Shown here: positions 1 through 64,000 of the stretch, one piece after another
Numbering within the stretch: position 1 is the first letter of the stretch
Layout: the number at the start of each line of letters is the position of its first letter
From: Cytophaga hutchinsonii ATCC 33406
Lineage (GTDB): Bacteria > Bacteroidota > Bacteroidia > Cytophagales > Cytophagaceae
Direction of reading: 5' to 3'
NCBI RefSeq assembly: GCF_000014145.1
Contig: NC_008255.1
Span: forward strand, 621,501-685,500
Length of the DNA: 64,000 nucleotides
Notes under the pieces: generated by a model
Told to the model about the DNA's origin: nothing
Databases searched by the model: none
The model's input: the letters and a program-made list of their open reading frames with translations, nothing else
Program-made: the position numbers and the translations under genes

Positions 1-927
1 AAAGGATATGTTGAAAGCATTCTGGTAGATGAGGGCATGTCTGTGAAAAAAGGCCAGATCCTTTTCCGTATCAGTGACCAGGAATACAAAGAAGATTTAT
101 TAAAGGCAAAGGCGAATCTGAAAAATGCGATCGCTGAAGCAAAGTCTGCGGAACTGAACCTGCAGAATGTAAAAGTGCTGGTAGATAAAAATGTTGTATC
201 CAGAACAGAACTGGATATGGCAACAGCAAAGCTGGATGCCCTGAATGCCAATATTGATGAGGCAAAATCGCATGAAGTGAGTGCTCAGCTTAAATTAGGT
301 TTTACAGAAGTACGTGCTCCGTTTGACGGCATCATTGACCGTATTCCAAACAAAGCAGGCAGCTTAATTGACGAAGGTACGTTGCTGACAACCTTATCTG
401 ATAACAGCGAAGTATTTGCTTATTTTAATGTGTCAGAAAAAGAATACTTAGATTTTACATCAGACCGTTCCGGCTCATACAGCAAGTCTGTAAGCCTTAT
501 TTTAGCGAACAATGAAGAACATCCCTATAAAGGCCAGGTAGAAACAATAGAAGGCGAGTTTGATAATTCAACCGGAAGTATTGCCTTCCGCGCACGTTTC
601 CCGAATCCGGATAAAGTATTGAAACACGGCTCAAGCGGTAAGATCCGTTTGAAAAGATCGGTGCAGAATGCGCTGGTGATTCCGCAGAAATCGACCTTTG
701 AAATTCAGGACCGCATGTTTGTTTATGTAGTAAATCACGACAACGTTGTTGAGATGCGCGGCATACAGCCTAAATTGCGCATCCCGCATTTATATATTTT
801 AGAATCGGGTATTACCGCGAATGATAAATTTATATACGAAGGCATTCAGGATGTAAGAGAAGGAGAAGAAATTGCGCCGGAGTTTGTTTCGCTCAAAGCA
901 ATTATCGCTCAGTTTGAAGCACACTAA
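1..927 (+). CDS. RND efflux membrane fusion protein (HlyD/AcrA family), 5' end outside window
   Basis: Periplasmic adaptor linking an RND pump to its outer-membrane channel. The reading frame is open from base 1, ahead of the first in-window Met at 37, so the N-terminus (signal peptide and first lipoyl half) lies upstream of the window. The visible start is a biotinyl/lipoyl-like segment (KGYVESILVDEGMSVKKGQ), followed by an Ala/Lys/Glu-rich alpha-hairpin of about 60 residues, then the second lipoyl half (FTEVRAPFDGIIDRI) and beta-barrel and membrane-proximal domains. It is the first visible gene of an operon with the pump at 980 (52 bp gap) and the outer-membrane factor at 4133. The family call is firm; the substrate cannot be read from sequence. 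Confidence 0.93.
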   Translation, partial: KGYVESILVDEGMSVKKGQILFRISDQEYKEDLLKAKANLKNAIAEAKSAELNLQNVKVLVDKNVVSRTELDMATAKLDALNANIDEAKSHEVSAQLKLGFTEVRAPFDGIIDRIPNKAGSLIDEGTLLTTLSDNSEVFAYFNVSEKEYLDFTSDRSGSYSKSVSLILANNEEHPYKGQVETIEGEFDNSTGSIAFRARFPNPDKVLKHGSSGKIRLKRSVQNALVIPQKSTFEIQDRMFVYVVNHDNVVEMRGIQPKLRIPHLYILESGITANDKFIYEGIQDVREGEEIAPEFVSLKAIIAQFEAH

Positions 928-979
928 TTAACGTGCATGATTTATGAATCATATTCATTTTACCTCTTACTGATTTTAT

Positions 980-3900
980 ATGTTTAGTATATTTATTAAC
1001 AGACCCGTTTTATCGATTGTAATATCGCTCATTATCGTTTTTTTAGGCGTGTTGTCGCTGGTACAATTGCCCGTTACCCAATATCCGGATATTGCACCGC
1101 CGGTAGTAGCTGTAACCACAAAGTATACAGGCGCAAGTGCTGAAGTATGCGCCAAAGCTGTTGTAACACCGCTGGAACGTGCCATCAACGGGGTGGCCGG
1201 CATGTCGTATATGACATCCGTTTCCGGTAACGACGGTACCAGTATTATACAGGTTTATTTTCAGGCCGGTGTTGATCCCGATCTGGCTTCGGTGAACGTG
1301 CAGAACCGTGTGACTGCCGTGCTCGAAGAAATGCCGGAAGAGGTTATCAAATCCGGTATCATCATTGAAAAGGAAGTCAACAGTATGCTGATGTACTTAA
1401 ATATTTTAAGCTCAGATTCTACCATCGATGAAAAATTCCTCTATAATTTTGCCGATATAAATATTCTTGCGGAATTAAAACGGATCAATGGTGTGGGCTT
1501 TGCAGACATCATGGGGCAGCGGGAATATTCCATGCGTATCTGGCTGCGTCCGGATCGTATGACCGTGTATGATGTTTCAGCTGCTGATGTAATCCATTCA
1601 CTGCGTGAACAGAACGTTGAAGCAGCACCGGGTAAAATAGGCGAAAGCTCCGGCCGCAAATCCCAATCACTGCAGTATGTAATACGGTATACCGGTAAGT
1701 TTACAAAAAAAGAACAGTATGAAAATATTGCGATCAAAGCCAGTGCCAACGGGCAGATTCTGCGTCTGAAAGATATTGCCGAGATTGAATTCGGCTCGCT
1801 GGATTACGACGTATTATCAAAAGAAAACGGCCGGCCTTCTGCCGCTATTATATTGAAACAGCGGCCGGGTTCCAATGCCAGTGAAGTGATTGAAAACATA
1901 AAATCCAAGATGGCAGAACTGAAAGCCACAAGCTTTCCGCCGGGCATGGAATATACCATCAGTTACGATGTATCGCGCTTTCTGGATGCTTCTATTCATG
2001 AGGTAATCAAGACGCTGATCGAAGCCTTTATTTTAGTTGCCATTGTAGTATTTATTTTCTTACAGGATTTTCGCTCTACCATTATTCCGATTATTGCCGT
2101 ACCTGTTTCGCTGATCGGTACGTTCTTCTTTATGGATATGCTTGGTTTCTCCATCAACCTGCTTACCTTATTTGCCCTGGTATTGGCAATTGGTATTGTG
2201 GTAGATGACGCCATTGTGGTAGTTGAAGCTGTGCACGTAAAAATGGAAAAGTTTCATATGAATGCGCGTGAAGCTACACATGCATCTATGAAAGAGATCA
2301 GCGGTGCCATTATCGCAATCACCCTGGTTATGTCCGCCGTGTTTATCCCCGTAGCTTTTATGACTGGTCCCGTGGGTGTATTCTATCGCCAGTTCTCCAT
2401 AACTATGGCCATTGCTATTGTAATCTCCGGGGTGAACGCGTTAACATTAACGCCGGCCTTGAGTGCCTTGTTATTAAAGTCTCACCACGGACAGAAAAAG
2501 AAAAACAATATTCTAACCAAGTCCTTTTACATTTTCAACAAAGGTTTTTATAACGTAACCTTCAAATACCAGCATTTACTTACACTGGTGGTAAACAGAA
2601 AGATTGTGACTTTCGGTCTGCTGTTATTTTTCCTTATTGGTATTAAAGGATTAAGTGTTGTATTGCCAACCGGCTTTATTCCTACGGAAGATCAGGGTAC
2701 CATCTATGCAAGTGTAACGACACCATCCGGCGCTACGCTGGAGCGTACCGAATCGGTAGTGGATGCCATTGACCGCATTACCAGAGGCCTTGATGGAGTA
2801 GAATCTGTTTCGACTATGGCAGGATTTAACGTGATGACAGATGGTTCGGGTGCTACCTTCGGTATGGCCATGGTAAACCTGAAACCCTGGGAAGAACGTA
2901 AATCATCGGTTGATGAAATCATCGATTCGTTAACCATAAAAACAAAATACCTGAAGGATGCGTCGATCCAATTCTTTCCGCCGCCCGCTGTACCGGGTTA
3001 TGGGAATGCCAGCGGTTTTGAATTCCGGATCCAGGACCGTTCCGGTACGGGGGATCTGCAGAAGTTGCAGCAGGTAACAGATAAATTTATTACAGAACTG
3101 AATAAGTGTAAACAGATTGATGAAGCGTTTACCAGTTTTGATGCAAGCTTCCCGCAATACCTGGTTAAAATTGATTATGATAAAGCGGCGCAGAAAGATG
3201 TAACGGTAAACAATGCCATGGATAACCTTCAATCGCTGATCGGAAGTTATTACGCAACAAACTTTATCCGTTTCGGACAGATGTATAAAGTAATGGTGCA
3301 GGCGCTTCCGAAGTACAGAGCGCAGCCGCAGGATATTTTGAAACTGTATGTGAAAAATAATAAAGGAGAAATGGTTCCGTATTCTGCATTCATTACCGTT
3401 GAACGTATTTATGGTCCGGAACAGTTAACGCGTCATAATATGTTTACTGCAGCTATGATAAACGGCGAGCCTGCTCCCGGCTACAGCAGCGGTGAAGCCA
3501 TTGTTGCGATTAATGAAACAGCAGAAAAATTCCTGCCCAAAGGATATACCTTTGAATGGTCGGGCATGACGCGCGATGAGATTCTTTCCGGCAATCAGGT
3601 AACCGTTATCTTTATCGTCTGCCTGATTTTTGTGTATCTGATTCTTGCCGCACAATACGAAAGTTTTATTCTTCCCTTTGCCGTTATTCTGTCTTTGCCA
3701 ACAGGTATTTTCGGCGCCTATTTATTGTTGTACCTGTTAGGCCTGCAGAATAATATTTATGCCCAGGTAGCACTGGTAATGCTTATTGGTTTGCTGGGTA
3801 AAAATGCCATTCTGATTATTGAGTTTGCCTTATTAAAACAGAAGGAAGGAAAAACACCCTACGAAGCCGCGATTGAAGGTGCAGCTGCCCGTTTCAGGCC

Positions 3901-4126
3901 AATCTTAATGACATCGTTTGCATTTGTTGCCGGTTTGATCCCGCTGATGATTGCAAGCGGCGCAGGGGCAATCGGTAACCGTACCATCGGTACAGCCGGT
4001 GCCGGCGGGATGTTCATTGGCACCATCCTGGGCCTGGTTATTATTCCGGGACTTTATGTAGTTTTTGCAACACTGGATCAGCGTTTTTCTACCAAAAAAG
4101 ATCAGCAACTTAATTTAAATGTTTAA
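980..4126 (+). CDS. RND multidrug efflux transporter, AcrB/HAE1 type
   Basis: Proton-driven inner-membrane pump of a tripartite efflux system. At 1048 residues it has the usual AcrB length and opens with the standard first helix (FINRPVLSIVISLIIVFLG). The proton-relay aspartate pair is present in TM4 (GIVVDDAIVVVEAV, around residue 409) and the matching lysine in TM10 (GLLGKNAILIIEFA, around residue 940), so the pump looks active. Two large periplasmic loops are present. It belongs to the HAE1 hydrophobe/amphiphile group rather than the heavy-metal CusA group, because it matches AcrB in both the TM4 DD motif and its N-terminal sequence. Six bases separate it from the outer-membrane gene. Confidence 0.96.
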   Translation: MFSIFINRPVLSIVISLIIVFLGVLSLVQLPVTQYPDIAPPVVAVTTKYTGASAEVCAKAVVTPLERAINGVAGMSYMTSVSGNDGTSIIQVYFQAGVDPDLASVNVQNRVTAVLEEMPEEVIKSGIIIEKEVNSMLMYLNILSSDSTIDEKFLYNFADINILAELKRINGVGFADIMGQREYSMRIWLRPDRMTVYDVSAADVIHSLREQNVEAAPGKIGESSGRKSQSLQYVIRYTGKFTKKEQYENIAIKASANGQILRLKDIAEIEFGSLDYDVLSKENGRPSAAIILKQRPGSNASEVIENIKSKMAELKATSFPPGMEYTISYDVSRFLDASIHEVIKTLIEAFILVAIVVFIFLQDFRSTIIPIIAVPVSLIGTFFFMDMLGFSINLLTLFALVLAIGIVVDDAIVVVEAVHVKMEKFHMNAREATHASMKEISGAIIAITLVMSAVFIPVAFMTGPVGVFYRQFSITMAIAIVISGVNALTLTPALSALLLKSHHGQKKKNNILTKSFYIFNKGFYNVTFKYQHLLTLVVNRKIVTFGLLLFFLIGIKGLSVVLPTGFIPTEDQGTIYASVTTPSGATLERTESVVDAIDRITRGLDGVESVSTMAGFNVMTDGSGATFGMAMVNLKPWEERKSSVDEIIDSLTIKTKYLKDASIQFFPPPAVPGYGNASGFEFRIQDRSGTGDLQKLQQVTDKFITELNKCKQIDEAFTSFDASFPQYLVKIDYDKAAQKDVTVNNAMDNLQSLIGSYYATNFIRFGQMYKVMVQALPKYRAQPQDILKLYVKNNKGEMVPYSAFITVERIYGPEQLTRHNMFTAAMINGEPAPGYSSGEAIVAINETAEKFLPKGYTFEWSGMTRDEILSGNQVTVIFIVCLIFVYLILAAQYESFILPFAVILSLPTGIFGAYLLLYLLGLQNNIYAQVALVMLIGLLGKNAILIIEFALLKQKEGKTPYEAAIEGAAARFRPILMTSFAFVAGLIPLMIASGAGAIGNRTIGTAGAGGMFIGTILGLVIIPGLYVVFATLDQRFSTKKDQQLNLNV

Positions 4127-4132
4127 GAAAAA

Positions 4133-5623
4133 ATGAAACGTTTAAACCTATTCATATATCTTGTTTTAGCAGGCTTGCTGTACACAAACTGTGTCAGTAC
4201 AAAACAAACCCCACAGGCAGCAATGGCACCGCTTCCTTCAACATTTGCCGTTATCCCGGATTCGCTGAAGATGGCATCGGCAGGAGATTCAACAGCTGCA
4301 AAACAGAAAGAGGACTCGTCTACGGTAGCAGCTATAAACTGGAGAGAATACTTTAAAGATTCCACCCTGATAGGATTAATCGATACGGCACTGAAGAATA
4401 ACCTGGATATTCAGGTGGCGTATCAGCGCATCCTGGTTGCGCGTGCCAACGTGAAGCGTACAAAAGGTGCTTCTGCTCCCTTTATATCCGGGGCTGTTTC
4501 GGCCGGACAACAGAACTATGGGGATTATACGCAGGAAGGTGTCGGTAATTACGATACCAACTTTTCACCGAATGTTACCGATGAGCAGCACATGTCGCCG
4601 GATTTAAGAGACCTGTATCTACGGTTGGAAACATCCTGGGAAGTGGATGCATGGGGTAAACTCAAAAACAAGCGCCGGGCAGCGAAAGCCAAATACCTCG
4701 CTTCGGTAGAAGGCAAGAACTGGGTGGTTACCAATATGATCGCAGAAATCGCAACAACGTTTTACGAATTGCTTGCGCTGGATTATGAACTATCCATCAT
4801 TAACGAAACCATTATTTTACAGACAAATCAGTTATCAATTGTTGAAACACAGAAAGAAGCAGGCAGAGCCAATGAATTAGCTGTTAAGCAATTTGAGGCT
4901 CAGGTACTGCATTCAAAAGGGTTACAGATTGAAATCAGTCAGCGGATCGTTGAAGCGGAAAACAGGATCAATTATTTATTGGGAAGATTTCCGCAGCCGA
5001 TAGAGCGGGATGTAAACCATTTCATCCTTACATCTCCGCAGCAGATAAGCGTTGGTATTCCTTCAAATTTATTAAGCAACAGGCCGGACATTAAACAGGC
5101 AGAGTATGAACTGAAAGCTTCAAAGGCAAATGTTAAAGCCGCTAAAGCTGCCTTCTATCCATCGTTGACAATTACCGGTGCATTAGGCTTCCGTTCGTTT
5201 AACCCAAATTATTTTATAACACCGCAGGCACTTGTAAATAATATTTTTGGCGGATTAGTTGCCCCCTTAGTAAATCAAAGTGCGATCAAGGCTTCATTCA
5301 GAACTGCAAAGGCGGAACAGGTAGAAGCAATGTACAACTACCAGAAAGCAATTCTGAACGGATATATCGAAGTGTATAATCAGATGGTATACATCAATAA
5401 CCTGAACCGGATTTATGATTTAAAGGATCAGGAAGTTGCTGTATTGACAACATCCATAGAAACAGCTTCGGAATTGTTCCTTACCGGCCGTGCTACATAT
5501 CTGGAAATTATTATTACACGTTCAGCAGCCTTGCAATCACGACTGGAGCTGATCAATATTAAGAAGAGACAGTTTAATTCTGTCGTGAATATATATAAAG
5601 CATTGGGTGGCGGCTGGAAATAA
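4133..5623 (+). CDS. Outer-membrane efflux lipoprotein, TolC/OprM (NodT) family
   Basis: Outer-membrane channel of the RND system encoded just upstream. The N-terminus is a lipoprotein signal with a probable lipid-attachment Cys20 (YTNC). After a low-complexity Ser/Thr/Ala linker, two outer-membrane efflux repeats follow. They show typical features such as the KGASAPFISG-like repeat-1 segment, WEVDAWGKLKNKRRAAKAKY, and the repeat-2 signature NRPDIKQAEYELKASKANVKAAKAAFYPS. The length of 496 residues is normal for the family. The gene is last in the operon: a strong hairpin terminator begins 35 bp after the stop codon. Confidence 0.94.
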   Translation: MKRLNLFIYLVLAGLLYTNCVSTKQTPQAAMAPLPSTFAVIPDSLKMASAGDSTAAKQKEDSSTVAAINWREYFKDSTLIGLIDTALKNNLDIQVAYQRILVARANVKRTKGASAPFISGAVSAGQQNYGDYTQEGVGNYDTNFSPNVTDEQHMSPDLRDLYLRLETSWEVDAWGKLKNKRRAAKAKYLASVEGKNWVVTNMIAEIATTFYELLALDYELSIINETIILQTNQLSIVETQKEAGRANELAVKQFEAQVLHSKGLQIEISQRIVEAENRINYLLGRFPQPIERDVNHFILTSPQQISVGIPSNLLSNRPDIKQAEYELKASKANVKAAKAAFYPSLTITGALGFRSFNPNYFITPQALVNNIFGGLVAPLVNQSAIKASFRTAKAEQVEAMYNYQKAILNGYIEVYNQMVYINNLNRIYDLKDQEVAVLTTSIETASELFLTGRATYLEIIITRSAALQSRLELINIKKRQFNSVVNIYKALGGGWK

Positions 5624-5657
5624 TACGCTTTTTTAATACAGGCCATATAGTATAATT

Positions 5658-5692
5658 AAAACAGCCGGATAAAAAAAACCGGCTGTTTTTTT
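5658..5692 (+). terminator. Rho-independent terminator of the RND operon
   Basis: The inverted repeat AAACAGCCGG / CCGGCTGTTT encloses a loop of about ten bases and runs into a T tract. It lies 35 bp past the stop of the outer-membrane factor gene and just before the arsR operator. Confidence 0.9.
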
Positions 5693-5696
5693 ATTT

Positions 5697-5738
5697 CACT
5701 ACTTTATCGTAATATTGCAATATAACGATAAAGTAGTG
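5697..5738 (+). promoter_or_regulatory. 42-bp palindromic operator overlapping the arsR promoter
   Basis: A near-perfect palindrome. The 14-base arms CACTACTTTATCGT and ACGATAAAGTAGTG are exact reverse complements and the centre (AATATTGCAATATA) has a single mismatched pair. A promoter-like element, TAATATTG (5710-5717, one mismatch to TAnnTTTG), sits inside it, so a bound dimeric repressor would block transcription. ArsR-family repressors typically bind such sites in their own promoters; binding here is inferred. Confidence 0.8.
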
Positions 5739-6068
5739 GGAGCATCTAAAACTGAAAATTTTACTGCCAGGCAGAATATGCTTGCTAATATGGCTAAAGC
5801 ACTCGGGCATCCGGCGCGCATAGCTATTATTGAATATCTGTTAAAAGTGAATACCTGTATCTGCGGTGATATTGTAAATGAGCTTCCGCTGGCGCAGGCT
5901 ACTGTTTCGCAGCATCTGAAAGAATTAAAAAATGCAGGGATAATAAAAGGTTCTATTGAAGGAACCGCTATCTGTTATTGCGTTGATGAAAAAGCGCTTA
6001 AGGTGTTACAGACCTTTTTTATAAATATATCCATTAAGCTGCAAAAGAAAAATAATTCCTGTTGCTAA
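5736..6068 (+). CDS. arsR: ArsR/SmtB-family metalloregulatory repressor
   Basis: Small winged-helix repressor that probably senses arsenite or another thiophilic metal and controls its own operon. The core MAKALGHPARIAIIEYLL, the recognition-helix region LAQATVSQHLKELKNAGI and the wing (IKGSIEGTAICYCV) are typical. Candidate metal ligands are the Cys pair in NTCICGDIV, Cys residues in the wing and the C-terminal CC. The longest frame starts with TTG at 5715, but that codon lies in the palindromic promoter/operator. GTG at 5736 gives VGASKTENFTARQN, which fits the usual N-terminus of Bacteroidota relatives and is preferred here. The next gene follows after 10 bp. Confidence 0.88.
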   Translation: MGASKTENFTARQNMLANMAKALGHPARIAIIEYLLKVNTCICGDIVNELPLAQATVSQHLKELKNAGIIKGSIEGTAICYCVDEKALKVLQTFFINISIKLQKKNNSCC

Positions 6069-6078
6069 CCCTATCTGA

Positions 6079-6555
6079 ATGATGAAATTATCTGAAATTA
6101 AAAAACATTTGAAAAACATGACATCCGTTTCTTTTGAATTAGAAGATGGTATGCGTGTGCCGGAACATTTTCACATTACTGAAGTGGGTGTTAGTACGAA
6201 AGATTTTATTGATTGCGGCGGAACAGTACGGCATGAAAAGGCTGTGAACTTTCAGCTGTGGCAGGCAACTGACTTTGAGCACCGCCTGCTTCCGGATAAA
6301 CTGCTGGACATTATAACACTTTCCGAAAAGGTATTGGGAATAGAAGATTTAGATGTTGAGGTGGAGTATCAATTGAATACCATTGGTAAATATGGTATAG
6401 CGGTTAATGGGAACAAATTTATTCTTACCTCTAAGCATACTGCTTGCCTGGCAGGGAACGTATGCGGTATTCCTGAAGATAAGCAGAATATACCATCAGC
6501 AGCAGTAAATACGGTTTCAAAAGGCTCATGCACGCCCGGCGGCGGTTGCTGTTAA
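6079..6555 (+). CDS. DUF6428-like protein of arsenic operons
   Basis: A 158-residue soluble protein of unknown biochemical role. It resembles the short proteins (DUF6428 type, recalled) often placed between arsR and arsC in Bacteroidota. Visible features are a conserved-looking core with VPEHFHITEVGVSTKDFIDCGG and VNFQLWQATDFEHRLLPDKL, plus a Cys-rich tail ending GGGCC that could bind soft metal ions. The frame begins with two consecutive ATG codons. It lies between arsR (10 bp) and the ArsC-like gene (about 20 bp), so it is very likely co-transcribed. The family name is from memory and only moderately certain. Confidence 0.65.
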   Translation: MMKLSEIKKHLKNMTSVSFELEDGMRVPEHFHITEVGVSTKDFIDCGGTVRHEKAVNFQLWQATDFEHRLLPDKLLDIITLSEKVLGIEDLDVEVEYQLNTIGKYGIAVNGNKFILTSKHTACLAGNVCGIPEDKQNIPSAAVNTVSKGSCTPGGGCC

Positions 6556-6574
6556 ATAGAATTTAATATTATGT

Positions 6575-7186
6575 ATGTATCCATCGGTTAAATCATTTTG
6601 TGAATCAATAATAAAAGACTTTGTTTATATTCCTGATGAACGCAAAGTCATATTAACAAAAATATCTTCGTATGTAAAAAATCAACTAACGGATAAAAAA
6701 TCTGTACGGTTAATCTATATATGCACACATAATTCAAGGCGAAGTCATTTAGGACAGGTTTGGGCCGCAGTTGCGGCCAGATATTATAACGTGAAAAATG
6801 TGCATATTTTTTCCGGTGGTACTGAGGTAACCGCCTTCAATTCTAATGCAATTAATGCGTTAAAGCGTTTGGGATTTCAGATTGAAAAATTATCTTCCGG
6901 AAACAATCCACTGTATCAGGTGTCGTATTCCGGGGAAGAATATGTAAACTGCTTTTCAAAAGTATATGCTGATGCAGGCAATCCTGCTGAAAATTTTGGT
7001 GCTATTATGACCTGTACGGACGCCGATGAGAAATGTCCGGTTGTAACCGGTGCAGATATAAGAATTTCAACTCCATACCAAGATCCAAAAATAATGGATG
7101 GGACCGCAATACAGGATATAGAATACGATAATCGGTGCAGGCAAATTGCATTGGAATGTCTGTTTGTATTTTCACAGGTAACGTGA
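6575..7186 (+). CDS. Arsenate reductase-like low-molecular-weight phosphotyrosine phosphatase
   Basis: A 203-residue protein of the LMW-PTP fold. The P-loop is CTHNSRRS with nucleophile Cys50, matching the CX5R(S/T) pattern. A second conserved segment (MTCTDADEKCPVV) carries two further cysteines suited to the disulfide cascade of thioredoxin-coupled arsenate reductases, and the general-acid region is PYQDPK. Together with arsR upstream, the likely reaction is arsenate to arsenite, although Bacteroidota homologues are often annotated only as protein-tyrosine phosphatase. No ArsB/Acr3 exporter follows; the next gene belongs to a sigma-factor unit. A second ATG four bases upstream (6571) is in another frame. 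Confidence 0.82.
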   Translation: MYPSVKSFCESIIKDFVYIPDERKVILTKISSYVKNQLTDKKSVRLIYICTHNSRRSHLGQVWAAVAARYYNVKNVHIFSGGTEVTAFNSNAINALKRLGFQIEKLSSGNNPLYQVSYSGEEYVNCFSKVYADAGNPAENFGAIMTCTDADEKCPVVTGADIRISTPYQDPKIMDGTAIQDIEYDNRCRQIALECLFVFSQVT

Positions 7187-7341
7187 TGTTTAATGTTTTA
7201 TCGGGTAGGTATTACCTATTTTACTTAGTGCAAATACTGATTAAAGTGCCTGTTAGGCTTAAAACAGATAATTTTTATTTTTTTTCAATATCCCCGAAGG
7301 ATTTTTTCATTTTGTGCGTCTAATACTTAAAGACTAAGAAA

Positions 7342-7926
7342 TTGAAAACAGATGCAGAACTTATTGCCGGATTAAAAAGCAACGATCGGAGATTGTATGC
7401 TGAATTCGTTGGTGCATTCGCATCGCGTGTATACAATGTAGCTTTTAATATTCTGCACCGGAAAGAAGATGCGGAAGAAGTAGCACAGGATGTATTCATT
7501 AAAGTATTTCAATCCATTGATTCTTTTGATGGCTCCTGTACATTAAAAACGTGGATGTACCGTATTACAGTAAACAAATCGCTTGATGCGCTTCGTGCAA
7601 AAAAACGAAAAACACCCTGGTCCGTTTTCGTGCATTTATTTACCGGAGAAGGAGAGGGAAACAAGGCTATTGTTGCTGTTGAGCCTGTACATCCCGGTAT
7701 TCAATTAGAACAGAAAGAAGAAGCCGAAATTCTTTTATCTGTGATTGAAAAATTACCTGAACGGCAAAAAGCAGTTTTTGTACTCTATCAATTTGAAGAC
7801 ATGAGTTACAAAGAAATTGCTTCCACATTGGAGATAAGCGTTTCGGCCGTAGATTCTTTAATGAGCAGAGCAAAAAAACAATTACGTGAACAATTAAATT
7901 CCCTGATGTATGGATCCATTAGATGA
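7342..7926 (+). CDS. ECF-type RNA polymerase sigma factor
   Basis: Extracytoplasmic-function sigma factor of 194 residues starting at TTG. Region 2 covers about residues 30-85 (AEEVAQDVFIKVFQSIDSF, then LKTWMYRITVNKSLDALR). Region 4 covers about 137-185 (LPERQKAVFVLYQFEDMSYKEIASTLEISVSAVDSLMSRAKK). The linker between them is short, and there is no region 1 or 3. The stop codon overlaps the start of the next small membrane gene by 17 bases, and that gene overlaps a metal-sensor-like gene. This suggests a signal-responsive unit in which the sigma factor is held by the membrane protein. The target promoters are unknown. Confidence 0.93.
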   Translation: MKTDAELIAGLKSNDRRLYAEFVGAFASRVYNVAFNILHRKEDAEEVAQDVFIKVFQSIDSFDGSCTLKTWMYRITVNKSLDALRAKKRKTPWSVFVHLFTGEGEGNKAIVAVEPVHPGIQLEQKEEAEILLSVIEKLPERQKAVFVLYQFEDMSYKEIASTLEISVSAVDSLMSRAKKQLREQLNSLMYGSIR

Positions 7927-8227
7927 CTTATTAAAAAACGCGCAGCACTTCAAAAACCATCCTTTACCGGAACGTTTCGAAGAAACTGTTTTAAATAACT
8001 GGTTTGATGAAACGCCTGAACATAACAAAGGCTATTCGGTATGGATGTTCGCGCTTGCGGCCTGTTTAACCGCGTTTACCTGCATCAATATTCTTTCCCT
8101 GAATGCGTTGAAAAACAGTGCAGCAGCTTCGGTTGAAATTTCGGCCAGCGAAACGTCTTTAGAAGAAGATTTTGCAAATGCGTATGGATTGAATGACAAC
8201 ACAAGCTATTATTCCTTAAATGAGTAA
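7910..8227 (+). CDS. Small single-pass membrane protein, candidate anti-sigma factor
   Basis: A 105-residue protein with an acidic cytoplasmic N-terminus (1-40), one transmembrane helix (about 43-65, VWMFALAACLTAFTCINIL) and a short acidic periplasmic tail. I recognise no domain. Its location is the argument for an anti-sigma role: it overlaps the ECF sigma gene by 17 bases and the downstream ZraP-like gene by 8 bases (ATGAGTAA). It is also the right size and topology for a CnrY/NccY-like minimal anti-sigma factor. Sequence similarity to those proteins is not evident, so the role is inferred. Confidence 0.68.
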   Translation: MDPLDDLLKNAQHFKNHPLPERFEETVLNNWFDETPEHNKGYSVWMFALAACLTAFTCINILSLNALKNSAAASVEISASETSLEEDFANAYGLNDNTSYYSLNE

Positions 8228-8882
8228 TCACATTAAATTAAGTACTGGTATGAATAATTTATTAAACAACAAATGGGCATGGGCGGTAGTGATCCTGGTT
8301 ATCATAAATTTCGCCTCAATAGGAGTTATGTGGGCAACGCTTTGCAGAAGCGGCCATCATATGAGACCAGATCACATGCAGCACATGGGGTATCATTCCG
8401 GAGGCCCTATGAATAAAGGTGAAAGAGAAGATCATGGAAACAGAGATTTTCTTGCACAGGCATTGAATTTAACACCGGAACAAAAAGTGGCCTTTAAAAA
8501 ATTAAAGGAAGAACATTTTAAAGCCATGGAAAGTAACAGGAAAGAAATAGGCGCGCTTCGTAAAGAGGTTATCGAACACCTCGGAAAACCGGAATCAGAA
8601 GTTGAACCGACCTTTCAGAAAATAGGTGCATTGGAAATAAAAAATCAGGAAGAGGCATTTAAACATTTTAGTGAAATGTATGCATTGTGTACCGATTCTC
8701 AAAAAGTGCTTTTAAAAGAAAAACTTTCCAACGTAATGAATCATCCAAGGCCGGGGAACGGAGCATCTAAAAACAACAGGATGTATGGACATAAAAAAGG
8801 TATGCACGGAAAACAATTCAGGCAGTGTAAACAACATACATGCACACCACCTGATGGTGAGCATGAAAAAGCTAACAAGTAA
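8220..8882 (+). CDS. Membrane-anchored periplasmic heavy-metal sensor (CpxP/ZraP/CnrX-like)
   Basis: A 220-residue protein with an N-terminal membrane anchor (about 20-41) and a periplasmic helical domain. The domain has the LTxxQ-type motif (LNLTPEQKVAFKKL, residues 82-96) characteristic of Spy/CpxP/ZraP and CnrX proteins. A Met/His-rich stretch at 46-63 (HHMRPDHMQHMGYHSGG) and a His/Lys-rich tail with two Cys are plausible copper, zinc or nickel ligands. It is translationally coupled to the preceding gene through ATGAGTAA, which supports this start over the internal Met11. With the sigma factor and the small membrane protein it resembles CnrYXH. The metal is not determinable from sequence. 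Confidence 0.85.
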   Translation: MSNHIKLSTGMNNLLNNKWAWAVVILVIINFASIGVMWATLCRSGHHMRPDHMQHMGYHSGGPMNKGEREDHGNRDFLAQALNLTPEQKVAFKKLKEEHFKAMESNRKEIGALRKEVIEHLGKPESEVEPTFQKIGALEIKNQEEAFKHFSEMYALCTDSQKVLLKEKLSNVMNHPRPGNGASKNNRMYGHKKGMHGKQFRQCKQHTCTPPDGEHEKANK

Positions 8883-8906
8883 TTAAATATAATGTATTTG
8901 GTTCAA

Positions 8907-8944
8907 AGCAAAGATCCCGCTTAAAGGCGGGATCTTTGCTTTTA
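8907..8944 (+). terminator. Rho-independent terminator after the sigma/metal-sensor unit
   Basis: A perfect 14-bp stem, AGCAAAGATCCCGC / GCGGGATCTTTGCT, with a six-base loop (TTAAAG), followed by TTTAT. It starts 24 bp after the ZraP-like gene. Confidence 0.92.
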
Positions 8945-8971
8945 TAACTATTTAATTATTAATAATTTGTA

Positions 8972-9145
8972 TTTTTTGTGGTGGTAAGAAATCCGTAATT
9001 ACTTCAAATTATCTTCAGATTTGAGCGGTATTGAAGTTACTTTGTAAGGTTATCATAAGTTAACAGCCGAAGAATAGTATTCAGACCGGTGTCTTTCCAG
9101 CTATTGAAAAATAAAGACTACTAAATTGATAGAGATAGTATAAAT
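8972..9145 (+). promoter_or_regulatory. Leader/promoter of the first susC, conserved in the second
   Basis: This 174-bp non-coding leader aligns with the leader of the second susC (21445-21619). Shared blocks are TTTTTTG(T/G)TGTGGTAA-like sequence, CCGTAATT, TTCAGATTT, TACTTTGT and, immediately upstream of the start, the identical 20-mer AAAGACTACTAAATTGATAG at 9113-9132. TACTTTG at 9038-9044 is a near match to the Bacteroidota -7 element TAnnTTTG and would give a 5' UTR of roughly 95 bases. Promoter assignment is inferred from position and conservation. Confidence 0.6.
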
Positions 9146-12100
9146 ATGAAAAAACCAGACAAATTATTGAATACAAAGTTATGGATCGCATTGTTATTTA
9201 TTACGGGAATTCAATGGGCGGCATATTCGCAAACAACATTAAAAGGTATTGTTACAGATGAAATTACAAAAGAAACAATTATAGGTGCAATTGTTCAGGT
9301 GAAAGGTACCAGTGTTGGTACTGCTACCGACGTGGATGGTTATTATGAAGTACGGGTAGATTCATTTCCATGTAAAATTGTTGTCTCATACATTGGTTAT
9401 GTTACCAGGCAGATAGATGTGAACGCTGCTGCTACAGAGCTTAACATCACATTAACATTGAAAACCGACGAATCAGAAATTGTTATTGTTGGTTATGATA
9501 CGCAGCGCAAGGAAGATGTTGTTGGATCAATTGTGAAGATTGATCCGGAAGAAACAAAAAATATTCCGGTTGCGAGTTTTGATGCACAGCTGCAGGGTAA
9601 AGCTGCCGGGGTGCAGGTGAACTCGCAGAACGGTATTCCCGGAGATGCAGTAGTAGTGCGTATTCGTGGAGCATCAACCATTAATGCAAGTGCGGATCCG
9701 CTATACATTATTGATGGGGTTTTTATCAATAATGAAAGTATGTCGACCGTTGATCTTGGCGGTAAAGCTACATCTCCGTTAGCAGATATAAACCCTGCGG
9801 ATATTGAAAATATTGAAGTGCTGAAAGATGCCAGCGCCACTGCAATCTATGGTTCAAGGGGTGCTAATGGTGTTGTGATTGTTACTACCAAAAGAGGTAA
9901 TTATGAACAGAAACCAACATTAACATTTACTACAACGCAGGGTGCAGCCTGGGCGGATAAAAGCAGATTGTGGAAACAGACTACCGGCCCTGAACATGCG
10001 ACACTTGTAAACGAAGCATGGATCAATTCTGGTGTTGACAATCCATCCTTAAATCAGAATTATGCCAACAGACCGTTCAGGCCTGTAAGCGAAGGAGGAC
10101 GCGGTAATCCGGAAGACCAGCAGACATATGACCGTATCAGTGATTTATTCCGTACGGGTTATTTACAGCAATATGACCTGGGCTTACAAGGCGGCGGTAA
10201 AAACAATAAATATTATTTCGGTGCAAGCTATAATAAGCAGGAAGCAAATATTCGTCCGGTGTTTTATGAGCGTGCAAGTTTTAAAGCAAATATTGATTCA
10301 AAAATCAGTGAACGTATTTCGTTTGGTGTAAGTAATACGTTATCGTATTCGTTCAGAAACCAGACACGTGCAGGTACCGGAACCGGTACAGGTATTTTTC
10401 AGTCTGCCTTACACACACCAACGTATCAGCCAAAAAACAATCCTGATGGGACACCGTCAAGACAATCTCCTTTTGACAATCTCGATATTTTATTAAGTGA
10501 TGTATTTATCCGAACAGCGAGTTTACGTTATATAGGCAATAGCTACGCGACATTTGATTTATTGAAAAATAAGGATCTTAAATTCAGAACAAGCTTCAGT
10601 TTAGATTATAACCTGTATGATGAATCTGAATACAATACGTCAAGAACGCTGAAAGGAGCCGCTACAAGAGGCTTTGGCCTGTCTAACATTTCTCAGAATA
10701 CAACCTGGATCAATGAACAGACAATTACATACCGTAAGTCTATTCGCAACAAACACACCCTTGGTGTATTGGTAGGTAATACCTTACAGAGTAATACACT
10801 TAAAGGAACCTATACAACCGGTACCGGTTTCCCAAACAATACCTATACACAGATTTCATCTGCCAGTGTGCGGAACGCAAATCAGGAGTGGACAAAGTCA
10901 ACGCTTGCTTCCTTTTTCTCCCGTGTAGATTACAACTACAAACATAAGTATTATGTAGAGGCTTCTATACGTGCCGATGGTTCTTCTAAGTTTGGTGAAA
11001 ACAACCGTTGGGGATATTTTCCTTCAGTAGGCGCATCCTGGAGAATTAAGCAGGAAAACTTTATGCAGAATGTTAAACCTGTATCGGATCTTAAAGTCAG
11101 AACAAGTTATGGTATTCTGGGAAATCAGAATGGGATCAACAACTTTGCTGCACAAGGTTTATGGACAGGTGGTGCAAACTATCCGAATACACCGGGAACA
11201 GCAGATCAGCCGGGAACAACGCCCCTTCAGTTAGCAAATAAAAATCTGCGTTGGGAAAAAACACAGCAGCTGGATTTTGGTATTGATATAGCATTCTTTA
11301 ATAACCGCATTGCGTTAACGACTGATTTTTATTACAAGCGTACAACAGATCTTCTGTTACCAACACAGGTTCCTGCAACAACCGGATTTACCACATACCT
11401 GACAAACTCTGGCGAGATCAGTAACAAAGGGATAGAGATTGCTATTCAAACACAGAATATCAAATCGAAAAAATTCTCCTGGAACACAAGCTTCAACTTT
11501 ACACGCAATGTAAACAAAGTTGAAAAGCTTGAAAACCCATACGTGTACGGATCAAGAGATATGGTGCGTAACGAAGAAGGATACGCATTGTATTCTTTCT
11601 GGATGTACAATCAATTATATGTTGACAAACAAACCGGACAGGCAGTGTTTGAAGATGTTAACGGAGATGGACAAATCACGGTTGCGGATAGAAAAATTAT
11701 GGGTAATGCTAATCCTAAATTCTTTGGAGGTCTTACAAACACATTTAAATATGCAGGTTTTGATCTGAATGTTTTCTTCGTATATCAATATGGAAATAAG
11801 GTTGTAAGCTTTGACCGTATCCTCAATGAAGGTGGCGGTACAAAAGATAATAACAGAGGTATTTTTGAATACAACATGAACAGATGGCAGAAACCTGGTG
11901 ATGATACAGATGTGCCAAGAGTTACAAGTGTAGGGAACAATTATGGTATTGAACAGAACAGCCGGTTCCTGGAAGACGGATCATTCATACGCTTAAAAAC
12001 ATTGACACTTGGCTATACAGTACCGGTAGACTTTACTAAAAAATATTCCGTGCAGAGTGTACGCTTCTTTGTTACAGGGACCAACTTATTATTATTCACG

Positions 12101-12220
12101 AAATATAAAGGTCCGGATCCGGAAGCTGTACATACCTCAGAACAGAATGCACGCGGCATTGATGTGGGTACACCTCCGCAACCTGTATCTGTACAAGGCG
12201 GATTAACAATAACTCTTTAA
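9146..12220 (+). CDS. susC: SusC/RagA-family TonB-dependent outer-membrane transporter (copy 1)
   Basis: A 1024-residue outer-membrane importer. It has a signal peptide (about 1-28), a carboxypeptidase-regulatory-like beta domain (about 31-115, TLKGIVTDEITKETIIGAIV), then a plug with the SusC signature (VVRIRGASTINASADPLYII, then DGVFINN) and DIENIEVLKDASATAIYGSR. The remainder is a 22-stranded-type barrel with conserved segments such as RADGSSKFGENNRWGYFPS and GDGQITVADRKIMGN. The SusD partner starts 18 bp downstream. No polysaccharide-degrading enzyme is nearby; the genes that follow encode DoxX-like membrane proteins and sulfur-type redox enzymes, so the ligand is probably not a glycan. 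The second copy at 21620 has a near-parallel sequence. Confidence 0.95.
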   Translation: MKKPDKLLNTKLWIALLFITGIQWAAYSQTTLKGIVTDEITKETIIGAIVQVKGTSVGTATDVDGYYEVRVDSFPCKIVVSYIGYVTRQIDVNAAATELNITLTLKTDESEIVIVGYDTQRKEDVVGSIVKIDPEETKNIPVASFDAQLQGKAAGVQVNSQNGIPGDAVVVRIRGASTINASADPLYIIDGVFINNESMSTVDLGGKATSPLADINPADIENIEVLKDASATAIYGSRGANGVVIVTTKRGNYEQKPTLTFTTTQGAAWADKSRLWKQTTGPEHATLVNEAWINSGVDNPSLNQNYANRPFRPVSEGGRGNPEDQQTYDRISDLFRTGYLQQYDLGLQGGGKNNKYYFGASYNKQEANIRPVFYERASFKANIDSKISERISFGVSNTLSYSFRNQTRAGTGTGTGIFQSALHTPTYQPKNNPDGTPSRQSPFDNLDILLSDVFIRTASLRYIGNSYATFDLLKNKDLKFRTSFSLDYNLYDESEYNTSRTLKGAATRGFGLSNISQNTTWINEQTITYRKSIRNKHTLGVLVGNTLQSNTLKGTYTTGTGFPNNTYTQISSASVRNANQEWTKSTLASFFSRVDYNYKHKYYVEASIRADGSSKFGENNRWGYFPSVGASWRIKQENFMQNVKPVSDLKVRTSYGILGNQNGINNFAAQGLWTGGANYPNTPGTADQPGTTPLQLANKNLRWEKTQQLDFGIDIAFFNNRIALTTDFYYKRTTDLLLPTQVPATTGFTTYLTNSGEISNKGIEIAIQTQNIKSKKFSWNTSFNFTRNVNKVEKLENPYVYGSRDMVRNEEGYALYSFWMYNQLYVDKQTGQAVFEDVNGDGQITVADRKIMGNANPKFFGGLTNTFKYAGFDLNVFFVYQYGNKVVSFDRILNEGGGTKDNNRGIFEYNMNRWQKPGDDTDVPRVTSVGNNYGIEQNSRFLEDGSFIRLKTLTLGYTVPVDFTKKYSVQSVRFFVTGTNLLLFTKYKGPDPEAVHTSEQNARGIDVGTPPQPVSVQGGLTITL

Positions 12221-12238
12221 TTTATCATAGTTAATAAT

Positions 12239-13579
12239 ATGAATTATATATTTAAAATATCAGCCTTATTGCTATTGCTGTCGCTGCTTTCCTGCAAGAA
12301 ATTTCTTGAAGTGGAACCGAAAGATGCGGTATCGGATCAAATAACAATTGTAGATAAGCTGTCTGCAGAAACCGCGCTTAACGGTGCATACAGAGCGCTT
12401 GCCAGCGATGCGTATTACGGACAGAAATTTCAGTTTGTAAATTATCTGCGGGGAGGAGACCTTGGATGGGGAGATTCACGTACGGTAAACCGTGAATTTA
12501 TTCAGAATAATGTGCGTGCTGATAACGAAGAAGTAAACAATGTGTGGGTGGCAATTTATAAAACCATCAACCTTACAAACCACGTTCTTGCTCGTGTACC
12601 GGAGATAAATGATATTACAATGACGCAGGCAGACAGGAACAGAATATTAGGCGAAGCATATTTTATCCGTGCGCTCTGTTATTTTGATCTTGCAAGAACA
12701 TGGGGCGGTGTGCCATTGATTGTTAAGCCAAGTATAAATGCAGACGATACAAAAGGTATTACCAGAAGCAGTGTGTTTGATGTATATAATTATGTAGAAA
12801 AAGATCTGGAACAGGCAGAATTATTATTACCTGACGGAACAAATCGAATACGTGCAACTAAAAAAACGGTATGGGCATTGAAAGCGCGTTTCCATGCATA
12901 CAGAAGTCAGTGGGGCTTAGCTGAATCATATGCAACGAATGTGATCAATGATGCTGCAAACTATACATTGGTAAAACCGTTTGGCGCCTGGTTTCAGGCA
13001 AACGTGGTTGGTTCAAAAGAATCTATTTTAGAAACTGCTTACAGTTCTGTACTTACCAATACACACCGTAACTCCTGGCTGCCGCCTGAACGCGGAGGTA
13101 TCAGAAGCTGGTTCCCGGTAGATTCATTTGTTACACCAATGAATGACCCTACTATCGGCGGCACCAGAAAAGTTCTTATTGCTAAAGCATCAACAAATTT
13201 ATGGTATGGGCAGTTGTATTACCGCTCTCCTGCAACAGATCCGTCTTACATACTTCGTGTAGCTGAAATCTATTTGTTACGTGCAGAAGCGCGCGCTGAA
13301 CAGGAGAATTACACCGGTGCATCGGATGATATTAATGCTGTAAGAGATCGTGCAGATTTACCTGCTATTGCAGTTACTACAAAAGAAGAAGCAATCTTAG
13401 CGATAGAGAAAGAGATACGGTTTGAGTTTTTTGCAGAACCGCACCGTTTCTTTTATTTGGTACGTAAAGATTTGCTGGATGATAAACTGAATATCACAGA
13501 TCCCAATAAAAACCTGTTACCTATACCAAATCCGCAGATTGTGGTAGATCATTCACTCGCACAAAATCCCGGATATTAA
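12239..13579 (+). CDS. susD: SusD/RagB-family outer-membrane lipoprotein (copy 1)
   Basis: Surface lipoprotein that caps the SusC transporter and captures the ligand. It has a lipoprotein signal with Cys19 (LLSCKKFLEVEPKD) and 446 residues. Family hallmarks include the N-terminal AETALNGAYRAL, the TPR-like GEAYFIRALCYFDLARTWGGVPL, and the C-terminal YILRVAEIYLLRAEARAEQ and EIRFEFFAEPHRFFYLVRKD (in many SusD proteins ERR.EF..EGHR..DL.R). The ending LPIPNPQIVVDH...QNPGY is also typical. It is 18 bp behind its susC and 39 bp ahead of the interrupted DoxX-like gene. Fairly short for SusD, like copy 2. Confidence 0.94.
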   Translation: MNYIFKISALLLLLSLLSCKKFLEVEPKDAVSDQITIVDKLSAETALNGAYRALASDAYYGQKFQFVNYLRGGDLGWGDSRTVNREFIQNNVRADNEEVNNVWVAIYKTINLTNHVLARVPEINDITMTQADRNRILGEAYFIRALCYFDLARTWGGVPLIVKPSINADDTKGITRSSVFDVYNYVEKDLEQAELLLPDGTNRIRATKKTVWALKARFHAYRSQWGLAESYATNVINDAANYTLVKPFGAWFQANVVGSKESILETAYSSVLTNTHRNSWLPPERGGIRSWFPVDSFVTPMNDPTIGGTRKVLIAKASTNLWYGQLYYRSPATDPSYILRVAEIYLLRAEARAEQENYTGASDDINAVRDRADLPAIAVTTKEEAILAIEKEIRFEFFAEPHRFFYLVRKDLLDDKLNITDPNKNLLPIPNPQIVVDHSLAQNPGY

Positions 13580-13618
13580 TTCAATTTAAATCTATCACGT
13601 TAAAAATAGTAAACAGTC

Positions 13619-14968
13619 ATGTCACAAGAATCTACGCCCTTAGCTGCAGCTCCAGTATGGAAGCCATATGAAAAGATCCTGCTTCAGTTTTTTATTATTT
13701 ATTTTGCACTACAGATCATTCCATTAGATTGGAAATTCTATGCGCAAGTATTCTAAATCAACTGGGGAGAATTTTATTACGGGGATTTGTTTGCCTTGTC
13801 AAAGTACACGCCGCGCATTCTTTCCGGTGGTGATAACTATCTGAATTGGATCATCCTTGGTGCTATTGCTGCGGTTGGAACCTTTATATGGAAAAAGGCA
13901 GAAGAAAGTAAAAAACAGCATCTGGATTACGATCAGCTGTATTACTGGTTCCGTGTAGCCCTTCGTTACAGGCTTGCAGTAGGTGTAGTGGCGTATGGTT
14001 TCTTAAAATTGTTTTTGTTACAGGCTCCCTTTCCGTCTATCAGTAATTTAAATACCAATTACGGAGATTTTACTGCCTGGAAAATATTTACCTTAAGTTT
14101 AGGTGCTGCTCCGGTGTATGAAATATTTTTGGGTGTCGTAGAGATTCTTGCCGGCCTATTGCTGCTTAACAGAAAGACAGCAACTATTGGCGCATTTATC
14201 ATTTTATGTTTTGCCGGAAATATTTTCCTTTCCAACCTTGCCTATGAAGGTGGTGAGGCTGTATACAGTTTATTCTTAACGTCAATTGCCTTTTTCTTAT
14301 TCTTATACGATGCACCAAGATTGGTTAACTTGCTATCGCTGGAACAGCCAACAGCGCCAAGTACCTTCAAACCTGTACTTACAGAACAATGGCAGGCAAA
14401 CGCGCGTTTAGCATTAAAAACACTTTTTATCTTTTTGTTCGTGGGCTTATATGGCTTAAGAGCGTATCAGGGTTCTCAGGTTAATCCGCATAATGTACCT
14501 GTTTCAAAAGGCCTTGCAGAAGCAGCCGGAATTTATAACGTAAAGGATTTTATTATTAATGGCGATACGATTGCCTATTCTACCACAGATACAACACGCT
14601 GGAAAGATGTTGTGTTTGAAAAATGGGCTACGTTAAGCATTCGCAGTAAACGTCCGGTAATTATTGATTCAACCAATTTTGAATCGGTTGCGAAAAGCGA
14701 TGCAGACAAAAATTATGAACTGGCAGGATCTGCCAGCCGGCATTATTACAGCTATACCATTGATTCAATCAATCATTCATTAACGCTTCACAATAAAAAT
14801 AAACATTACAAAGGCGAAGTGCTTGTATGGAAATACGAACGTCCGGATGCGAATACGATTGTATTGTCTGGTTTGAATCACACGAAAGATACCGTGAATG
14901 TTCGGTTAGAGCGTATTGATAAAAAATATTTATTGATCGAAGGCAGAAGAAAGCCGCAAAAATTGTAA
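13619..14968 (+). pseudogene. DoxX-like membrane protein, short type, interrupted by an in-frame stop (paralogue A1)
   Basis: Reading from ATG at 13619 gives MSQESTPLAAAPVWKPYEKI and continues in one frame to 14968, except for TAA at 13754-13756 (codon 46). Sequence on both sides aligns with the intact paralogue at 26112: IPLDWKFYAQVF-stop-INWGEFYY against IPLDWKFYAELFSLQWNVYG. This is therefore a nonsense change with no frameshift. The open part restarts at TTG 13787 (393 codons) and retains the DoxX-like core (LRYRLAVGVVAYGFLKLFLL...) and C-terminal domain, ending EGRRKPQKL. It could be a recent pseudogene, a shortened functional protein, or a base-calling error. It is first after susD, as is its relative after the second susD. 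Confidence 0.75.
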
Positions 14969-15004
14969 GCAATAACTTTACTGTTTATTTAACGGATTAA
15001 ATAT

Positions 15005-16633
15005 ATGTCAACAAATCAGTATACAGGAACTTCTTATTCAGAGGAGGCCGCAACGCTGGAAGGAGTAAGGCCTGCCGCTAAAACCGCACATACATCAGGT
15101 GAATGGAGTTTATTTAAAAAAATCTCATTTAGAATTGCTTTCCCATTCTTTCTGATGATGTGCATTCCGCTGACAGGCGAATGGTACAAACATCTTATCG
15201 GTATTGACTGGACAAACCTGCATTACCGGGATATATATGATATCTGCAGATTCCCGACGTTTTCGTTTATTGAAGTAAGTCCGCAGGCCAGATGGGGGAT
15301 TGGCGGTTATGCAAACTGGGGCGTAACCTTTTTAGTTGCAGTAGCAATTGGCCTGGTATGGACTGTTGTGGATAAAAAAAGAAAAGAGTATGATGTGCTG
15401 AATTACTGGCTGCGTGTTATCATTCGCTACCGTGCAGCACTTGGCATTATTGGTTTTGGTTTTACAAAATTGCTGCCTGTTCAGATGCCGTATCCATCAC
15501 AGGCATTATTAAACGGAGACTTTGGTGATTTTACCGAACAGAAAATTTATTGGATGTCGATCGGTATTGTACCGTGGTACCAGATTTTTACCGGGATTGT
15601 TGAAGTGGGTGCAGGTACGTTATTGTTGTTCCGGAAAACTACTTCGTGGGGTGCAGCATTGCTTGTCGGTACATTAGGTACCATTGTAGTGGTAAACCTC
15701 GCGTATGATGGCGGTGTACATGTATACTCGTCCTTCTTTGTATTACTGGGTGTATACCTGTTGATTACCGATGTTAAAAATGCCGTTGATCTGCTGGTAT
15801 TTGAAAAATTTGTTGTTCCCGTGAAACGTTACTACCCTTTATTTACAGAAGGCTGGCAGAAATACGGACGCATTTTTGTAAAATCTGCAATCGTATTCAT
15901 TTTCATATTTGTATTCTTTTATTATCAGTTATTAAACTTTCTGTATGATCCTTATAAACAGCCATCTTTAAAAGGTGTAAAAGAATTAAGAGGAAATTAT
16001 ACCGTAACGGAATTCAGACTGAACAATAAAATAATTCCATATTCTCCCTTTGATACACAACGCTGGCAGGAGGCTACATTTGAAAAATGGACAACGCTAA
16101 CATATAAAGTCAATAAACCTGTACAGATAGATTTGTCAAACGGAGGCGGCGATCCGATGAAAGATATCAGCCGTACATTTGAAGTGTCTGGTGTTGGTGG
16201 CGGGAGAAGAACGTTTTATTACGATGCAGATACTAAAAATCACATGTTGTATCTGCAGGATAAAAACATTCCAACCCTTCCGAGGAATGTAGGACCTGGT
16301 GGGATCGCAGACCGTAAAAAGCGCGAATCTGCTAAAGACAGCATTTATCCTGAAAACTGGATCTCTACGGCATCACTTGCAAACATTGGGGACAATGCAT
16401 TAAAATTAAATCCCAAAGTAGTGAATACCCGTCGTATTGAAGCGTATAAAACTGAAAAGGAAATCAAAACCAGAAAGAAAATGGTTTTGAATTACACGGT
16501 ATTGAATGATGGTGCCCGGGTAATTTTAACAGGCACAGATGAGAACAGAGATTCTATTTATGTAGTGCTTGATAAAGTAAAGAGAGATTACATCGTTTCT
16601 GAAAGTTCATTGAAAGCGGGCGTATATGAATAG
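15005..16633 (+). CDS. DoxX-like multi-pass membrane protein with C-terminal domain of unknown function (paralogue A2)
   Basis: A 542-residue integral membrane protein. Predicted helices lie near 41-57, 101-122, 133-155, 180-207, 212-233, 238-255 and 289-310. Residues 139-258 resemble DoxX/DoxD (IIRYRAALGIIGFGFTKLLP, GIVEVGAGTLLLFRKTTSWG), the membrane subunits of thiosulfate:quinone oxidoreductase-type proteins. Residues about 325-540 form a soluble domain I cannot assign, marked by LRGNYTVTEFRLNNKIIPYS, RWQEATFEKWTTL, GVGGGRRTFYYDADT and ILTGTDENRDSIYVVLDK. Its stop overlaps the next start by 8 bases (ATGAATAG). The DoxX assignment is by pattern; catalysis is unproven. Confidence 0.72.
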   Translation: MSTNQYTGTSYSEEAATLEGVRPAAKTAHTSGEWSLFKKISFRIAFPFFLMMCIPLTGEWYKHLIGIDWTNLHYRDIYDICRFPTFSFIEVSPQARWGIGGYANWGVTFLVAVAIGLVWTVVDKKRKEYDVLNYWLRVIIRYRAALGIIGFGFTKLLPVQMPYPSQALLNGDFGDFTEQKIYWMSIGIVPWYQIFTGIVEVGAGTLLLFRKTTSWGAALLVGTLGTIVVVNLAYDGGVHVYSSFFVLLGVYLLITDVKNAVDLLVFEKFVVPVKRYYPLFTEGWQKYGRIFVKSAIVFIFIFVFFYYQLLNFLYDPYKQPSLKGVKELRGNYTVTEFRLNNKIIPYSPFDTQRWQEATFEKWTTLTYKVNKPVQIDLSNGGGDPMKDISRTFEVSGVGGGRRTFYYDADTKNHMLYLQDKNIPTLPRNVGPGGIADRKKRESAKDSIYPENWISTASLANIGDNALKLNPKVVNTRRIEAYKTEKEIKTRKKMVLNYTVLNDGARVILTGTDENRDSIYVVLDKVKRDYIVSESSLKAGVYE

Positions 16634-18197
16634 TACGGAGTTAACGCATGAAATAGATTCAACTGAAACTGTTCAACGACAATCCGAATGGAGCCGGAAT
16701 CAGAAATTCTGGTTTCGTGTCGCATTCATTTTCTTTACTGTGATCGCTATTCCTACGAGTGCGAAATGGTATACATTCATTTATAATTTAAATTGGTTAA
16801 ATCTTCATTGTCGGGATCTGTATAATCTTACAAATTATACACCCGACTTTGTGGAATTAAAAAACAGATATGGTTTTGCGGGGTTCGCATCCTGGGGTGT
16901 CTTATTTATTGTCTCGGTCATTGGTTCATTCATATGGGGTCTGGTAGATGCGAAAAGAAAAAACTATGATGTTTTATATTACTGGTTGCGTGTCATTGTA
17001 CGGTATAGAGCAGCACTTGGTATCATTGGTTTTGGTTTTCTGAAATTGTTTCCGGCACAAATGCCCTATCCTTCTTTAGGAATATTGAATGGAGACTTTG
17101 GCGATATGACACAACAAAAAGTGTATTGGATGTCTGTTGCGATCGTTCCGTTTTATCAGGCATTCAGCGGTGTGCTGGAAGTATCGGCAGGTGTGCTGTT
17201 ATTGTTTCGTAAAACAATTCCCTGGGGCAGTGCCTTATTGTTTTCCGCATTAGGTACCATTGCTGTTGTGAATGTTACCTATGACAATACCCTGCATGTG
17301 TATGCAACGTATTTTGCAGTGGCAAGTGCTTTCCTGTTGCTTCATGATCTTAAAAAATCGAAAGAACTTCTCATTGATGAAATAGCTGTAGTCCCTTATA
17401 AATATTATTATCCGGCATTTGCAAAAGCCTGGCAAAAGTATGCACGTATCGGTTTAAAGTCTGGGTTGATTTTACTGTTTGTTGTATGGGCATTTTACCT
17501 GGAAGGAATTAATTTTTTATATGATCCGTATAAACAGCCGGCAGTTAAAGGAGTAAAAGAACTGCGCGGAAATTACGATGTGGCTGAATTCAGAATTAAT
17601 AACAAGGTGATTCCCTATGCGCCTTTGGATAGTGTACGCTGGAGTGAAGTGACATTTGAAAAATGGACATCCTTATCTTTTAAAGTCAACAAACCTGTAC
17701 AGATTGATTTGTCTAACGGTGGCGGAAGCCCTGCGATGGATATTCACCGGACTACAGAAGTTGCCGGACTGGCAGGTGGGAGAAGGGTATTTTACTATCA
17801 GGCAGATACCGTTAAACAGATTCTTTATTTACAGGATAAAAATATAGCCGGTATTAAAGCCGGTGATTTAAATGAACGCAGGGTGCCGGATAAAATTTTA
17901 AAAGACAGCATTTATCCCGCAGATTGGATTCCAAAAGAATCACTTGCTGCAATCGGAAATGAGTTGTATAAAATAAATCCGAAGGCAATGTCAACTACCC
18001 GTATCCGGGAATATGAGGCAGGCGATAAATTTAAAAACCGGAATAAAATGATTTTGCATTACCAGATCATTGATGGCGGAACGCAGGTTATTCTATCGGG
18101 TACAAATGAAAAAAGAGATTCTGTATACATCGTGCTGAATAGAATCAACAGAAGATATACATTAACGCCAAGCAAGCTTGATGCAGGTGTATATTGA
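16626..18197 (+). CDS. DoxX-like membrane protein with C-terminal domain (paralogue A3)
   Basis: A 523-residue close relative of the preceding gene. The DoxX-like core is at about 126-242 (VRYRAALGIIGFGFLKLFPA, then VLEVSAGVLLLFRKTIPWGS). A final helix at about 277-295 leads into the unassigned domain from about 312 (LRGNYDVAEFRINNKVIPYA, RWSEVTFEKWTSL, GLAGGRRVFYYQADT). It has the long-form insertion containing IYPADWIPKESLAAIGNE, which the short paralogues lack. The N-terminal signature WLNLHCRDLYNL is shared with its neighbours. Start overlaps the upstream stop, indicating translational coupling. No heme or flavin motif is visible, so any cofactor (quinone is the family precedent) is inferred. 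Confidence 0.72.
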   Translation: MNSTELTHEIDSTETVQRQSEWSRNQKFWFRVAFIFFTVIAIPTSAKWYTFIYNLNWLNLHCRDLYNLTNYTPDFVELKNRYGFAGFASWGVLFIVSVIGSFIWGLVDAKRKNYDVLYYWLRVIVRYRAALGIIGFGFLKLFPAQMPYPSLGILNGDFGDMTQQKVYWMSVAIVPFYQAFSGVLEVSAGVLLLFRKTIPWGSALLFSALGTIAVVNVTYDNTLHVYATYFAVASAFLLLHDLKKSKELLIDEIAVVPYKYYYPAFAKAWQKYARIGLKSGLILLFVVWAFYLEGINFLYDPYKQPAVKGVKELRGNYDVAEFRINNKVIPYAPLDSVRWSEVTFEKWTSLSFKVNKPVQIDLSNGGGSPAMDIHRTTEVAGLAGGRRVFYYQADTVKQILYLQDKNIAGIKAGDLNERRVPDKILKDSIYPADWIPKESLAAIGNELYKINPKAMSTTRIREYEAGDKFKNRNKMILHYQIIDGGTQVILSGTNEKRDSVYIVLNRINRRYTLTPSKLDAGVY

Positions 18198-18232
18198 AAA
18201 TAAAATTATTCCTTTTGAAAAATAAAAATCTA

Positions 18233-19738
18233 ATGGAACCGAATAAAACCGTTTGGAAGCCGTATCAGAAAATTGCTTTTAGAATACTTGCGCCGTTTTT
18301 TATATTAATGTCTATTCCCTTAACGCTCGACTGGTACAGGCACGCGTTCCGGGTAGACTGGTTACACCCGCATTGCAGAGATTTTTATGATATCGTTCTT
18401 ATTCATAATGTATTTGTTAAACCTTCATTAGAAGGCTGGTGGGGAATCGGTAATTATGTGAACTGGGGGATACATTTGCTGATCGCTGTAATCATCGGTA
18501 TTATCTGGACTTTACTCGATCGTAAACGCGACAATTACACGGAACTGTATAAATGGACAAGATTGATTGTACGTTATAGAATTGCAATCGGTGTGATCGG
18601 ATTCAGTTTTGAAAAAATGTTTCCGACACAAATGCCATACCCGTCACTTGCAAATTTAATTACAGATTTTGGTGATTTTGATGGGCATAAAATATTCTGG
18701 CAATCGATCGGTATTGTGCCCTGGTACCAGTTTTTCGGCGGCTTTATGGAATTGCTTCCCGGTGTATTGTTATTGTTCAGACGTACAGCAACCTGGGGCG
18801 CCATACTTACCTGTTCCGTTTTGTTGACCATTGTTTTTATAAACCTTGGACATCATTATAGTGTAGGCGGCATACATGTCTATGCAGGGTATTTTGTTCT
18901 GTTGAGTTTATTTATTTTAGCGCCCGATCTGAAACGTGTATTTAATTTACTGGTATTGGAAAAATATACCCAGCCTGCATTACTCTATCCAGCCTTGGAT
19001 ACAACGTTTTTAAAAAACAGCAGCAGGTATGTTAAAGTATTTCTTGCCGTTTATTTTATTGCATTCGGATATTTCTTTTATCTGAATTTCAGATTCGATC
19101 CGTATAAGCAGCCATCAACACCCGGCGTTAAAAATCTGAGAGGGTTTTATGATGTAGCTGAGTTCAGACTGAACAATAAACTGTTGCCATACGACCCAAT
19201 GGATTCTGTGCGGTGGAGCGATGTCACATTTGAAAGCTGGAGTACGTTTACCTTGCGTGTAAATAAAAAATTCTACCGCAACACAGCCGGTGGCAAATCA
19301 AGCAGTAATACCGGACACTCAAGTGTTGATCTGGAAAAAGGATATGAAGTATCCGGTGTTGCAGGCGGAAGAAGAGCGTTTCATTATTTTGCTGATACCA
19401 TCAATCATACCTTATACCTTCAGGATAAAAAGAAACGCGACCTGCCTGATATTTATAGTAAAGACTGGATCCCGGCTGCTGCTCAGAAAAATATCGGAGA
19501 CGACAATCATTTGATCAACCCAAGGGCCTGGTCAACACGAAGGGATAGAGACTTTGCAAAACTCGACCGTGATTTGTCGCGGGACAAAATGATCCTATCC
19601 TATTCAACGAAAGACGGAAGCGAGGTTATTTTAACCGGAACAAATGAAAACAAAGACTCAATCTACGTTGTTCTCAAAAAAGTAGAGCGCAAGCAAACGC
19701 TTTCTAAAAGCTCCATCAAAGCAGGAACATATTATTAA
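18233..19738 (+). CDS. DoxX-like membrane protein with C-terminal domain (paralogue A4)
   Basis: The frame is open from TTG at 18194, overlapping the previous stop. ATG at 18233 gives MEPNKTVWKPYQKIAFRILA, matching the N-terminal pattern of siblings, and is preferred (501 residues). The DoxX-like core is at about 114-232 (VRYRIAIGVIGFSFEKMFPT, then FMELLPGVLLLFRRTATWGA). The C-terminal domain starts near 302 (LRGFYDVAEFRLNNKLLPYD) and includes a Gly/Ser-rich loop (GGKSSSNTGHSSVDLEKGYE) that only this and the next paralogue carry, which makes them the closest pair in the array. The long-form insertion (IYSKDWIPAAAQKNIGDDN) is present. The next gene starts 11 bp later. Confidence 0.72.
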   Translation: MEPNKTVWKPYQKIAFRILAPFFILMSIPLTLDWYRHAFRVDWLHPHCRDFYDIVLIHNVFVKPSLEGWWGIGNYVNWGIHLLIAVIIGIIWTLLDRKRDNYTELYKWTRLIVRYRIAIGVIGFSFEKMFPTQMPYPSLANLITDFGDFDGHKIFWQSIGIVPWYQFFGGFMELLPGVLLLFRRTATWGAILTCSVLLTIVFINLGHHYSVGGIHVYAGYFVLLSLFILAPDLKRVFNLLVLEKYTQPALLYPALDTTFLKNSSRYVKVFLAVYFIAFGYFFYLNFRFDPYKQPSTPGVKNLRGFYDVAEFRLNNKLLPYDPMDSVRWSDVTFESWSTFTLRVNKKFYRNTAGGKSSSNTGHSSVDLEKGYEVSGVAGGRRAFHYFADTINHTLYLQDKKKRDLPDIYSKDWIPAAAQKNIGDDNHLINPRAWSTRRDRDFAKLDRDLSRDKMILSYSTKDGSEVILTGTNENKDSIYVVLKKVERKQTLSKSSIKAGTYY

Positions 19739-19749
19739 TCTGAAAGTAC

Positions 19750-21276
19750 ATGTGGAGAACAATGGATTTATCTGCACGGCCTGAATGGTCAACATTAAAA
19801 AAAATCATATTCCGGATCACCTTTGTATTTCTGGTGCTGTTTTGCATTCCTACAGATCCGGATTGGTACAGCCATTTGTTTAAAATTGACTGGACAAACC
19901 TGCACGCGCGTGATCTGTACGACATCGCGCATATCAGCCCGCACTTTGTTGAATCATCACGCGACGGCCGATGGGGTATTGGAGGTTTTATAACCTGGTT
20001 CTGGGTGTTACTAATTGCTGTAGGTGTGGCTGCAATCTGGACAGTATTAGATCGTAAGCGTCGGGAGTATGACGTGTTATATTATTGGCTCCGTACGCTC
20101 GTTCGCTACCGTGCTGCACTGGGTATTATCGGCTTCAGTTTTGAAAAGATCTTTCCCACACAAATGCCGTATCCATCACTAAGCAATCTGGCAACAAATT
20201 TCGGAGATTTCTCAGGCCACAAAATTTACTGGACCTCAATAGGCTTTATGCCGCAATACCAGGTTTTTGGCGGATTTGTAGAACTTATACCGGGCATACT
20301 GCTGTTGTTTCGCAGAACTGCAACACTCGGCGCAGCTTTGCTGATCGGTGCATTAACAACTATTGCAATAGCCAATCTCGGCTATGATGGCGGCGTACAT
20401 GTGTATGCGTCCTATTTTGTTTTGCTTGGATTATTTTTGTTGGCAGATGCTATACCTGATCTGTATAATTTATTGATCCGCGAACAATATACCATTCCCA
20501 ATCATTACAAGCCTCTTGAAACACCAGCACTCAATTATACCCGCTTAGCTGTTAAAGGCATTTTTGCTTTTTATATTGTTGTGTTTTCGTATCTGCAATT
20601 CCTTAATTTCAGATACGATCCCTACAAACAGCCTTCCACTGCGGGTGTATCTGCACTTAGAGGTGTGTATGATGTAGAAATTTTCCGGTTGAATAATAAA
20701 GAACTCCCTTACTCACAAACAGATTCAGTACGCTGGCAGGAAGTGATCTTCGAAGACTGGACAACACTTACCTATAAGGTAAATAAAGCCTTAGACCTGG
20801 AGCTTTCAAACAGCGGTGGCGGCACATCGAGCAGCAAAACAGGGCACTCCAGCGTAGATCTGGAAAAAGGGTATGAAATTGCCGGTGTAGGGGGAGGCAG
20901 ACGAGCATTCCATTATTTTGCTGACACAACAACAAAAACATTATATCTGCTGGATAAAAATTTAACAGCATCTAAAAAGAAAAAATCAGACGTGTATTCT
21001 AAAGACTGGATCTCTGCGCAAGCCTGGAAACACATTGGAGATGATAATCATTTAATTGATCCGAAAGCCTGGTCAACACGGCGGGACAGAGACTTTGCCA
21101 AAATGGATCCGAAACTGCTGCGCGATAAAATGCTGCTGAGATATTCAACCGAAGATGGAAATAAAATTATTCTATCCGGCACAAATGAAAATAACGATTC
21201 GCTATATGTGGTATTAAAAAAGATTAATAGAGGATTTATCATTCCTCCGCCTGTTTTAGTTTCCGGCAGCTATTAG
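19750..21276 (+). CDS. DoxX-like membrane protein with C-terminal domain (paralogue A5)
   Basis: A 508-residue paralogue, last of the first array. The core motifs are VRYRAALGIIGFSFEKIFPT, KIYWTSIGFMPQYQVFGGFV and ELIPGILLLFRRTATLGAAL. The soluble domain has LRGVYDVEIFRLNNKELPYS, RWQEVIFEDWTTLTYKV, the Ser-rich loop shared with the preceding gene (GGGTSSSKTGHSSVDLEKGY), GVGGGRRAFHYFADT and ILSGTNENNDSLYVVLKK. An alternative start is Met5 (19762). It lies 11 bp behind its upstream neighbour and is followed at 85 bp by a hairpin terminator, closing the first transcription unit of susC, susD and five paralogues. Confidence 0.72.
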   Translation: MWRTMDLSARPEWSTLKKIIFRITFVFLVLFCIPTDPDWYSHLFKIDWTNLHARDLYDIAHISPHFVESSRDGRWGIGGFITWFWVLLIAVGVAAIWTVLDRKRREYDVLYYWLRTLVRYRAALGIIGFSFEKIFPTQMPYPSLSNLATNFGDFSGHKIYWTSIGFMPQYQVFGGFVELIPGILLLFRRTATLGAALLIGALTTIAIANLGYDGGVHVYASYFVLLGLFLLADAIPDLYNLLIREQYTIPNHYKPLETPALNYTRLAVKGIFAFYIVVFSYLQFLNFRYDPYKQPSTAGVSALRGVYDVEIFRLNNKELPYSQTDSVRWQEVIFEDWTTLTYKVNKALDLELSNSGGGTSSSKTGHSSVDLEKGYEIAGVGGGRRAFHYFADTTTKTLYLLDKNLTASKKKKSDVYSKDWISAQAWKHIGDDNHLIDPKAWSTRRDRDFAKMDPKLLRDKMLLRYSTEDGNKIILSGTNENNDSLYVVLKKINRGFIIPPPVLVSGSY

Positions 21277-21360
21277 TTTATTTCATTAAAATAAAAAATC
21301 TATTTTTTAAATTAAAATACAGAGCAGAGCGTTTCTACATCGATACGTATAGTATATAGT

Positions 21361-21400
21361 AAAAAAGATTATGGGTTTCTATACCATAATCTTTTTTTAT
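21361..21400 (+). terminator. Rho-independent terminator after the first DoxX-like array
   Basis: Inverted repeat AAAAAAGATTATGG / CCATAATCTTTTTT with a nine-base loop and a long T run. It separates the first susCD array from the second. The remaining gap of about 340 bp to the next gene is largely the second susC leader. Confidence 0.9.
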
Positions 21401-21444
21401 TTAAGCATAAGCGAACACATTAGTAGAAATATATTTTCAATCTG

Positions 21445-21619
21445 TTTTTTGTTGTGGTAACAAAGCCGTAATTGTTACTATTAGTTTTCAGATTTAACAG
21501 ACATTCCACGTACTTTGTGGCCTTACTGCACATTAGTACCTCTGCTTAAATATTCAATCCGGTATCTTTTATCAGCTATGAAATTAAAAGACTACTAAAT
21601 TGATAGGGTTAGTATAAAT
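21445..21619 (+). promoter_or_regulatory. Leader/promoter of the second susC, paralogous to that at 8972-9145
   Basis: A 175-bp leader homologous to the first susC leader. TACTTTG at 21511-21517 lies 102 bp ahead of the ATG, the same as in copy 1, and the 20-mer AAAGACTACTAAATTGATAG recurs at 21587-21606, exactly 13 bp before the ATG in both. An inverted repeat GTAACAA / TTGTTAC occurs around 21456-21478 in this copy only. The block was evidently duplicated together with its control region. Confidence 0.6.
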
Positions 21620-24600
21620 ATGAAAAAACTAGACAGATTATTGAATACACATGTATGTGTTGCATTGTTTTTTATGGTTGGATTTCAATGGACAGCATTT
21701 TCACAAACAACATTAAAAGGAACTGTAACAGATGAAGCAGGTGTAGAATCAATCATAGGCGCTATTGTTCAGGTAAAAGGAACAAACACCGGCACAGCAA
21801 CAGACATTGACGGAAACTATGCATTACAGATTGACACATTCCCCAGTACGATTGTAATTTCTTCTGTTGGCTACATCACACGGGAGATTGCGCTGGCAAC
21901 ACCAACAACACAGTTAAACATTACAATGATTGTAGATCAGGAAGAAGAAGAAATTGTAATTGTTGGTTATGGAGAGCAGACAAAACACGATCTGGTTGGA
22001 GCCGTTTCTAAAATAGATCCTGCGGAAACAAAAACAATTCCTGCCGGAAGTTTCGATGCACAGCTTCAAGGTAAGGCTACGGGTGTTCAGATAGCAACCA
22101 ATTCAGGAGTACCCGGTTCGGATGTGTTTATACGCGTGCGTGGGGCAACCTCCATCAATGCCAGTAATGATCCGCTTTACATTATAGACGGGGTGTTTGT
22201 AAACAATCAGAGTTTACAGAATACAACGGCAAACGGTCTTGCACAGGATCGTGCAACTTCACCAATGGCAGATATCAACCCGAATGATATTGAAAGTATT
22301 GAAGTATTGAAAGATGCGAGTGCTGTTGCGATCTATGGTTCAAGAGGCGCAAACGGTGTTGTTATTGTAACAACGAAACGTGGAACATGGGGAGCAGAAA
22401 AAGTTAAAATTAATTTTAATGCATCTGAAGGCTTAACGTGGGCACCCAAAGGAAGAATCTGGAAAACAGCAACAGGTCCGGAACAAGCCATGCTACTGAA
22501 TGAATATAACCGCAACATGGGATTGGCAGAGCCTTTCAGACCGAAAGACCAGATTGTGAATGGTGTTGCCGGACGTGGTTTGCCGCAGGATCAGCCAACA
22601 TACGACCGGTTAAGTTATCTGTACCAGACAGGGCATATCCGTAATTATGATTTGTCTTTTGCAGGAGGATCAAACACAACAAGATATTATATAGGTGCCG
22701 GCTACAATTATCAGGATGCTGTATGGAAGCCAATGGACTTTCAACGGCAGGCGCTGAAGTTTAACCTGGATCAGAAAATAGGCAGAAGAGTAACTGTCGG
22801 GATCAGCAATACCTTTACGCGTGTGTACAGAGATCAGGCTCGTCCGGCCAATGGCGGGAATGGTACATTGCTGCAGGCGTCATTGAGTATACCGGCTTAC
22901 CTGCCGATTTTTGATGACAATGGCACGCCCCTTAAATGGGTAAACTTTGATAACATTTATACATTAACAAGTAAAGTAAATTTATGGTCAACAAGTTATC
23001 ATTACATAGGTAACCTGTACGCGGATTGGGAAATTATTAAAAATTTAAAATTTCATACCAGTACCAGTTTAGATTATAATTTATATGATGAAAAGCAATA
23101 CTGGCAGAAGAGTACACAGCTTGGTGTTGCGGGCGGATTAGGCTCCAATAGCATTACGCAGTCTACACAGGTAATGAATGAGCAAACCTTACGCTATAAT
23201 ACAACATTTGCGAGACGTCATAACGTAGGTGCTTTGGTAGGAAACACGTTGCAATCCGTTGTACTTACAAACGTAACAGCAAACGGACAAGGTTTCCCGA
23301 ATGATTCGTACACACAAATTTCTGCTGCATCCATACAGACAGGCTCTCAGTACAAAACGAATAATACCTTAGCCTCATTTTTCTCAAGAGTCGACTACAA
23401 CTACAACCACAAATATTACCTTGAATTAACAGGGAGAGCAGATGGTTCATCCCGTTTCGGTGAAAATAATAAATGGGGATTCTTCCCGGCAGTAGGAACA
23501 GCCTGGCGGATCAATAAAGAGAATTTTATGGCGGATGTAAAACCCATCAGTAATCTGAAGTGGAGAACGAGTTATGGTATAACCGGTAACCAGGCAGGCA
23601 TCAATGATTTTGCGTCACGTGGACTATGGAATGCAGGTTATGGCTATTCAGATAAACCCGGAGTATCCGAAGGACCGGGCACAGCGCCTTTTCAGGCTGC
23701 CAACCCCGATCTTAAATGGGAACGTACCGCACAATTCAGTACAGGTATAGAGATTGGTTTATTTAAAGACCGTATCAACATTGAAGCCAATTATTATAAT
23801 AAGTATACAACAAATTTATTGTTGAATTTACCTGTACCATCGTCTACCGGTTTTACATCCTATACTGCGAATGCAGGTGCGGTAAGAAATAAAGGGTTTG
23901 AATTGGGTATTCAAACGGTAAACATCGAAAATAAAAATTTTACATGGACAACGGAACTGACTGTTTCACGAAATAAAAATAAAGTCGAAAAGCTTCCTAA
24001 TACGGTACAAGGATTTGATACACGTAATTTAACAAGTATACAGGAAGGTTATTCACTTTATTCCTATTGGGTATACAATCAAACCGGTGTTAATTCCCAA
24101 ACAGGCGCCATTGAAATTGAAGATGTAAATAAAGATGGAAAAATAACAACCGCTGACCGTAAAATTATGGGCAGCGTGTTCCCCAAATTATTTGGTGGTT
24201 TCAATAATAAATTTACATACAAAGGAATTGACCTGGGTATCTTCTTCATTTATTCGTATGGAAATAAAACCTGGAACCAGAACGAAGCATTGGGTGAACA
24301 GGGCGGAACATTGGGCGATAACAGAGTATTGATGGCAGGTCAGTTAGACCGCTGGACTACGCCTGGTCAGGAAACAATGGTTCCTAAATTGACAGCGGCC
24401 AACTATCAATATTTTGAAGTAAGCCGTTTTTTAGAAGATGCATCATTCATAAGACTGCGTTCTCTAACGCTTGGTTATACACTGCCTAAGAAATGGAGCT
24501 CTGCAGTAAAAACGGAAAAGATCCGCTTCTATTTCACAGGTACAAATTTATTGCTGATCACTAAATATACAGGTTCCGATCCGGAATCAAATTTAGGTCA

Positions 24601-24679
24601 GGGCAACCTTCAGGGCTATGATTATGATACGCCTCCACAGCCACGTACCATTCAATTTGGTTTAAACTTAACGCTTTAA
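21620..24679 (+). CDS. susC: SusC/RagA-family TonB-dependent outer-membrane transporter (copy 2)
   Basis: A 1019-residue paralogue of the transporter at 9146, with the same order of parts: signal peptide (MKKLDRLLNTHVCVALFFMV..., cleaved near AFSQ), carboxypeptidase-regulatory-like domain, plug with VFIRVRGATSINASNDPLYI and DGVFVNNQ, and barrel segments GRADGSSRFGENNKWGFFPA and KDGKITTADRKIMGS. Similarity extends into the signal peptide and 5' leader, showing recent duplication. Differences concentrate in extracellular-loop-like stretches (for example the SusC-specific region around LAQDRATSPMADI), so the two may prefer different ligands. The SusD partner follows after 19 bp. Confidence 0.95.
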   Translation: MKKLDRLLNTHVCVALFFMVGFQWTAFSQTTLKGTVTDEAGVESIIGAIVQVKGTNTGTATDIDGNYALQIDTFPSTIVISSVGYITREIALATPTTQLNITMIVDQEEEEIVIVGYGEQTKHDLVGAVSKIDPAETKTIPAGSFDAQLQGKATGVQIATNSGVPGSDVFIRVRGATSINASNDPLYIIDGVFVNNQSLQNTTANGLAQDRATSPMADINPNDIESIEVLKDASAVAIYGSRGANGVVIVTTKRGTWGAEKVKINFNASEGLTWAPKGRIWKTATGPEQAMLLNEYNRNMGLAEPFRPKDQIVNGVAGRGLPQDQPTYDRLSYLYQTGHIRNYDLSFAGGSNTTRYYIGAGYNYQDAVWKPMDFQRQALKFNLDQKIGRRVTVGISNTFTRVYRDQARPANGGNGTLLQASLSIPAYLPIFDDNGTPLKWVNFDNIYTLTSKVNLWSTSYHYIGNLYADWEIIKNLKFHTSTSLDYNLYDEKQYWQKSTQLGVAGGLGSNSITQSTQVMNEQTLRYNTTFARRHNVGALVGNTLQSVVLTNVTANGQGFPNDSYTQISAASIQTGSQYKTNNTLASFFSRVDYNYNHKYYLELTGRADGSSRFGENNKWGFFPAVGTAWRINKENFMADVKPISNLKWRTSYGITGNQAGINDFASRGLWNAGYGYSDKPGVSEGPGTAPFQAANPDLKWERTAQFSTGIEIGLFKDRINIEANYYNKYTTNLLLNLPVPSSTGFTSYTANAGAVRNKGFELGIQTVNIENKNFTWTTELTVSRNKNKVEKLPNTVQGFDTRNLTSIQEGYSLYSYWVYNQTGVNSQTGAIEIEDVNKDGKITTADRKIMGSVFPKLFGGFNNKFTYKGIDLGIFFIYSYGNKTWNQNEALGEQGGTLGDNRVLMAGQLDRWTTPGQETMVPKLTAANYQYFEVSRFLEDASFIRLRSLTLGYTLPKKWSSAVKTEKIRFYFTGTNLLLITKYTGSDPESNLGQGNLQGYDYDTPPQPRTIQFGLNLTL

Positions 24680-24698
24680 TTATTACATATAGTTTTAT

Positions 24699-26075
24699 AT
24701 GATTATGAAAAGGATAGTATTCTTAGTGTCAATCATTATTATAACGGCAACCGTATTTTCGTGCAAGAAAATGCTTGACCCGAAACCGGTAAATGCTGTG
24801 TCTGATGAAAATCCGATCTTCGATTTAACATCTTCACAAACAGCATTGCGCGGTGTATACAGAGCGTTGGGTAATACAGGATATTATGGTGAAAGCTGGG
24901 TAACGCTGGGCTTTTTTCCAAGTGGCGACATCAAAAACCTCACAACCGGCGGGGCATCCAACCTGGTAACAGTAAATTACCGTTCAGATGATGTGAATTT
25001 CAGCACCACGTGGAATGCCATTTATATGACAATAAACCGCGCCAACAACGTCATCGCTAAAGTGCCTGCCGTAACAGATCCGTTGCTTACAACAGCATTG
25101 AAAAATCAATATGTAGGGGAAGCAAAATTCATACGTGCTTTGTGTTACTTTGATCTGGCAAGAGGCTGGGGTGGCGTACAGCTTGTTCTGGAACCAACGG
25201 GATCGCTTACAAACATACCGGCCAGAAGCAGAAGCAGTCTGGAGGATACATACACACAAATCTTAAAAGATTTAGCTGATGCAGAGAGTTTACTTAATCC
25301 AACGGCTGCACTGAATAAAATCCGTGTGACAAAGGAAACCGTGTGGGCATTACGTGCACGTGTACATCTATATAAGCAGGAATGGGCATTGGCAGATGAA
25401 TACGCAACAAAATTAATTGCTCCGGGAAAATATATCTTAGTAAAACCCTTTAATGCATGGTTTGCAAACGGTATAACAGCTAGTGATGAATCTATTTTTG
25501 AATTGGAATTCAGTCCTCAAAACCCCAGCACAATCCGTGCTCAAATGCAGCACCCTACCAATAATGGTACGTATCGGTATGCGCCAACAGATGCCTTTGT
25601 AGAGATTTTAAGAACACCTGCCATTGCCGGCGGAAGACGTGCACTCATTGATAGTGCCACACAAAAAGGAATTACACAATGGTTTGGTAATTTATATTAT
25701 CGTAGTACTGCAACAGATCCTGCATATATTTTACGTATCGCAGAAATGTATTTAATACGTGCTGAGGCCCGGGCGCACACCGGTGATTTATCCGGCTCCT
25801 TAGATGATCTGAATGAAATAAGAAAACGTGCAGATGTTCCTCTTTCTGCATCCGCAACAGAAGAAGATCTGCTTCTTGATATTGAAAACGAAAGACGTCT
25901 GGAATTTTTCCTGGAACCGCACCGCTGGTTTGATCTGGTCAGAACAGGGAGAGCAAAAGTTGTACTAGAAGGGTTAAGTTCAGCAACAAAAGTAGATTCC
26001 TGGGAAAATGTTTTCCCTATTCCCAATCTTCAGATCCAGCTGGATAAAAATCTGATACAAAATCCAGGTTACTGA
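24699..26075 (+). CDS. susD: SusD/RagB-family outer-membrane lipoprotein (copy 2)
   Basis: A 458-residue ligand-capture lipoprotein paired with the second SusC. Lipidation is predicted at Cys22 (VFSCKKMLDPKPVNAVSD). SusD features are SSQTALRGVYRALG, GEAKFIRALCYFDLARGWGG, YILRIAEMYLIRAEARAHTG, ENERRLEFFLEPHRWFDLVR and the tail QNPGY. The C-terminal ERR...EPHRWFDLVR is closer to the family consensus than that of copy 1. Starts at 24699 or 24705 (ATG ATT ATG) are both possible. The neighbouring short DoxX-like gene begins 36 bp later, as in the first block. Confidence 0.94.
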   Translation: MIMKRIVFLVSIIIITATVFSCKKMLDPKPVNAVSDENPIFDLTSSQTALRGVYRALGNTGYYGESWVTLGFFPSGDIKNLTTGGASNLVTVNYRSDDVNFSTTWNAIYMTINRANNVIAKVPAVTDPLLTTALKNQYVGEAKFIRALCYFDLARGWGGVQLVLEPTGSLTNIPARSRSSLEDTYTQILKDLADAESLLNPTAALNKIRVTKETVWALRARVHLYKQEWALADEYATKLIAPGKYILVKPFNAWFANGITASDESIFELEFSPQNPSTIRAQMQHPTNNGTYRYAPTDAFVEILRTPAIAGGRRALIDSATQKGITQWFGNLYYRSTATDPAYILRIAEMYLIRAEARAHTGDLSGSLDDLNEIRKRADVPLSASATEEDLLLDIENERRLEFFLEPHRWFDLVRTGRAKVVLEGLSSATKVDSWENVFPIPNLQIQLDKNLIQNPGY

Positions 26076-26111
26076 TACATTTTAAATTTACGATATATTA
26101 ACAACATACAT

Positions 26112-27440
26112 ATGAGTTCTATAAACAACCTTAGCGATAGCAATTCCTTTGCATGGAAGGATTATGAAAAAATAGCACTGCGGTTCTTTACTATTTATTT
26201 TATTATTCAAGCCATACCTCTGGATTGGAAATTTTATGCCGAATTATTTTCTCTTCAATGGAATGTGTATGGGCTGTTCAGCCTTACAAAATATGCACCG
26301 CAATTCTTTTCATTCACAGGATATTGGAATTGGGTAATAGCTGCTGCGCTGGCAGCCGTTGGAACAGCTGCCTGGATCAGGCTTGAACGGAAAGAAGTAA
26401 ATTACGAAAAGCTGTATTACTGGCTTCGTGTAATTCTTCGTTACCGCTTAGCCATTGGGATTATTGGCTATGGCTTTATTAAATTATTTCCCTTGCAGAT
26501 TCCGTATCCTTCCTTAAGCAATCTGCATACAAACTATGGTGATTTTTTTGCATGGAAAATATATTTCCATACTGTAGGTATCACACAGGGATATGAAATA
26601 TTCTTAGGTGCAGTAGAAATCCTGGCGGGTATACTTCTTTTCTTCCGTAAAACCGTAACCTTCGGAACAGGCCTTATTATTGGTTTTGTAGGAAATGTGC
26701 TGGCTGCAAATATTGCTTATGATGCAGGCGAACAGGTTTACAGTGCTTATCTGGTAGCTATTGCATTGTTTTTATTTGTATATGATGTGCCCCGTTTATA
26801 TAGTCTGCTGGCACGGGAAGATTATACCATTGCAAATAAATTCAAGCCTGTATTTGCAGAAAAATGGCTTGCTACTACCAGACTTATATTGAAAGGTGTA
26901 TTTGCACTGTTTGTTGTTGTATATGGAATTGCTGCTTATGCCAACTACACAACAGCTCCGTATAAAATACCGCAGACACAAGGATTGAAAAACAGTTATG
27001 GATTTTATAATGTACGGGAATTCGTTTTCAATAAAGATACCATTCCATATTCTACTACAGACCCAAACAGGTGGCAGAATGTTGTATTTGAAAAATGGGC
27101 TACAGTAAGCATTAAAATAGCGCGTCCCATCAAGCTGGATCTTTCTACCGGAGATGGTTTTCATGAAAAAGATATAGACCGCAATTATGAATCTGCCGGT
27201 GTTGGTGGCAGGCGTTACTATGCATACCAGGCAGATACTATAAAACATACCTTGCTGCTTGAAAATAAAAATAAAAATCATGCAGGTGAAAAATTCAATC
27301 TGACATATACACAAGTGAACGATTCAACTATTGTTGTAAAAGGTGTGTCTGAAAAAAATGATTCCATCTACGCCATACTTGATAAGATCAACAGAAAGTA
27401 CATGCTCTTTGAAGGCCGTAGAAAACCTGTGAAGCTGTAA
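26112..27440 (+). CDS. DoxX-like membrane protein, short type (paralogue B1)
   Basis: A 442-residue intact counterpart of the interrupted gene at 13619, in the same position directly after susD. The N-terminal part has IPLDWKFYAELFSLQW, a helix at about 71-88 and the DoxX-like core from about 108 (LRYRLAIGIIGYGFIKLFPL, GYEIFLGAVEILAGILLFFR). The C-terminal domain is shorter than in the A2-A5 group: it has LKNSYGFYNVREFVFNKDTI, RWQNVVFEKWATVSI, GVGGRRYYAYQADT and ends directly in the strand DSIYAILDKINRKYMLFEGR. It shows that the neighbour's TAA codon replaces a residue of normal coding sequence. Confidence 0.72.
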   Translation: MSSINNLSDSNSFAWKDYEKIALRFFTIYFIIQAIPLDWKFYAELFSLQWNVYGLFSLTKYAPQFFSFTGYWNWVIAAALAAVGTAAWIRLERKEVNYEKLYYWLRVILRYRLAIGIIGYGFIKLFPLQIPYPSLSNLHTNYGDFFAWKIYFHTVGITQGYEIFLGAVEILAGILLFFRKTVTFGTGLIIGFVGNVLAANIAYDAGEQVYSAYLVAIALFLFVYDVPRLYSLLAREDYTIANKFKPVFAEKWLATTRLILKGVFALFVVVYGIAAYANYTTAPYKIPQTQGLKNSYGFYNVREFVFNKDTIPYSTTDPNRWQNVVFEKWATVSIKIARPIKLDLSTGDGFHEKDIDRNYESAGVGGRRYYAYQADTIKHTLLLENKNKNHAGEKFNLTYTQVNDSTIVVKGVSEKNDSIYAILDKINRKYMLFEGRRKPVKL

Positions 27441-27487
27441 CACAATAAACGGTTTCCTACATAACTATAAATTAATCTGCTGGTAAC

Positions 27488-29035
27488 ATGTTTCAGGAGT
27501 ATCCATATACAGAGCCGGATCAAATAGATTTAAAGCAGGTACAAACGCATACCGGTAAATCTATTTCGGCAACGAACACAACAAGAAGAATCTGGACGGC
27601 AAACGAGAAATTTATTTTTCGTGCAGCATGCATCTTTGTTCTTGTGTTTTCTATTCCTACCGATCTGGGCTGGTATGCAAAACTAGTTACACTGGATTAT
27701 GCACACCTGAATTACAGACACCTGAATTCATTGGTCGCTTTTTTTAACCCGCATTTCATTAATCATTATTCGGAAAGCGGATTTTTCGGTCTGTACAGTT
27801 ACGTTAATTTATTACTTGTATTTATAGTTGCTTTAATTGCTGCATCAATCTGGACGGTATTAGATAAAAACAGGAGAGACTATGATGTACTGTATTACTG
27901 GGTACGTGTAGCAGCGCGTTACCGTATTGCTTATGGCGTTATTGCCTGGGGATATAAAAAAATATTTGTTATGCAGATGCCTTTTCCGGGCCAGGGATTA
28001 TTAAACACAGAGTTTATTAATTTTTTTGCAAAACGGTTGTATTGGGAATCGCTGGGTATTGTACCTGCATATGAAGTCTTTCTGGGTTTCGCAGAATTTG
28101 TTCCGGGTATATTATTGCTTTTTCGAAAAACAACGGCTTTAGGTGCAGCCCTAACGGTAGTGGTTTTAGGCAATGTTGCCATTGCCAATCATGCCTATGA
28201 CATCGGGGAACAGGTGCCAAGCTTCAGTTTATCTTTACTTGCATTTTTTGTGCTGTGGTATTATTTGCCGGCAATATGGAATTTGCTTATAAATGAAAAA
28301 GATTCGCAGGTAGTATCTTTTGTGCCTGCGTTCCGATATACATGGCAGACATATTTGAAACGAAGCATACAGTATACCGGAAATTTTATTTTTGTTTTAT
28401 TATTCGGAGTATTTGAGGTATACGCATATACACACAATGATTTTTATAAGATTCCGAACACACCTGGATTAACAGGGTCCAAAGGATATTATCAGGTCAG
28501 TGAATTCAAACGGAATAATAAAATCATTCCATATTCACCGTTGGACTCCATACGTTGGCAGGATGTAACGTTCGAAGAATTTTCTTCCATGAGTTTCAGA
28601 GTGGCGAACAGACCGCAGCAGATTCAGATGTTTGCAGCGGGGAGTTATCCAAGAGCAGGAGAGCCATATGATTATACATGGAAGTTTCATCCAAAAGGGG
28701 ATGAGCGCAGGTATGAAACCAATGAAGATGTATATGATCCGGAAAAAAGAGATATCAATATCAATTGGGAATTCGCCGGCCTCGGCAGTGAACGTCATTG
28801 GTATTATTACAAAGCAGATACGGTAAATCAGATCCTGTACCTGCAACATAAGAACAGACACAGCCGAAACCTTAAACAGGTACTGCATTACAGCAGGCCT
28901 GATGAATCCAGGATCATATTGTACGGAACAAATGAATTCAACGATTCTATTTATGTCGTTCTGGATAAACAAGAAAAAAACTATCCCGCAATTACTTCTT
29001 ATGACAGAAGCAGCAGTAAAATATATACCTATTGA
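27488..29035 (+). CDS. DoxX-like membrane protein with C-terminal domain (paralogue B2)
   Basis: A 515-residue paralogue with a longer polar N-terminus (about 40 residues, Thr/Gln-rich) before the first helix. The DoxX-like core contains ARYRIAYGVIAWGYKKIFVM, GIVPAYEVFLGFAEFVPGIL and LLFRKTTALGAALTVVV. The soluble domain starts at SKGYYQVSEFKRNNKIIPYS and contains a unique acidic/aromatic insertion (YPRAGEPYDYTWKFHPKGDE and following), then FAGLGSERHWYYYKADTVNQ in place of GVGGGRR. It ends in ILYGTNEFNDSIYVVLDKQE. The IAWGYKK variant of the core is shared with paralogue B4. The next start is 18 bp away. Confidence 0.7.
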   Translation: MFQEYPYTEPDQIDLKQVQTHTGKSISATNTTRRIWTANEKFIFRAACIFVLVFSIPTDLGWYAKLVTLDYAHLNYRHLNSLVAFFNPHFINHYSESGFFGLYSYVNLLLVFIVALIAASIWTVLDKNRRDYDVLYYWVRVAARYRIAYGVIAWGYKKIFVMQMPFPGQGLLNTEFINFFAKRLYWESLGIVPAYEVFLGFAEFVPGILLLFRKTTALGAALTVVVLGNVAIANHAYDIGEQVPSFSLSLLAFFVLWYYLPAIWNLLINEKDSQVVSFVPAFRYTWQTYLKRSIQYTGNFIFVLLFGVFEVYAYTHNDFYKIPNTPGLTGSKGYYQVSEFKRNNKIIPYSPLDSIRWQDVTFEEFSSMSFRVANRPQQIQMFAAGSYPRAGEPYDYTWKFHPKGDERRYETNEDVYDPEKRDININWEFAGLGSERHWYYYKADTVNQILYLQHKNRHSRNLKQVLHYSRPDESRIILYGTNEFNDSIYVVLDKQEKNYPAITSYDRSSSKIYTY

Positions 29036-29053
29036 AAATAACTAATTTGAATT

Positions 29054-30517
29054 ATGCCGGCATACACAGAAGCAGAACCTATACTAAAAACGAAACCATC
29101 GGTTGAACCATGGAAAGGATATGAAAAAATATCTTTCCGTATTGCCTTTATATTCTTCTTTCTTTTAACCGTACCAACCGATATCGATTATTATAAAGGC
29201 TGGTTTACTACGGATTGGGAACATCTGCATATCCGCGATCTGGGTAAATTGGCAGGGTCATCTTTTGCACCGTTTAAGATTCAGGAAAACCATCCGGGTG
29301 AGGCCGACAGAGGCTCCTTACAGGAAAAAGCACATGGCTTTTTTGTTATTCAGGCAGAGAGCGGAAACTTTGGCCTGGCAAGTTATGTCAACTGGGGTGT
29401 TGCTTTATTAATTGGGATTTTCGGTGGTCTTTTGTGGACCTTGCTTGACAGAAAGCCCCGAAATTACCAGGTACTTTATTATTTTCTGATTGTCGCTGTC
29501 AGTTACTCCATGCTGATCCGACTGGAAGGATTAACATTCTCAAAAGTGTTCCCAACACAAATGCCGGCTCTCGCAGAAACACAGCTGAATACAAATCTGG
29601 GAGATTTTACCCATCAGAAATTATACTGGATCCAGTTAAGCTTTGTTCATAATTATGAAACATTCATCGGCCTGGCAGAATTAGCAATCATGCTCCTTTT
29701 GTTTTTCCGGAAAACAAGAGCATTAGGCGCTGCCATGGCGTTGTTTATGATCGGAAACATTGCTATTGCAAATCACGTGTACGATGGCGGTATTCACCTG
29801 GCTGCTGCTTTCTATGCATTGGGAGGTACATTTGTATTGTGGCGCTATATTCCGGAAATATGGAATCTGCTGGTAAATGAAAAAGATACAGCGCCGCAGG
29901 TGTATTATTTTCCGTTTGAAAAAAAATGGCAGCAGTATCTGCGCATCGGTTTGAAGACAGCTGTATTTGGTTTGTTTTTTTTAACAAGCGGTTACCTGCA
30001 TTGGCATAATTATAAAACAGATTCTTATAAAGTTCCCTCAAGGCCCGGTCTTGCAAATTCCAGAGGCGTGTACCAGGTATCAGAATTTAAAGTGAATAAT
30101 AAAGTTATTCCATATTCACCGATTGATTCTATAAGATGGCAAACGGTAACATTTGAAAAATGGTCGACCATATCCTTTGCAGTCAATAATACCTTCCGCA
30201 TTCATGGAGAAGCAGGCAGGGGAAAGCAGTTTAAAGATGTAGACAGGACCTATGAGTCTGCCGGTACAGGCGGAGGAAGACGCCATTATTATTATGAAGC
30301 AGATACCGTTAAGCAAACACTTCATCTGTTTAATAAAAACAAAGTATATAAAGAGGAAGAACTGTTTTTTACATATGAACGCCCCACCGATACCCGTATT
30401 GTACTTCGTGGACAGAATGAATTTAAAGATTCTGTGTATGTAGTGCTGGATAAAGTAACAGACAAAATATATCCGTTATATGAAGCACGTAATGAATCTG
30501 CGGTCTGGATTCCGTAA
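29054..30517 (+). CDS. DoxX-like membrane protein with C-terminal domain (paralogue B3)
   Basis: A 487-residue paralogue. A distinctive polar insertion (FKIQENHPGEADRGSLQEKA and following) precedes the second helix, where siblings have a short loop. The core is more divergent than in the others: the usual RYR is replaced by VSYSMLIRLEGLTFSKVFPT. That is notable, because the arginines are otherwise nearly invariant. The EL..LLLFFRKTRALGAAMA segment and the C-terminal domain (SRGVYQVSEFKVNNKVIPYS, RWQTVTFEKWSTISF, GTGGGRRHYYYEADT, LRGQNEFKDSVYVVLDK) are intact. This copy may have lost or changed the core activity. Eighteen bases separate it from B4. Confidence 0.7.
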   Translation: MPAYTEAEPILKTKPSVEPWKGYEKISFRIAFIFFFLLTVPTDIDYYKGWFTTDWEHLHIRDLGKLAGSSFAPFKIQENHPGEADRGSLQEKAHGFFVIQAESGNFGLASYVNWGVALLIGIFGGLLWTLLDRKPRNYQVLYYFLIVAVSYSMLIRLEGLTFSKVFPTQMPALAETQLNTNLGDFTHQKLYWIQLSFVHNYETFIGLAELAIMLLLFFRKTRALGAAMALFMIGNIAIANHVYDGGIHLAAAFYALGGTFVLWRYIPEIWNLLVNEKDTAPQVYYFPFEKKWQQYLRIGLKTAVFGLFFLTSGYLHWHNYKTDSYKVPSRPGLANSRGVYQVSEFKVNNKVIPYSPIDSIRWQTVTFEKWSTISFAVNNTFRIHGEAGRGKQFKDVDRTYESAGTGGGRRHYYYEADTVKQTLHLFNKNKVYKEEELFFTYERPTDTRIVLRGQNEFKDSVYVVLDKVTDKIYPLYEARNESAVWIP

Positions 30518-30535
30518 TTCATTAAACAACCCGAT

Positions 30536-31939
30536 ATGACACCAATAACTACTTTTGAAAAAGAACCTAAACAGGAACAGGAAATAACTGCTGTGCCATG
30601 GAAAGGATATGAGAAGTTTGCCTTCCGTTCAACGTTTGCCTTTGTTGCATTGATCTGTTTGCCATTCAGCACACACTTCTATGAAAATCTGCTTCGGTTA
30701 AACTTGACTGAATTCAACTGGAATAGCCTGGGGAGCATTGCAACAGGTTTTGGCGCGCCTGAATTTATTACGCTTGAACCTGCAGATATCTGGGAACTGT
30801 ACAGTTATATCAATGTTTTTATAACCGCTGGGCTGGCTGTTTTAATTGGTGCTGTGTGGTCACTGCTGGATCATAAAGCAACGCAATACCGCGCTTTGTA
30901 TTACTGGACACTTGTTGTTGCGAGGTATCGGCTGGCCTTTGGTATAATTGCCTGGGGGTATAAAAAATTTATTCCCATCCAGATGGAATTGCCCAGCATC
31001 AGTTTTTTATATACTCCTTTTGCTGATTTCAGCGAACAGAAATTATACTGGCAATCCGTGGGAATTACACAAGGGTATGAAATTTTTTTAGGGTTTGCAG
31101 AAGTGTTGTGCGGATTGTTGCTGCTGTTCAGAAAGACAACTGCTATTGGTGCTGCTTTAACAGCCGTTATCCTCTTCAATATTGTAATTGCAAATCACGT
31201 ATACGATGGTATGGTGCATGTGCACAGTTTTATATTTGCGGTGCTTGCGGTAATTATTTTGTGGCAGTATTTACCCGGTATCTGGAACTTGCTGGTTAAT
31301 GAACGCGATGTAAAACCTGCTTACACCCGATTGGATTTCAGCTCAACATCCTGGAAAAGAAATACACGTTTGGCCTTAAAGTCTGTTAGTATTGGCATTT
31401 TCGTTTTCTTTCTTTTGTTTCTGCATGCTATAGATGACCTGGGTTACAGGTATCCGCATAACCATCCGGGTTTAAAAAATACAGCTGGTTTTTATCATGT
31501 AACAGAATATAGGCGCAACAATAAAGTAATACCGTATTCGCCACTGGACTCGGTACGTTGGCACGATGTGGTTTTTGAAACCTGGTCAACTATGGCAATC
31601 AGGATGAACCGTTTGCAGCAGATGGATAATGATAATACCGGAAGAGAAAATAAAGAAAGTATCAGCAAGCGATTTGAATTCAGAGGCGTTGGCGGCGGAC
31701 GGCATTATTTTGACTATAAAGCAGACACTATTAAACACATTTTGTATTTAACCAATAAAAATAAAGCACACCGTGACCAGCAGCAGGTACTGCATTACAG
31801 CAAACCAACAGATACGAGGATTATAGTATCAGGCATAAATGAATTCAACGATTCTATTTATGTAATACTGGATAAAGCCGAACACACATATCCTTTATAT
31901 GAGGGACGTGAACAAGCAGTTTCATCAGCCTCTTATTGA
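30536..31939 (+). CDS. DoxX-like membrane protein with C-terminal domain (paralogue B4)
   Basis: A 467-residue paralogue and the last of the nine-member set. The N-terminus carries WKGYEKFAFRSTFAF; the core has ARYRLAFGIIAWGYKKFIPI, GITQGYEIFLGFAEVLCGLL and LLFRKTTAIGAALTAVI. The C-terminal domain has TAGFYHVTEYRRNNKVIPYS, RWHDVVFETWSTMAI, GVGGGRHYFDYKADTIKHIL and SGINEFNDSIYVILDKAE. It lacks the long insertion of A2-A5. It is followed after 49 bp by a c-type cytochrome gene on the same strand with no terminator between them. That arrangement links the DoxX-like array to the redox genes downstream. Confidence 0.72.
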   Translation: MTPITTFEKEPKQEQEITAVPWKGYEKFAFRSTFAFVALICLPFSTHFYENLLRLNLTEFNWNSLGSIATGFGAPEFITLEPADIWELYSYINVFITAGLAVLIGAVWSLLDHKATQYRALYYWTLVVARYRLAFGIIAWGYKKFIPIQMELPSISFLYTPFADFSEQKLYWQSVGITQGYEIFLGFAEVLCGLLLLFRKTTAIGAALTAVILFNIVIANHVYDGMVHVHSFIFAVLAVIILWQYLPGIWNLLVNERDVKPAYTRLDFSSTSWKRNTRLALKSVSIGIFVFFLLFLHAIDDLGYRYPHNHPGLKNTAGFYHVTEYRRNNKVIPYSPLDSVRWHDVVFETWSTMAIRMNRLQQMDNDNTGRENKESISKRFEFRGVGGGRHYFDYKADTIKHILYLTNKNKAHRDQQQVLHYSKPTDTRIIVSGINEFNDSIYVILDKAEHTYPLYEGREQAVSSASY

Positions 31940-31988
31940 TACAGAAACATGCCATCAGAATATCTGTTTTTAAAGATCTGTTATCATT

Positions 31989-32354
31989 ATGAATAAATTA
32001 CTCATGCTCGCACTGGCGGCAGCAACAATTGTTATCAGTTATGCACAGAATGCGCCGGGTACAGCACAGAAAGGTGCAGTTACTGTAAATCCCAAAGATG
32101 TTGAAGCAGGCAAAGCATTGGTTGCACAGTCTGATTGTAAAACATGTCACGTATCAGACTATACGCTTATCGGCCCGGGATATAAACAGATTGCTCAGCG
32201 TTATCCGCTTACGGAAACAAACATTCAATACCTTTCAAAAAAAATAATTTCAGGCGGAGGTGGTGTATGGGGTGAAAATGAAATGGCTGCGCATACAACA
32301 CTTACACCTGAACAAACCAGAAAAATTGCACTTTACATCTTATCATTAAAATGA
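31989..32354 (+). CDS. Exported c-type cytochrome, class I
   Basis: A 121-residue periplasmic monoheme electron carrier. It has a signal peptide (about 1-19, ending SYAQ), one CKTCH heme-binding site (Cys50, Cys53, His54) and a probable axial Met99 in GENEMAAH. The fold resembles the cytochrome c551/c552 group (KALVAQSDCKTCH, IGPGYKQIAQRY, ALYILSLK). Its stop overlaps the start of the next cytochrome gene by four bases (ATGA). It is a natural electron acceptor for the SoxC-like dehydrogenase encoded two genes later. Confidence 0.93.
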   Translation: MNKLLMLALAAATIVISYAQNAPGTAQKGAVTVNPKDVEAGKALVAQSDCKTCHVSDYTLIGPGYKQIAQRYPLTETNIQYLSKKIISGGGGVWGENEMAAHTTLTPEQTRKIALYILSLK

Positions 32355-32980
32355 AACAATTGACCTGGCCGTTCTGTATATGCTTCACAATGTTTTTAAC
32401 AGCAGGTTCAATTACAGCATGTAATAAAAAAATACATACCTGGGTTGCTGCTGAAGATACGCTTAACAAAACTACTGGAATTGAAAAAACAGCAGCTGTA
32501 TTTCCGGATACCTTTGGTTTCGGCCAGTCTGTATCAACTGAATATATTCGAAAATTTGATATCGATGTACGTCCGGATGGAAGAGGGTTACCTGCCGGTG
32601 CAGGTATGGTGAAAGAAGGCCGGAGCATCTATCTGGAAAAATGTACCGTGTGTCATGGGAAGACAGGCAGAGAAGGAGGGCCTGGCGGAAAACTTGTTTC
32701 ATCACCGCCTGATTCAAACAAAACAAAAACAATCGGTAACTATTGGCCATATGCAACAACTGTGTACGATTATATAAACCGTGCAATGCCGTACAATGCG
32801 CCCGGTTCACTCACCAGCAAGGAAGTATATGACCTTACTGCTTATTTGCTGTATGAGAATGGTATCATTGATTCTGTATTTGTTGTCACAGAAAAAACAT
32901 TACCACTGATTGAAATGCCGGCGAAAAAATTATTTGTTCCGGATAACAGGTTAGATGAAATAAAATCCGGCAGCAGATGA
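32351..32980 (+). CDS. c-type cytochrome lipoprotein, SoxD/SorB-like subunit
   Basis: A 209-residue monoheme cytochrome anchored as a lipoprotein (probable lipid Cys24, SITAC). The heme site is CTVCH (Cys98-His102) and Met146 is a likely axial ligand (YINRAMPYNAPGSLTSKEVY). The motif around that Met and the following LTAYLLYENGIID are typical of cytochromes that accept electrons from sulfite or sulfane dehydrogenases. It overlaps its upstream and downstream neighbours by four bases each, so the three genes should be translated together. I infer that it pairs directly with the molybdenum enzyme downstream. Confidence 0.86.
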   Translation: MKQLTWPFCICFTMFLTAGSITACNKKIHTWVAAEDTLNKTTGIEKTAAVFPDTFGFGQSVSTEYIRKFDIDVRPDGRGLPAGAGMVKEGRSIYLEKCTVCHGKTGREGGPGGKLVSSPPDSNKTKTIGNYWPYATTVYDYINRAMPYNAPGSLTSKEVYDLTAYLLYENGIIDSVFVVTEKTLPLIEMPAKKLFVPDNRLDEIKSGSR

Positions 32981-34221
32981 AAGATCATGCTAAAAAAGAA
33001 GATACCGGCTTGAGCCGTCGATCCTTACTGGCTATGGCTGGTTTGGCAACCGTTGCATTTGTCCAGACTTCGCTTGGTAAAACAGTGCAGATGCTGCAGC
33101 CGCCGGCAATGTTTTTATCTGATGATCCTACTAAAAGCATTGGTGCTCCTCCGGGTTTAGTTGGCAATCGTTCTGCGTATGAAAATCCTGTTAAAAAAAC
33201 ATCCGACACATCTTCCAGAACACCACTGCAGGATCTGTACGGAACCATTACTCCTTCTGATCTGCACTTTGAACGGCACCACGCAGGTATGCCGGATATC
33301 AATCCGGAAGCATATGAATTAATCATTCATGGAATGGTTGACAAACCTAAGAAATTTTCGCTGCAGGATCTGAAGCGGTTTCCATCCGTATCACGCATTT
33401 GCTTTCTGGAATGTTCGGGGAACTACCGCACAGGAAAGGAAACGATGACCGCTCAGGAGATCTGCGGCATGACCAGCCAAAGCGAATGGACAGGAGTAAT
33501 GCTTTCTACGCTGTTGCGTGAAGTCGGTATTCGGGATACGGCACAATGGCTGCTTGCAGAAGGCGGGGATGCTGCTGTAATGACGCGCAGCATTCCGGTA
33601 ACAAAAGCATTGGACGATGCCATGATTGTGTACGCACAGAATGGAGAAGCCTTACGTCCGCAGCAGGGATATCCGGTGCGCCTGTTATTGCCGGGCTGGG
33701 AAGGGAATACAAATATAAAATGGCTTCGGCGCATTGAAGTTTCGGACGCTCCGTTTATGACACGCGAAGAAACATCTAAATATACCGAAACAATAAAAGG
33801 CGGATTTTACCGGCAGTTCAGTTTCGATATGGATGCACGTTCCATCATCACATTTCCTTCGTATCCCAGACAGGTCGAAAAAGGCTGGATCGAAATTCAG
33901 GGAATTGCGTGGACAGGAAGAGGTAAGGTATTGCGGGTAGATATAACAACAGATGCAGGTAAAACATGGCTGCCTGCGCAGCTGCAGGAACCTGTTCTGG
34001 ATAAGGCACACGTGCGGTTCCGTTTTTTATGGAACTGGAACGGAGATGAAACAGAAATTGCAAGCCGTGTAACCGATGAAACAGGATATCAGCAGCCATT
34101 CTTAAAACAGTTGCTGGAAGCAAGAGGAGGCGTGTCTGGTGGATACCATTTTAATCCGGTAACATTCTGGCGGGTAAAAAAAGATGGTTTAGTGGTACTC
34201 AATCCGGATGCCATGAAATAG
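32977..34221 (+). CDS. soxC: Molybdopterin-dependent sulfite/sulfane dehydrogenase, SoxC-like
   Basis: A 414-residue periplasmic sulfite-oxidase-family enzyme. A twin-arginine signal is present (LSRRSLLAMAGLATVAF). The molybdenum ligand is Cys146 in CFLECSGNYRTGKE, and SQSEWTGVMLSTLL is characteristic of the SoxC branch. The C-terminal Mo-co dimerisation domain is recognisable (GKVLRVDITTDAGKTWLPAQ). It should oxidise sulfite to sulfate, or sulfane sulfur in a Sox complex, passing electrons to the cytochromes just upstream. No soxX, Y, Z, A or B gene is present in the window, so a stand-alone sulfite dehydrogenase is the simpler reading. Its start overlaps the preceding stop (ATGA). Confidence 0.88.
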   Translation: MKDHAKKEDTGLSRRSLLAMAGLATVAFVQTSLGKTVQMLQPPAMFLSDDPTKSIGAPPGLVGNRSAYENPVKKTSDTSSRTPLQDLYGTITPSDLHFERHHAGMPDINPEAYELIIHGMVDKPKKFSLQDLKRFPSVSRICFLECSGNYRTGKETMTAQEICGMTSQSEWTGVMLSTLLREVGIRDTAQWLLAEGGDAAVMTRSIPVTKALDDAMIVYAQNGEALRPQQGYPVRLLLPGWEGNTNIKWLRRIEVSDAPFMTREETSKYTETIKGGFYRQFSFDMDARSIITFPSYPRQVEKGWIEIQGIAWTGRGKVLRVDITTDAGKTWLPAQLQEPVLDKAHVRFRFLWNWNGDETEIASRVTDETGYQQPFLKQLLEARGGVSGGYHFNPVTFWRVKKDGLVVLNPDAMK

Positions 34222-34260
34222 TTTTATATTGCTTACAGATAGAAAAGTATAATCGTACAT

Positions 34261-35691
34261 ATGAGTAATATATATGATGCAGTAGTTGTCGGATCCGGCC
34301 CCAACGGTCTGGCAGCAGCCATTACACTCCAACGGAAAGGATTTGCTGTGTTGGTGCTGGAAGCAAAAGATACCATCGGCGGTGGTTTACGTACGAAAGA
34401 GCTCACGTTACCTGGGTTTAAGCACGACGTGTGTTCTGCTATACATCCGATGGCAGTTGCTTCTCCGTTCTTTGCGGATATACCGCTGGATAAATTCGGG
34501 TTGCGGTTTACACATGCGCCTATTGCTGCGGCACATCCCTTTGATCATGGCGGAGCAGCCATTCTTTCGCGTTCGCTAAAAGATACAATCGCGTTGCTGG
34601 GTAAAGATGCAGATAATTACAAACGGTTAATAGAGCCTGTTATAGAAAGCTGGCCCGATATTGCTGCAGACGCTATGGGGCCGTTACGGTTTCCCAAACA
34701 TCCGTTGAAGATGGCCGCGTTTGGATTAAATGCGATCCGCTCTGCAGATTGTATATCCAAACGCTTCGAAACCGAAGAAGCAAAAGGGTTGTGGGCAGGC
34801 ATGGCAGCACATTCCATACAACCGTTGACCAATTGGGCTTCGGCTGCAATCGGTTTGGTACTTTCTGCGGTTGGCCATTTGCATGGCTGGCCAATACCTA
34901 TCGGCGGTTCACAGGCTATTGCAGATGCATTGGGTTCGTATTTTATTTCACTTGGTGGTACCATTCAGACAAATGTTGAAGTGACTTCTCTCAATCAGCT
35001 GCCGGCAGCCAGGGCTGTACTGTTTGATGTTACTCCCAAACAACTATTGAAAATTACCGGCGATGAATTCTCCGGTTTGTATAAAAAACAACTAACGAAT
35101 TACCGTTACGGTATGGGCGTGTTTAAAGTAGACTGGGCACTCAGCGAACCTGTTCCGTTTACATCCGATCATTGCAGGCAGGCAGGTACCGTGCATCTTG
35201 GCAATACATTCAACGAAATTGCCTTGAGTGAACAGGAGACATCTTCCGGTAAACATCCGGAAAAACCATTTGTGTTATTTGCGCAGCAAAGCAAATTTGA
35301 TATAACGCGTGCCCCCCAGGGTAAGCATACTGCCTGGGCATATTGCCACGTACCTAATGGTTCCGCAACAGATATGACAGCTGCGATTGAAAATCAGCTT
35401 GAACGTTTTGCACCGGGATTTAAAGATACTATTCTGGCAAAAAATACCATGAACACCGTAGAGATACAGGCATACAATCCCAATTATATTGGCGGTGATA
35501 TCAATGGCGGTATCATTGACATTCGTCAGTTGTATACACGGCCCGCAGTGAAAATTTCACCTTACAGAACACCTAAGAAAGGTATTTATATATGTTCATC
35601 TTCTACACCTCCCGGTGGCGGTGTACACGGTATGTGCGGCTTTCATGCTGCGCAGGCTGTTATACAGGATCTTAAAAAACAATACAAGTAG
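34261..35691 (+). CDS. FAD-dependent oxidoreductase, phytoene desaturase/PYROXD2-like
   Basis: A 476-residue flavoprotein. The N-terminal dinucleotide-binding motif is clear (YDAVVVGSGPNGLAAAITLQ), followed by the acidic end of strand 2 (VLVLEAKDTIGGGLRT). The C-terminus has the usual FAD-closing segment (GIYICSSSTPPGGGVHGMCG). It belongs to the broad CrtI/PYROXD2 group. No other carotenoid genes are adjacent, so pigment biosynthesis is not supported by context. It sits between the SoxC-like enzyme (39 bp) and a YeiH-type transporter (8 bp), probably in the same transcript, but its substrate is unknown. Confidence 0.85.
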   Translation: MSNIYDAVVVGSGPNGLAAAITLQRKGFAVLVLEAKDTIGGGLRTKELTLPGFKHDVCSAIHPMAVASPFFADIPLDKFGLRFTHAPIAAAHPFDHGGAAILSRSLKDTIALLGKDADNYKRLIEPVIESWPDIAADAMGPLRFPKHPLKMAAFGLNAIRSADCISKRFETEEAKGLWAGMAAHSIQPLTNWASAAIGLVLSAVGHLHGWPIPIGGSQAIADALGSYFISLGGTIQTNVEVTSLNQLPAARAVLFDVTPKQLLKITGDEFSGLYKKQLTNYRYGMGVFKVDWALSEPVPFTSDHCRQAGTVHLGNTFNEIALSEQETSSGKHPEKPFVLFAQQSKFDITRAPQGKHTAWAYCHVPNGSATDMTAAIENQLERFAPGFKDTILAKNTMNTVEIQAYNPNYIGGDINGGIIDIRQLYTRPAVKISPYRTPKKGIYICSSSTPPGGGVHGMCGFHAAQAVIQDLKKQYK

Positions 35692-35699
35692 AATAAAAT

Positions 35700-36965
35700 A
35701 TGTCAGCGTTTAAAAAACAAGCCATTGCCTTACACGAAGATTGGGTAGTAGTAATTTTAGGATTTATCATTATTGCTGCAGCGCTCTTTACTATTGTACC
35801 CGTTCCGCCTGCTTATTCCTGGGAAAATATAAACCAGTTAACAGATACTATTCTGACCGCTGAAAACCTATATAAAATAGGTATTCAGTTTATTTTCGTT
35901 TTTGTGGCAGCAGCCATCGGATATTTTCTCAACAACAAACCATTAAAATTATTTCTTACTGTTGTATTTCCGGTGTTGTATGTACTTACAATTATTGCGC
36001 TGATTATTTCAGGATATAAGGGTATGAAAGATCTGGGGCTGGAAGCCGTTATATTCAGCCTTTCCATCGGCCTGCTTATACGTAACCTCATTGGAATACC
36101 TGAATGGTTCCGCTCGTTATTGAACGGCGAAGTATTTGTTAAAATCGGTTTGGTGCTGTTGGGTACCACCGTTATTTTCAGAGATATTTTAAAAGCCGGT
36201 TCGCTTGGTTTGATACAGGCATTGCTGGTAGTGGTAAGCGTTTGGTATTTTGCCTACTGGCTGTGCCGCAAACTTAAAATTGATGATGAACTTACCATGA
36301 TGATCTCCAGTGCTGTTTCTATCTGTGGTGTTTCGGCTGCTATTGCTACAGCAGGTGCGATTAAAGGAGATACAAAAAAACTTTCTTATGTAATCTCCCT
36401 GGTATTGGTAACTGCCATTCCCATGATGATTTTTATGCCCATCATTGCCAGGTATCTTGGGTTGTCGCAGGAAGAAACCGGCGCTTGGCTCGGCGGTACG
36501 ATTGATACAACCGGCGCTGTTGTTGCTTCTGGATCATTAGTTGGAGAAGTTGCATTGAAGATCAGTACGATTGTTAAGTTCTCACAGAATGTATTGCTCG
36601 GCGCAGCGGCATTTGCCATTAGTATTTACTGGACCTATAACAAAAAAGCCGTTGCCGGACAACATGTTGAAAAACCTACACTGCGCTTAATCTGGGAACG
36701 TTTCCCTAAATTTGTTTTGGGTTTTGTTGCTGCATCTCTGTTGTTTTCTTTTGTGCTTTCTGCTGATAAAATTGCTGAAGTAAAAGACGGATTGAAAAAT
36801 ATTCAACTGCTTTGGTTTGTACTCGCATTTACAAGTATTGGTCTTGAAACTAAATTCTCAGATATGTTTAATCAGCAAAGCAAAAAACCATTGATCGCTT
36901 TTCTGGTTGCCCAGGGATTCAACATTGTTGTTACGCTCATCATAGCCGTTTTATTATTTAATTAA
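35700..36965 (+). CDS. YeiH/UPF0324-family putative sulfate exporter
   Basis: A 421-residue integral membrane protein with about ten helices. Family marks are IRNLIGIPEWFRSLLNGEVF, SAVSICGVSAAIATAGAIKG and the highly conserved GTIDTTGAVVASGSLVGE followed by KISTIVKFSQNVLLG. Members are annotated as putative sulfate exporters, but to my knowledge transport has little direct proof. Its position, three genes after a sulfite-oxidising enzyme, supports removal of sulfate or another sulfur oxyanion. It starts 8 bp after the flavoprotein gene and ends 12 bp before the YceI gene. Confidence 0.9.
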   Translation: MSAFKKQAIALHEDWVVVILGFIIIAAALFTIVPVPPAYSWENINQLTDTILTAENLYKIGIQFIFVFVAAAIGYFLNNKPLKLFLTVVFPVLYVLTIIALIISGYKGMKDLGLEAVIFSLSIGLLIRNLIGIPEWFRSLLNGEVFVKIGLVLLGTTVIFRDILKAGSLGLIQALLVVVSVWYFAYWLCRKLKIDDELTMMISSAVSICGVSAAIATAGAIKGDTKKLSYVISLVLVTAIPMMIFMPIIARYLGLSQEETGAWLGGTIDTTGAVVASGSLVGEVALKISTIVKFSQNVLLGAAAFAISIYWTYNKKAVAGQHVEKPTLRLIWERFPKFVLGFVAASLLFSFVLSADKIAEVKDGLKNIQLLWFVLAFTSIGLETKFSDMFNQQSKKPLIAFLVAQGFNIVVTLIIAVLLFN

Positions 36966-36977
36966 TCAACTGTATTT

Positions 36978-37541
36978 ATGAAAAAAATCATCGTATGTAT
37001 TTTTGCCTTATTGAGCGTGTCAGCCATACAGGCACAGAATTGGTCGCTGGACAAATCGCATTCAAAACTAACGTTTACCATTGTTCACTTAGGAATTTCT
37101 GAACAGGAAGGGAATTTTAAAAATTTCTCTATTACACTTACTTCCTCCAAAGAAGATTTTTCAGATGCGGTTATTGCACTTACTGCAGACGTTACTTCAA
37201 TAGATACCGACAATACCACGCGTGACGAGCACTTAAAGGGCGCTAATTATTTTGATGCTGCTGTTTATCCATCACTAACTTTCAAAAGTAAATCATTTAC
37301 AAAGACAACCGGAAATAAATATAAATTAACCGGAGACCTCACGATAAGAAATGTTACTAAAACGGTTGATCTGGAAGTTACCTATATCGGATCAACGATC
37401 AATCAAAAAACACAAAAAAAGGTTGCAGGATTTAAACTGACAGGTGTAATAAACCGCATTGATTTTGGTGTAGGAAAATCAAGCACTACCTTAAGTGATG
37501 ATGTAACAATCACCGCTAATATAGAAGTTATTAAAGATTAA
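36978..37541 (+). CDS. YceI-family periplasmic protein
   Basis: A 187-residue exported protein with a signal peptide (about 1-20) and the YceI beta-barrel pattern: NWSLDKSHSKLTFTIVHLGI at the start of the mature part, TSIDTDNTTRDEHLKGANYF in the middle, and LTIRNVTKTVDLEVTY. Family members bind isoprenoid or quinone-like lipids in a lipocalin-type barrel. That would suit a supporting role for the membrane DoxX-like proteins and the cytochromes upstream, which is inference. It is 12 bp from the upstream gene and 23 bp from the peroxiredoxin gene. Confidence 0.93.
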   Translation: MKKIIVCIFALLSVSAIQAQNWSLDKSHSKLTFTIVHLGISEQEGNFKNFSITLTSSKEDFSDAVIALTADVTSIDTDNTTRDEHLKGANYFDAAVYPSLTFKSKSFTKTTGNKYKLTGDLTIRNVTKTVDLEVTYIGSTINQKTQKKVAGFKLTGVINRIDFGVGKSSTTLSDDVTITANIEVIKD

Positions 37542-37564
37542 CATAGCCGATAAATAATAGCAAT

Positions 37565-38080
37565 ATGCGGAAATTAGTTCTTATCTGTACACTGTTGTTT
37601 TTTATAAGCAGCAGTGTATATGCGCAAACACAACTGAAAGCGGGTGATAAAGCACCGGCATTTTCAGCAAAAGATCAGAATGGAAAAATTGTTTCGTTGA
37701 CAAGTTTCAAAGGCAGGAAATTAGTTTTATATTTTTACCCAAAAGACAATACACCCGGATGCACAAAAGAAGCATGTAACCTGAGAGATTACAAGGATAC
37801 GCTGGCGGCACAGGGCTACACGATTCTTGGTGTGAGTACAGACGATGCGTTTTCTCATCAGCAATTTATCAAACAATACAACCTGCCGTATGATCTGCTT
37901 GTTGATTCTGATGCAGCAATTAATAAAGCATATGGTGTGTGGGTACAAAAGGAACGGGAGGGGAAAGTATTTTATGGCACAGCCCGGACTACATTTATTA
38001 TTAATGAATCAGGAGTCATCACAAAAGTGATTGATGCCGTGAAGGTCGATGCACACGCCGAACAGATTTTGACGAAATAA
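37565..38080 (+). CDS. Exported Bcp/PrxQ-type peroxiredoxin
   Basis: A 171-residue thiol peroxidase. The mature part has the PrxQ signature FYPKDNTPGCTKEACNLRDY with peroxidatic Cys66 and resolving Cys71 five residues later, then the conserved LPYDLLVDSDAAINKAYGVW. Unlike the usual cytoplasmic Bcp it carries a clear signal peptide (about 1-20, ending VYAQ). It should therefore detoxify peroxides in the periplasm, alongside the cytochromes and the SoxC-like enzyme. It closes the run of closely spaced genes; the next gene has its own promoter-like element. Confidence 0.92.
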   Translation: MRKLVLICTLLFFISSSVYAQTQLKAGDKAPAFSAKDQNGKIVSLTSFKGRKLVLYFYPKDNTPGCTKEACNLRDYKDTLAAQGYTILGVSTDDAFSHQQFIKQYNLPYDLLVDSDAAINKAYGVWVQKEREGKVFYGTARTTFIINESGVITKVIDAVKVDAHAEQILTK

Positions 38081-38125
38081 AAAATGGTTTTTAAAAATTG
38101 CCAGGCTACGCTCTCATTAGTCCGG

Positions 38126-38133
38126 TAAATTTG
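38126..38133 (+). promoter_or_regulatory. Putative -7 promoter element of the small DoxX gene
   Basis: TAAATTTG matches the Bacteroidota TAnnTTTG consensus exactly and lies 40 bp before the ATG at 38174. A TTG at 38098-38100 is a possible -33 element with a slightly long spacer of 25 bases. Confidence 0.5.
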
Positions 38134-38173
38134 TTAAATAAGAACAGTACTAGAGATATAAATAAAAATTATT

Positions 38174-38611
38174 ATGCTTCGACGAGTCATTCATACGGAT
38201 AACGATAAGCAAACGATCATCATCCGTTTCCTTGTTGGCTGTGTATTTTTATCTGAAGGCATTCAAAAAATCTTATTTGCCAAAACACTTGGCAGCGGGC
38301 GTTTTGAAACAATCGGCTTGCCTGCGCCGGAAATTTTAGGACCGTTTGTAGCTATGGTTGAAATCTGCGGTGGATTTTTACTGCTCATTGGATTGTTTAC
38401 CCGACTGGTATGTGTTCCATTGATTGTAGTCATCCTGGCAGCAATTGCAACAACTAAGTCGGTTATTTATGTTGAAAAAGGTTTTTGGGAATTGCTTCAT
38501 AACAGCAGAACAGACTGGGCTATGCTGTTAGGCTGCATGTTCCTTTTCATAAAAGGGAGTGGTTTTTATTCGGTAGATTATACCTATAATAAAATAAAAA
38601 GCTACGCTTGA
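38174..38611 (+). CDS. DoxX-family membrane protein (small form)
   Basis: A 145-residue four-helix membrane protein of ordinary DoxX size. It has the family pattern IIRFLVGCVFLSEGIQKILF, then GLPAPEILGPFVAMVEICGG and FLLLIGLFTRLVCVPLIVV. Unlike the nine large paralogues it has no C-terminal soluble domain. The last codons and TGA lie inside a hairpin (38601-38628) shared with the convergent transcription unit. DoxX proteins are linked to thiosulfate oxidation in archaea and to thiol/redox stress complexes in actinobacteria; the role here is not known. Confidence 0.88.
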   Translation: MLRRVIHTDNDKQTIIIRFLVGCVFLSEGIQKILFAKTLGSGRFETIGLPAPEILGPFVAMVEICGGFLLLIGLFTRLVCVPLIVVILAAIATTKSVIYVEKGFWELLHNSRTDWAMLLGCMFLFIKGSGFYSVDYTYNKIKSYA

Positions 38612-38628
38612 GTATGTGCAAGCGTAGC
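38586..38628 (-). terminator. Terminator of the TauE/SafE unit, overlapping the convergent DoxX gene
   Basis: A perfect 10-bp stem, GCTACGCTTG / CAAGCGTAGC (38601-38628), with an eight-base loop. Read on the minus strand it is followed by TTTTTATTTTATT, a terminator tail. On the plus strand the hairpin contains the DoxX stop codon and lacks a T run. Confidence 0.7.
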
Positions 38629-38648
38629 CCGTAAATCAAAAAATCTGT

Positions 38649-39734
38649 CTATTGAAAAAATGAAATAAAGACTTTTTGTAATGCCGTAAAATTGGATGTG
38701 ATCAGTGTGTTCATTCCAAACACAATAACAATAAGCCCCAGCAAAAGGGTGATCACATTTCGGTTTATTTTTGAAACAATGAAAGACGTAAAGGGGTAGG
38801 CCAGAACACCGCCGATAATTAATCCGATAATTGCCTGCCAGCCGGAAAATTTATCAAAATAAATAAAGGTTAATGCAGCTGAGAGGGCAACAAAAAATTC
38901 TACAATATTTACCGACCCAACGGTGTAGCTGGATACACGGCCTTTCTGCAATAAGTTAGATGTAACAATCGGTCCCCAGCCACCCCCGCCGATTGAATCA
39001 ATGAAACCACCTACAGCAGCCAGCAGGCTGATTTTTTTAACCCGTTTTTTATCGTTCGGTTCACGGAAAGGTTTAAGTAAAATTAAAATTCCAAGTATTA
39101 ACAAGTAAAAAGCTACAAACGGTTTTACGAGATCCGTATGAATGACATCGGCTAATAACCACGCGCCAAGTACAGAACCTGCTATTCCAGGAATTAATAA
39201 ACTTCTGAAGAGTTTCTGGTTGAGGCTTCGAACACGTAAATGCGAAATGCCGGATGTGCCTGTATTGAATGATTTGGCTAAGTGAACCGTTGCACTGGTG
39301 TAAGCAGGCGTGAGGCCAAGGCCGAGCAGAAATGAACTGCATGCGACACCGTAACCCATACCTAATGCCCCGTCCAGCAATTGTGTAACAACACCTATAG
39401 ATATAAAAATTAAAAGATCGGTAGTAAAGACGCTGCTGATGAAAGAAAAAAAACTGCTTGAAAAATTATGACGGATACTATCTACATTAAATGAAATTAA
39501 AAATGCTGCAACAACCAACACCAGGTTAGCAATAAAAAGAATTTTAATATAGGGGCTTCTGGCGTTGAGTTCATTGACTTTATCAATAAACTTAAAACTG
39601 GTTTCGGTATTTGCTTCCTGACGGTTCAGATTCTGGATCTCGTCCTGCAACTGGTCGAGATCCATTTCATCTACTCCAAATGCCCCCTGGGGAATCCGGT
39701 CACGTTCTATATCTTCTTCACTCACATGTCTCAT
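38649..39734 (-). CDS. TauE/SafE-family (TSUP) anion permease, putative sulfite exporter
   Basis: A 361-residue membrane protein. An unusually long, acidic cytoplasmic N-terminus (about 65 residues, MRHVSEEDIERDRIPQGAFG and following) precedes the transporter. The core has the family repeats GALGMGYGVACSSFLLGLGL (first half) and GGFIDSIGGGGWGPIVTSNL (second half). TauE/SafE proteins move sulfite, sulfoacetate or other organosulfonates out of the cell. It is the second gene of a two-gene unit with the zinc-ribbon protein (3 bp gap) and converges on the sulfur-type cluster. The exported ion is inferred from family and context. Confidence 0.9.
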   Translation of the reverse strand: MRHVSEEDIERDRIPQGAFGVDEMDLDQLQDEIQNLNRQEANTETSFKFIDKVNELNARSPYIKILFIANLVLVVAAFLISFNVDSIRHNFSSSFFSFISSVFTTDLLIFISIGVVTQLLDGALGMGYGVACSSFLLGLGLTPAYTSATVHLAKSFNTGTSGISHLRVRSLNQKLFRSLLIPGIAGSVLGAWLLADVIHTDLVKPFVAFYLLILGILILLKPFREPNDKKRVKKISLLAAVGGFIDSIGGGGWGPIVTSNLLQKGRVSSYTVGSVNIVEFFVALSAALTFIYFDKFSGWQAIIGLIIGGVLAYPFTSFIVSKINRNVITLLLGLIVIVFGMNTLITSNFTALQKVFISFFQ

Positions 39735-39737
39735 ACT

Positions 39738-40175
39738 TCAATTGTTTAGCGGTTTATATAGTGGAAAGGTTTGTGTGATTTCTACAAATTCCCCTGCCAT
39801 TTTCGCAGCATCTTCATGTTTGAAATGTGTCTTCACTTTATGTAGATATTCCCAAAGTGGTTCGTAATATTTATGTTTTGTCTGTAACTGAAATTCTTCA
39901 AGTGTAACCTGATTTTCATTTTTTATAAGCAATGACCAGGCAATAAAAAAATAGGAGATGGGTAATTTACTTCCTTCAAGCAAGGTACCGCTGCGCAACG
40001 TTGTTCTGAAACGGCATGCACTGCATTGAAATTGTTTTTTGCCTGCAAGCCAGTAATGTTTTGTTTCATTGCATTTTTTGCAAACGATTCCTTTTTTTGT
40101 GCGAAAGTTTTTGAAAGCTTCTACAGCTTCGTTTTCATTTGTGAAAACATCTGTCCAGTTAAGTTGCTGTGTCAT
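39738..40175 (-). CDS. IS1595-type transposase zinc-ribbon protein lacking the catalytic domain
   Basis: A 145-residue protein whose first 60 residues match the zinc-ribbon head of IS1595/ISXO2 transposases: CKKC at 32-35, CSAC at 51-54, then FRTTLRSGTLLEGSKLPISY. The rest is a short helical segment ending normally, with no DDE nuclease domain and no downstream remnant of one. It has a good promoter and lies 3 bp ahead of the TauE/SafE gene. This arrangement suggests a domesticated DNA-binding protein acting as a regulator rather than an active element. No terminal inverted repeats were seen. Confidence 0.75.
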   Translation of the reverse strand: MTQQLNWTDVFTNENEAVEAFKNFRTKKGIVCKKCNETKHYWLAGKKQFQCSACRFRTTLRSGTLLEGSKLPISYFFIAWSLLIKNENQVTLEEFQLQTKHKYYEPLWEYLHKVKTHFKHEDAAKMAGEFVEITQTFPLYKPLNN

Positions 40176-40197
40176 GGTACTGCTATTTTGTGTTATA

Positions 40198-40205
40198 CAA
40201 AGTTA
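40198..40205 (-). promoter_or_regulatory. Putative -7 promoter element of the zinc-ribbon/TauE unit
   Basis: On the minus strand TAACTTTG matches TAnnTTTG exactly, 22 bp before the ATG at 40175. A TTG about 20 bases further upstream fits the -33 element spacing. Confidence 0.6.
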
Positions 40206-40560
40206 TGGTAATTTAACATACAATACAATCTCTATAGGATAAGTAGTGTATTAATATGTGGTAGGATATCCGAAATAAAATGGTATTATTCAAATAGTTT
40301 CACTATGAAAATTTAACAGAAGTAAAAATATAATATGGCTTAATTACAATATGTACAAATTACATTCCAGTATTCGTTCAAAAAACCATATAGAATTTTT
40401 CAATCGAACAGGCTGAGGAAGTTTCTGGAATTGTATTATTAATATACGGTTCAGTACTGCCTGCGTACAGAACAATGAAATATCGCCGGCATAAAGTGCT
40501 CTGTTTTTCCCATACCTGTATGTTGCAAAGAAAATGCAGGTATGGGAATTTGAAAAAAAA
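40206..40560. other. Intergenic stretch with one inverted repeat
   Basis: No credible gene was seen in this AT-rich stretch. Its one clear structure is TTCCCATACCTG (40507-40518) paired with CAGGTATGGGAA (40537-40548), with an 18-base loop. It lies just past the end of the minus-strand GT-C gene, but no T tract follows in that direction. It may be a weak or bidirectional terminator. Confidence 0.5.
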
Positions 40561-42288
40561 TCAAGGCATTTTATTTACTTCTGCTTCAAGGCCTTTAGGC
40601 AAACCCGTTTTATCGGCTTTCCATTGATTAATCCACGCAAGCGCTTTTTCTTTTTCACCCAATTCAATCAGCAATAAAAGCAAATTGTTTTTTGCAAGCA
40701 TAAATGTTGGTGTTGTGCGCACACATTCTTCCAGATAAAAAAGTGCTTTTGTTTTATCTCCTTTTTCAAAATTAACTTTAGCCAGTTCAAATACATTATC
40801 AATAAAACCCGGATGCTCTTCTTCTTCTTTTAATAAATAGTATTCTGCTTTCGGATCTTTCGGATTATTATGTAGCAGATTTTTAGCATAATAGAAATTT
40901 GCGTAGCGTTCAGTAGAATCCAGGCGCAGTGCTTGTTGTATTTCTTCTCCGGATTTTTCAAATATGCCTTTTGTAAAATATTTTACACCCAGCAGCTTGT
41001 GTGCATAGCTGGAAGATGGGCTGTCAACTACAGCGTTTTCCCAGAAGGTTATTTCATTTTTAAATTTTTGCTGATGCACGAAATTTATGATTGTAAAAAG
41101 AAGAATCACTGCTAATGTGCCGGCAAAAACGCGTTTGGGATGATACGCAGATTGATCAGAAAAAATAATTGTTTGCGGTAACAGTAACAATATGCCTATA
41201 ATAGGTAAATACAAACGGTGTTCAAAAGCCTGTTCATTGATTTGGACAGGAATAAATAATGCAGGCAGTAAAAATAATACAAACCATGAAATGCCATACA
41301 GGATCTGTTTTTTATCGGCTGATTTATTGAGAAACAACAGAATCGCAAGTAATGCAAAAGCAAGGATTCCATACACTAAGCTGGTATCGGCTTGCATGGG
41401 AAAGACCGATAGATTGAATGGCAGCAAAGATTTTCCAAGATACTGAATAAAAAGCGGAAGCCTGTTAACAAAACCGGTGGCATATTCAGATAGGGTAGGC
41501 TTAATAATAGGGTCAATAGAAATGCTTCTCATGTAGAACCACATTGCAGCAGTAATAACCCACGAAGCAATACACATACTGTACGCTTTAACGGACGTTT
41601 TTGTAAACAGAAACAGGTAGCCGCAACACATTACCGGTAATATAATACCGGATTCTTTTGTTAATAATGCTGCGAAAAAAAACAGTAAATGAAGCAGGAA
41701 CCAGCTCCAGGTAAATGTTTTATTGAATTGAACGAAAGCTAGAAAAGCTGCAAGTGCAAATGTTGTTAACATGGAATCATTTCGGCCCGGTATCCATACA
41801 ACGGCCTGAGACAATACGGGATGTACAGCAAATAAAAGTGTTAGAATAAAAGCAATATCGCTGCGTACATTGAATACGTTAAAAAACCGGTAAAGAAGTA
41901 CACAGGATGTTAAATGAAAAAATAAATTGGTAAGGTGATATCCAAATAATTTTCCGGTTACAATTTTATTGAACATAAATGAAACCATCAGCAGCGGACG
42001 GTAATACGAATCGTCTTTTTCAAAAAAAACGCCTCTGAAAAATAAATGTCCCAAATTTTTCCCTTTAGAAAACAATTCATGAAAATCATTGATGAATATC
42101 GTATCATCTAAATGGGTTAATCCAAAATTAAGCGATTTAATATACAACAGGATACTTACGATCAGTATGATGGAGATCGGATAAGAAACCTCTACATAAG
42201 GATTGATTTTTGTTTCAATAACGGTTTTATTTTTTTTCATGAAAGCAGTTACTGGTGCGTTAAAATTAATTTCAAAGAAATTACGCAT
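40561..42288 (-). CDS. GT-C-type membrane glycosyltransferase-like protein with C-terminal TPR repeats
   Basis: A 575-residue protein with 10-11 transmembrane helices (about 34-415) and a soluble C-terminal half with tetratricopeptide-like repeats (about 425-565, for example YAHKLLGVKYFTKGIFEKSG and KALFYLEECVRTTPTFMLAK). The first extracytoplasmic loop has an Asp pair (LTHLDDTIFIND, Asp61-Asp62) where GT-C enzymes place their catalytic acid, and DDSYYRPLLMVSFMFN follows. The architecture resembles TMTC/PMT-type O-mannosyltransferases and bacterial relatives, which use a lipid-linked sugar. Substrate and acceptor are unknown. The gene stands alone on its strand. Met17 is a possible alternative start. 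Confidence 0.72.
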   Translation of the reverse strand: MRNFFEINFNAPVTAFMKKNKTVIETKINPYVEVSYPISIILIVSILLYIKSLNFGLTHLDDTIFINDFHELFSKGKNLGHLFFRGVFFEKDDSYYRPLLMVSFMFNKIVTGKLFGYHLTNLFFHLTSCVLLYRFFNVFNVRSDIAFILTLLFAVHPVLSQAVVWIPGRNDSMLTTFALAAFLAFVQFNKTFTWSWFLLHLLFFFAALLTKESGIILPVMCCGYLFLFTKTSVKAYSMCIASWVITAAMWFYMRSISIDPIIKPTLSEYATGFVNRLPLFIQYLGKSLLPFNLSVFPMQADTSLVYGILAFALLAILLFLNKSADKKQILYGISWFVLFLLPALFIPVQINEQAFEHRLYLPIIGILLLLPQTIIFSDQSAYHPKRVFAGTLAVILLFTIINFVHQQKFKNEITFWENAVVDSPSSSYAHKLLGVKYFTKGIFEKSGEEIQQALRLDSTERYANFYYAKNLLHNNPKDPKAEYYLLKEEEEHPGFIDNVFELAKVNFEKGDKTKALFYLEECVRTTPTFMLAKNNLLLLLIELGEKEKALAWINQWKADKTGLPKGLEAEVNKMP

Positions 42289-42381
42289 TCAAGTTAGTTA
42301 CTTCTATTGAATACTCAAAAAATGTAATAATTTAGGTTTCTGGTAATAGGGTTGTATAATTTGTTTTTTTTGATTGTTTAC

Positions 42382-42933
42382 ATGCTGGATAACCGTTTTA
42401 ATTATATAAATGTGCCCGGTCTGGGTGGCTCAGGAGAACATCACTGGCAAACGTTCTGGGAGCAGGCATATCCGGAGATTCATCGGGTACAGCAAGCCGA
42501 TTGGGATCACCCGATTTGTTCGGTTTGGGTGAATAAGCTGCAGCTGATAACAGAAACCTGCAGCGATAAACCTGTTGTACTGATTGCACACAGCCTTGGC
42601 TGCGTAACAGTTTTGCATGCTGTTGCGCAGCGTAAACTGAAAGGTATTGCGGGCGCGTTTCTGGTTGCCATGCCCGATGCAGAACGCGCTGATTTTCCGA
42701 AAGAATGTATCGGATTTATACCGGTGCCGAGGATTGTATTGCCCTTTCCGGCTGTAATGATTGCAAGTGAAAACGATCCATATATTACGAGTCCTGAATT
42801 AAAAAAATGGGCAGATGTTATACAGGCATCGTTTGTTTCTGTTGGCCAGCGCGGGCATATCGGTACTGCAGCACAATTGACGTATTGGGAAGAAGGACAA
42901 CAATTGTTTCGTTCATTTGTTGAACAATTGTAA
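42382..42933 (+). CDS. Alpha/beta hydrolase of the RBBP9/YdeN family
   Basis: A serine hydrolase of about 183 residues starting from ATG 42382. The frame is also open from TTG at 42352, but the ATG places the usual family N-terminus (YINVPGLGGSGEHHWQTFWE) near the beginning. The nucleophile motif is IAHSLGCVTVLHA, the acid is probably in ASENDPYITS, and the catalytic His is in GQRGHIGTAA. RBBP9-type proteins cleave esters or amides of small molecules; the natural substrate is unknown. It is a single gene, followed directly by dispersed repeats. Confidence 0.9.
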   Translation: MLDNRFNYINVPGLGGSGEHHWQTFWEQAYPEIHRVQQADWDHPICSVWVNKLQLITETCSDKPVVLIAHSLGCVTVLHAVAQRKLKGIAGAFLVAMPDAERADFPKECIGFIPVPRIVLPFPAVMIASENDPYITSPELKKWADVIQASFVSVGQRGHIGTAAQLTYWEEGQQLFRSFVEQL

Positions 42934-42959
42934 CGATTTTTTATCGGTTCAACCATATT

Positions 42960-43127
42960 CCCACGGTTGAAAATGCATGTGTAATTTTATGTTCCCATGG
43001 TTGAAACCGTGCATGTGTAATACTTTGATTCCCCACGGTTGAAACCGTGGGCTGGGAGCAATCTTACAAAAACGTGAAACTGGTATACATCAAATCCATG
43101 TGATCGGTTACATGATTAAATCATGGG
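42960..43127. repeat. Palindrome-containing intergenic repeat, copy 1
   Basis: A 168-bp unit made of degenerate elements built on CCCACGGTTGAAACCGTGGG (a perfect instance is at 43032-43051). The partial elements CCCACGGTTGAAA and CCCATGGTTGAAACCGTG and a final CATGATTAAATCATG palindrome are also present. It is followed by a second copy that lacks a 32-bp internal segment (TACAAAAACG...CAAATC) and one further base. Confidence 0.85.
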
Positions 43128-43142
43128 TTGATTTATTTGACG

Positions 43143-43277
43143 CCCACGGTTGAAATGCATGTATCATTTTATGTTCCCATGGTTGAAACCGTGCATGTGT
43201 AATAATTTTATTCCCCACGGTTGAAACCGTGGGCTGGGAACAATCTCATGTGACCGGTTACATGATTAAATCATGGG
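43143..43277. repeat. Palindrome-containing intergenic repeat, copy 2
   Basis: A 135-bp second copy of the preceding unit, with the same element order and only scattered base differences outside the 33-bp length difference. It ends one base before the stop codon of the minus-strand NdpA-like gene and so occupies the rest of this otherwise gene-free stretch. Confidence 0.85.
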
Positions 43278-43278
43278 C

Positions 43279-44322
43279 TTAACTTTCTTCTTTGTAATAG
43301 ATTTTGTAAAAATTCATGCCGCTGGCATCGTCTCTGCCGCGTTCAATCAGATCTTTGTCGCCATGTATGTAGATATGGAAATTGCGGTCGAGCTTTAATA
43401 CACTTTTAAAAACTTTTGCATATTTTTTTACCGCAGGTGTAGAGATTTCAAATTCATCTACCATCGGCATCTGATGATCTTCCTGAAATTTATTTTTGTA
43501 TTCTTTAAAGGAATCAATCAGCCCTTCATCCTGAATAACATCGTTGGTGAAGGCTTGCATATCAAACGATTCGTTTTTTTTGAAATAATTAACCGAACGG
43601 TTCAGCAGGTCAATCTGGTCGGTTTTAGAAACCTCAAATGTTTCAGGCATCTGATCGGTTACAAAACTCTTACACATGTTCATGTAGTTCTGCGTATAAT
43701 GAAAGCTGTCGTTCCGACTCACAATTTTCAGGAAATCATCTTTCCAGTATTGCGCGTCACTTGATTTATTGGTTTGGTCAACCACACAAACTTTATAGCC
43801 GTTTTCTTTTTCGCTGTTAATAATGAAGCAGCCTTTATCCAGCTTGCGGATATCGATCCCCTTGTCGGATACAGCTTCATAGCCATCGCCCTGGGGAAAT
43901 ATTTTTAAAAAGGTTTCTTTTGTTTCAGATTTAAACAGGCCAATGGCATCCGTGCTTTCCCCGTCGATTACGCAATCATTAAAATGTACCACATATAACT
44001 CACCACCTTTAATCATGGGATGTTTAGACTGTTCATATAAGTGTTTGGCTATATTAATGCTTTGCAGATATAAAGCATCCGGATCAGCAAAGATCGTTGA
44101 GCAATATGTATACAACTCATTTAAATTCAAATCCGTTTCATGATGAAAATGATTGTATTCTTTATTCTTAAACGGATGTGTGAAATAATTCAGAAGCAAT
44201 TCTTTTAACGATTCGTCGTTCAGTTGCAGAGGTGTTTTAGAAATAGTAATGCCTTCTTCATCTGATTTATTGCCAACAAAATGGGTGTAAATTTTCTCAA
44301 AATTCGCTAATTCAATCTGCAT
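43279..44322 (-). CDS. Nucleoid-associated protein, NdpA/YejK (37 kDa) family
   Basis: A 347-residue cytoplasmic protein matching the nucleoid-associated NA37 family by overall pattern: an N-terminal region with SLKELLLNYFTHPFKNKEYN, the central GGELYVVHFNDCVIDGESTD and AIGLFKSETKETFLKI, and the C-terminal DRNFHIYIHGDKDLIERGRD. The length is normal. Members bind DNA loosely and their precise role is unclear. In some genomes they accompany mobile or defence elements, but nothing of that kind is visible nearby. It stands alone, flanked by the repeats and a 177-bp AT-rich gap. Confidence 0.85.
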   Translation of the reverse strand: MQIELANFEKIYTHFVGNKSDEEGITISKTPLQLNDESLKELLLNYFTHPFKNKEYNHFHHETDLNLNELYTYCSTIFADPDALYLQSINIAKHLYEQSKHPMIKGGELYVVHFNDCVIDGESTDAIGLFKSETKETFLKIFPQGDGYEAVSDKGIDIRKLDKGCFIINSEKENGYKVCVVDQTNKSSDAQYWKDDFLKIVSRNDSFHYTQNYMNMCKSFVTDQMPETFEVSKTDQIDLLNRSVNYFKKNESFDMQAFTNDVIQDEGLIDSFKEYKNKFQEDHQMPMVDEFEISTPAVKKYAKVFKSVLKLDRNFHIYIHGDKDLIERGRDDASGMNFYKIYYKEES

Positions 44323-44499
44323 AAATACGTATTCAATATTATATACTTAAAAATATGCATAATAGGACAATTTAAGTATTAAATAGGAAAAGGGTTATCT
44401 ACAAATTATACAGAAAAGAAGACATTATTTTTAAATAGTTATTTATAATCGGCTGAATAGGCTTTTTAGAAAAAAAATAGTAGTATCAATAATTAGATT

Positions 44500-45231
44500 A
44501 TGAAGAATAAAAGAATACGGGGATTGTTTTTAGGAATGATGCTGCTGGGGCTGGCAATACGGGTGTCCGCGCAAACAGACACGGTTAAACTGGGGCAGCC
44601 TGTTTCAAAATACCTTAAACAGTCAATAGTGCCGGTATCGCTGATTGGGGCCGGTATGTTTATGAAACTGCATAATACTCCGTTGAATGATTTGAGTGTT
44701 AAAAATTCAGTAACAACCAATTATCCGGGTTTTCATACCAGCGTTGATGATTACCTGCGCTTTGCATCCATTCCATTTCTGTACGGACTGGATTGGGTCG
44801 GTGTAGAAGCAAAAACAGATGTTAAAAACAGAACGGCAATCTTATTTAAAGCGGAAGTAATCATGTTTATAACAACAACACTGATGAAAAATACAACACA
44901 CGTGATCCGTCCGGATGGAGACGGTGATAAATCATTTCCTTCGGGACATACTGCACAGGCATTTTTAGGTGCGGTAATGATACAGCGGGAATACGGACAT
45001 AAAAGTATCTGGTATCCGATTGGCGCATATACAGTGGCTACATCTGTAGGTGTGCTGCGCGTAATGAACAACAGGCATTATACCAGCGATGTGCTGGTAG
45101 GTGCGGGTATTGGTATGTTAAGCGCACACATTGCATACTGGACACATAGATATAAATGGAATAAGAAAGTAGTTGTAATGCCGATGTACAGCAATCGTGC
45201 TGCGGGTATCTATTTTTCGATGGCGTTTTAA
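44500..45231 (+). CDS. PAP2-family lipid phosphatase with signal peptide
   Basis: A 243-residue membrane phosphatase. All three PAP2 signature blocks are present: KNTTHVIRPDGDGDKSFPSG (blocks 1 and 2, with Lys, Arg-Pro and PSGH) and RVMNNRHYTSDVLVGAGIG (block 3, with Arg, His and Asp). The N-terminus has a cleavable-looking signal (ending VSAQ). Family substrates are phosphatidic acid, undecaprenyl pyrophosphate or lipid A phosphate; the choice cannot be made here. The stop codon is directly followed by a heptanucleotide repeat tract. Confidence 0.92.
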   Translation: MKNKRIRGLFLGMMLLGLAIRVSAQTDTVKLGQPVSKYLKQSIVPVSLIGAGMFMKLHNTPLNDLSVKNSVTTNYPGFHTSVDDYLRFASIPFLYGLDWVGVEAKTDVKNRTAILFKAEVIMFITTTLMKNTTHVIRPDGDGDKSFPSGHTAQAFLGAVMIQREYGHKSIWYPIGAYTVATSVGVLRVMNNRHYTSDVLVGAGIGMLSAHIAYWTHRYKWNKKVVVMPMYSNRAAGIYFSMAF

Positions 45232-45233
45232 TA

Positions 45234-45317
45234 GAATTATGAATTATGAATTATGAATTATGAATTATGAATTATGAATTATGAATTATGAATTATGAAT
45301 TATGAATTATGAATTAT
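45234..45317. repeat. Heptanucleotide microsatellite (GAATTAT)x12
   Basis: Twelve perfect, uninterrupted copies of GAATTAT (84 bp) begin two bases after the PAP2 stop and end nine bases before a promoter-like TACTTTG. Perfect copies imply recent slippage. It creates overlapping ATG/TGA codons on the plus strand but no gene. Confidence 0.97.
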
Positions 45318-45325
45318 GAATCACA

Positions 45326-45332
45326 TACTTTG
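45326..45332 (+). promoter_or_regulatory. Putative -7 promoter element of nnr
   Basis: TACTTTG, a near match to TAnnTTTG, lies 42 bp before the nnr ATG. The corresponding -33 region falls inside the heptanucleotide tract. Confidence 0.4.
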
Positions 45333-45374
45333 AAAGTAATATTTAATTTCTGTTTATAATAAACGATTACAAAT

Positions 45375-46874
45375 ATGAAGATTTTAACAGCGGCACAAAT
45401 TCATCAATTGGATCTTTACACCCAGGAAGCAGAACACATTACATCACTTGCTTTGATGGAGCGGGCAGCAGAAGCATTTGTCGGATGGTTTACCAAACAT
45501 ACCTCGCTGCAAAAAGAAATATGGGTATTTTGCGGAAGAGGGAATAATGGCGGAGATGGTTTGGCAATTGCCTGCTTACTGATCAACCGAGGTTACAAAG
45601 TAAAACCGTTTATTGTAAAATCCGGGCCGCTTACTTCCGACTGTGCAGCAAACCTGTCGCGCCTGGAAAAAATGGTTGCTGTTACATCCATTGTCACAGA
45701 AGAAGATCTCGTTAAAATTCCTGCCAATATACTGATTATTGATGCCTTGTTAGGTTCCGGCCTGAACCGCGAAGTAACAGGTGTATATGCAGCGATTATA
45801 GATAAGATCAATGCAACAGAAAATAAAGTGTATGCGGTAGATGTACCGTCTGGTTTGTACAGTGATTATCCGGCAAAGCACGCGGCAATTATTACAGCCG
45901 ATCACACCATTACATTTCAGATGCCCAAGCTGATGCTGTTTTTGTCAGACCATGAAGCATTCACAGGTGCATGGCACATTGTTGATATTGGTTTAAAGAT
46001 GGAAGGTGCGGCAGATATCGTAAGCGATTATTCCTATACAGATGCTGCAGTTATTCATAAAATGATACGCAAACGGCCGGTGTTTTCACATAAAGGCACG
46101 TTTGGAAAAGTATTGCTTATAGCAGGAAGTAAAGGAATGATGGGGGCTGCAACACTTGCGGCAAAATCAATTTTGCGTACCGGTGCCGGTTTGGTTTGTG
46201 TACACATTCCCGGCAGTGGTGTTGATATTGTACAGACACTTATTCCTGAAGCCATATTAAGTATTGATCCGAATAAAGAAGTGGTAACAGTATTGCCGGA
46301 TATAGATGGTTACAGTGCAATAGGTATCGGTGTTGGTTTAGGGGAGCATCCGTATACGGCAGACGTGCTGGAAGAATTACTCGTATCTTCTGTTGATCCA
46401 TTGGTTATTGATGCAAGCGCATTAAATATTTTAGCTTCGAATCCACATTGGATCACACATATTCCGCCCAACAGTATTTTAACGCCGCACCCGAGAGAAC
46501 TGGAGCGTTTGGCAGGTATGAAATTTCAGAACAGCTGGGAACGTTTGCATAAAGCGATTGAAATGGCTAAAAAAATGCAGGTGATCATTGTTTTGAAAGG
46601 TGCGTACACCGCGGTAGTTATGCCTACAGGCGTGGTACACTTTAATTCTACCGGCAATTCAGGCCTGGCTACAGCAGGCAGCGGAGATGTATTAACAGGT
46701 ATCATTACATCCTTTTTGGCGCAAGGCTATAGCCCGGCCGATGCAGCGCGGCTCGGCGTATTCGCGCATGGGTATGCGGGAGATGCTGCCGCAGAAGTAA
46801 AATCAAAAGCCGGTATGATCGCATCAGACATTACAGAATATTTACCCATGTTTTTTCTTGATTTTGAAGAATAG
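45375..46874 (+). CDS. nnr: Bifunctional NAD(P)H-hydrate repair enzyme (epimerase/dehydratase)
   Basis: A 499-residue two-domain repair enzyme for damaged NADH/NADPH hydrates. The N-terminal YjeF epimerase domain (about 1-210) has FCGRGNNGGDGLAIACLL and VDVPSGLYSDYPAK. The C-terminal ADP/ATP-dependent dehydratase domain (about 225-495, YjeF_C/ribokinase-like) has KGTFGKVLLIAGSKGMMGAA, ILTPHPRELERLAG and the phosphate-binding GNSGLATAGSGDVLTGIITS. Both active-site regions look complete. It is a single gene, preceded by a microsatellite and followed by a palindromic repeat. Confidence 0.96.
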   Translation: MKILTAAQIHQLDLYTQEAEHITSLALMERAAEAFVGWFTKHTSLQKEIWVFCGRGNNGGDGLAIACLLINRGYKVKPFIVKSGPLTSDCAANLSRLEKMVAVTSIVTEEDLVKIPANILIIDALLGSGLNREVTGVYAAIIDKINATENKVYAVDVPSGLYSDYPAKHAAIITADHTITFQMPKLMLFLSDHEAFTGAWHIVDIGLKMEGAADIVSDYSYTDAAVIHKMIRKRPVFSHKGTFGKVLLIAGSKGMMGAATLAAKSILRTGAGLVCVHIPGSGVDIVQTLIPEAILSIDPNKEVVTVLPDIDGYSAIGIGVGLGEHPYTADVLEELLVSSVDPLVIDASALNILASNPHWITHIPPNSILTPHPRELERLAGMKFQNSWERLHKAIEMAKKMQVIIVLKGAYTAVVMPTGVVHFNSTGNSGLATAGSGDVLTGIITSFLAQGYSPADAARLGVFAHGYAGDAAAEVKSKAGMIASDITEYLPMFFLDFEE

Positions 46875-46906
46875 ATCCTAATCACATTCACAGCCCACAT
46901 TCACAG

Positions 46907-46926
46907 CCCACGGCTTCAGCCGTGGG
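46907..46926. repeat. Short palindromic dispersed repeat
   Basis: A perfect 20-bp palindrome-type hairpin, CCCACGGCTTCAGCCGTGGG, between the convergent nnr and Cache-channel genes. It has the same CCCACG...CGTGGG frame as the repeats at 42960 and 54137, with a different but still self-complementary centre. It may end transcription from both sides. Confidence 0.8.
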
Positions 46927-46953
46927 TGAGGGAGGGAGAGTACCAATTATATA

Positions 46954-49083
46954 TCAATAAAACAATACCAGCGTAATCAATATACTGGCCAGCATAAACA
47001 GCGGCCAGAAGATCAGTTTGGGAATGTAATTATTGTTGTAGTCAACAAACGCATAATGCTTTGCTGAAGAAAATAACAGGGCGTTCACCGTTACCAGTAA
47101 GACGTAGATGTAAACAATGAAATAAATGTATTCCAGGTATGTCACCATTTCTATTTCAAGCGTATTGCGGAGATCAATGTGAGAGATTACAATTACAAAA
47201 AAGAACGCTGCACAGCTGTTAATGACGCCAAAGGTATTATAACCCGAAATTTCAACCTGGGTTTTTGAAAATATAACAATCACACCGAACAGCATCAGCT
47301 GGATAATAAGCAGTGGCAGAATGTGTGCGATCAGTGCACCGATTATTTTTCTGCTTAAGATAATATTAAAACTCAGTTCGGGTAAATTGCGCTGGCGCTG
47401 ATAATGCTGCAAGCCGAAATTCGTATTCAGATTTTTATATTCATACGAAAAATAACTGCCCAGAAAATCCCAGCCTACCAACGGAATGCTTTTGTTGATT
47501 CCCGGGTCGGTAGACGGGATCAGCGATTCATACGCATCCGCATCGGGTACCAGAAATATGTTTTTGCCAACTGTATGATGGCGGAGATTAACTTTCAGGT
47601 CTTTTCGATCAAAGGGATACAATTTGTAATCCACTTTATTTAAAATGTTCAACCGGAAATTCCAGCCGATAACGCGGTGGCCGTCTTCGATCCGGTCATA
47701 CACTTCTTCCATGTTAAAAGCTTCTGCATCGGTTGATAGGTCAGGGAAACTCACACCGGGCTCAACATCTTTATGTAAAACGGTGTCGAGCTTTTGCCAG
47801 ATGCTTCCGTTTAAACCGATAAGCCTGCCATCTTTAAATTCAATGTTGCGCACATAAATACCGGTTGGAATATAAACAGGTTTGTCTTCATGCAATATTT
47901 CTGATTCTCCATTGGTCTGATTGATAAATGTATTGATACCGTTTACATCCGAGATAACAGTTTCGTCGGAAGCATAATCAAACATCGGCTGCTGCTGGTG
48001 TCTGAACCAGATAAAACCGATCTCAACAAGTAATAAAAAAGTTATTTCTGCAGCAATGATCCAGATACGTTCTGCTTTATATAATTTGAAAAGTAAAATA
48101 CTGCCGCTGATAAGGGCGAATAAAATAAAGATGGATAAAATAATTTCCCGTTTATAGCTGTATTCGAAATCGGGCTCGATCTCATCTTTGATGATGTTAA
48201 CAGCAATCGACCATTTAGTCGTCGGGATGGGTTGATAGAATACGATTGATGTTCTGTTTAGCAATGGATTTAAATATTCTACATATCCTGTTTCTTTATT
48301 CAGCAGTTTTTTGACTGCCTGTTTATATCGGGGATCATCCGTTTCTTCTGACACGTCATTCATAGATTTCAGCGAAAGTAAATAATCTTCCCGCGGATGG
48401 GAAAGTATATGGCCTTCTTTGGAAACCAACATTGCGTAACCTGTTTTTCCAAGTTTCAGTGTGTTCAATAATTTATTAAAACCCTGTAAAGAAAACGTAA
48501 TATCTACCACACCAATTTTTTTAGAAGGGTCTTTGGTATCATAAAACGGAATGCCGTATTCTGTTACTACGGCCTGAGCTGCCGGTCCGTAGCCGGGCTC
48601 GGCCCAGAAGATGTCTTTTTCTATCGGATTGAAAACCCAGGCACTGTAGTTCCAGCGCGTGCGGTCGGTATAGTCATACAGTTCACCCGTCTGTAAAATG
48701 CGGTCTTCTTTTTTGCTGTAGAATGGTGCGTAGAGGCGTTGTTTCGGATTGAATTGATACGGCAGATAAGCAACCGTTACACCTAAAATATACGGCTGCG
48801 TATCGGCAACTTTTTTAAGGTGCTGTTCAATTTCTTCTTTGGTAAAATTTCTATGGCTTAATGAATCGGCGAATTGCTGTGCTGTGCGGCTGATGTTCGA
48901 TAACACAGAATCGATTTTGTGTGTAGCAGCTTGTGCAGTGTGTGCTCCAAAAGCAATGGTCTGCCGTTGAATTTCTTTTTTTCCTTGTATAAAAATGACA
49001 CCCCAGATTCCGACTGATAAGATGGACAGAATAAAAACAAGCAGACAACCTGTTTTAAAATATTTTTTCAGGTAATAGATCAT
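46954..49083 (-). CDS. Cache sensor domain fused to a pentameric ligand-gated ion channel
   Basis: The preferred start is ATG at 49083 (709 residues); the frame is also open to TTG 49116. Residues 12-32 form an anchor helix. Residues 33-311 are a periplasmic double-Cache domain (IFWAEPGYGPAAQAVVTEYG, IGVVDITFSLQGFNKLLNTL, KTGYAMLVSKEGHILSHPRE). Helices at 313-334 and 339-360 return the chain outside. Residues about 369-575 form a beta-sandwich with YPFDRKDLKVNLRHH (489 onward), matching the Pro-loop signature of pentameric channels (compare YPFDSQ or FPFDRQ). Four helices follow: M1 576-604 with Pro590, M2 615-635, M3 647-671 and M4 687-708. The topology is consistent throughout. A ligand-gated cation or anion channel is likely; ligand and selectivity are unknown. 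Confidence 0.82.
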   Translation of the reverse strand: MIYYLKKYFKTGCLLVFILSILSVGIWGVIFIQGKKEIQRQTIAFGAHTAQAATHKIDSVLSNISRTAQQFADSLSHRNFTKEEIEQHLKKVADTQPYILGVTVAYLPYQFNPKQRLYAPFYSKKEDRILQTGELYDYTDRTRWNYSAWVFNPIEKDIFWAEPGYGPAAQAVVTEYGIPFYDTKDPSKKIGVVDITFSLQGFNKLLNTLKLGKTGYAMLVSKEGHILSHPREDYLLSLKSMNDVSEETDDPRYKQAVKKLLNKETGYVEYLNPLLNRTSIVFYQPIPTTKWSIAVNIIKDEIEPDFEYSYKREIILSIFILFALISGSILLFKLYKAERIWIIAAEITFLLLVEIGFIWFRHQQQPMFDYASDETVISDVNGINTFINQTNGESEILHEDKPVYIPTGIYVRNIEFKDGRLIGLNGSIWQKLDTVLHKDVEPGVSFPDLSTDAEAFNMEEVYDRIEDGHRVIGWNFRLNILNKVDYKLYPFDRKDLKVNLRHHTVGKNIFLVPDADAYESLIPSTDPGINKSIPLVGWDFLGSYFSYEYKNLNTNFGLQHYQRQRNLPELSFNIILSRKIIGALIAHILPLLIIQLMLFGVIVIFSKTQVEISGYNTFGVINSCAAFFFVIVISHIDLRNTLEIEMVTYLEYIYFIVYIYVLLVTVNALLFSSAKHYAFVDYNNNYIPKLIFWPLFMLASILITLVLFY

Positions 49084-49270
49084 TATATGTATGCGTAAAA
49101 AGTAAAAAGAAAACAATGGCTTTTGCAGCTCAATGCTAATGAGTTAGGCTTCGCGTAATTAAAGATACAAATCCCTGATAAAAGGAGAAATGAAATGTTT
49201 AAATAATTATTCGTTCGTTCTTTGTAAAGAAATAGTTAAATCAGGCAGGAATATTTTTGTGTCAGCCGGT

Positions 49271-49306
49271 TAATAAAAAAGGCTTCTGAATATTCAGAAG
49301 CCTTTT
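49271..49306 (-). terminator. Terminator of the M1 peptidase/lipoprotein unit
   Basis: A perfect palindrome, AAGGCTTCTGAATATTCAGAAGCCTT, with flanking A and T runs at 49275-49306. On the minus strand it is followed by a T run (TTTTTTATTA). It lies 16 bp after the lipoprotein stop. Confidence 0.9.
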
Positions 49307-49321
49307 AAAAAGATCCAATAA

Positions 49322-49909
49322 TTAGTATTCAATTGGCCTTTCTGCCCACATATCAACCGATTCAGGAGCAAACATCCGTGATTTCATATCGTTCAGCATT
49401 AAACGTTCTTCGCCTTTCTGATATCCTACAAACAATACATCCTGTTCATGCTGATATAAAAAGAATGCTTTGTTTTTTGAACCTTTTGCAGCAGCACCTT
49501 CAGCATATAAAAAACCATCTGAATCCTTTTTTAATGCTTTCGCTGTTGTCAGGAATTTTTTGTATTCATCAAACTTATCACCTAAGATTATTTGCATGCG
49601 CATTTTTAACGGCTCTTTATTTAGTGCTCCGGATGTGAGCAGGTTATCACCCGGCTTTAACCCAAACGGATTGTTTGCAGGTGTAGTAACCGGTTTCTTT
49701 AATAAACTGTCAACTACTTTACTGTTGGGCGGGATTATTTTTTTCTCCATCGGAGCAGGCTTGGATGCCGTGTCAACACTGCTTTGTGTTGCAGTTAATG
49801 CCGCAATGGAATCAGTCTGTGCTTGTGTAAGTGTTTCTTTCGGAGGTTTCTGATCGCATGACCATAACGCAAAACAAGCAGCAGCAACGAGGATGGATAA
49901 GTGTTTCAT
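49322..49909 (-). CDS. Lipoprotein of unknown function, co-transcribed with the M1 peptidase
   Basis: A 195-residue lipoprotein (lipid Cys18, ALWSCDQK). A Thr/Pro/Lys-rich linker up to about residue 80 is followed by a small globular domain of about 110 residues (NPFGLKPGDNLLTSGALNKE, MRMQIILGDKFDEYKKFLTT, FLYQHEQDVLFVGYQKGEER). I do not recognise the domain. It starts 28 bp after the M1 peptidase stop and is followed by a strong terminator. A role beside that peptidase on the cell envelope is possible but not shown. Confidence 0.8.
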   Translation of the reverse strand: MKHLSILVAAACFALWSCDQKPPKETLTQAQTDSIAALTATQSSVDTASKPAPMEKKIIPPNSKVVDSLLKKPVTTPANNPFGLKPGDNLLTSGALNKEPLKMRMQIILGDKFDEYKKFLTTAKALKKDSDGFLYAEGAAAKGSKNKAFFLYQHEQDVLFVGYQKGEERLMLNDMKSRMFAPESVDMWAERPIEY

Positions 49910-49937
49910 AGTGAAAAACGTATTTGATTTGTATGGA

Positions 49938-52421
49938 TTAGTTTTTTAAAGATTTATCCAGATATTGATAATACAGGGTAGCATTCTGGCGAATCACTTC
50001 ATGCTGATTATTTATACTGATGTCTTTTAATAATTTGCTTGCACGGGCTTTGTCTTCATTGCCCAGCTGCAGCGCGTATTTGGTAAACAGGCCCATCAGG
50101 TTATATACATCCTGATCAGATGCCTGCTGCATTTTTTCTTCAAACCAGTTATAGTGTGTCTGATCGTTGGTTTGTATGAAATATGCCGCTAAGCTTGATA
50201 TGAAGTTTACGTTATTAATAGATTCAAATTCTTTTATGCGCGCAACTGTTTCCGCATCCTGCAATACCAGTAAGGCTTTTAGACTTGCACCGGAAACGTA
50301 ATAAGAAGGATCATTCAATCCTTTTTTATAAATAGAAATATAGTCGGCATTATTTTCTAAGGAAGCAACCAGAGAAATAGCTTTAGAACGCAGCTCGCCA
50401 TTTGGTTCTGTCTGGGCCATCTCTTTCATTTTTGGAATAAATACCGTCTCAAGATTTGGTACCGCACGTTTTGTGAATTCTAATAAGGCAACCGAACGTA
50501 CTTCAGCAGAACGGTCATTCAATGCTTTAGTAAGAAAGTCTATGTTTTCAGGCTGAACAAGGTAGGGATTATCTTTTGCTGAAGCTGGTTTTACCAAAGC
50601 TTCAAACGCATTTTTACGCAGTAGGTAATCTGTCCCGTATAAAAATTGTCCTTTCAATAACGTTCTGTTTTTTTCATGCTGAACCGTACCAACAACAAGA
50701 TGCTTGCTGTCTACAACCAGATAAGATAGTTCTGAAACTGAAACCGGCAGCACGATAGAATCTTTCTTCTGGCTGATCCAGTAACGCGCAGAGCGCAGCG
50801 TTGTGTCGCCGGATGTTCTGTAATCAATCTGTAAGGGAATGCGATACAGCGTACCTTCTGTTGTGTCCTGCATCTGTTCAATAACGATCTCAGTTTTTTT
50901 ATCTTTAGAAACATGATGCTCAACACTCAGCTGAGCATGTCCGCGTTTCATGAACCACGTGTCAAAGAACCAGTGCATGTCTTCGCCGGTAACATCTTCA
51001 AAAGCCATACGCAGCTCATCAATTTCAACAGGTGAATAGGCATTGCGTGTTAAATAGAGATTCAAGGATTTATAAAATGCTTCTTCTCCAACCGCATCAC
51101 GCAGCATATTCAATACAAGCCCGCCTTTGTTGTAACTATGTCTGTCAAACATTTCTTCAATGTCTGTATAATGAAAACGGATCAACGGATTCTGAGTCGT
51201 TTCAGCTTCGGATAAATATCCTTCCAGATCTTCCTGTGCATGCTTCAATCCGGCTTCGTAACCATGTTTGTGTTCAAACCAGGCAATCTCAGAAAAGTTT
51301 GCAAACGATTCGTTCAATGGCAGGTTCGACCAGCTTTCGCAGGTTACCAGATCACCAAACCAATGGTGGAACAATTCGTGTGCGATAATCTGTTCCCAGT
51401 TATCATCTACTAAAAAACGATCATCCACTTCCAGTGCTTCCATGAAAATACTGGCAGACGTATTTTCCATTGCTCCTGACACAAAATCACGCACCACAAT
51501 CTGAGAATATTTCGGCCAAGGGAACGGATAATTTAATTTCGTTGAAAAGAATTCGATCATGGCTGGTGTTTCACCAAAAATGCTGCGCGCATATTTTTCA
51601 TACGCCGGCTCAACGTAATAGCTTACTTCAATGCCATTCCAGGTATCTGTTACTTTTGCAAACTCGCCAACAGCCATCATAAATAAATAAGGGGCATGTG
51701 GTTTTTTCATCGACCACGACCAGGTCAGCGTGCCGTCTGCATTTTCAGTTTTATAATTTAATTCACCGTTTGAAATAACCTGATATTTTTTATCAGCTGT
51801 AATGTACATCTCCTGGGTGCTGCGTTGATTGGGCGAATCAAACGTAGGGAACCAGCACGATGCAGATTGCGTTTCGCCTTGTGTCCACACCTGTGTAGGT
51901 TTTTTCGGATCTGTTTCTAATGGATCAATAAAGTACAATCCTTTTTCCTCTGTGATCGCGTCGCTGCCTGTTTTGGGAAGGTCATCCGGTTTTGCGGTAT
52001 AATCAATGACAAGCTTTAAGGTATCGGTACGGGTATAATTTTTATCCAGCGTAATGGTAATTGCTTTAGAATCGTATGTATAACTGCTGATCTTTGCGCC
52101 ATTCAGGTAACTGATGGAATGAATATCAAATCCTTTCGCCTGTAATACCACTGTGTTTTGGGCGTAAAAATGCGGCTTTGCAGAAAGCGTTGCTTTACCC
52201 AGCAAATGTTTTTTCTTGAAATCGAAGGATACTTCAAGCTTGGTGTGAATCAGATCCCAGTAAAGCGGATTGCTTGGGTTGTATGCTCCACGGCTTGTTT
52301 GTATAGTTTTAGGTGTATTTTTTTCACTTGTCTTTGCAGGTTGTTTTTTACATGCAGATAATAGAACAACAGCAGTAAAGAATAAAAGAAGGGGAAATTG
52401 AAATAAACGTTTTGTAGACAT
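49938..52421 (-). CDS. M1-family zinc aminopeptidase, lipoprotein
   Basis: The preferred start is ATG at 52421 (827 residues); TTG 52430 is also open. The N-terminus is a lipoprotein signal (Cys24, LLSACKKQ), so the enzyme sits on the envelope. The catalytic domain has the substrate-anchoring GAMEN (316-320), zinc ligands in HELFHH (His348, Glu349, His352) and NESFANF (Glu371), and the conserved Tyr region in DRHSYNKGGLVLNMLRDAVG. The C-terminal 200 or so residues form HEAT-like repeats (LNDRSAEVRSVALLEFTKRA). Members remove N-terminal amino acids from peptides. It is co-transcribed with a small lipoprotein. Confidence 0.94.
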   Translation of the reverse strand: MSTKRLFQFPLLLFFTAVVLLSACKKQPAKTSEKNTPKTIQTSRGAYNPSNPLYWDLIHTKLEVSFDFKKKHLLGKATLSAKPHFYAQNTVVLQAKGFDIHSISYLNGAKISSYTYDSKAITITLDKNYTRTDTLKLVIDYTAKPDDLPKTGSDAITEEKGLYFIDPLETDPKKPTQVWTQGETQSASCWFPTFDSPNQRSTQEMYITADKKYQVISNGELNYKTENADGTLTWSWSMKKPHAPYLFMMAVGEFAKVTDTWNGIEVSYYVEPAYEKYARSIFGETPAMIEFFSTKLNYPFPWPKYSQIVVRDFVSGAMENTSASIFMEALEVDDRFLVDDNWEQIIAHELFHHWFGDLVTCESWSNLPLNESFANFSEIAWFEHKHGYEAGLKHAQEDLEGYLSEAETTQNPLIRFHYTDIEEMFDRHSYNKGGLVLNMLRDAVGEEAFYKSLNLYLTRNAYSPVEIDELRMAFEDVTGEDMHWFFDTWFMKRGHAQLSVEHHVSKDKKTEIVIEQMQDTTEGTLYRIPLQIDYRTSGDTTLRSARYWISQKKDSIVLPVSVSELSYLVVDSKHLVVGTVQHEKNRTLLKGQFLYGTDYLLRKNAFEALVKPASAKDNPYLVQPENIDFLTKALNDRSAEVRSVALLEFTKRAVPNLETVFIPKMKEMAQTEPNGELRSKAISLVASLENNADYISIYKKGLNDPSYYVSGASLKALLVLQDAETVARIKEFESINNVNFISSLAAYFIQTNDQTHYNWFEEKMQQASDQDVYNLMGLFTKYALQLGNEDKARASKLLKDISINNQHEVIRQNATLYYQYLDKSLKN

Positions 52422-52430
52422 GATGTACAA

Positions 52431-52750
52431 TTAAAATAAAGCTGTGCGCACCCATCTGAGCCGCATACGTTATACTACAATTTTAAGTATAAAGATGCAT
52501 TTATGCTTGATTTAACACGTATTTATTATGAACAGAAACGAATAGCCGGTGAGGCAGTATATACGTGTATCACATACATAACCGCTTGATTATAATGCGC
52601 TAAATGTAATTTGTTGATATTTTTCTTCAAAAACGGGCGTGTTAAGCGGTCATCCATTTTCCTATTAAGCAAAATGGATATATATTTGTAGGATTTGGCA
52701 TCGTTAGTTTGTCATTTCAGCATGTTCCCGGTATTGAAAAATAAGAAACT
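52431..52750. other. Divergent intergenic region between the M1 peptidase and pyrH
   Basis: About 320 bp between divergent genes. On the plus strand TATATTTG at 52681-52688 is an exact TAnnTTTG match, 62 bp before the pyrH ATG, and is the likely pyrH-frr promoter. I see no small gene, RNA or repeat in the rest. Confidence 0.6.
52681..52688 (+). promoter_or_regulatory. Putative -7 promoter element of pyrH-frr
   Basis: TATATTTG matches the Bacteroidota -7 consensus TAnnTTTG exactly and would give a 5' UTR of about 55 bases before pyrH. Confidence 0.6.
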
Positions 52751-53458
52751 ATGAAATATAAACGTATTCTCCTGAAGTTGAGTGGTGAAGCCTTAATGGG
52801 CGAACAGAAATATGGGATTGACAGCCAGGTTCTTATCCGTTATGCAAACGAGATCAAAGCAATTGCTGATAAAGGCGTTGAAATAACGATTGTTGTAGGC
52901 GGCGGAAATATTTACAGAGGGATTGAAGCTGCTGCTACGGGCATTGACCGTGTGCAGGGAGATTATATGGGTATGCTTGCAACGGTGATCAACTGCATGG
53001 CCTTACAAAGTGCGCTTGAAAATATCGGTCTGGATACACGTTTAATGTCAGGTATCAAAATCGAACAGGTATGTGAATCATTCATTCGCAGACGTGCGAT
53101 CCGCCACCTGGAAAAAGGACGTATCGTAATGTTTGGTGCCGGTACAGGTAACCCGTACTTTACTACGGATACAGCGGCAAGTTTACGTGCCATTGAAATT
53201 GAAGCAGAAGTGGTATTGAAAGGTACACGTGTGGATGGCGTATACACGGCCGATCCCGAAAAAGATCCTACGGCTACCCGCTACACAACCATTACATTTG
53301 ATGAAGCCTATGCAAAAGGTTTGAACATTATGGATATGACAGCCTTTACGTTATGCAAAGAAAATGAATTGCCGATCATTATTTTTGATATGAACAGACC
53401 GGGCAATTTATTGAAAGTATTAGAAGGCGAAAGTGTGGGTACACTGGTGAAATTATAA
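52751..53458 (+). CDS. pyrH: UMP kinase
   Basis: A 235-residue bacterial uridylate kinase of the amino-acid-kinase fold, converting UMP and ATP to UDP and ADP. Signatures are [51 protein letters not shown] and the nucleotide-binding [20 protein letters not shown], then [19 protein letters not shown]. The length is normal and no residue looks missing. It is followed by frr after 50 bp, the usual pyrH-frr pair. Confidence 0.98.
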
Positions 53459-53508
53459 TACTGCTGAATTTATAAGGATAACCGATTACTATAAAAAGAA
53501 TTTCAATT

Positions 53509-54069
53509 ATGGAAGAAATTAATTTATACTTAGACGACGCAAAAGATAGCATGCAAAAGGCTATCAAACATACAGAGCTTGAATTATCCAAGATCCGTGC
53601 GGGTAAAGCTTCTCCGAATATGTTTGACGGGATCATGGTAGATTACTACGGTTCATCTACACCGTTGGCGCAGGTTGCAACGGTTTCTGTTCCGGAGCCG
53701 CGTTCGATCACGATCAAGGCATACGAAAAATCCATGGTAACAACGATTGAAAAAGCGATTCGTGATGCAAACATGGGTTTCAATCCGCAGAACGATGGAG
53801 ATGTGATCCGTATCAACGTACCGCCGCTTACAGAAGAGCGACGCAGAGACCTGGTAAAACAGACAAAGGCAGAAGGCGAGAGCGGTAAAGTACGCATCCG
53901 TAAGATCCGTCAGGAGACAAACGATGAGTTGAAAAAATTATTAAAGGACGGTGCTTCTGAAGACGAAGTAAAAAGAGCGGAAGAAGTAGTGCAGGCCTTA
54001 ACCAACGATACCTCTGCAAAGTTAGAAGCATTGATCGCTGCTAAAGAAAAAGAATTGATGACAGTGTAA
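53509..54069 (+). CDS. frr: Ribosome recycling factor
   Basis: A 186-residue ribosome recycling factor, which splits post-termination ribosomes with EF-G. The whole protein matches the family: MQKAIKHTELELSKIRAGKA, VDYYGSSTPLAQVATVSVPE, and VPPLTEERRRDLVKQTKAEG followed by KVRIRKIRQETNDELKKLLK. It is second in the pyrH-frr unit and is followed at 24 bp by a terminator. Confidence 0.98.
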   Translation: MEEINLYLDDAKDSMQKAIKHTELELSKIRAGKASPNMFDGIMVDYYGSSTPLAQVATVSVPEPRSITIKAYEKSMVTTIEKAIRDANMGFNPQNDGDVIRINVPPLTEERRRDLVKQTKAEGESGKVRIRKIRQETNDELKKLLKDGASEDEVKRAEEVVQALTNDTSAKLEALIAAKEKELMTV

Positions 54070-54092
54070 GTACTGTTCCGTTTATATTATTG

Positions 54093-54128
54093 AAAGAGTG
54101 ATACTAATTTAGTATCACTCTTTTTTTT
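54093..54128 (+). terminator. Rho-independent terminator after frr
   Basis: A perfect 14-bp stem, AAAGAGTGATACTA / TAGTATCACTCTTT, with a three-base loop and a run of T. It is followed nine bases later by a dispersed palindrome. Confidence 0.93.
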
Positions 54129-54136
54129 AGCAACCA

Positions 54137-54158
54137 GCCCACGATTTTAATCGTGGGC
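54137..54158. repeat. Short palindromic dispersed repeat
   Basis: A perfect 22-bp palindrome, GCCCACGATT TT AATCGTGGGC apart from the central pair, immediately past the frr terminator. It shares the outer CCCACG/CGTGGG with the elements at 42960-43277 and 46907-46926, but its inner stem bases differ in a compensated way. Confidence 0.8.
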
Positions 54159-54291
54159 GTTATTAAATCGCCTTGCCGTTGTTGGTGTTTCCGCATGGAT
54201 AAATAATTGTTTGAAGGACAAAAAACAACGGGGAGCACCAACAACTTGTAGTGTACATTATTGACTATAGATGTAAGATATTGGTTTGCTG

Positions 54292-54798
54292 TTACCGATA
54301 CGCATTTATAACACCGCTTACCCAAATCGTATCAGCGGGAGGATTTTGGTTTGAGTAGGTGGATTGTAGTGTAAATTGTACATTATTAAATGTGAGTTTC
54401 ATAAATTGTGTTCCGCCGGTGCCATATAACGGAGAACCGCTTTTGCTTTCAATATCTACGTTGCCGCCTGTTGCTGCCCAGGAACCTGCCGCATAACTAA
54501 TATACATACCTATGCTGTTGCTGTACGCGGGTGACGTAAATGTTATACTGGATGGTACGTAAGCCTTAAACTGACCAATGCCTAAACGGCAGTCGCCTGA
54601 TGGTGTTTCCGCGGAAACACCAAACGATGGGTCGAATGATCCCGAAATATCCGTATTGCTTAAAGGTTCGGTAACGATTGTGTTTCCGCTTCGATCAACA
54701 ATAACTAATTTATTATGTTCAGGTTTATTATCTTCTTTTCTGCAATTGGTAAAAATGAATACAGATAAAATGATTGAATAAAAGAAACGTTTGTTCAT
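54292..54798 (-). CDS. Small lipoprotein of unknown function
   Basis: A 168-residue lipoprotein (lipid Cys19, FTNCRKEDNK). The mature part is rich in Ser, Thr and Gly with alternating hydrophobic residues and looks like a small beta-sandwich (IGQFKAYVPSSITFTSPAYS, FMKLTFNNVQFTLQSTYSNQ, TIWVSGVINAYR). No family is recognised. Only dispersed repeat and terminator sequence lie downstream. It stands alone on its strand and points at the pyrH-frr unit. Confidence 0.75.
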   Translation of the reverse strand: MNKRFFYSIILSVFIFTNCRKEDNKPEHNKLVIVDRSGNTIVTEPLSNTDISGSFDPSFGVSAETPSGDCRLGIGQFKAYVPSSITFTSPAYSNSIGMYISYAAGSWAATGGNVDIESKSGSPLYGTGGTQFMKLTFNNVQFTLQSTYSNQNPPADTIWVSGVINAYR

Positions 54799-54971
54799 TA
54801 TGGTGCGGGTTATATTTACAGGACAATTAACATCAAGATAACCCCTATAGATGGTATGTTTTTTCTGTTTTATTACTCATTTGCCTGTCTGCAAAAACCT
54901 CTGTACCTTACTTTTCAATAAATAAATATGCAGTTAATAAAGTACATGTGTTTAGTGAACCATACGCATAT

Positions 54972-55604
54972 ATGAAACCAACAGACTTCATAGCTGAGTT
55001 AGAATTTTTGCCATCTGAAAAAAGTGGCAGAAAAAGTCCGGCACATTCCGGCTACCGGCCGCATATTGAATTTGAAAACTATCCCGAGTACCTTACATCC
55101 GGACAACAGGTATATATTGGACAGCATACTGCTGAACCAGGAACAAAAGTCAATGCTGAAATAACTATACTCGGAGCAGAATATTTTGCAAAACGCATAT
55201 ACGAAAACATGGCATTTACATTTTGCGAAGGCGCAAACACAATTGGTTTCGGAAAAGTACTTGAAATTATAAATCCTGATTTAAGATGCACGGCAGATGC
55301 GGATCAGAAAAGCATCAACCTGAACCTGTATGCTGAAGACATCAAACATAAACTTCGGGCAGATTTTGGTGAAAAGTATCCGGAGGCATTCCGATCCATG
55401 CAGCGTTTTATTATTTCAGATAATGCATTCCAAAATCCTCGGATAATAAGAGCTGTTATTTATTTAGCAAACAAAAATATTTTACAATTAGAAAAGACAA
55501 TACAACAAGCCAGAACAGATTGGAGAGACATTCTCCTATGGGCGGAGTACCAAGAGGAAAACGGACAAACAATTCAGGTAAGAGATTTTACGAATGAATT
55601 CTGA
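54972..55604 (+). CDS. Stand-alone EF-Tu domain III-like protein
   Basis: The preferred start is ATG 54972 (210 residues); GTG 54948 is in frame. Residues about 3-100 match the third domain of elongation factor Tu: IAELEFLPSEKSGRKSPAHS and GYRPHIEF (EF-Tu has EGGRHTPFFNGYRP), a beta-barrel core, and FTFCEGANTIGFGKVLEI (EF-Tu has F.IREGGRTVGAGVV). No GTPase domain or domain II is present. The C-terminal half is helical (KLRADFGEKYPEAFRSMQRF, IYLANKNILQLEKTIQQART) and unassigned. A role in binding tRNA, EF-Ts or another translation factor is possible but only inferred. The 92 bp after it hold no gene. Confidence 0.72.
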   Translation: MKPTDFIAELEFLPSEKSGRKSPAHSGYRPHIEFENYPEYLTSGQQVYIGQHTAEPGTKVNAEITILGAEYFAKRIYENMAFTFCEGANTIGFGKVLEIINPDLRCTADADQKSINLNLYAEDIKHKLRADFGEKYPEAFRSMQRFIISDNAFQNPRIIRAVIYLANKNILQLEKTIQQARTDWRDILLWAEYQEENGQTIQVRDFTNEF

Positions 55605-55695
55605 ATTACTATCAACGTTTCGGAAAGCCATGCTGCTGTAAACGCCAAGGACACATACTTCCACAGAAGTTTAAAACAATTATGACTCATTCTTT

Positions 55696-56313
55696 ATGAA
55701 ACAATACACGTACGAAAGGCTGATCTATGCAGGTGCAATGTTGCCTCTTACAATAGGAACGGTGATTTTTTTTTACTGGTTTTATCAGCGTTCTTTTCAT
55801 GCAATGAATGTACACATCGAACTGATTTCATTTTTTATAATAGTTACGTATCTGGTCTTTAGCTGCATTATCCTGATTTTTTCTATCCTGTATTTTTTTC
55901 AATTTAAAAATAACTGGAAACGGATAGCTCCTGCATTATTCATTCTTGTATCTACAGTACCCGCGCTGTTTACATACGGAACAATGTATGACCTGCATGC
56001 CAATAAAACGTATGTTCGGGTAGTTAATGATCTTGATAGCCTGAACGTATACCGCATTCGCTCAGCAAATTTTTCAATAGATGCACTCGAAAAGAAAGGG
56101 GATGATTTTGTAGTCTCATACGAACCTGTTTATGAATACGACTGGACAAAAGAAGATTCATTTGGATTTGAGTATGAAATAAAAGAGATATTCATTGACC
56201 TCGTTTCCGCAGATAACATGGTACATACATATGAAATGCCTGTATTTGAGAAAGGCGTTTGTGGAAATGTTACGGTAGGTGCATTAAAGAAACTATCAAT
56301 ACATAAACCGTAA
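55696..56313 (+). CDS. Membrane protein of unknown function
   Basis: A 205-residue protein with three predicted transmembrane helices (about 13-30, 43-67 and 77-95) and a C-terminal domain of roughly 105 residues. The domain is acidic and aromatic (YVRVVNDLDSLNVYRIRSAN, YEPVYEYDWTKEDSFGFEYE) and probably beta-rich. I do not recognise a family. It is the first of three consecutive small unknown genes on the plus strand (next at 56436), with gaps of about 120 and 50 bp. Confidence 0.72.
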   Translation: MKQYTYERLIYAGAMLPLTIGTVIFFYWFYQRSFHAMNVHIELISFFIIVTYLVFSCIILIFSILYFFQFKNNWKRIAPALFILVSTVPALFTYGTMYDLHANKTYVRVVNDLDSLNVYRIRSANFSIDALEKKGDDFVVSYEPVYEYDWTKEDSFGFEYEIKEIFIDLVSADNMVHTYEMPVFEKGVCGNVTVGALKKLSIHKP

Positions 56314-56435
56314 TAGAATCATTGAATTATGAGCAGTAAGTTATAATGCTACCTTAATGAAAACAACGCACTTATTTTCTTGATTATCTGAAAACACTTG
56401 GCTTATCCATACTGTTTTTCGGAACTATTGATTTG

Positions 56436-56876
56436 ATGAGCTACTGGAGAGACCCAATAGATAAAAGACCCGTACAGATGTATCTTAAACTGGCAGCAGT
56501 TGTTTTTATTTTTTCTATTGTACTGTTTAGTATCATATTCTTTTTTATTCCTGCATACAGAAAAAGATTGATCCGTAAATTGCATGAAAGAATAAGCGGT
56601 TCAGCCATTATAGATTCACTGAAATTAAAAATCAACATAAATGACCAGCTTTACGTGATATTTTTTGCAAAACCACACGTTTCTGAATTCAATCAAATAA
56701 CAGTTGAATCTAGTGGAGATAATATACAGCTTATAAATAAAATTCTTTATAACCGATCAGTAAAGGAATTGATTGAAAAGTGTGAAAAGGAAAAAAGTTC
56801 TGTTAAAAAAATATCCCGCACATTAACAAAACTTTCAGCAGAAGCAGCAACGTTGATAAATGATATCAATGCCTAA
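56436..56876 (+). CDS. Single-pass membrane protein of unknown function, possibly 5'-frameshifted
   Basis: A 146-residue product from ATG 56436, with one strong helix (about 15-42, YLKLAAVVFIFSIVLFSIIF) and a basic, helical C-terminal domain. The same frame upstream, back to a stop at 56358, reads like coding sequence (YLKTLGLSILFFGTIDLMSY). An ATG at 56357 enters it if one T is removed from TTATTTTCTT at 56372-56381, giving MKTTHLFLDYLKTLGLSILF. So the real gene may begin at 56357 and carry a one-base insertion, or may simply start at 56436. No family is recognised. Confidence 0.6.
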   Translation: MSYWRDPIDKRPVQMYLKLAAVVFIFSIVLFSIIFFFIPAYRKRLIRKLHERISGSAIIDSLKLKININDQLYVIFFAKPHVSEFNQITVESSGDNIQLINKILYNRSVKELIEKCEKEKSSVKKISRTLTKLSAEAATLINDINA

Positions 56877-56923
56877 TTATTTAAACGATCAATCGCTAAA
56901 CGATATAAATTATCACCGAATAT

Positions 56924-57358
56924 ATGATTCAAAAAGGACAGTGGACAGGATACTATAGTTTCCTGAATGAAAAGATAAATAAGGCAAGAGGTTTTATACA
57001 AACCAACTTTACTATTGAAATACTTTCTGTTAACGGAAATACATTTAAAGGAACTGTGGCCGACGATTTAAGTACAGGCGGTACAGAAGGAATTGGCGAA
57101 ATTAAAGGGATTTCAAGCGGCAATAAAATTGAATTTGTAAAACAGATGCCTGTTCTGACAGTGTTTGTTGATCGGGCAGGAACAAAAAAAACATACAATA
57201 AAAAACACAGGCCAATCTATTATTATGGAGATTTATCAAGCGATGGTAAAACAATAAGCGGACAGTGGAAATTTAAATTGGGATTTATATGGATCGGAAT
57301 CATTCCTGTACCTATGCATCCTTCAAAAGGAACGTGGATGATGAAGCTTAAAGAATAA
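56924..57358 (+). CDS. Small beta-rich cytoplasmic protein of unknown function
   Basis: A 144-residue protein without a signal peptide. Alternating hydrophobic residues and repeated G.I.G and W.G patterns (GQWTGYYSFLNEKINKARGF, FKGTVADDLSTGGTEGIGEI, ISGQWKFKLGFIWIGIIPVP) suggest a small barrel, perhaps lipocalin-like. No specific family is recognised. It is last in the run of small unknown genes, and the following 60 bp before the convergent DoxX gene show no clear terminator. Confidence 0.7.
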   Translation: MIQKGQWTGYYSFLNEKINKARGFIQTNFTIEILSVNGNTFKGTVADDLSTGGTEGIGEIKGISSGNKIEFVKQMPVLTVFVDRAGTKKTYNKKHRPIYYYGDLSSDGKTISGQWKFKLGFIWIGIIPVPMHPSKGTWMMKLKE

Positions 57359-57418
57359 AAAAAACATACACATCTCCAGTCAATGTGGCGGTGTGCATGA
57401 AACTTTTTTTCGGAGAAA

Positions 57419-57835
57419 TTATTTTTTTAGTAATGCCTTCAATGCGCCTGTACTCCATAACGCCCATAGAATAAGGACCGGCTGGAAAAATAAGCGGGTT
57501 AGTCTTTTCTGATCGGTATCTAAACCAAACGCATCATGTGCGCCGGTATATTGTGCAATATTTCCGGGAAAAACCAGTACATAAAAAATGGCCAGTATGA
57601 TGCCGATGTATACTTTTTGTCTGGTCCAGAATACTAATGCCAAGCCCAGCAGCAGTTCAGGAATACCGGAAAGCAGCACAACGGTATCTTTATCCATCGG
57701 CACCCAGTCAGGCACCTGCGCCTGAAAATCCGTGCGGGCAAAGGTGAAATGACCGATAGCAGCGCCAATCATAAAAGTACCGAGAATAATTCTGAAAATA
57801 GTTTGGAAGGTGTTTGTGTGTACGTGTGTCTGCAT
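57419..57835 (-). CDS. DoxX-family membrane protein (small form)
   Basis: A 138-residue four-helix protein of the DoxX-like group: FRIILGTFMIGAAIGHFTFA, a short loop VPDWVPMD, then LLSGIPELLLGLALVFWTRQ and two further helices with IILAIFYVLVFPGNIAQYTG. It lacks the large soluble domain of the nine central paralogues. It stands alone on the minus strand, away from the sulfur-type cluster, and its role is unknown. The upstream 390 bp contain two inverted repeats. Confidence 0.86.
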   Translation of the reverse strand: MQTHVHTNTFQTIFRIILGTFMIGAAIGHFTFARTDFQAQVPDWVPMDKDTVVLLSGIPELLLGLALVFWTRQKVYIGIILAIFYVLVFPGNIAQYTGAHDAFGLDTDQKRLTRLFFQPVLILWALWSTGALKALLKK

Positions 57836-58228
57836 AGCTGGTTTGAAAGAATAAATACTGTTTATATAATATAAAAATATTCCGGAATAAAAGCCAGTAA
57901 AAGTTTACCGAGGAATGTACCTTTCGGAAGAGCCAACAAATGGATGTACCTTATAACTGCTATTATTAATTTAATACTGTTTAGTATTTGTATCGGTAAT
58001 TATAATTTTTAATTGAAGCCGACCCCATCGGGGTCGAATATTTATAGAAAAAATATGCAGCAATCTCATACGCACAATACCGAAGGTGTTTTTCTGATTA
58101 ACTATTTCTGTATTGTGCGTATTTTCACTTTGACATTGCTATAGATAGTTAAGCATGCGGTGCCATAGTTATTTCGGATGATCTTATCATTTAATTGAAT
58201 CAGATGCATCATTGTCCAGACGAAATTC
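57836..58228. repeat. Intergenic region with two inverted repeats
   Basis: No gene was seen. A short hairpin, CGACCCCATCGGGGTCG (58020-58036), is followed by AATATTTATAG; sequences of this look are, from memory, common intergenic repeats in Bacteroidota. A second, perfect 13-bp inverted repeat ATACGCACAATAC / GTATTGTGCGTAT spans 58068-58122 with a 29-base loop, between the end of the PepSY gene and the DoxX gene. Neither has a clear terminator tail on the minus strand. Confidence 0.6.
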
Positions 58229-59608
58229 TTACCACACATATACCAGCACATACCAAGCCAACGTAGGCGTGAAGAAGTATAGTGAAATACTGCTGTAGCT
58301 GGAGATGAATTGTGTTGTTTTTCTTCTTCGGATCAAACGGGTCAAATGATAGAAAAGGAGAAACACAGCGAGCAAAAGCATATTCAATACAAAAGGGAAT
58401 AATAATAGTACTGTAAGATATACGCCGGATCGGAAAGGCTGACCCATGAACAAGCCTAGCAATGCTCCGATAAAGAAGAAACCTGTAAAAAATACGGACC
58501 AGTATGTTACTGTTTGTTTAAAACGCTGGGCTGCTGTAACCGCAACAGCATTGGCTTTCACGGTCTTTTTGTTCCAGCTTATTTTTTTTGTTCGTTTAAA
58601 ATAAAGTAATCCTCCCGTAACAACAATCAGCGATAGCAAAATGCCGCTCAATGAATACAGGATCTTTATTGTAAGCCCGCCGAAATTTCCATAGTGAAAG
58701 GATACACAACTATTTAATGCACGCATCAGCTCAGTTTCAGATTTGCCGGAGCGTTTTACTTTTTCTCCCGTTTTTGTATCCAGCACTACACGGGTAAATT
58801 CGCCCAGCGCACCGTTTTTATAAAAAGGATTATTATAATGAAACTGAAGTTTGTCATGCAGAAAAGTAATGTTATTTAATTTTTCTGTGCTGTCTCCCTT
58901 GAACGGAATAGATTTAATAATCAGATCGTCCAGGTTACCGCTGATCATTTCTGTTTGTAATACACGTGCTTTAACAGGTCCGCTGAAAGCAGAAGGGAAC
59001 GTGATGATCAGCGCTGTAGATCCCATTATGGAGCAGAATACGAGCGATATCAATCCAATATTGTTATGCCAGTTTGCAAGCGATTTTAACTGAAGAGGAG
59101 TCTTAAACGAAAGGATATTAAAAATCGGTTTGCGGTAGATCCAGAATCCGGTAATGCTCACACATACCAACGCAGCGCTTAAGAGAAAGTTAAAGACCAT
59201 CCCGGTGTAGCGGGTCATTAATAAATAAACATGCAGCTCTTCTACTACATGCAGCCAGCGGTCGGGCAGCTGTTTCCAGCCGGTTTGGGTATAATAAATA
59301 TGAATATCGTCTTCTATATTTTTTTTACCAAACATAATCGCCTTGTATGTTTCATCACGCTCTGATGGTGCATAGATGCGTAACATAAAATAGTCCGGAT
59401 AAGCTTCAGCAGCTTCTTTATAAAGAGCATCATAGGATTTTACCGGCTGCGCGTTTTTAAATGCAACTAATTCAGGATAAACGATTGGTTCCAGATCTGA
59501 TTTAAAACAAAGCACAGTACCGGTAACAGATAAGATCAATAGACCAATGCCCGCAATAATACCCGCCCAGGAGTGTATCAGATAAACCTGTTTTTTGTGA
59601 ATCGCCAT
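58229..59608 (-). CDS. PepSY-domain membrane protein (PepSY-associated TM family)
   Basis: A 459-residue inner-membrane protein with four or more helices. The N-terminal helix carries HSWAGIIAGIGLLILSVTGT, followed by a periplasmic PepSY-type domain (about 40-130), then RWLHVVEELHVYLLMTRYTG with conserved His residues, LANWHNNIGLISLVFCSIMG, and a late helix with SGILLSLIVVTGGLLYFKRT. Such proteins commonly accompany TonB-dependent siderophore receptors and may reduce or release iron from imported complexes. It starts 8 bp after the stop of such a receptor gene, so the two form an operon. Confidence 0.9.
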   Translation of the reverse strand: MAIHKKQVYLIHSWAGIIAGIGLLILSVTGTVLCFKSDLEPIVYPELVAFKNAQPVKSYDALYKEAAEAYPDYFMLRIYAPSERDETYKAIMFGKKNIEDDIHIYYTQTGWKQLPDRWLHVVEELHVYLLMTRYTGMVFNFLLSAALVCVSITGFWIYRKPIFNILSFKTPLQLKSLANWHNNIGLISLVFCSIMGSTALIITFPSAFSGPVKARVLQTEMISGNLDDLIIKSIPFKGDSTEKLNNITFLHDKLQFHYNNPFYKNGALGEFTRVVLDTKTGEKVKRSGKSETELMRALNSCVSFHYGNFGGLTIKILYSLSGILLSLIVVTGGLLYFKRTKKISWNKKTVKANAVAVTAAQRFKQTVTYWSVFFTGFFFIGALLGLFMGQPFRSGVYLTVLLLFPFVLNMLLLAVFLLFYHLTRLIRRRKTTQFISSYSSISLYFFTPTLAWYVLVYVW

Positions 59609-59616
59609 AAGAATAA

Positions 59617-61950
59617 TTAATAACGGATGGTATAGGTAATCGAAGCAGTACGTCCACGGCCAGCTACATAATACAGGCTGGTTGCTGCAAATTGTGAAAT
59701 GGCCGGATAATAAAACGTATTCAGTACATTATTGATACCCAGACTTAGATTGCCTTTCCAGATGTTGTAATTTATGATTAAATCAAATAATGCGTAATCC
59801 GTTACTGTACCCATACCAAAACTTTGTGTCTGGTTTTCAAATCTTTTTCTTTTTCCGGCATACAAGCCCTGCACCAGTACACGGAATTTTGGTGTAACAT
59901 CGTACGAAATTCTTCCGGTTAGTTTAGGAGGGGAGATGCGTGTTCCCAAAAGATAATCGGTATAGGCACCGTCATTATTATAATCCACTTTTCCTTCTAC
60001 ATAAGAAGCAGTTGCCTGGAAGATCCATTTTTTCAATGTATATGTCGCCTCTGCTTCTGCACCATACAGGCGTTCCGGTGCACGTTGTACGTCAAACGAA
60101 GAGCCGATAAGCGTAACGCCGTATTTCGATGTATTGTAAAAGGCTACTGCCGAAAATATCAGACGTTTTCCAATGCGTGAATCCCAGCCGAATTCAAAAT
60201 TGTTTACAAGCTGTGCTTTGGGCTGAAGATCGGTAACTTTTGATGCACTGGTCTGTCTCAGTTCGCGGCCTACTTCAGTAGTAGCATATCCTTGTCCGAA
60301 AGATACAAAAGGAGAAAACCAGCGAACAATGTTATAGCGTATGCCCGCATTAAATAGCAGTTGATTGTATTGCAGTGAACCTCCTTCAACAAAATGTGCA
60401 GGTACAATTGTTGCTAATGTATTGAAGTCAGATACAATCAGATTAACAGTTTCATAGCGCATGCCACCTCTTAAAATAAGCTTGCCCAACGTTTGCTGCA
60501 TCTGTAGGAATGGTGCAAGATTTAACTGTGTAATAGGCGGTACCCATACCCGGCCATCGGTTAATTGCTGGGTTGTATTATCAGAAATAATGTCTAAACC
60601 ATATTGAATAGAATTGCCCCGGATGAATGGGGTTTTTGTTTTGAAGTCAATCCTGCTCCCGATTTTTTTTGATTCAATAAATGTCTGTGCAGAGGTATTA
60701 CCATTGTACGGAGGGAAATAGGCAGATGCCGGATCATACGGAAAGCGTGAATAAGATTGCTGGAAATAAACCAGTACGTTGAGAGCGGTATGTTTTATAA
60801 ACGCATCGTTGCGGTAACGTAAAGTAGTATTCAAACTTCTTGTTGCCGTGCCAAGTTCATCCGGATATTTCCCCCGGGTATAAGCGGTTGCTTTTTTAAC
60901 ACCATACTCGCCCGAAACAGCCGTATACCCCGGTATCTGTGTACTGCTGTAATAGTTTACAGAACCTTCAATGGATGATACAGAATCAATGTGGTATCCT
61001 GATTTTCCCTGAATGTTGTAATTGTTTGTATTCGCCATGCCGCCCTGCCCTAGCGGATCGAGCGGTATCAAATCGCCCTGCGCATCATAATATTTTCCGA
61101 TGTGTTCAACGGAACCGCCAACGTTAAAAAAAAAGTTTTTCTTCTGACCTGAAATCTGCTGCACGGCGCGGCCACCCATCGGACCGCTTTTCACATACGC
61201 ATTGTTTGCAAATACAAGCGCTGTATTGCCTGAAACAGAAGTGATGAACTGCAGCGTATCTTTATTATACAAAGGTCTTTTAGTTACCATGTTTACAATA
61301 CCGCCTGTTGAGCCATAGCCATATAAAGCCGTTGTTCCACGTACAATTTCTATCTGTTCAATGGCAGAAACATCAATGGAACGAAGCTCTCTGGAAGAAC
61401 TGCGCACGGGAGTTGATTGTGGAATCCCGTCAATTAAAACAAGCATATCACGACCGCGGATACCTTGCCCATAGGTGCTGGCAGATTCCGTGCTTACCGC
61501 CATACCCGGAACTGTTTTGCCCAGCATCTCATTTAGATTGGAATTGATCGACGTTTGTTCAACAAGTGTTTTATTGTCTAGCAGCGTCATTGAAATAACT
61601 TCTTCTTCGCGTTTTCCAAAACGGTCTGCATAAATAATAATTTCATCTGAATGTGTTTCAATTAAATAAACAGCATAACTATTTCCTGGCAGTACAATCT
61701 GTGTATGATGCTGGAAGCCAACAAAATTGATGGTTAAAGTTGTTGCCTCAGTTATGTCTGAAAAGCTGAATGCTCCCGATTCATTTGTTACCGTGTGCTG
61801 CATGTGCCCCTGGGCATTTTTTACATATACATGTGCAAATGGAATGGCAAGTGAATCTGTATTTGAGTAAACGTGTCCTGAAATTATATTCTGAGCGGCA
61901 AGATATTGGGTTGTGCCTATAAAAAGAAGCAAAAGGAAACTGCTGCGCAT
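59617..61950 (-). CDS. TonB-dependent outer-membrane receptor, siderophore type
   Basis: The preferred start is ATG at 61950 (777 residues, MRSSFLLLLFIGTTQYLAAQ signal peptide). The frame is also open to TTG 61989, which overlaps a promoter-like CAACTTTG. A carboxypeptidase-regulatory-like domain (about 22-105) precedes the plug (EEEVISMTLLDNKTLVEQTS, GRDMLVLIDGIPQSTPVRSS, IEQIEIVRGTTALYGYGSTG, then GIVNMVTKRP) and the barrel ending RGRTASITYTIRY. The plug signatures are those of siderophore/FecA-type receptors, not SusC. With PepSY directly downstream and an AraC regulator nearby, iron-chelate uptake is likely; the ligand is unknown. Confidence 0.92.
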   Translation of the reverse strand: MRSSFLLLLFIGTTQYLAAQNIISGHVYSNTDSLAIPFAHVYVKNAQGHMQHTVTNESGAFSFSDITEATTLTINFVGFQHHTQIVLPGNSYAVYLIETHSDEIIIYADRFGKREEEVISMTLLDNKTLVEQTSINSNLNEMLGKTVPGMAVSTESASTYGQGIRGRDMLVLIDGIPQSTPVRSSSRELRSIDVSAIEQIEIVRGTTALYGYGSTGGIVNMVTKRPLYNKDTLQFITSVSGNTALVFANNAYVKSGPMGGRAVQQISGQKKNFFFNVGGSVEHIGKYYDAQGDLIPLDPLGQGGMANTNNYNIQGKSGYHIDSVSSIEGSVNYYSSTQIPGYTAVSGEYGVKKATAYTRGKYPDELGTATRSLNTTLRYRNDAFIKHTALNVLVYFQQSYSRFPYDPASAYFPPYNGNTSAQTFIESKKIGSRIDFKTKTPFIRGNSIQYGLDIISDNTTQQLTDGRVWVPPITQLNLAPFLQMQQTLGKLILRGGMRYETVNLIVSDFNTLATIVPAHFVEGGSLQYNQLLFNAGIRYNIVRWFSPFVSFGQGYATTEVGRELRQTSASKVTDLQPKAQLVNNFEFGWDSRIGKRLIFSAVAFYNTSKYGVTLIGSSFDVQRAPERLYGAEAEATYTLKKWIFQATASYVEGKVDYNNDGAYTDYLLGTRISPPKLTGRISYDVTPKFRVLVQGLYAGKRKRFENQTQSFGMGTVTDYALFDLIINYNIWKGNLSLGINNVLNTFYYPAISQFAATSLYYVAGRGRTASITYTIRY

Positions 61951-62133
61951 AAATAAGGTATTGAAGTAGATAACCGCAAATTTCGGCAAAGTTGCCTGTT
62001 TCAGCTAAGCATAAACGGATTTAAAATAGGCGTATTGGTATACAGGTAATCCGTTTTAGTACATTTTTTATACAAAAAGGCACGTCTGAAAATGTAAAAC
62101 GACTGATAGCTTTGCAGAAAAAAAAATACAACT
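61951..62133. promoter_or_regulatory. Divergent promoter region of the receptor operon and the DUF4397 lipoprotein
   Basis: On the plus strand TAGCTTTG at 62107-62114 matches TAnnTTTG exactly, 19 bp before the lipoprotein ATG. On the minus strand CAACTTTG near 61982-61989 is a one-mismatch -7 element for the receptor, within the short inverted repeat GGCAA-AG-TTGCC. A regulator (perhaps the nearby AraC protein) could act here. Confidence 0.5.
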
Positions 62134-62910
62134 ATGTTTAAAAAGTATATACTTGCGCTTGCGATTGTTTGCGCAGCGTTTGTTTCCTGTAAAGATGATA
62201 AGGACGAAGCTCCTGCACCAACTACCCCCGTTGTTGAAAAAAAAACAAGCGTACTTGTAATTAATGCGATCAGCGATAATTCTTCTGCTGTAGCTTTTAA
62301 ATTGGATGCCGATGCAATTGCTACGGTAGGCGCAGATTCTTATTCTGCTTATGTACCTGTTGCTGAAGGAAGCCGTAAGCTTAAATTTTCTGTAAATGGC
62401 TCTGAAAAAGAATTACCCGTTACAATAGAAAAAGATAAGTACTATACGCTTATTGTTTACGGAACGTCGGAAAACCCTGCTGTGACAGTTGTTACAGATA
62501 ACATTACCACTGCGCCGCCAGCAACTAATTTTTCATACAGATACATCAACGTATTTGATTCAACCGTAACAAAATCTGTTTCGGCACAGGCATTTTATCC
62601 AAGCTTCAACAAATGGGCTACGCAGGTAGGTGCACATGAAAATATTGCATTCGGCCAAAGCAGCGCATTTACAAACTACCCTGCAGGTATAGATGCGGAA
62701 TGGAGAATCATTAAAGCTGGCACAGAAACTACTAAAGGTGAACTTAGCGGAGCATATAATTCAGATCCAAGAGAGGCTGCAAATGGTGTGTATACGCCAA
62801 CGGATAAAGCAAGAGGTACTGCAGGCCAGCACTTCACGTATGTAATCTTCGGGCACGGTACTACTGGTAGTTACAAACTGATTGTACACGAAAGCCAGGT
62901 TATTAAGTAA
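62134..62910 (+). CDS. DUF4397-domain lipoprotein
   Basis: A 258-residue surface or periplasmic lipoprotein (lipid Cys19, AAFVSCKDDKDEAPAP) with a Pro/Thr linker. The domain resembles DUF4397: SVLVINAISDNSSAVAFKLD, SYSAYVPVAEGSRKLKFSVN, KDKYYTLIVYGTSENPAVTV, and a second similar stretch (SYRYINVFDSTVTKSVSAQA). Function of the family is not established. It is divergent from the TonB receptor operon and is followed by a strong terminator. The context suggests co-regulation with iron uptake, which is inference. Confidence 0.82.
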   Translation: MFKKYILALAIVCAAFVSCKDDKDEAPAPTTPVVEKKTSVLVINAISDNSSAVAFKLDADAIATVGADSYSAYVPVAEGSRKLKFSVNGSEKELPVTIEKDKYYTLIVYGTSENPAVTVVTDNITTAPPATNFSYRYINVFDSTVTKSVSAQAFYPSFNKWATQVGAHENIAFGQSSAFTNYPAGIDAEWRIIKAGTETTKGELSGAYNSDPREAANGVYTPTDKARGTAGQHFTYVIFGHGTTGSYKLIVHESQVIK

Positions 62911-62936
62911 TCCATTTTTTCAATTGTAAATAAAAT

Positions 62937-62969
62937 AAAAGAGCGGCGCTGAATACGTGCCGCTCTTTT
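62937..62969 (+). terminator. Rho-independent terminator after the DUF4397 gene
   Basis: Inverted repeat AAAAGAGCGGC / GCCGCTCTTTT with an 11-base loop, 27 bp after the stop codon. It should also limit read-through from the convergent AraC gene. Confidence 0.9.
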
Positions 62970-63005
62970 CTGTTTAATATAAAGGATATTAATAATTAAT
63001 TATTT

Positions 63006-63068
63006 GGAATTTGGAATTTTGAATTTGGAACTTGGAATTTGGAACTTGGAATTTGGAACTTGGAATTT
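63006..63068. repeat. Imperfect heptanucleotide tract (GGAATTT/GGAACTT), nine units
   Basis: Nine consecutive seven-base units alternate mainly between GGAATTT and GGAACTT, one reading TGAATTT. The tract ends eight bases before the stop codon of the minus-strand AraC gene. It gives spurious short reading frames on the plus strand (MEFGILNLELGIWN-like) that should not be annotated. Confidence 0.93.
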
Positions 63069-63076
63069 TACTCACC

Positions 63077-64000
63077 TCATGCTGCTACCACCAGCTTACG
63101 GTATTTGCCAGGGGTTACCCCAAACTTCTTGCGGAAAGAGTGAATGTATTTACTTGGGCACTGATAGCCGATTGCATAAGCAATTTCACTGATCGGGCAC
63201 GTTTTTTCTTTTAGCATCACACACGATGTACACAAACGCTGTTCAACAATGTAATTATGTACCGTTGTATTAAATTGCTCTTTGAATCCCTTTTTCAATT
63301 TGAATTCATTTAAGCAAACAATTTTAGAAAGCTCTTTTAAGGTTGTTGGAGTACTTATATTTTTATCAATGTATTCCTTCGCCTGCAGGAGTTTGGGAAT
63401 ATCCTGAGAATTCAGGTAAACCTGTTTGATGGAATGGTCCAGAAGTTCTTCCGTAGAGACCGTAATCTCTTTTACCAGATTTAGTGCCTGTGAGAGCAGC
63501 TGCAATTTCTGTGTGATCGGGTGTTCGCCTGTTTTAGCAAGCGTTTCAGTGATCGAATTCAGGATCTGATAAATGTGAACAGGAATCTGACTTTTAAAAA
63601 TAACATTTTCCGGACTCGCCAAAAACGATCTGATCTTCTCGCGCGTTTCTTCGGACCCCGGCATCGTAGACAATAGTTTTCGGATAACAGGTTTATGGAA
63701 ACTTATATCGATTGAATAAATCCGACGTTGTTTAGGCAGTATCGTATTGATCGCGCCCTTCTTAAAAAATAATCCTCTGCAGATTCCTTTCTGAATAGAT
63801 TCCTCTTCATCCGTATAATTGGTACCAACGGTATAATCACCTTCCAGGTAAAAACTCAGTTTGAAATATTCAATATCAATCAGCGATTTGAAGATCAAAG
63901 GTTCTTTAATATACAAATCATGAATAGTGAACGTAATGCCTTTATCAATTTCAATTCCTATAATGCTGCCTTCAACCTGAGCATGATTAATTACCACCTT
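63077..64000 (-). CDS. AraC-family transcriptional regulator (PchR-like), 5' end at window edge
   Basis: The frame runs to the last base of the window. The first possible start inside it is GTG at 63997, with an in-frame AAG ahead of it, so the true start may be outside. The N-terminal part (about 1-190 of the visible 306 residues) is a ligand-type domain (IVIGIEIDKG-like, ICRGLFFKKGAINTILPKQR). The C-terminal AraC DNA-binding domain (about 205-302) has LLQAKEYIDKNISTPTTLKE, LNEFKLKKGFKEQFNTTVHN, and ISEIAYAIGYQCPSKYIHSF followed by RKKFGVTPGKYRK. Size and position near a siderophore-type receptor suggest an iron-responsive activator; this is inferred. Confidence 0.9.
   Translation of the reverse strand, partial: KVVINHAQVEGSIIGIEIDKGITFTIHDLYIKEPLIFKSLIDIEYFKLSFYLEGDYTVGTNYTDEEESIQKGICRGLFFKKGAINTILPKQRRIYSIDISFHKPVIRKLLSTMPGSEETREKIRSFLASPENVIFKSQIPVHIYQILNSITETLAKTGEHPITQKLQLLSQALNLVKEITVSTEELLDHSIKQVYLNSQDIPKLLQAKEYIDKNISTPTTLKELSKIVCLNEFKLKKGFKEQFNTTVHNYIVEQRLCTSCVMLKEKTCPISEIAYAIGYQCPSKYIHSFRKKFGVTPGKYRKLVVAA

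Follow-up and report, generated by a model that had tools for sequence, protein, structure and literature searches.

SusC-SusD pairs are usually taken to be importers of glycans or peptides, and the locus described here raises the question of what two such pairs import in Cytophaga hutchinsonii, a soil bacterium, when the genes behind them encode a family of paralogous membrane proteins and sulfite-linked redox enzymes. The window, meaning the whole stretch of 64,000 nucleotides that was analysed, belongs to a genome of 4,433,218 bp on one contig with 2 SusD genes. The preliminary description suspected that these pairs are dispensable on cellulose, which a passage of PMC12016534 bears out in reporting two obvious SusC/SusD homologues in C. 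hutchinsonii, both not involved in cellulose use.

All listed open reading frames between 9146 and 38611 lie on the + strand (Table 1). The first array comprises susC1, susD1 and five paralogues ending at 21276, and the second comprises susC2, susD2 and four paralogues ending at 31939; the latter is followed, in order, by two cytochromes c, a SoxC-like enzyme, a flavoprotein, a YeiH-type transporter, YceI, a peroxiredoxin and a small DoxX protein, up to 38611. Intergenic gaps across the directon range from -8 to 93 bp except for 343 bp before susC2, and a terminator-like stem sits between the directon end and a convergent TauE-type gene. Both pairs classify as SusCD by Pfam, with a TonB-dependent receptor with plug adjoining a SusD-family protein. 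Open reading frame positions and Pfam matches agree with the layout first proposed, two susC-susD pairs with five and four paralogues and then a same-strand redox cluster. By sequence, p1-p5 belong to a type I array and q1-q4 to a type II array, the two standing in tandem with a single redox tail. Genes for an RND efflux set lie upstream in the window, as does an ECF/LTXXQ module.

Table 1. Features of the directon, with window coordinates and the basis of each assignment.
Feature	Coordinates	Strand	Basis or remark
SusC-like TonB-dependent transporter 1 (type I array)	9146..12220	+	Pfam Plug, CarbopepD_reg_2 over cut-off
SusD-like lipoprotein 1	12239..13579	+	Pfam SusD-like_3, SusD_RagB over cut-off
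Paralogue p1, clade A	13619..14968	+	in-frame TAA 13754-13756; frame open only from 13787
Paralogue p2, clade B type I	15005..16633	+	DoxX 15.8 bits, cut-off 23.6
Paralogue p3, clade B type I	16626..18197	+	sister of p2 (97)
Paralogue p4, clade B type I	18194..19738	+	sister of p5 (99)
Paralogue p5, clade B type I	19750..21276	+	paralogue BLASTP and clade grouping
SusC-like transporter 2 (type II array)	21620..24679	+	Pfam TonB_dep_Rec_b-barrel, Plug; 52% identical to susC1
SusD-like lipoprotein 2	24699..26075	+	Pfam SusD family; 44% identical to susD1
Paralogue q1, clade A type II	26112..27440	+	groups with Pedobacter-type loci; nothing in Pfam at E 0.1
Paralogue q2, clade B type II	27488..29035	+	groups with second B of Pedobacter-type loci (100)
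Paralogue q3, clade B type II	29054..30517	+	groups with first B of Pedobacter-type loci (100)
Paralogue q4, clade B type II	30536..31939	+	clusters with a B protein from bacterium A37T11 (100); DoxX 16.1 bits, cut-off 23.6
Cytochrome c 1, one CxxCH, signal peptide by eye	31989..32354	+	Pfam Cytochrom_C
Cytochrome c 2, one CxxCH, lipoprotein-like signal by eye	32351..32980	+	Pfam Cytochrome_CBB3, Cytochrom_C
SoxC-type Mo enzyme, RR signal by eye	32977..34221	+	TIGR04555; Pfam Oxidored_molyb/Mo-co_dimer over cut-off
CrtO/phytoene-desaturase-like FAD protein, no signal peptide by eye	34261..35691	+	Pfam flavoprotein over cut-off
YeiH-type (Cons_hypoth698) membrane transporter, candidate sulfite exporter	35700..36965	+	PF03601 165.6 bits, cut-off 24.5
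YceI	36978..37541	+	Pfam YceI over cut-off
Exported peroxiredoxin	37565..38080	+	Pfam AhpC-TSA over cut-off
Small genuine DoxX protein	38174..38611	+	Pfam DoxX 58.5 bits, cut-off 23.6
Candidate terminator-like stem, 12 pairs	38599..38630	. (reported on - strand)	consensus match

In BLASTP the nine paralogues align with one another, their best pieces showing 30-59% identity at E-values of at most 6e-64, which bears out their paralogy, and a search of their own genome at E 10 returned these nine and no tenth. They split into clade A, with two members (p1 and q1), and clade B, with seven; proteins of both clades have 6-7 hydrophobic segments and a C-terminal soluble part. The p1 gene starts at an ATG at 13619 and is open only as the shortened frame given in Table 1 because its in-frame TAA is codon 46. 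A match of p1 to the lipocalin-like GH43_C model of Pfam falls below cut-off (18.3 versus 23.4 bits).

The preliminary description called all nine DoxX-like, and profile searches support at most a remote form of that claim. No paralogue reaches the Pfam cut-off for DoxX, DoxD or MauE: the best DoxX (PF07681) scores are those of q4 and p2, the other seven have no DoxX match at E 0.1, none of the nine matches DoxD PF04173, and p2, q1 and q4, the three searched in NCBIfam, lack a match to DoxD NF041179. MauE matches among paralogues and homologues stay below cut-off. Of 55 A homologues one matches DoxX at E 0.1, and of 55 B homologues three do (best E 0.01); the best E-values of these members for DoxX, DoxX_2 or MauE run from 0.0044 to 0.037. 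The likeness emerges between profiles: hhalign of 172 A/B rows versus 17 DoxX rows aligned 90 columns with a probability of 78.6% and a single-comparison E of 1.7e-5, covering the four-helix core including an E-x-x-G/A-G-x-L-L-like motif, with 1.0% for HTTM and 0.24% for YeiH as controls. Profile comparison with a single DoxX sequence from the window gave 3.4% and 1.5%. DoxX kinship of the nine thus appears only remote, and A and B are best described as a two-clade membrane protein family without a Pfam model over cut-off. The profile match and the sulfur genes nearby would fit A and B being DoxD/DoxA-type thiosulfate:quinone oxidoreductases that pass thiosulfate electrons to quinone while SoxC oxidises the products. 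Yet with every DoxX and DoxD cut-off missed, with the many other functions that DoxX proteins serve, and with SusCD hardly needed for thiosulfate alone, we consider such an assignment quite unlikely.

Whether the arrays and the redox genes belong together can be judged from other genomes. Among 142 relatives found in public genomes, 80 loci were kept, nearly all from Bacteroidota, in which the order susC-susD-A-B is found again with its genes about 20 bp apart; in 71 of the 80 the flanks exceed 6 kb on the upstream side and 8 kb on the downstream side. Within this subset susC and susD are each present in 70/71 loci and B in 71/71. The CrtO-like flavoprotein, the commonest redox partner, accompanies them in 51, the YeiH-type transporter in 41, and SoxC with a cytochrome c in 28, while 13 carry none of flavoprotein, SoxC or YeiH in the directon. 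The common order elsewhere is susC-susD-A-B-[cyt2-SoxC]-FAD-[YeiH], somewhat variable after B, and the main core pairs have median gaps of 6-36 bp. The SusCD-paralogue block with SoxC, flavoprotein and YeiH is a recurrent unit, not a set of chance neighbours. That unrelated operons merely adjoin here could draw on the absence of the A/B family, at E 1e-10, from both same-genus genomes searched, as the pieces could assemble separately; however, loci from 13 named genera place SoxC in one directon with susC-susD-A-B, and since the unit recurs in other genomes we regard chance adjacency as refuted and hardly credible.

The expectation that SusCD, paralogues and soxC would co-occur across Bacteroidota held for the unit itself and, within one subtype, for SoxC, which occurs in 31 of 51 type I loci, 0 of 26 type II loci and 0 of 2 mixed loci (Fisher 2.4e-8, kinship ignored). 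YeiH is found in 20 of the 26 type II loci, and no other sulfur gene was seen in these 26, whose remaining open reading frames were scanned in part. Among 118 relatives TIGR04555 exceeds its cut-off in 4, all inside the locus by coordinates; counting 7 genomes as locus-bearing, the tie of SoxC to the locus has a Fisher value of 4.6e-6, or 7.7e-5 with the C. hutchinsonii genome left out. Weaker, sub-cut-off SoxC-like genes lie outside the locus in 16 of the 118 (match at 1e-20). A class sample carries little information on association, since strong A copies occur in only 3 of its 295 genomes. The gene order recurs, two subtypes are seen, and SoxC is tied to type I as its accessory, with the flavoprotein and YeiH commoner.

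The SoxC-type enzyme of the window scores 478.3 bits against TIGR04555, over the cut-off of 420, and its nearest solved structure is 2xts (E 1.6e-105). Its C146, invariant in 21/21 rows, aligns with a Cys of 2xts and is presumably the Mo ligand. Cytochrome c 2 is its recurrent partner, with SoxC directly after it in 31 cases among related directons. SoxY (PF13501) and SoxZ (PF08770) have no match in the genome at E 1, and SoxC therefore stands here without the standard Sox carrier. The flavoprotein groups with four type II flavoproteins and scores far under every listed equivalog cut-off, and the YeiH-type protein falls below the TIGR00698 subfamily cut-off (78.4 versus 232.6). PMC12880088 reports that Salmonella sulfite resistance requires yeiH, transport by YeiH not being proven in that paper.

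The sulfur-oxidation tail had been described as one unit. Its SoxC, flavoprotein and YeiH genes recur elsewhere, but in 79 related directons no close relative turned up for cytochrome 1, YceI, the peroxiredoxin or the small DoxX protein. The last gene is the only directon member with a DoxX match over cut-off; it also gives a marginal DoxD match (PF04173, 23.2 bits, cut-off 22.7) and 45.6 of 80 bits with the HvfX model. An import of a metallophore or cofactor through SusCD, or a role in redox stress, with A and B resembling MauE, HvfX and similar maturation proteins, would make sense of this ending of the directon, of the sub-cut-off MauE matches and of the RND and ECF/LTXXQ genes upstream. 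We hold it to be very unlikely, as the genes that suggest it are those without relatives in the other directons.

Further genes in related loci bear on the substrate. As anticipated, sulfur genes co-occur in the same directon of a few: a metallo-beta-lactamase-rhodanese protein, persulfide-dioxygenase-rhodanese-like (L114, with a copy cut short in L113), a CDO_I protein with a four-rhodanese protein (L089, L068) and a Na:sulfate-type symporter (L126, L089). The alternation of SoxC and persulfide dioxygenase between loci fits the account in PMC9959259 that persulfide dioxygenase relieves the effect of losing SoxCD in Cupriavidus. Other loci carry an exported S51 peptidase (14/71), DUF1684 (10/71) or an amino-acid permease (L082/L116). 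The earlier statement that no CAZyme is nearby is true of the window directon, whose proteins match no CAZyme or peptidase family by Pfam, but a GH2 enzyme lies just downstream in two scanned related loci (the Niastella locus L108, and L117). S51 peptidases, DUF1684 and downstream GH2 are also compatible with peptide or glycan substrates. An ordinary SusCD nutrient locus for such substrates, with SoxC, YeiH and flavoprotein clearing by-product sulfite or reactive sulfur, would account for these genes and for the loci that have none of the three. Against this, flavoprotein, YeiH and SoxC are the more constant partners, set apart by anything from a few bases to some tens, and the window directon has no match to a CAZyme or peptidase family; we judge such a locus rather unlikely.

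We somewhat favour a SusCD-fed catabolism in Bacteroidota of a sulfur compound rather than a sugar, with sulfite as an intermediate. SusC and SusD, by their families, would carry the compound across the outer membrane, and paired inner-membrane A and B proteins may receive or first process it. The flavoprotein would take part in turning the sulfur into cytoplasmic sulfite, a step toward which a persulfide-dioxygenase-rhodanese-like or CDO-like enzyme might act instead in some other lineages. YeiH would export the sulfite, in keeping with its published resistance role, and in type I loci the SoxC-type enzyme and cytochrome c would act in the periplasm, oxidising sulfite or sulfane sulfur and delivering electrons to respiration. 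Counted against this catabolism are the 13/71 loci noted above, the type II loci in which YeiH is the one sulfur gene seen, the absence of SoxY and SoxZ, the sub-cut-off flavoprotein and TIGR00698 scores, the weaker SoxC-like genes outside the locus, and the S51, DUF1684 and GH2 genes. More tentatively, and with some doubt, the two subtypes may form a dedicated system for the import of an organosulfur compound, perhaps one that bears sulfane sulfur (candidates are a polysulfide, a polythionate, a persulfidated thiol and a lipid-like sulfur compound), with the A/B complex a new DoxX-derived family, YeiH the sulfite exporter, and SoxC-cytochrome c, persulfide dioxygenase-rhodanese and CDO-like-rhodanese as interchangeable modules that finish the oxidation. 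If true, sulfur compounds join the likely SusCD substrates, common Bacteroidota (Pedobacter, Mucilaginibacter, Spirosoma, Runella, Niastella, Chitinophaga) gain a heterotrophic sulfur-oxidation route, and the homologues placed outside cellulose use in PMC12016534 acquire a candidate role.

The proposed system resembles several known ones in part. Like a SusCD polysaccharide utilisation locus it begins with susC then susD on the same strand with membrane and catabolic genes after them, but it has the A/B pair and redox and sulfite-linked genes in place of a CAZyme. In profile alignment A and B match the four-helix core and motif of the DoxX, DoxD (TQO) and MauE proteins, but they stay below the Pfam cut-offs, add N-terminal segments and a C-terminal soluble part and stand as two side-by-side clades. 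Vitamin-K-dependent carboxylases also have several transmembrane segments with a soluble domain after them; the low HTTM profile probability speaks against that membership. With SoxCD the locus shares a SoxC equivalog and an adjoining cytochrome c gene, but SoxD is a diheme cytochrome whereas cytochrome 2 has one CxxCH, and the locus carries SusCD and A/B. SorAB/SorT and the TauE/SuyZ-type export of sulfonate degradation likewise combine a Mo sulfite-oxidase family enzyme and cytochrome c with a putative sulfite/sulfate exporter. The SorA and SorT models score far under cut-off here (131 of 600 and 130 of 570 bits), and no known desulfonating enzyme was seen among scanned proteins of the window directon.

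The block of 21 genes, which the preliminary description took to be one system, proves to be real and conserved. Its nine paralogues (p1–p5 behind the first susC-susD pair, q1–q4 behind the second) fall into clade A, comprising p1 and q1, and clade B, comprising the other seven. Matches to this family at 1e-10 occur in 22 of 118 relatives, mostly distant, and strong full-length copies in six of the 118, own genome included, with fragments in a seventh. At the loci with these last copies the order susC-susD-A-B-(cyt2-SoxC)-FAD-(YeiH) recurs, where cyt2 is cytochrome c 2, FAD a CrtO-like flavoprotein and YeiH a Cons_hypoth698 transporter, and the parenthesised genes are not in every locus. A scan of genome contigs gave 142 relatives of clade A, of which the 80 most similar to one window protein were fetched and mapped. 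ORFs of at least 90 aa were called mechanically and took their names from the best-matching window protein (BLASTP, E 1e-8). Among the 71 of these 80 loci with more than 6 kb upstream and more than 8 kb downstream (same-genus loci are not independent, and L113 is 99% like L114), the directon holds susC in 70, susD in 70 and B in all 71. The partners FAD, YeiH, cyt2 and SoxC are present in 51, 41, 32 and 28, respectively, and FAD, SoxC and YeiH are all missing in 13, so that SoxC loses the central place first assigned to it. The FAD, YeiH and SoxC partners show median identities of 66–68% to the window proteins, and gene order 3′ of B is variable, with FAD and YeiH ahead of cyt2 and SoxC in L081, L106 and L112. 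With one locus left out because its A ORF is lost (L099), 79 directons were counted; none holds a relative of cytochrome 1, YceI, the peroxiredoxin or the small DoxX at BLASTP 1e-8, a threshold beyond which distant relatives, of the peroxiredoxin for example, go unnamed, and counting the last genes of the block as part of the system is not supported. Redoxin-family ORFs are present in L088 and L089. L117, a Bacteroidota-type locus, lies on a contig binned as Williamsia (Actinomycetota) that is probably mis-binned, and L044–L052 lack the locus but hold distant A/B relatives (E about 1e-35 to 1e-60), in some cases beside PA14/DUF1501/DUF1800 (L046), PAD_porph (L048) or GHL10 (L044) genes.

In the genome, a single contig of 4,433,218 bp with the window at bases 621501-685500, the block genes all lie on the same strand with intergenic gaps of -8 to 93 bp, the sole exception being 343 bp 5′ of the second susC, and a terminator-like stem of 12 pairs stands at the block end (Table). 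Pfam gave named families over cut-off for the block genes, the nine paralogues excepted. GC content of 0.39–0.44 in the block is close to the 0.36–0.43 of the flanks and gives no sign of recent insertion. A Bacteroidota promoter pattern matched once, inside p2, against 5.4 matches expected by chance, and E. coli-type promoter matches were at chance level. The genes upstream of the first susC appear to form a distinct module for envelope or metal stress, and the TauE-type gene convergent with the directon end has a match of only 43% identity in same-genus genomes. Genome-wide, only two SusD genes were found, those of the block; this agrees with PMC12016534, which reports two obvious SusC/SusD homologues and no involvement of either in cellulose use (Zhu et al. 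2015, cited here through PMC12016534 and PMC6247017), and with the preliminary description's statement that the organism's only SusCD pairs are dispensable on cellulose.

Coordinates of the block, its neighbours and selected genes of related loci (L numbers)
Feature	Sequence	Coordinates	Remarks
Upstream genes	window	37-8882	upstream of first susC: RND efflux set (HlyD, AcrB, OEP), DUF6428, ECF sigma factor, 105-aa ORF, LTXXQ-family protein
Block	window	9146-38611	susC, susD, five paralogues, susC, susD, four paralogues, redox tail
Redox tail	window		two cytochromes c, molybdenum enzyme, flavoprotein, YeiH-type transporter, YceI, peroxiredoxin, small DoxX
p1 start codon	window	13619	ATG
p1 in-frame stop	window	13754-13756	TAA at codon 46
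Small DoxX	window	38174-38611	last directon gene
Small zinc-ribbon protein	window	39738-40175	adjoins TauE-type gene
Zinc-ribbon relative	L038	7109-7618	52% relative, near YeiH
C-G-C-motif protein	L089	18518-19288	
C-G-C-motif protein	L114	12746-13615	
C-G-C-motif protein	L113	7330-8196	

The related loci divide into two subtypes, both represented in the window. In a quick tree with 156 rows, one fully supported branch divides the 70 A rows from the 86 B rows. p2–p5 fall inside a 47-row type I group of B with Spirosoma, Runella, Niastella and other loci, and p1 is sister to the A of Chitinophaga costaii; q1 groups with the A, q2 with the second B and q3 with the first B of Pedobacter-type loci, and q4 with bacterium A37T11, all of these being type II. 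When each locus is assigned by best BLASTP of its B rather than by the tree, SoxC is in the directon of 31 of 51 type I loci and in none of 26 type II or two mixed loci (type I versus type II, Fisher 2.4e-8, uncorrected for kinship). The co-occurrence with SoxC is tied to type I. In the genomes of 38 of the 48 loci with no directon SoxC, a SoxC match at 1e-20 was found elsewhere in 14, 13 of them strong; by coordinates, and if the contigs are the same, SoxC of L085, L086, L102 and L128 lies just past the locus end, and that of L064 and L067 falls in the second locus of the genome (L096 and L091), so the type I count is a lower bound. The window flavoprotein joins four type II rows in its tree (99/98), and the shared redox tail may therefore be composite; in an unfinished YeiH tree the row nearest the window is type I, and the window falls in no supported group. 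Both blocks also occur together in Sphingobacterium corticibacterium (L070), there with type II ahead of type I. Since the usual locus has one A and one B (a single B in 60 of 71, and at most three outside the window), the seven B of C. hutchinsonii are an unusual expansion. A further recurrent arrangement is seen in seven type I loci (L080, L084, L085, L086, L100, L102, L128), where B is followed by another SusCD pair and a DUF1684 protein is encoded as well; six of them also have a TPR protein about 580 aa long, and five have cyt2.

The nine paralogues had been called DoxX-like. Their best mutual alignments show 30–59% identity, and a search of the genome found no copy beyond the nine; the in-frame stop in p1 means that the gene is broken or that the assembly contains a sequencing error. 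None reaches the Pfam cut-off for DoxX, DoxD or MauE (scores of 15–16 bits correspond to E near 0.02), and 55 A and 55 B homologues searched against DoxX, DoxX_2 and MauE gave a best E of only 0.0044, so that plain DoxX membership was dropped. A profile of 172 A/B sequences nevertheless aligns with a DoxX profile over 90 columns at 78.6% probability, compared with 1.0% for HTTM and 0.24% for YeiH as controls; a DoxX-derived core is thus likely but not proven, and kinship with HTTM/VKGC was rejected. Comparison by hhalign with the single window DoxX sequence was uninformative. Searches of solved structures gave no match for clade A even at E 10 and a best E of 0.22 for clade B. Averaged hydropathy predicts seven hydrophobic segments in A and six in B, followed by a soluble C-terminal part.

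Several features link the locus to sulfur. By NCBIfam the molybdenum enzyme counts as a SoxC equivalog, with 478 bits against a cut-off of 420, and it is far nearer to the sulfite dehydrogenase 2xts (SoxCD of Paracoccus; E 1.6e-105) than to sulfite oxidases (best E 1.3e-37). SoxC exceeds the cut-off in four of 118 relatives, all within the locus; a match at 1e-20 occurs in 16, the sub-cut-off ones outside it. In a class-wide sample it exceeds the cut-off in the own genome only (1/295), and strong A copies are likewise rare (3/295). A Pfam scan of unnamed directon ORFs covered 25 proteins of related loci and five from distant loci. Directons hold a metallo-beta-lactamase-rhodanese protein in Mucilaginibacter (L114, with a truncated copy in L113), CDO_I and four-rhodanese proteins in Solitalea (L089, where CDO_I is marginal at 23.2 bits against 23) and bacterium A37T11 (L068), and Na:sulfate-type symporters in L126 and L089, with another close by in L099. 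Adjoining rhodanese-type genes is a C-G-C-motif protein of 256–289 aa with a signal recognised by eye; the two that were scanned had no Pfam match, and it is possibly a sulfur carrier. PMC12880088 credits YeiH with the main role in the sulfite resistance of Salmonella, its transport activity not being proven there. Persulfide dioxygenase can relieve SoxCD loss in Cupriavidus (PMC9959259), which fits the alternation of the two among loci and hints at sulfane sulfur.

Comparison with related loci therefore backs the sulfur reading, and SusCD-fed use of a sulfur compound with a sulfite intermediate is the most economical account. Gene order, subtypes and families suggest that SusCD would take up the compound, that the A/B pair would handle it at the inner membrane, and that sulfite would arise in the cytoplasm and be exported by YeiH; in type I, SoxC and cytochrome 2 would carry out a periplasmic oxidation. 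S51 peptidases (14 of 71 loci) and DUF1684 (10 of 71, both from the best 80 of 142), an amino-acid permease in related loci and GH2 enzymes downstream in two scanned loci would also be compatible with a substrate linked to peptides or glycans.

Open-licence papers yielded no description of such a locus, no mention of CHU_0546, 0547, 0553, 0554, 0555 or 0561 (presumably the locus tags of window genes), and no case of DoxX together with SusC and SusD; among the matches listed for SoxC and SusC in Bacteroidetes, none was on such a locus. With the Sox system the locus has the SoxC equivalog in common; it differs in that SoxY and SoxZ were not found in the C. hutchinsonii genome, and, judging from this gene content, SoxC must presumably act here with a different partner.
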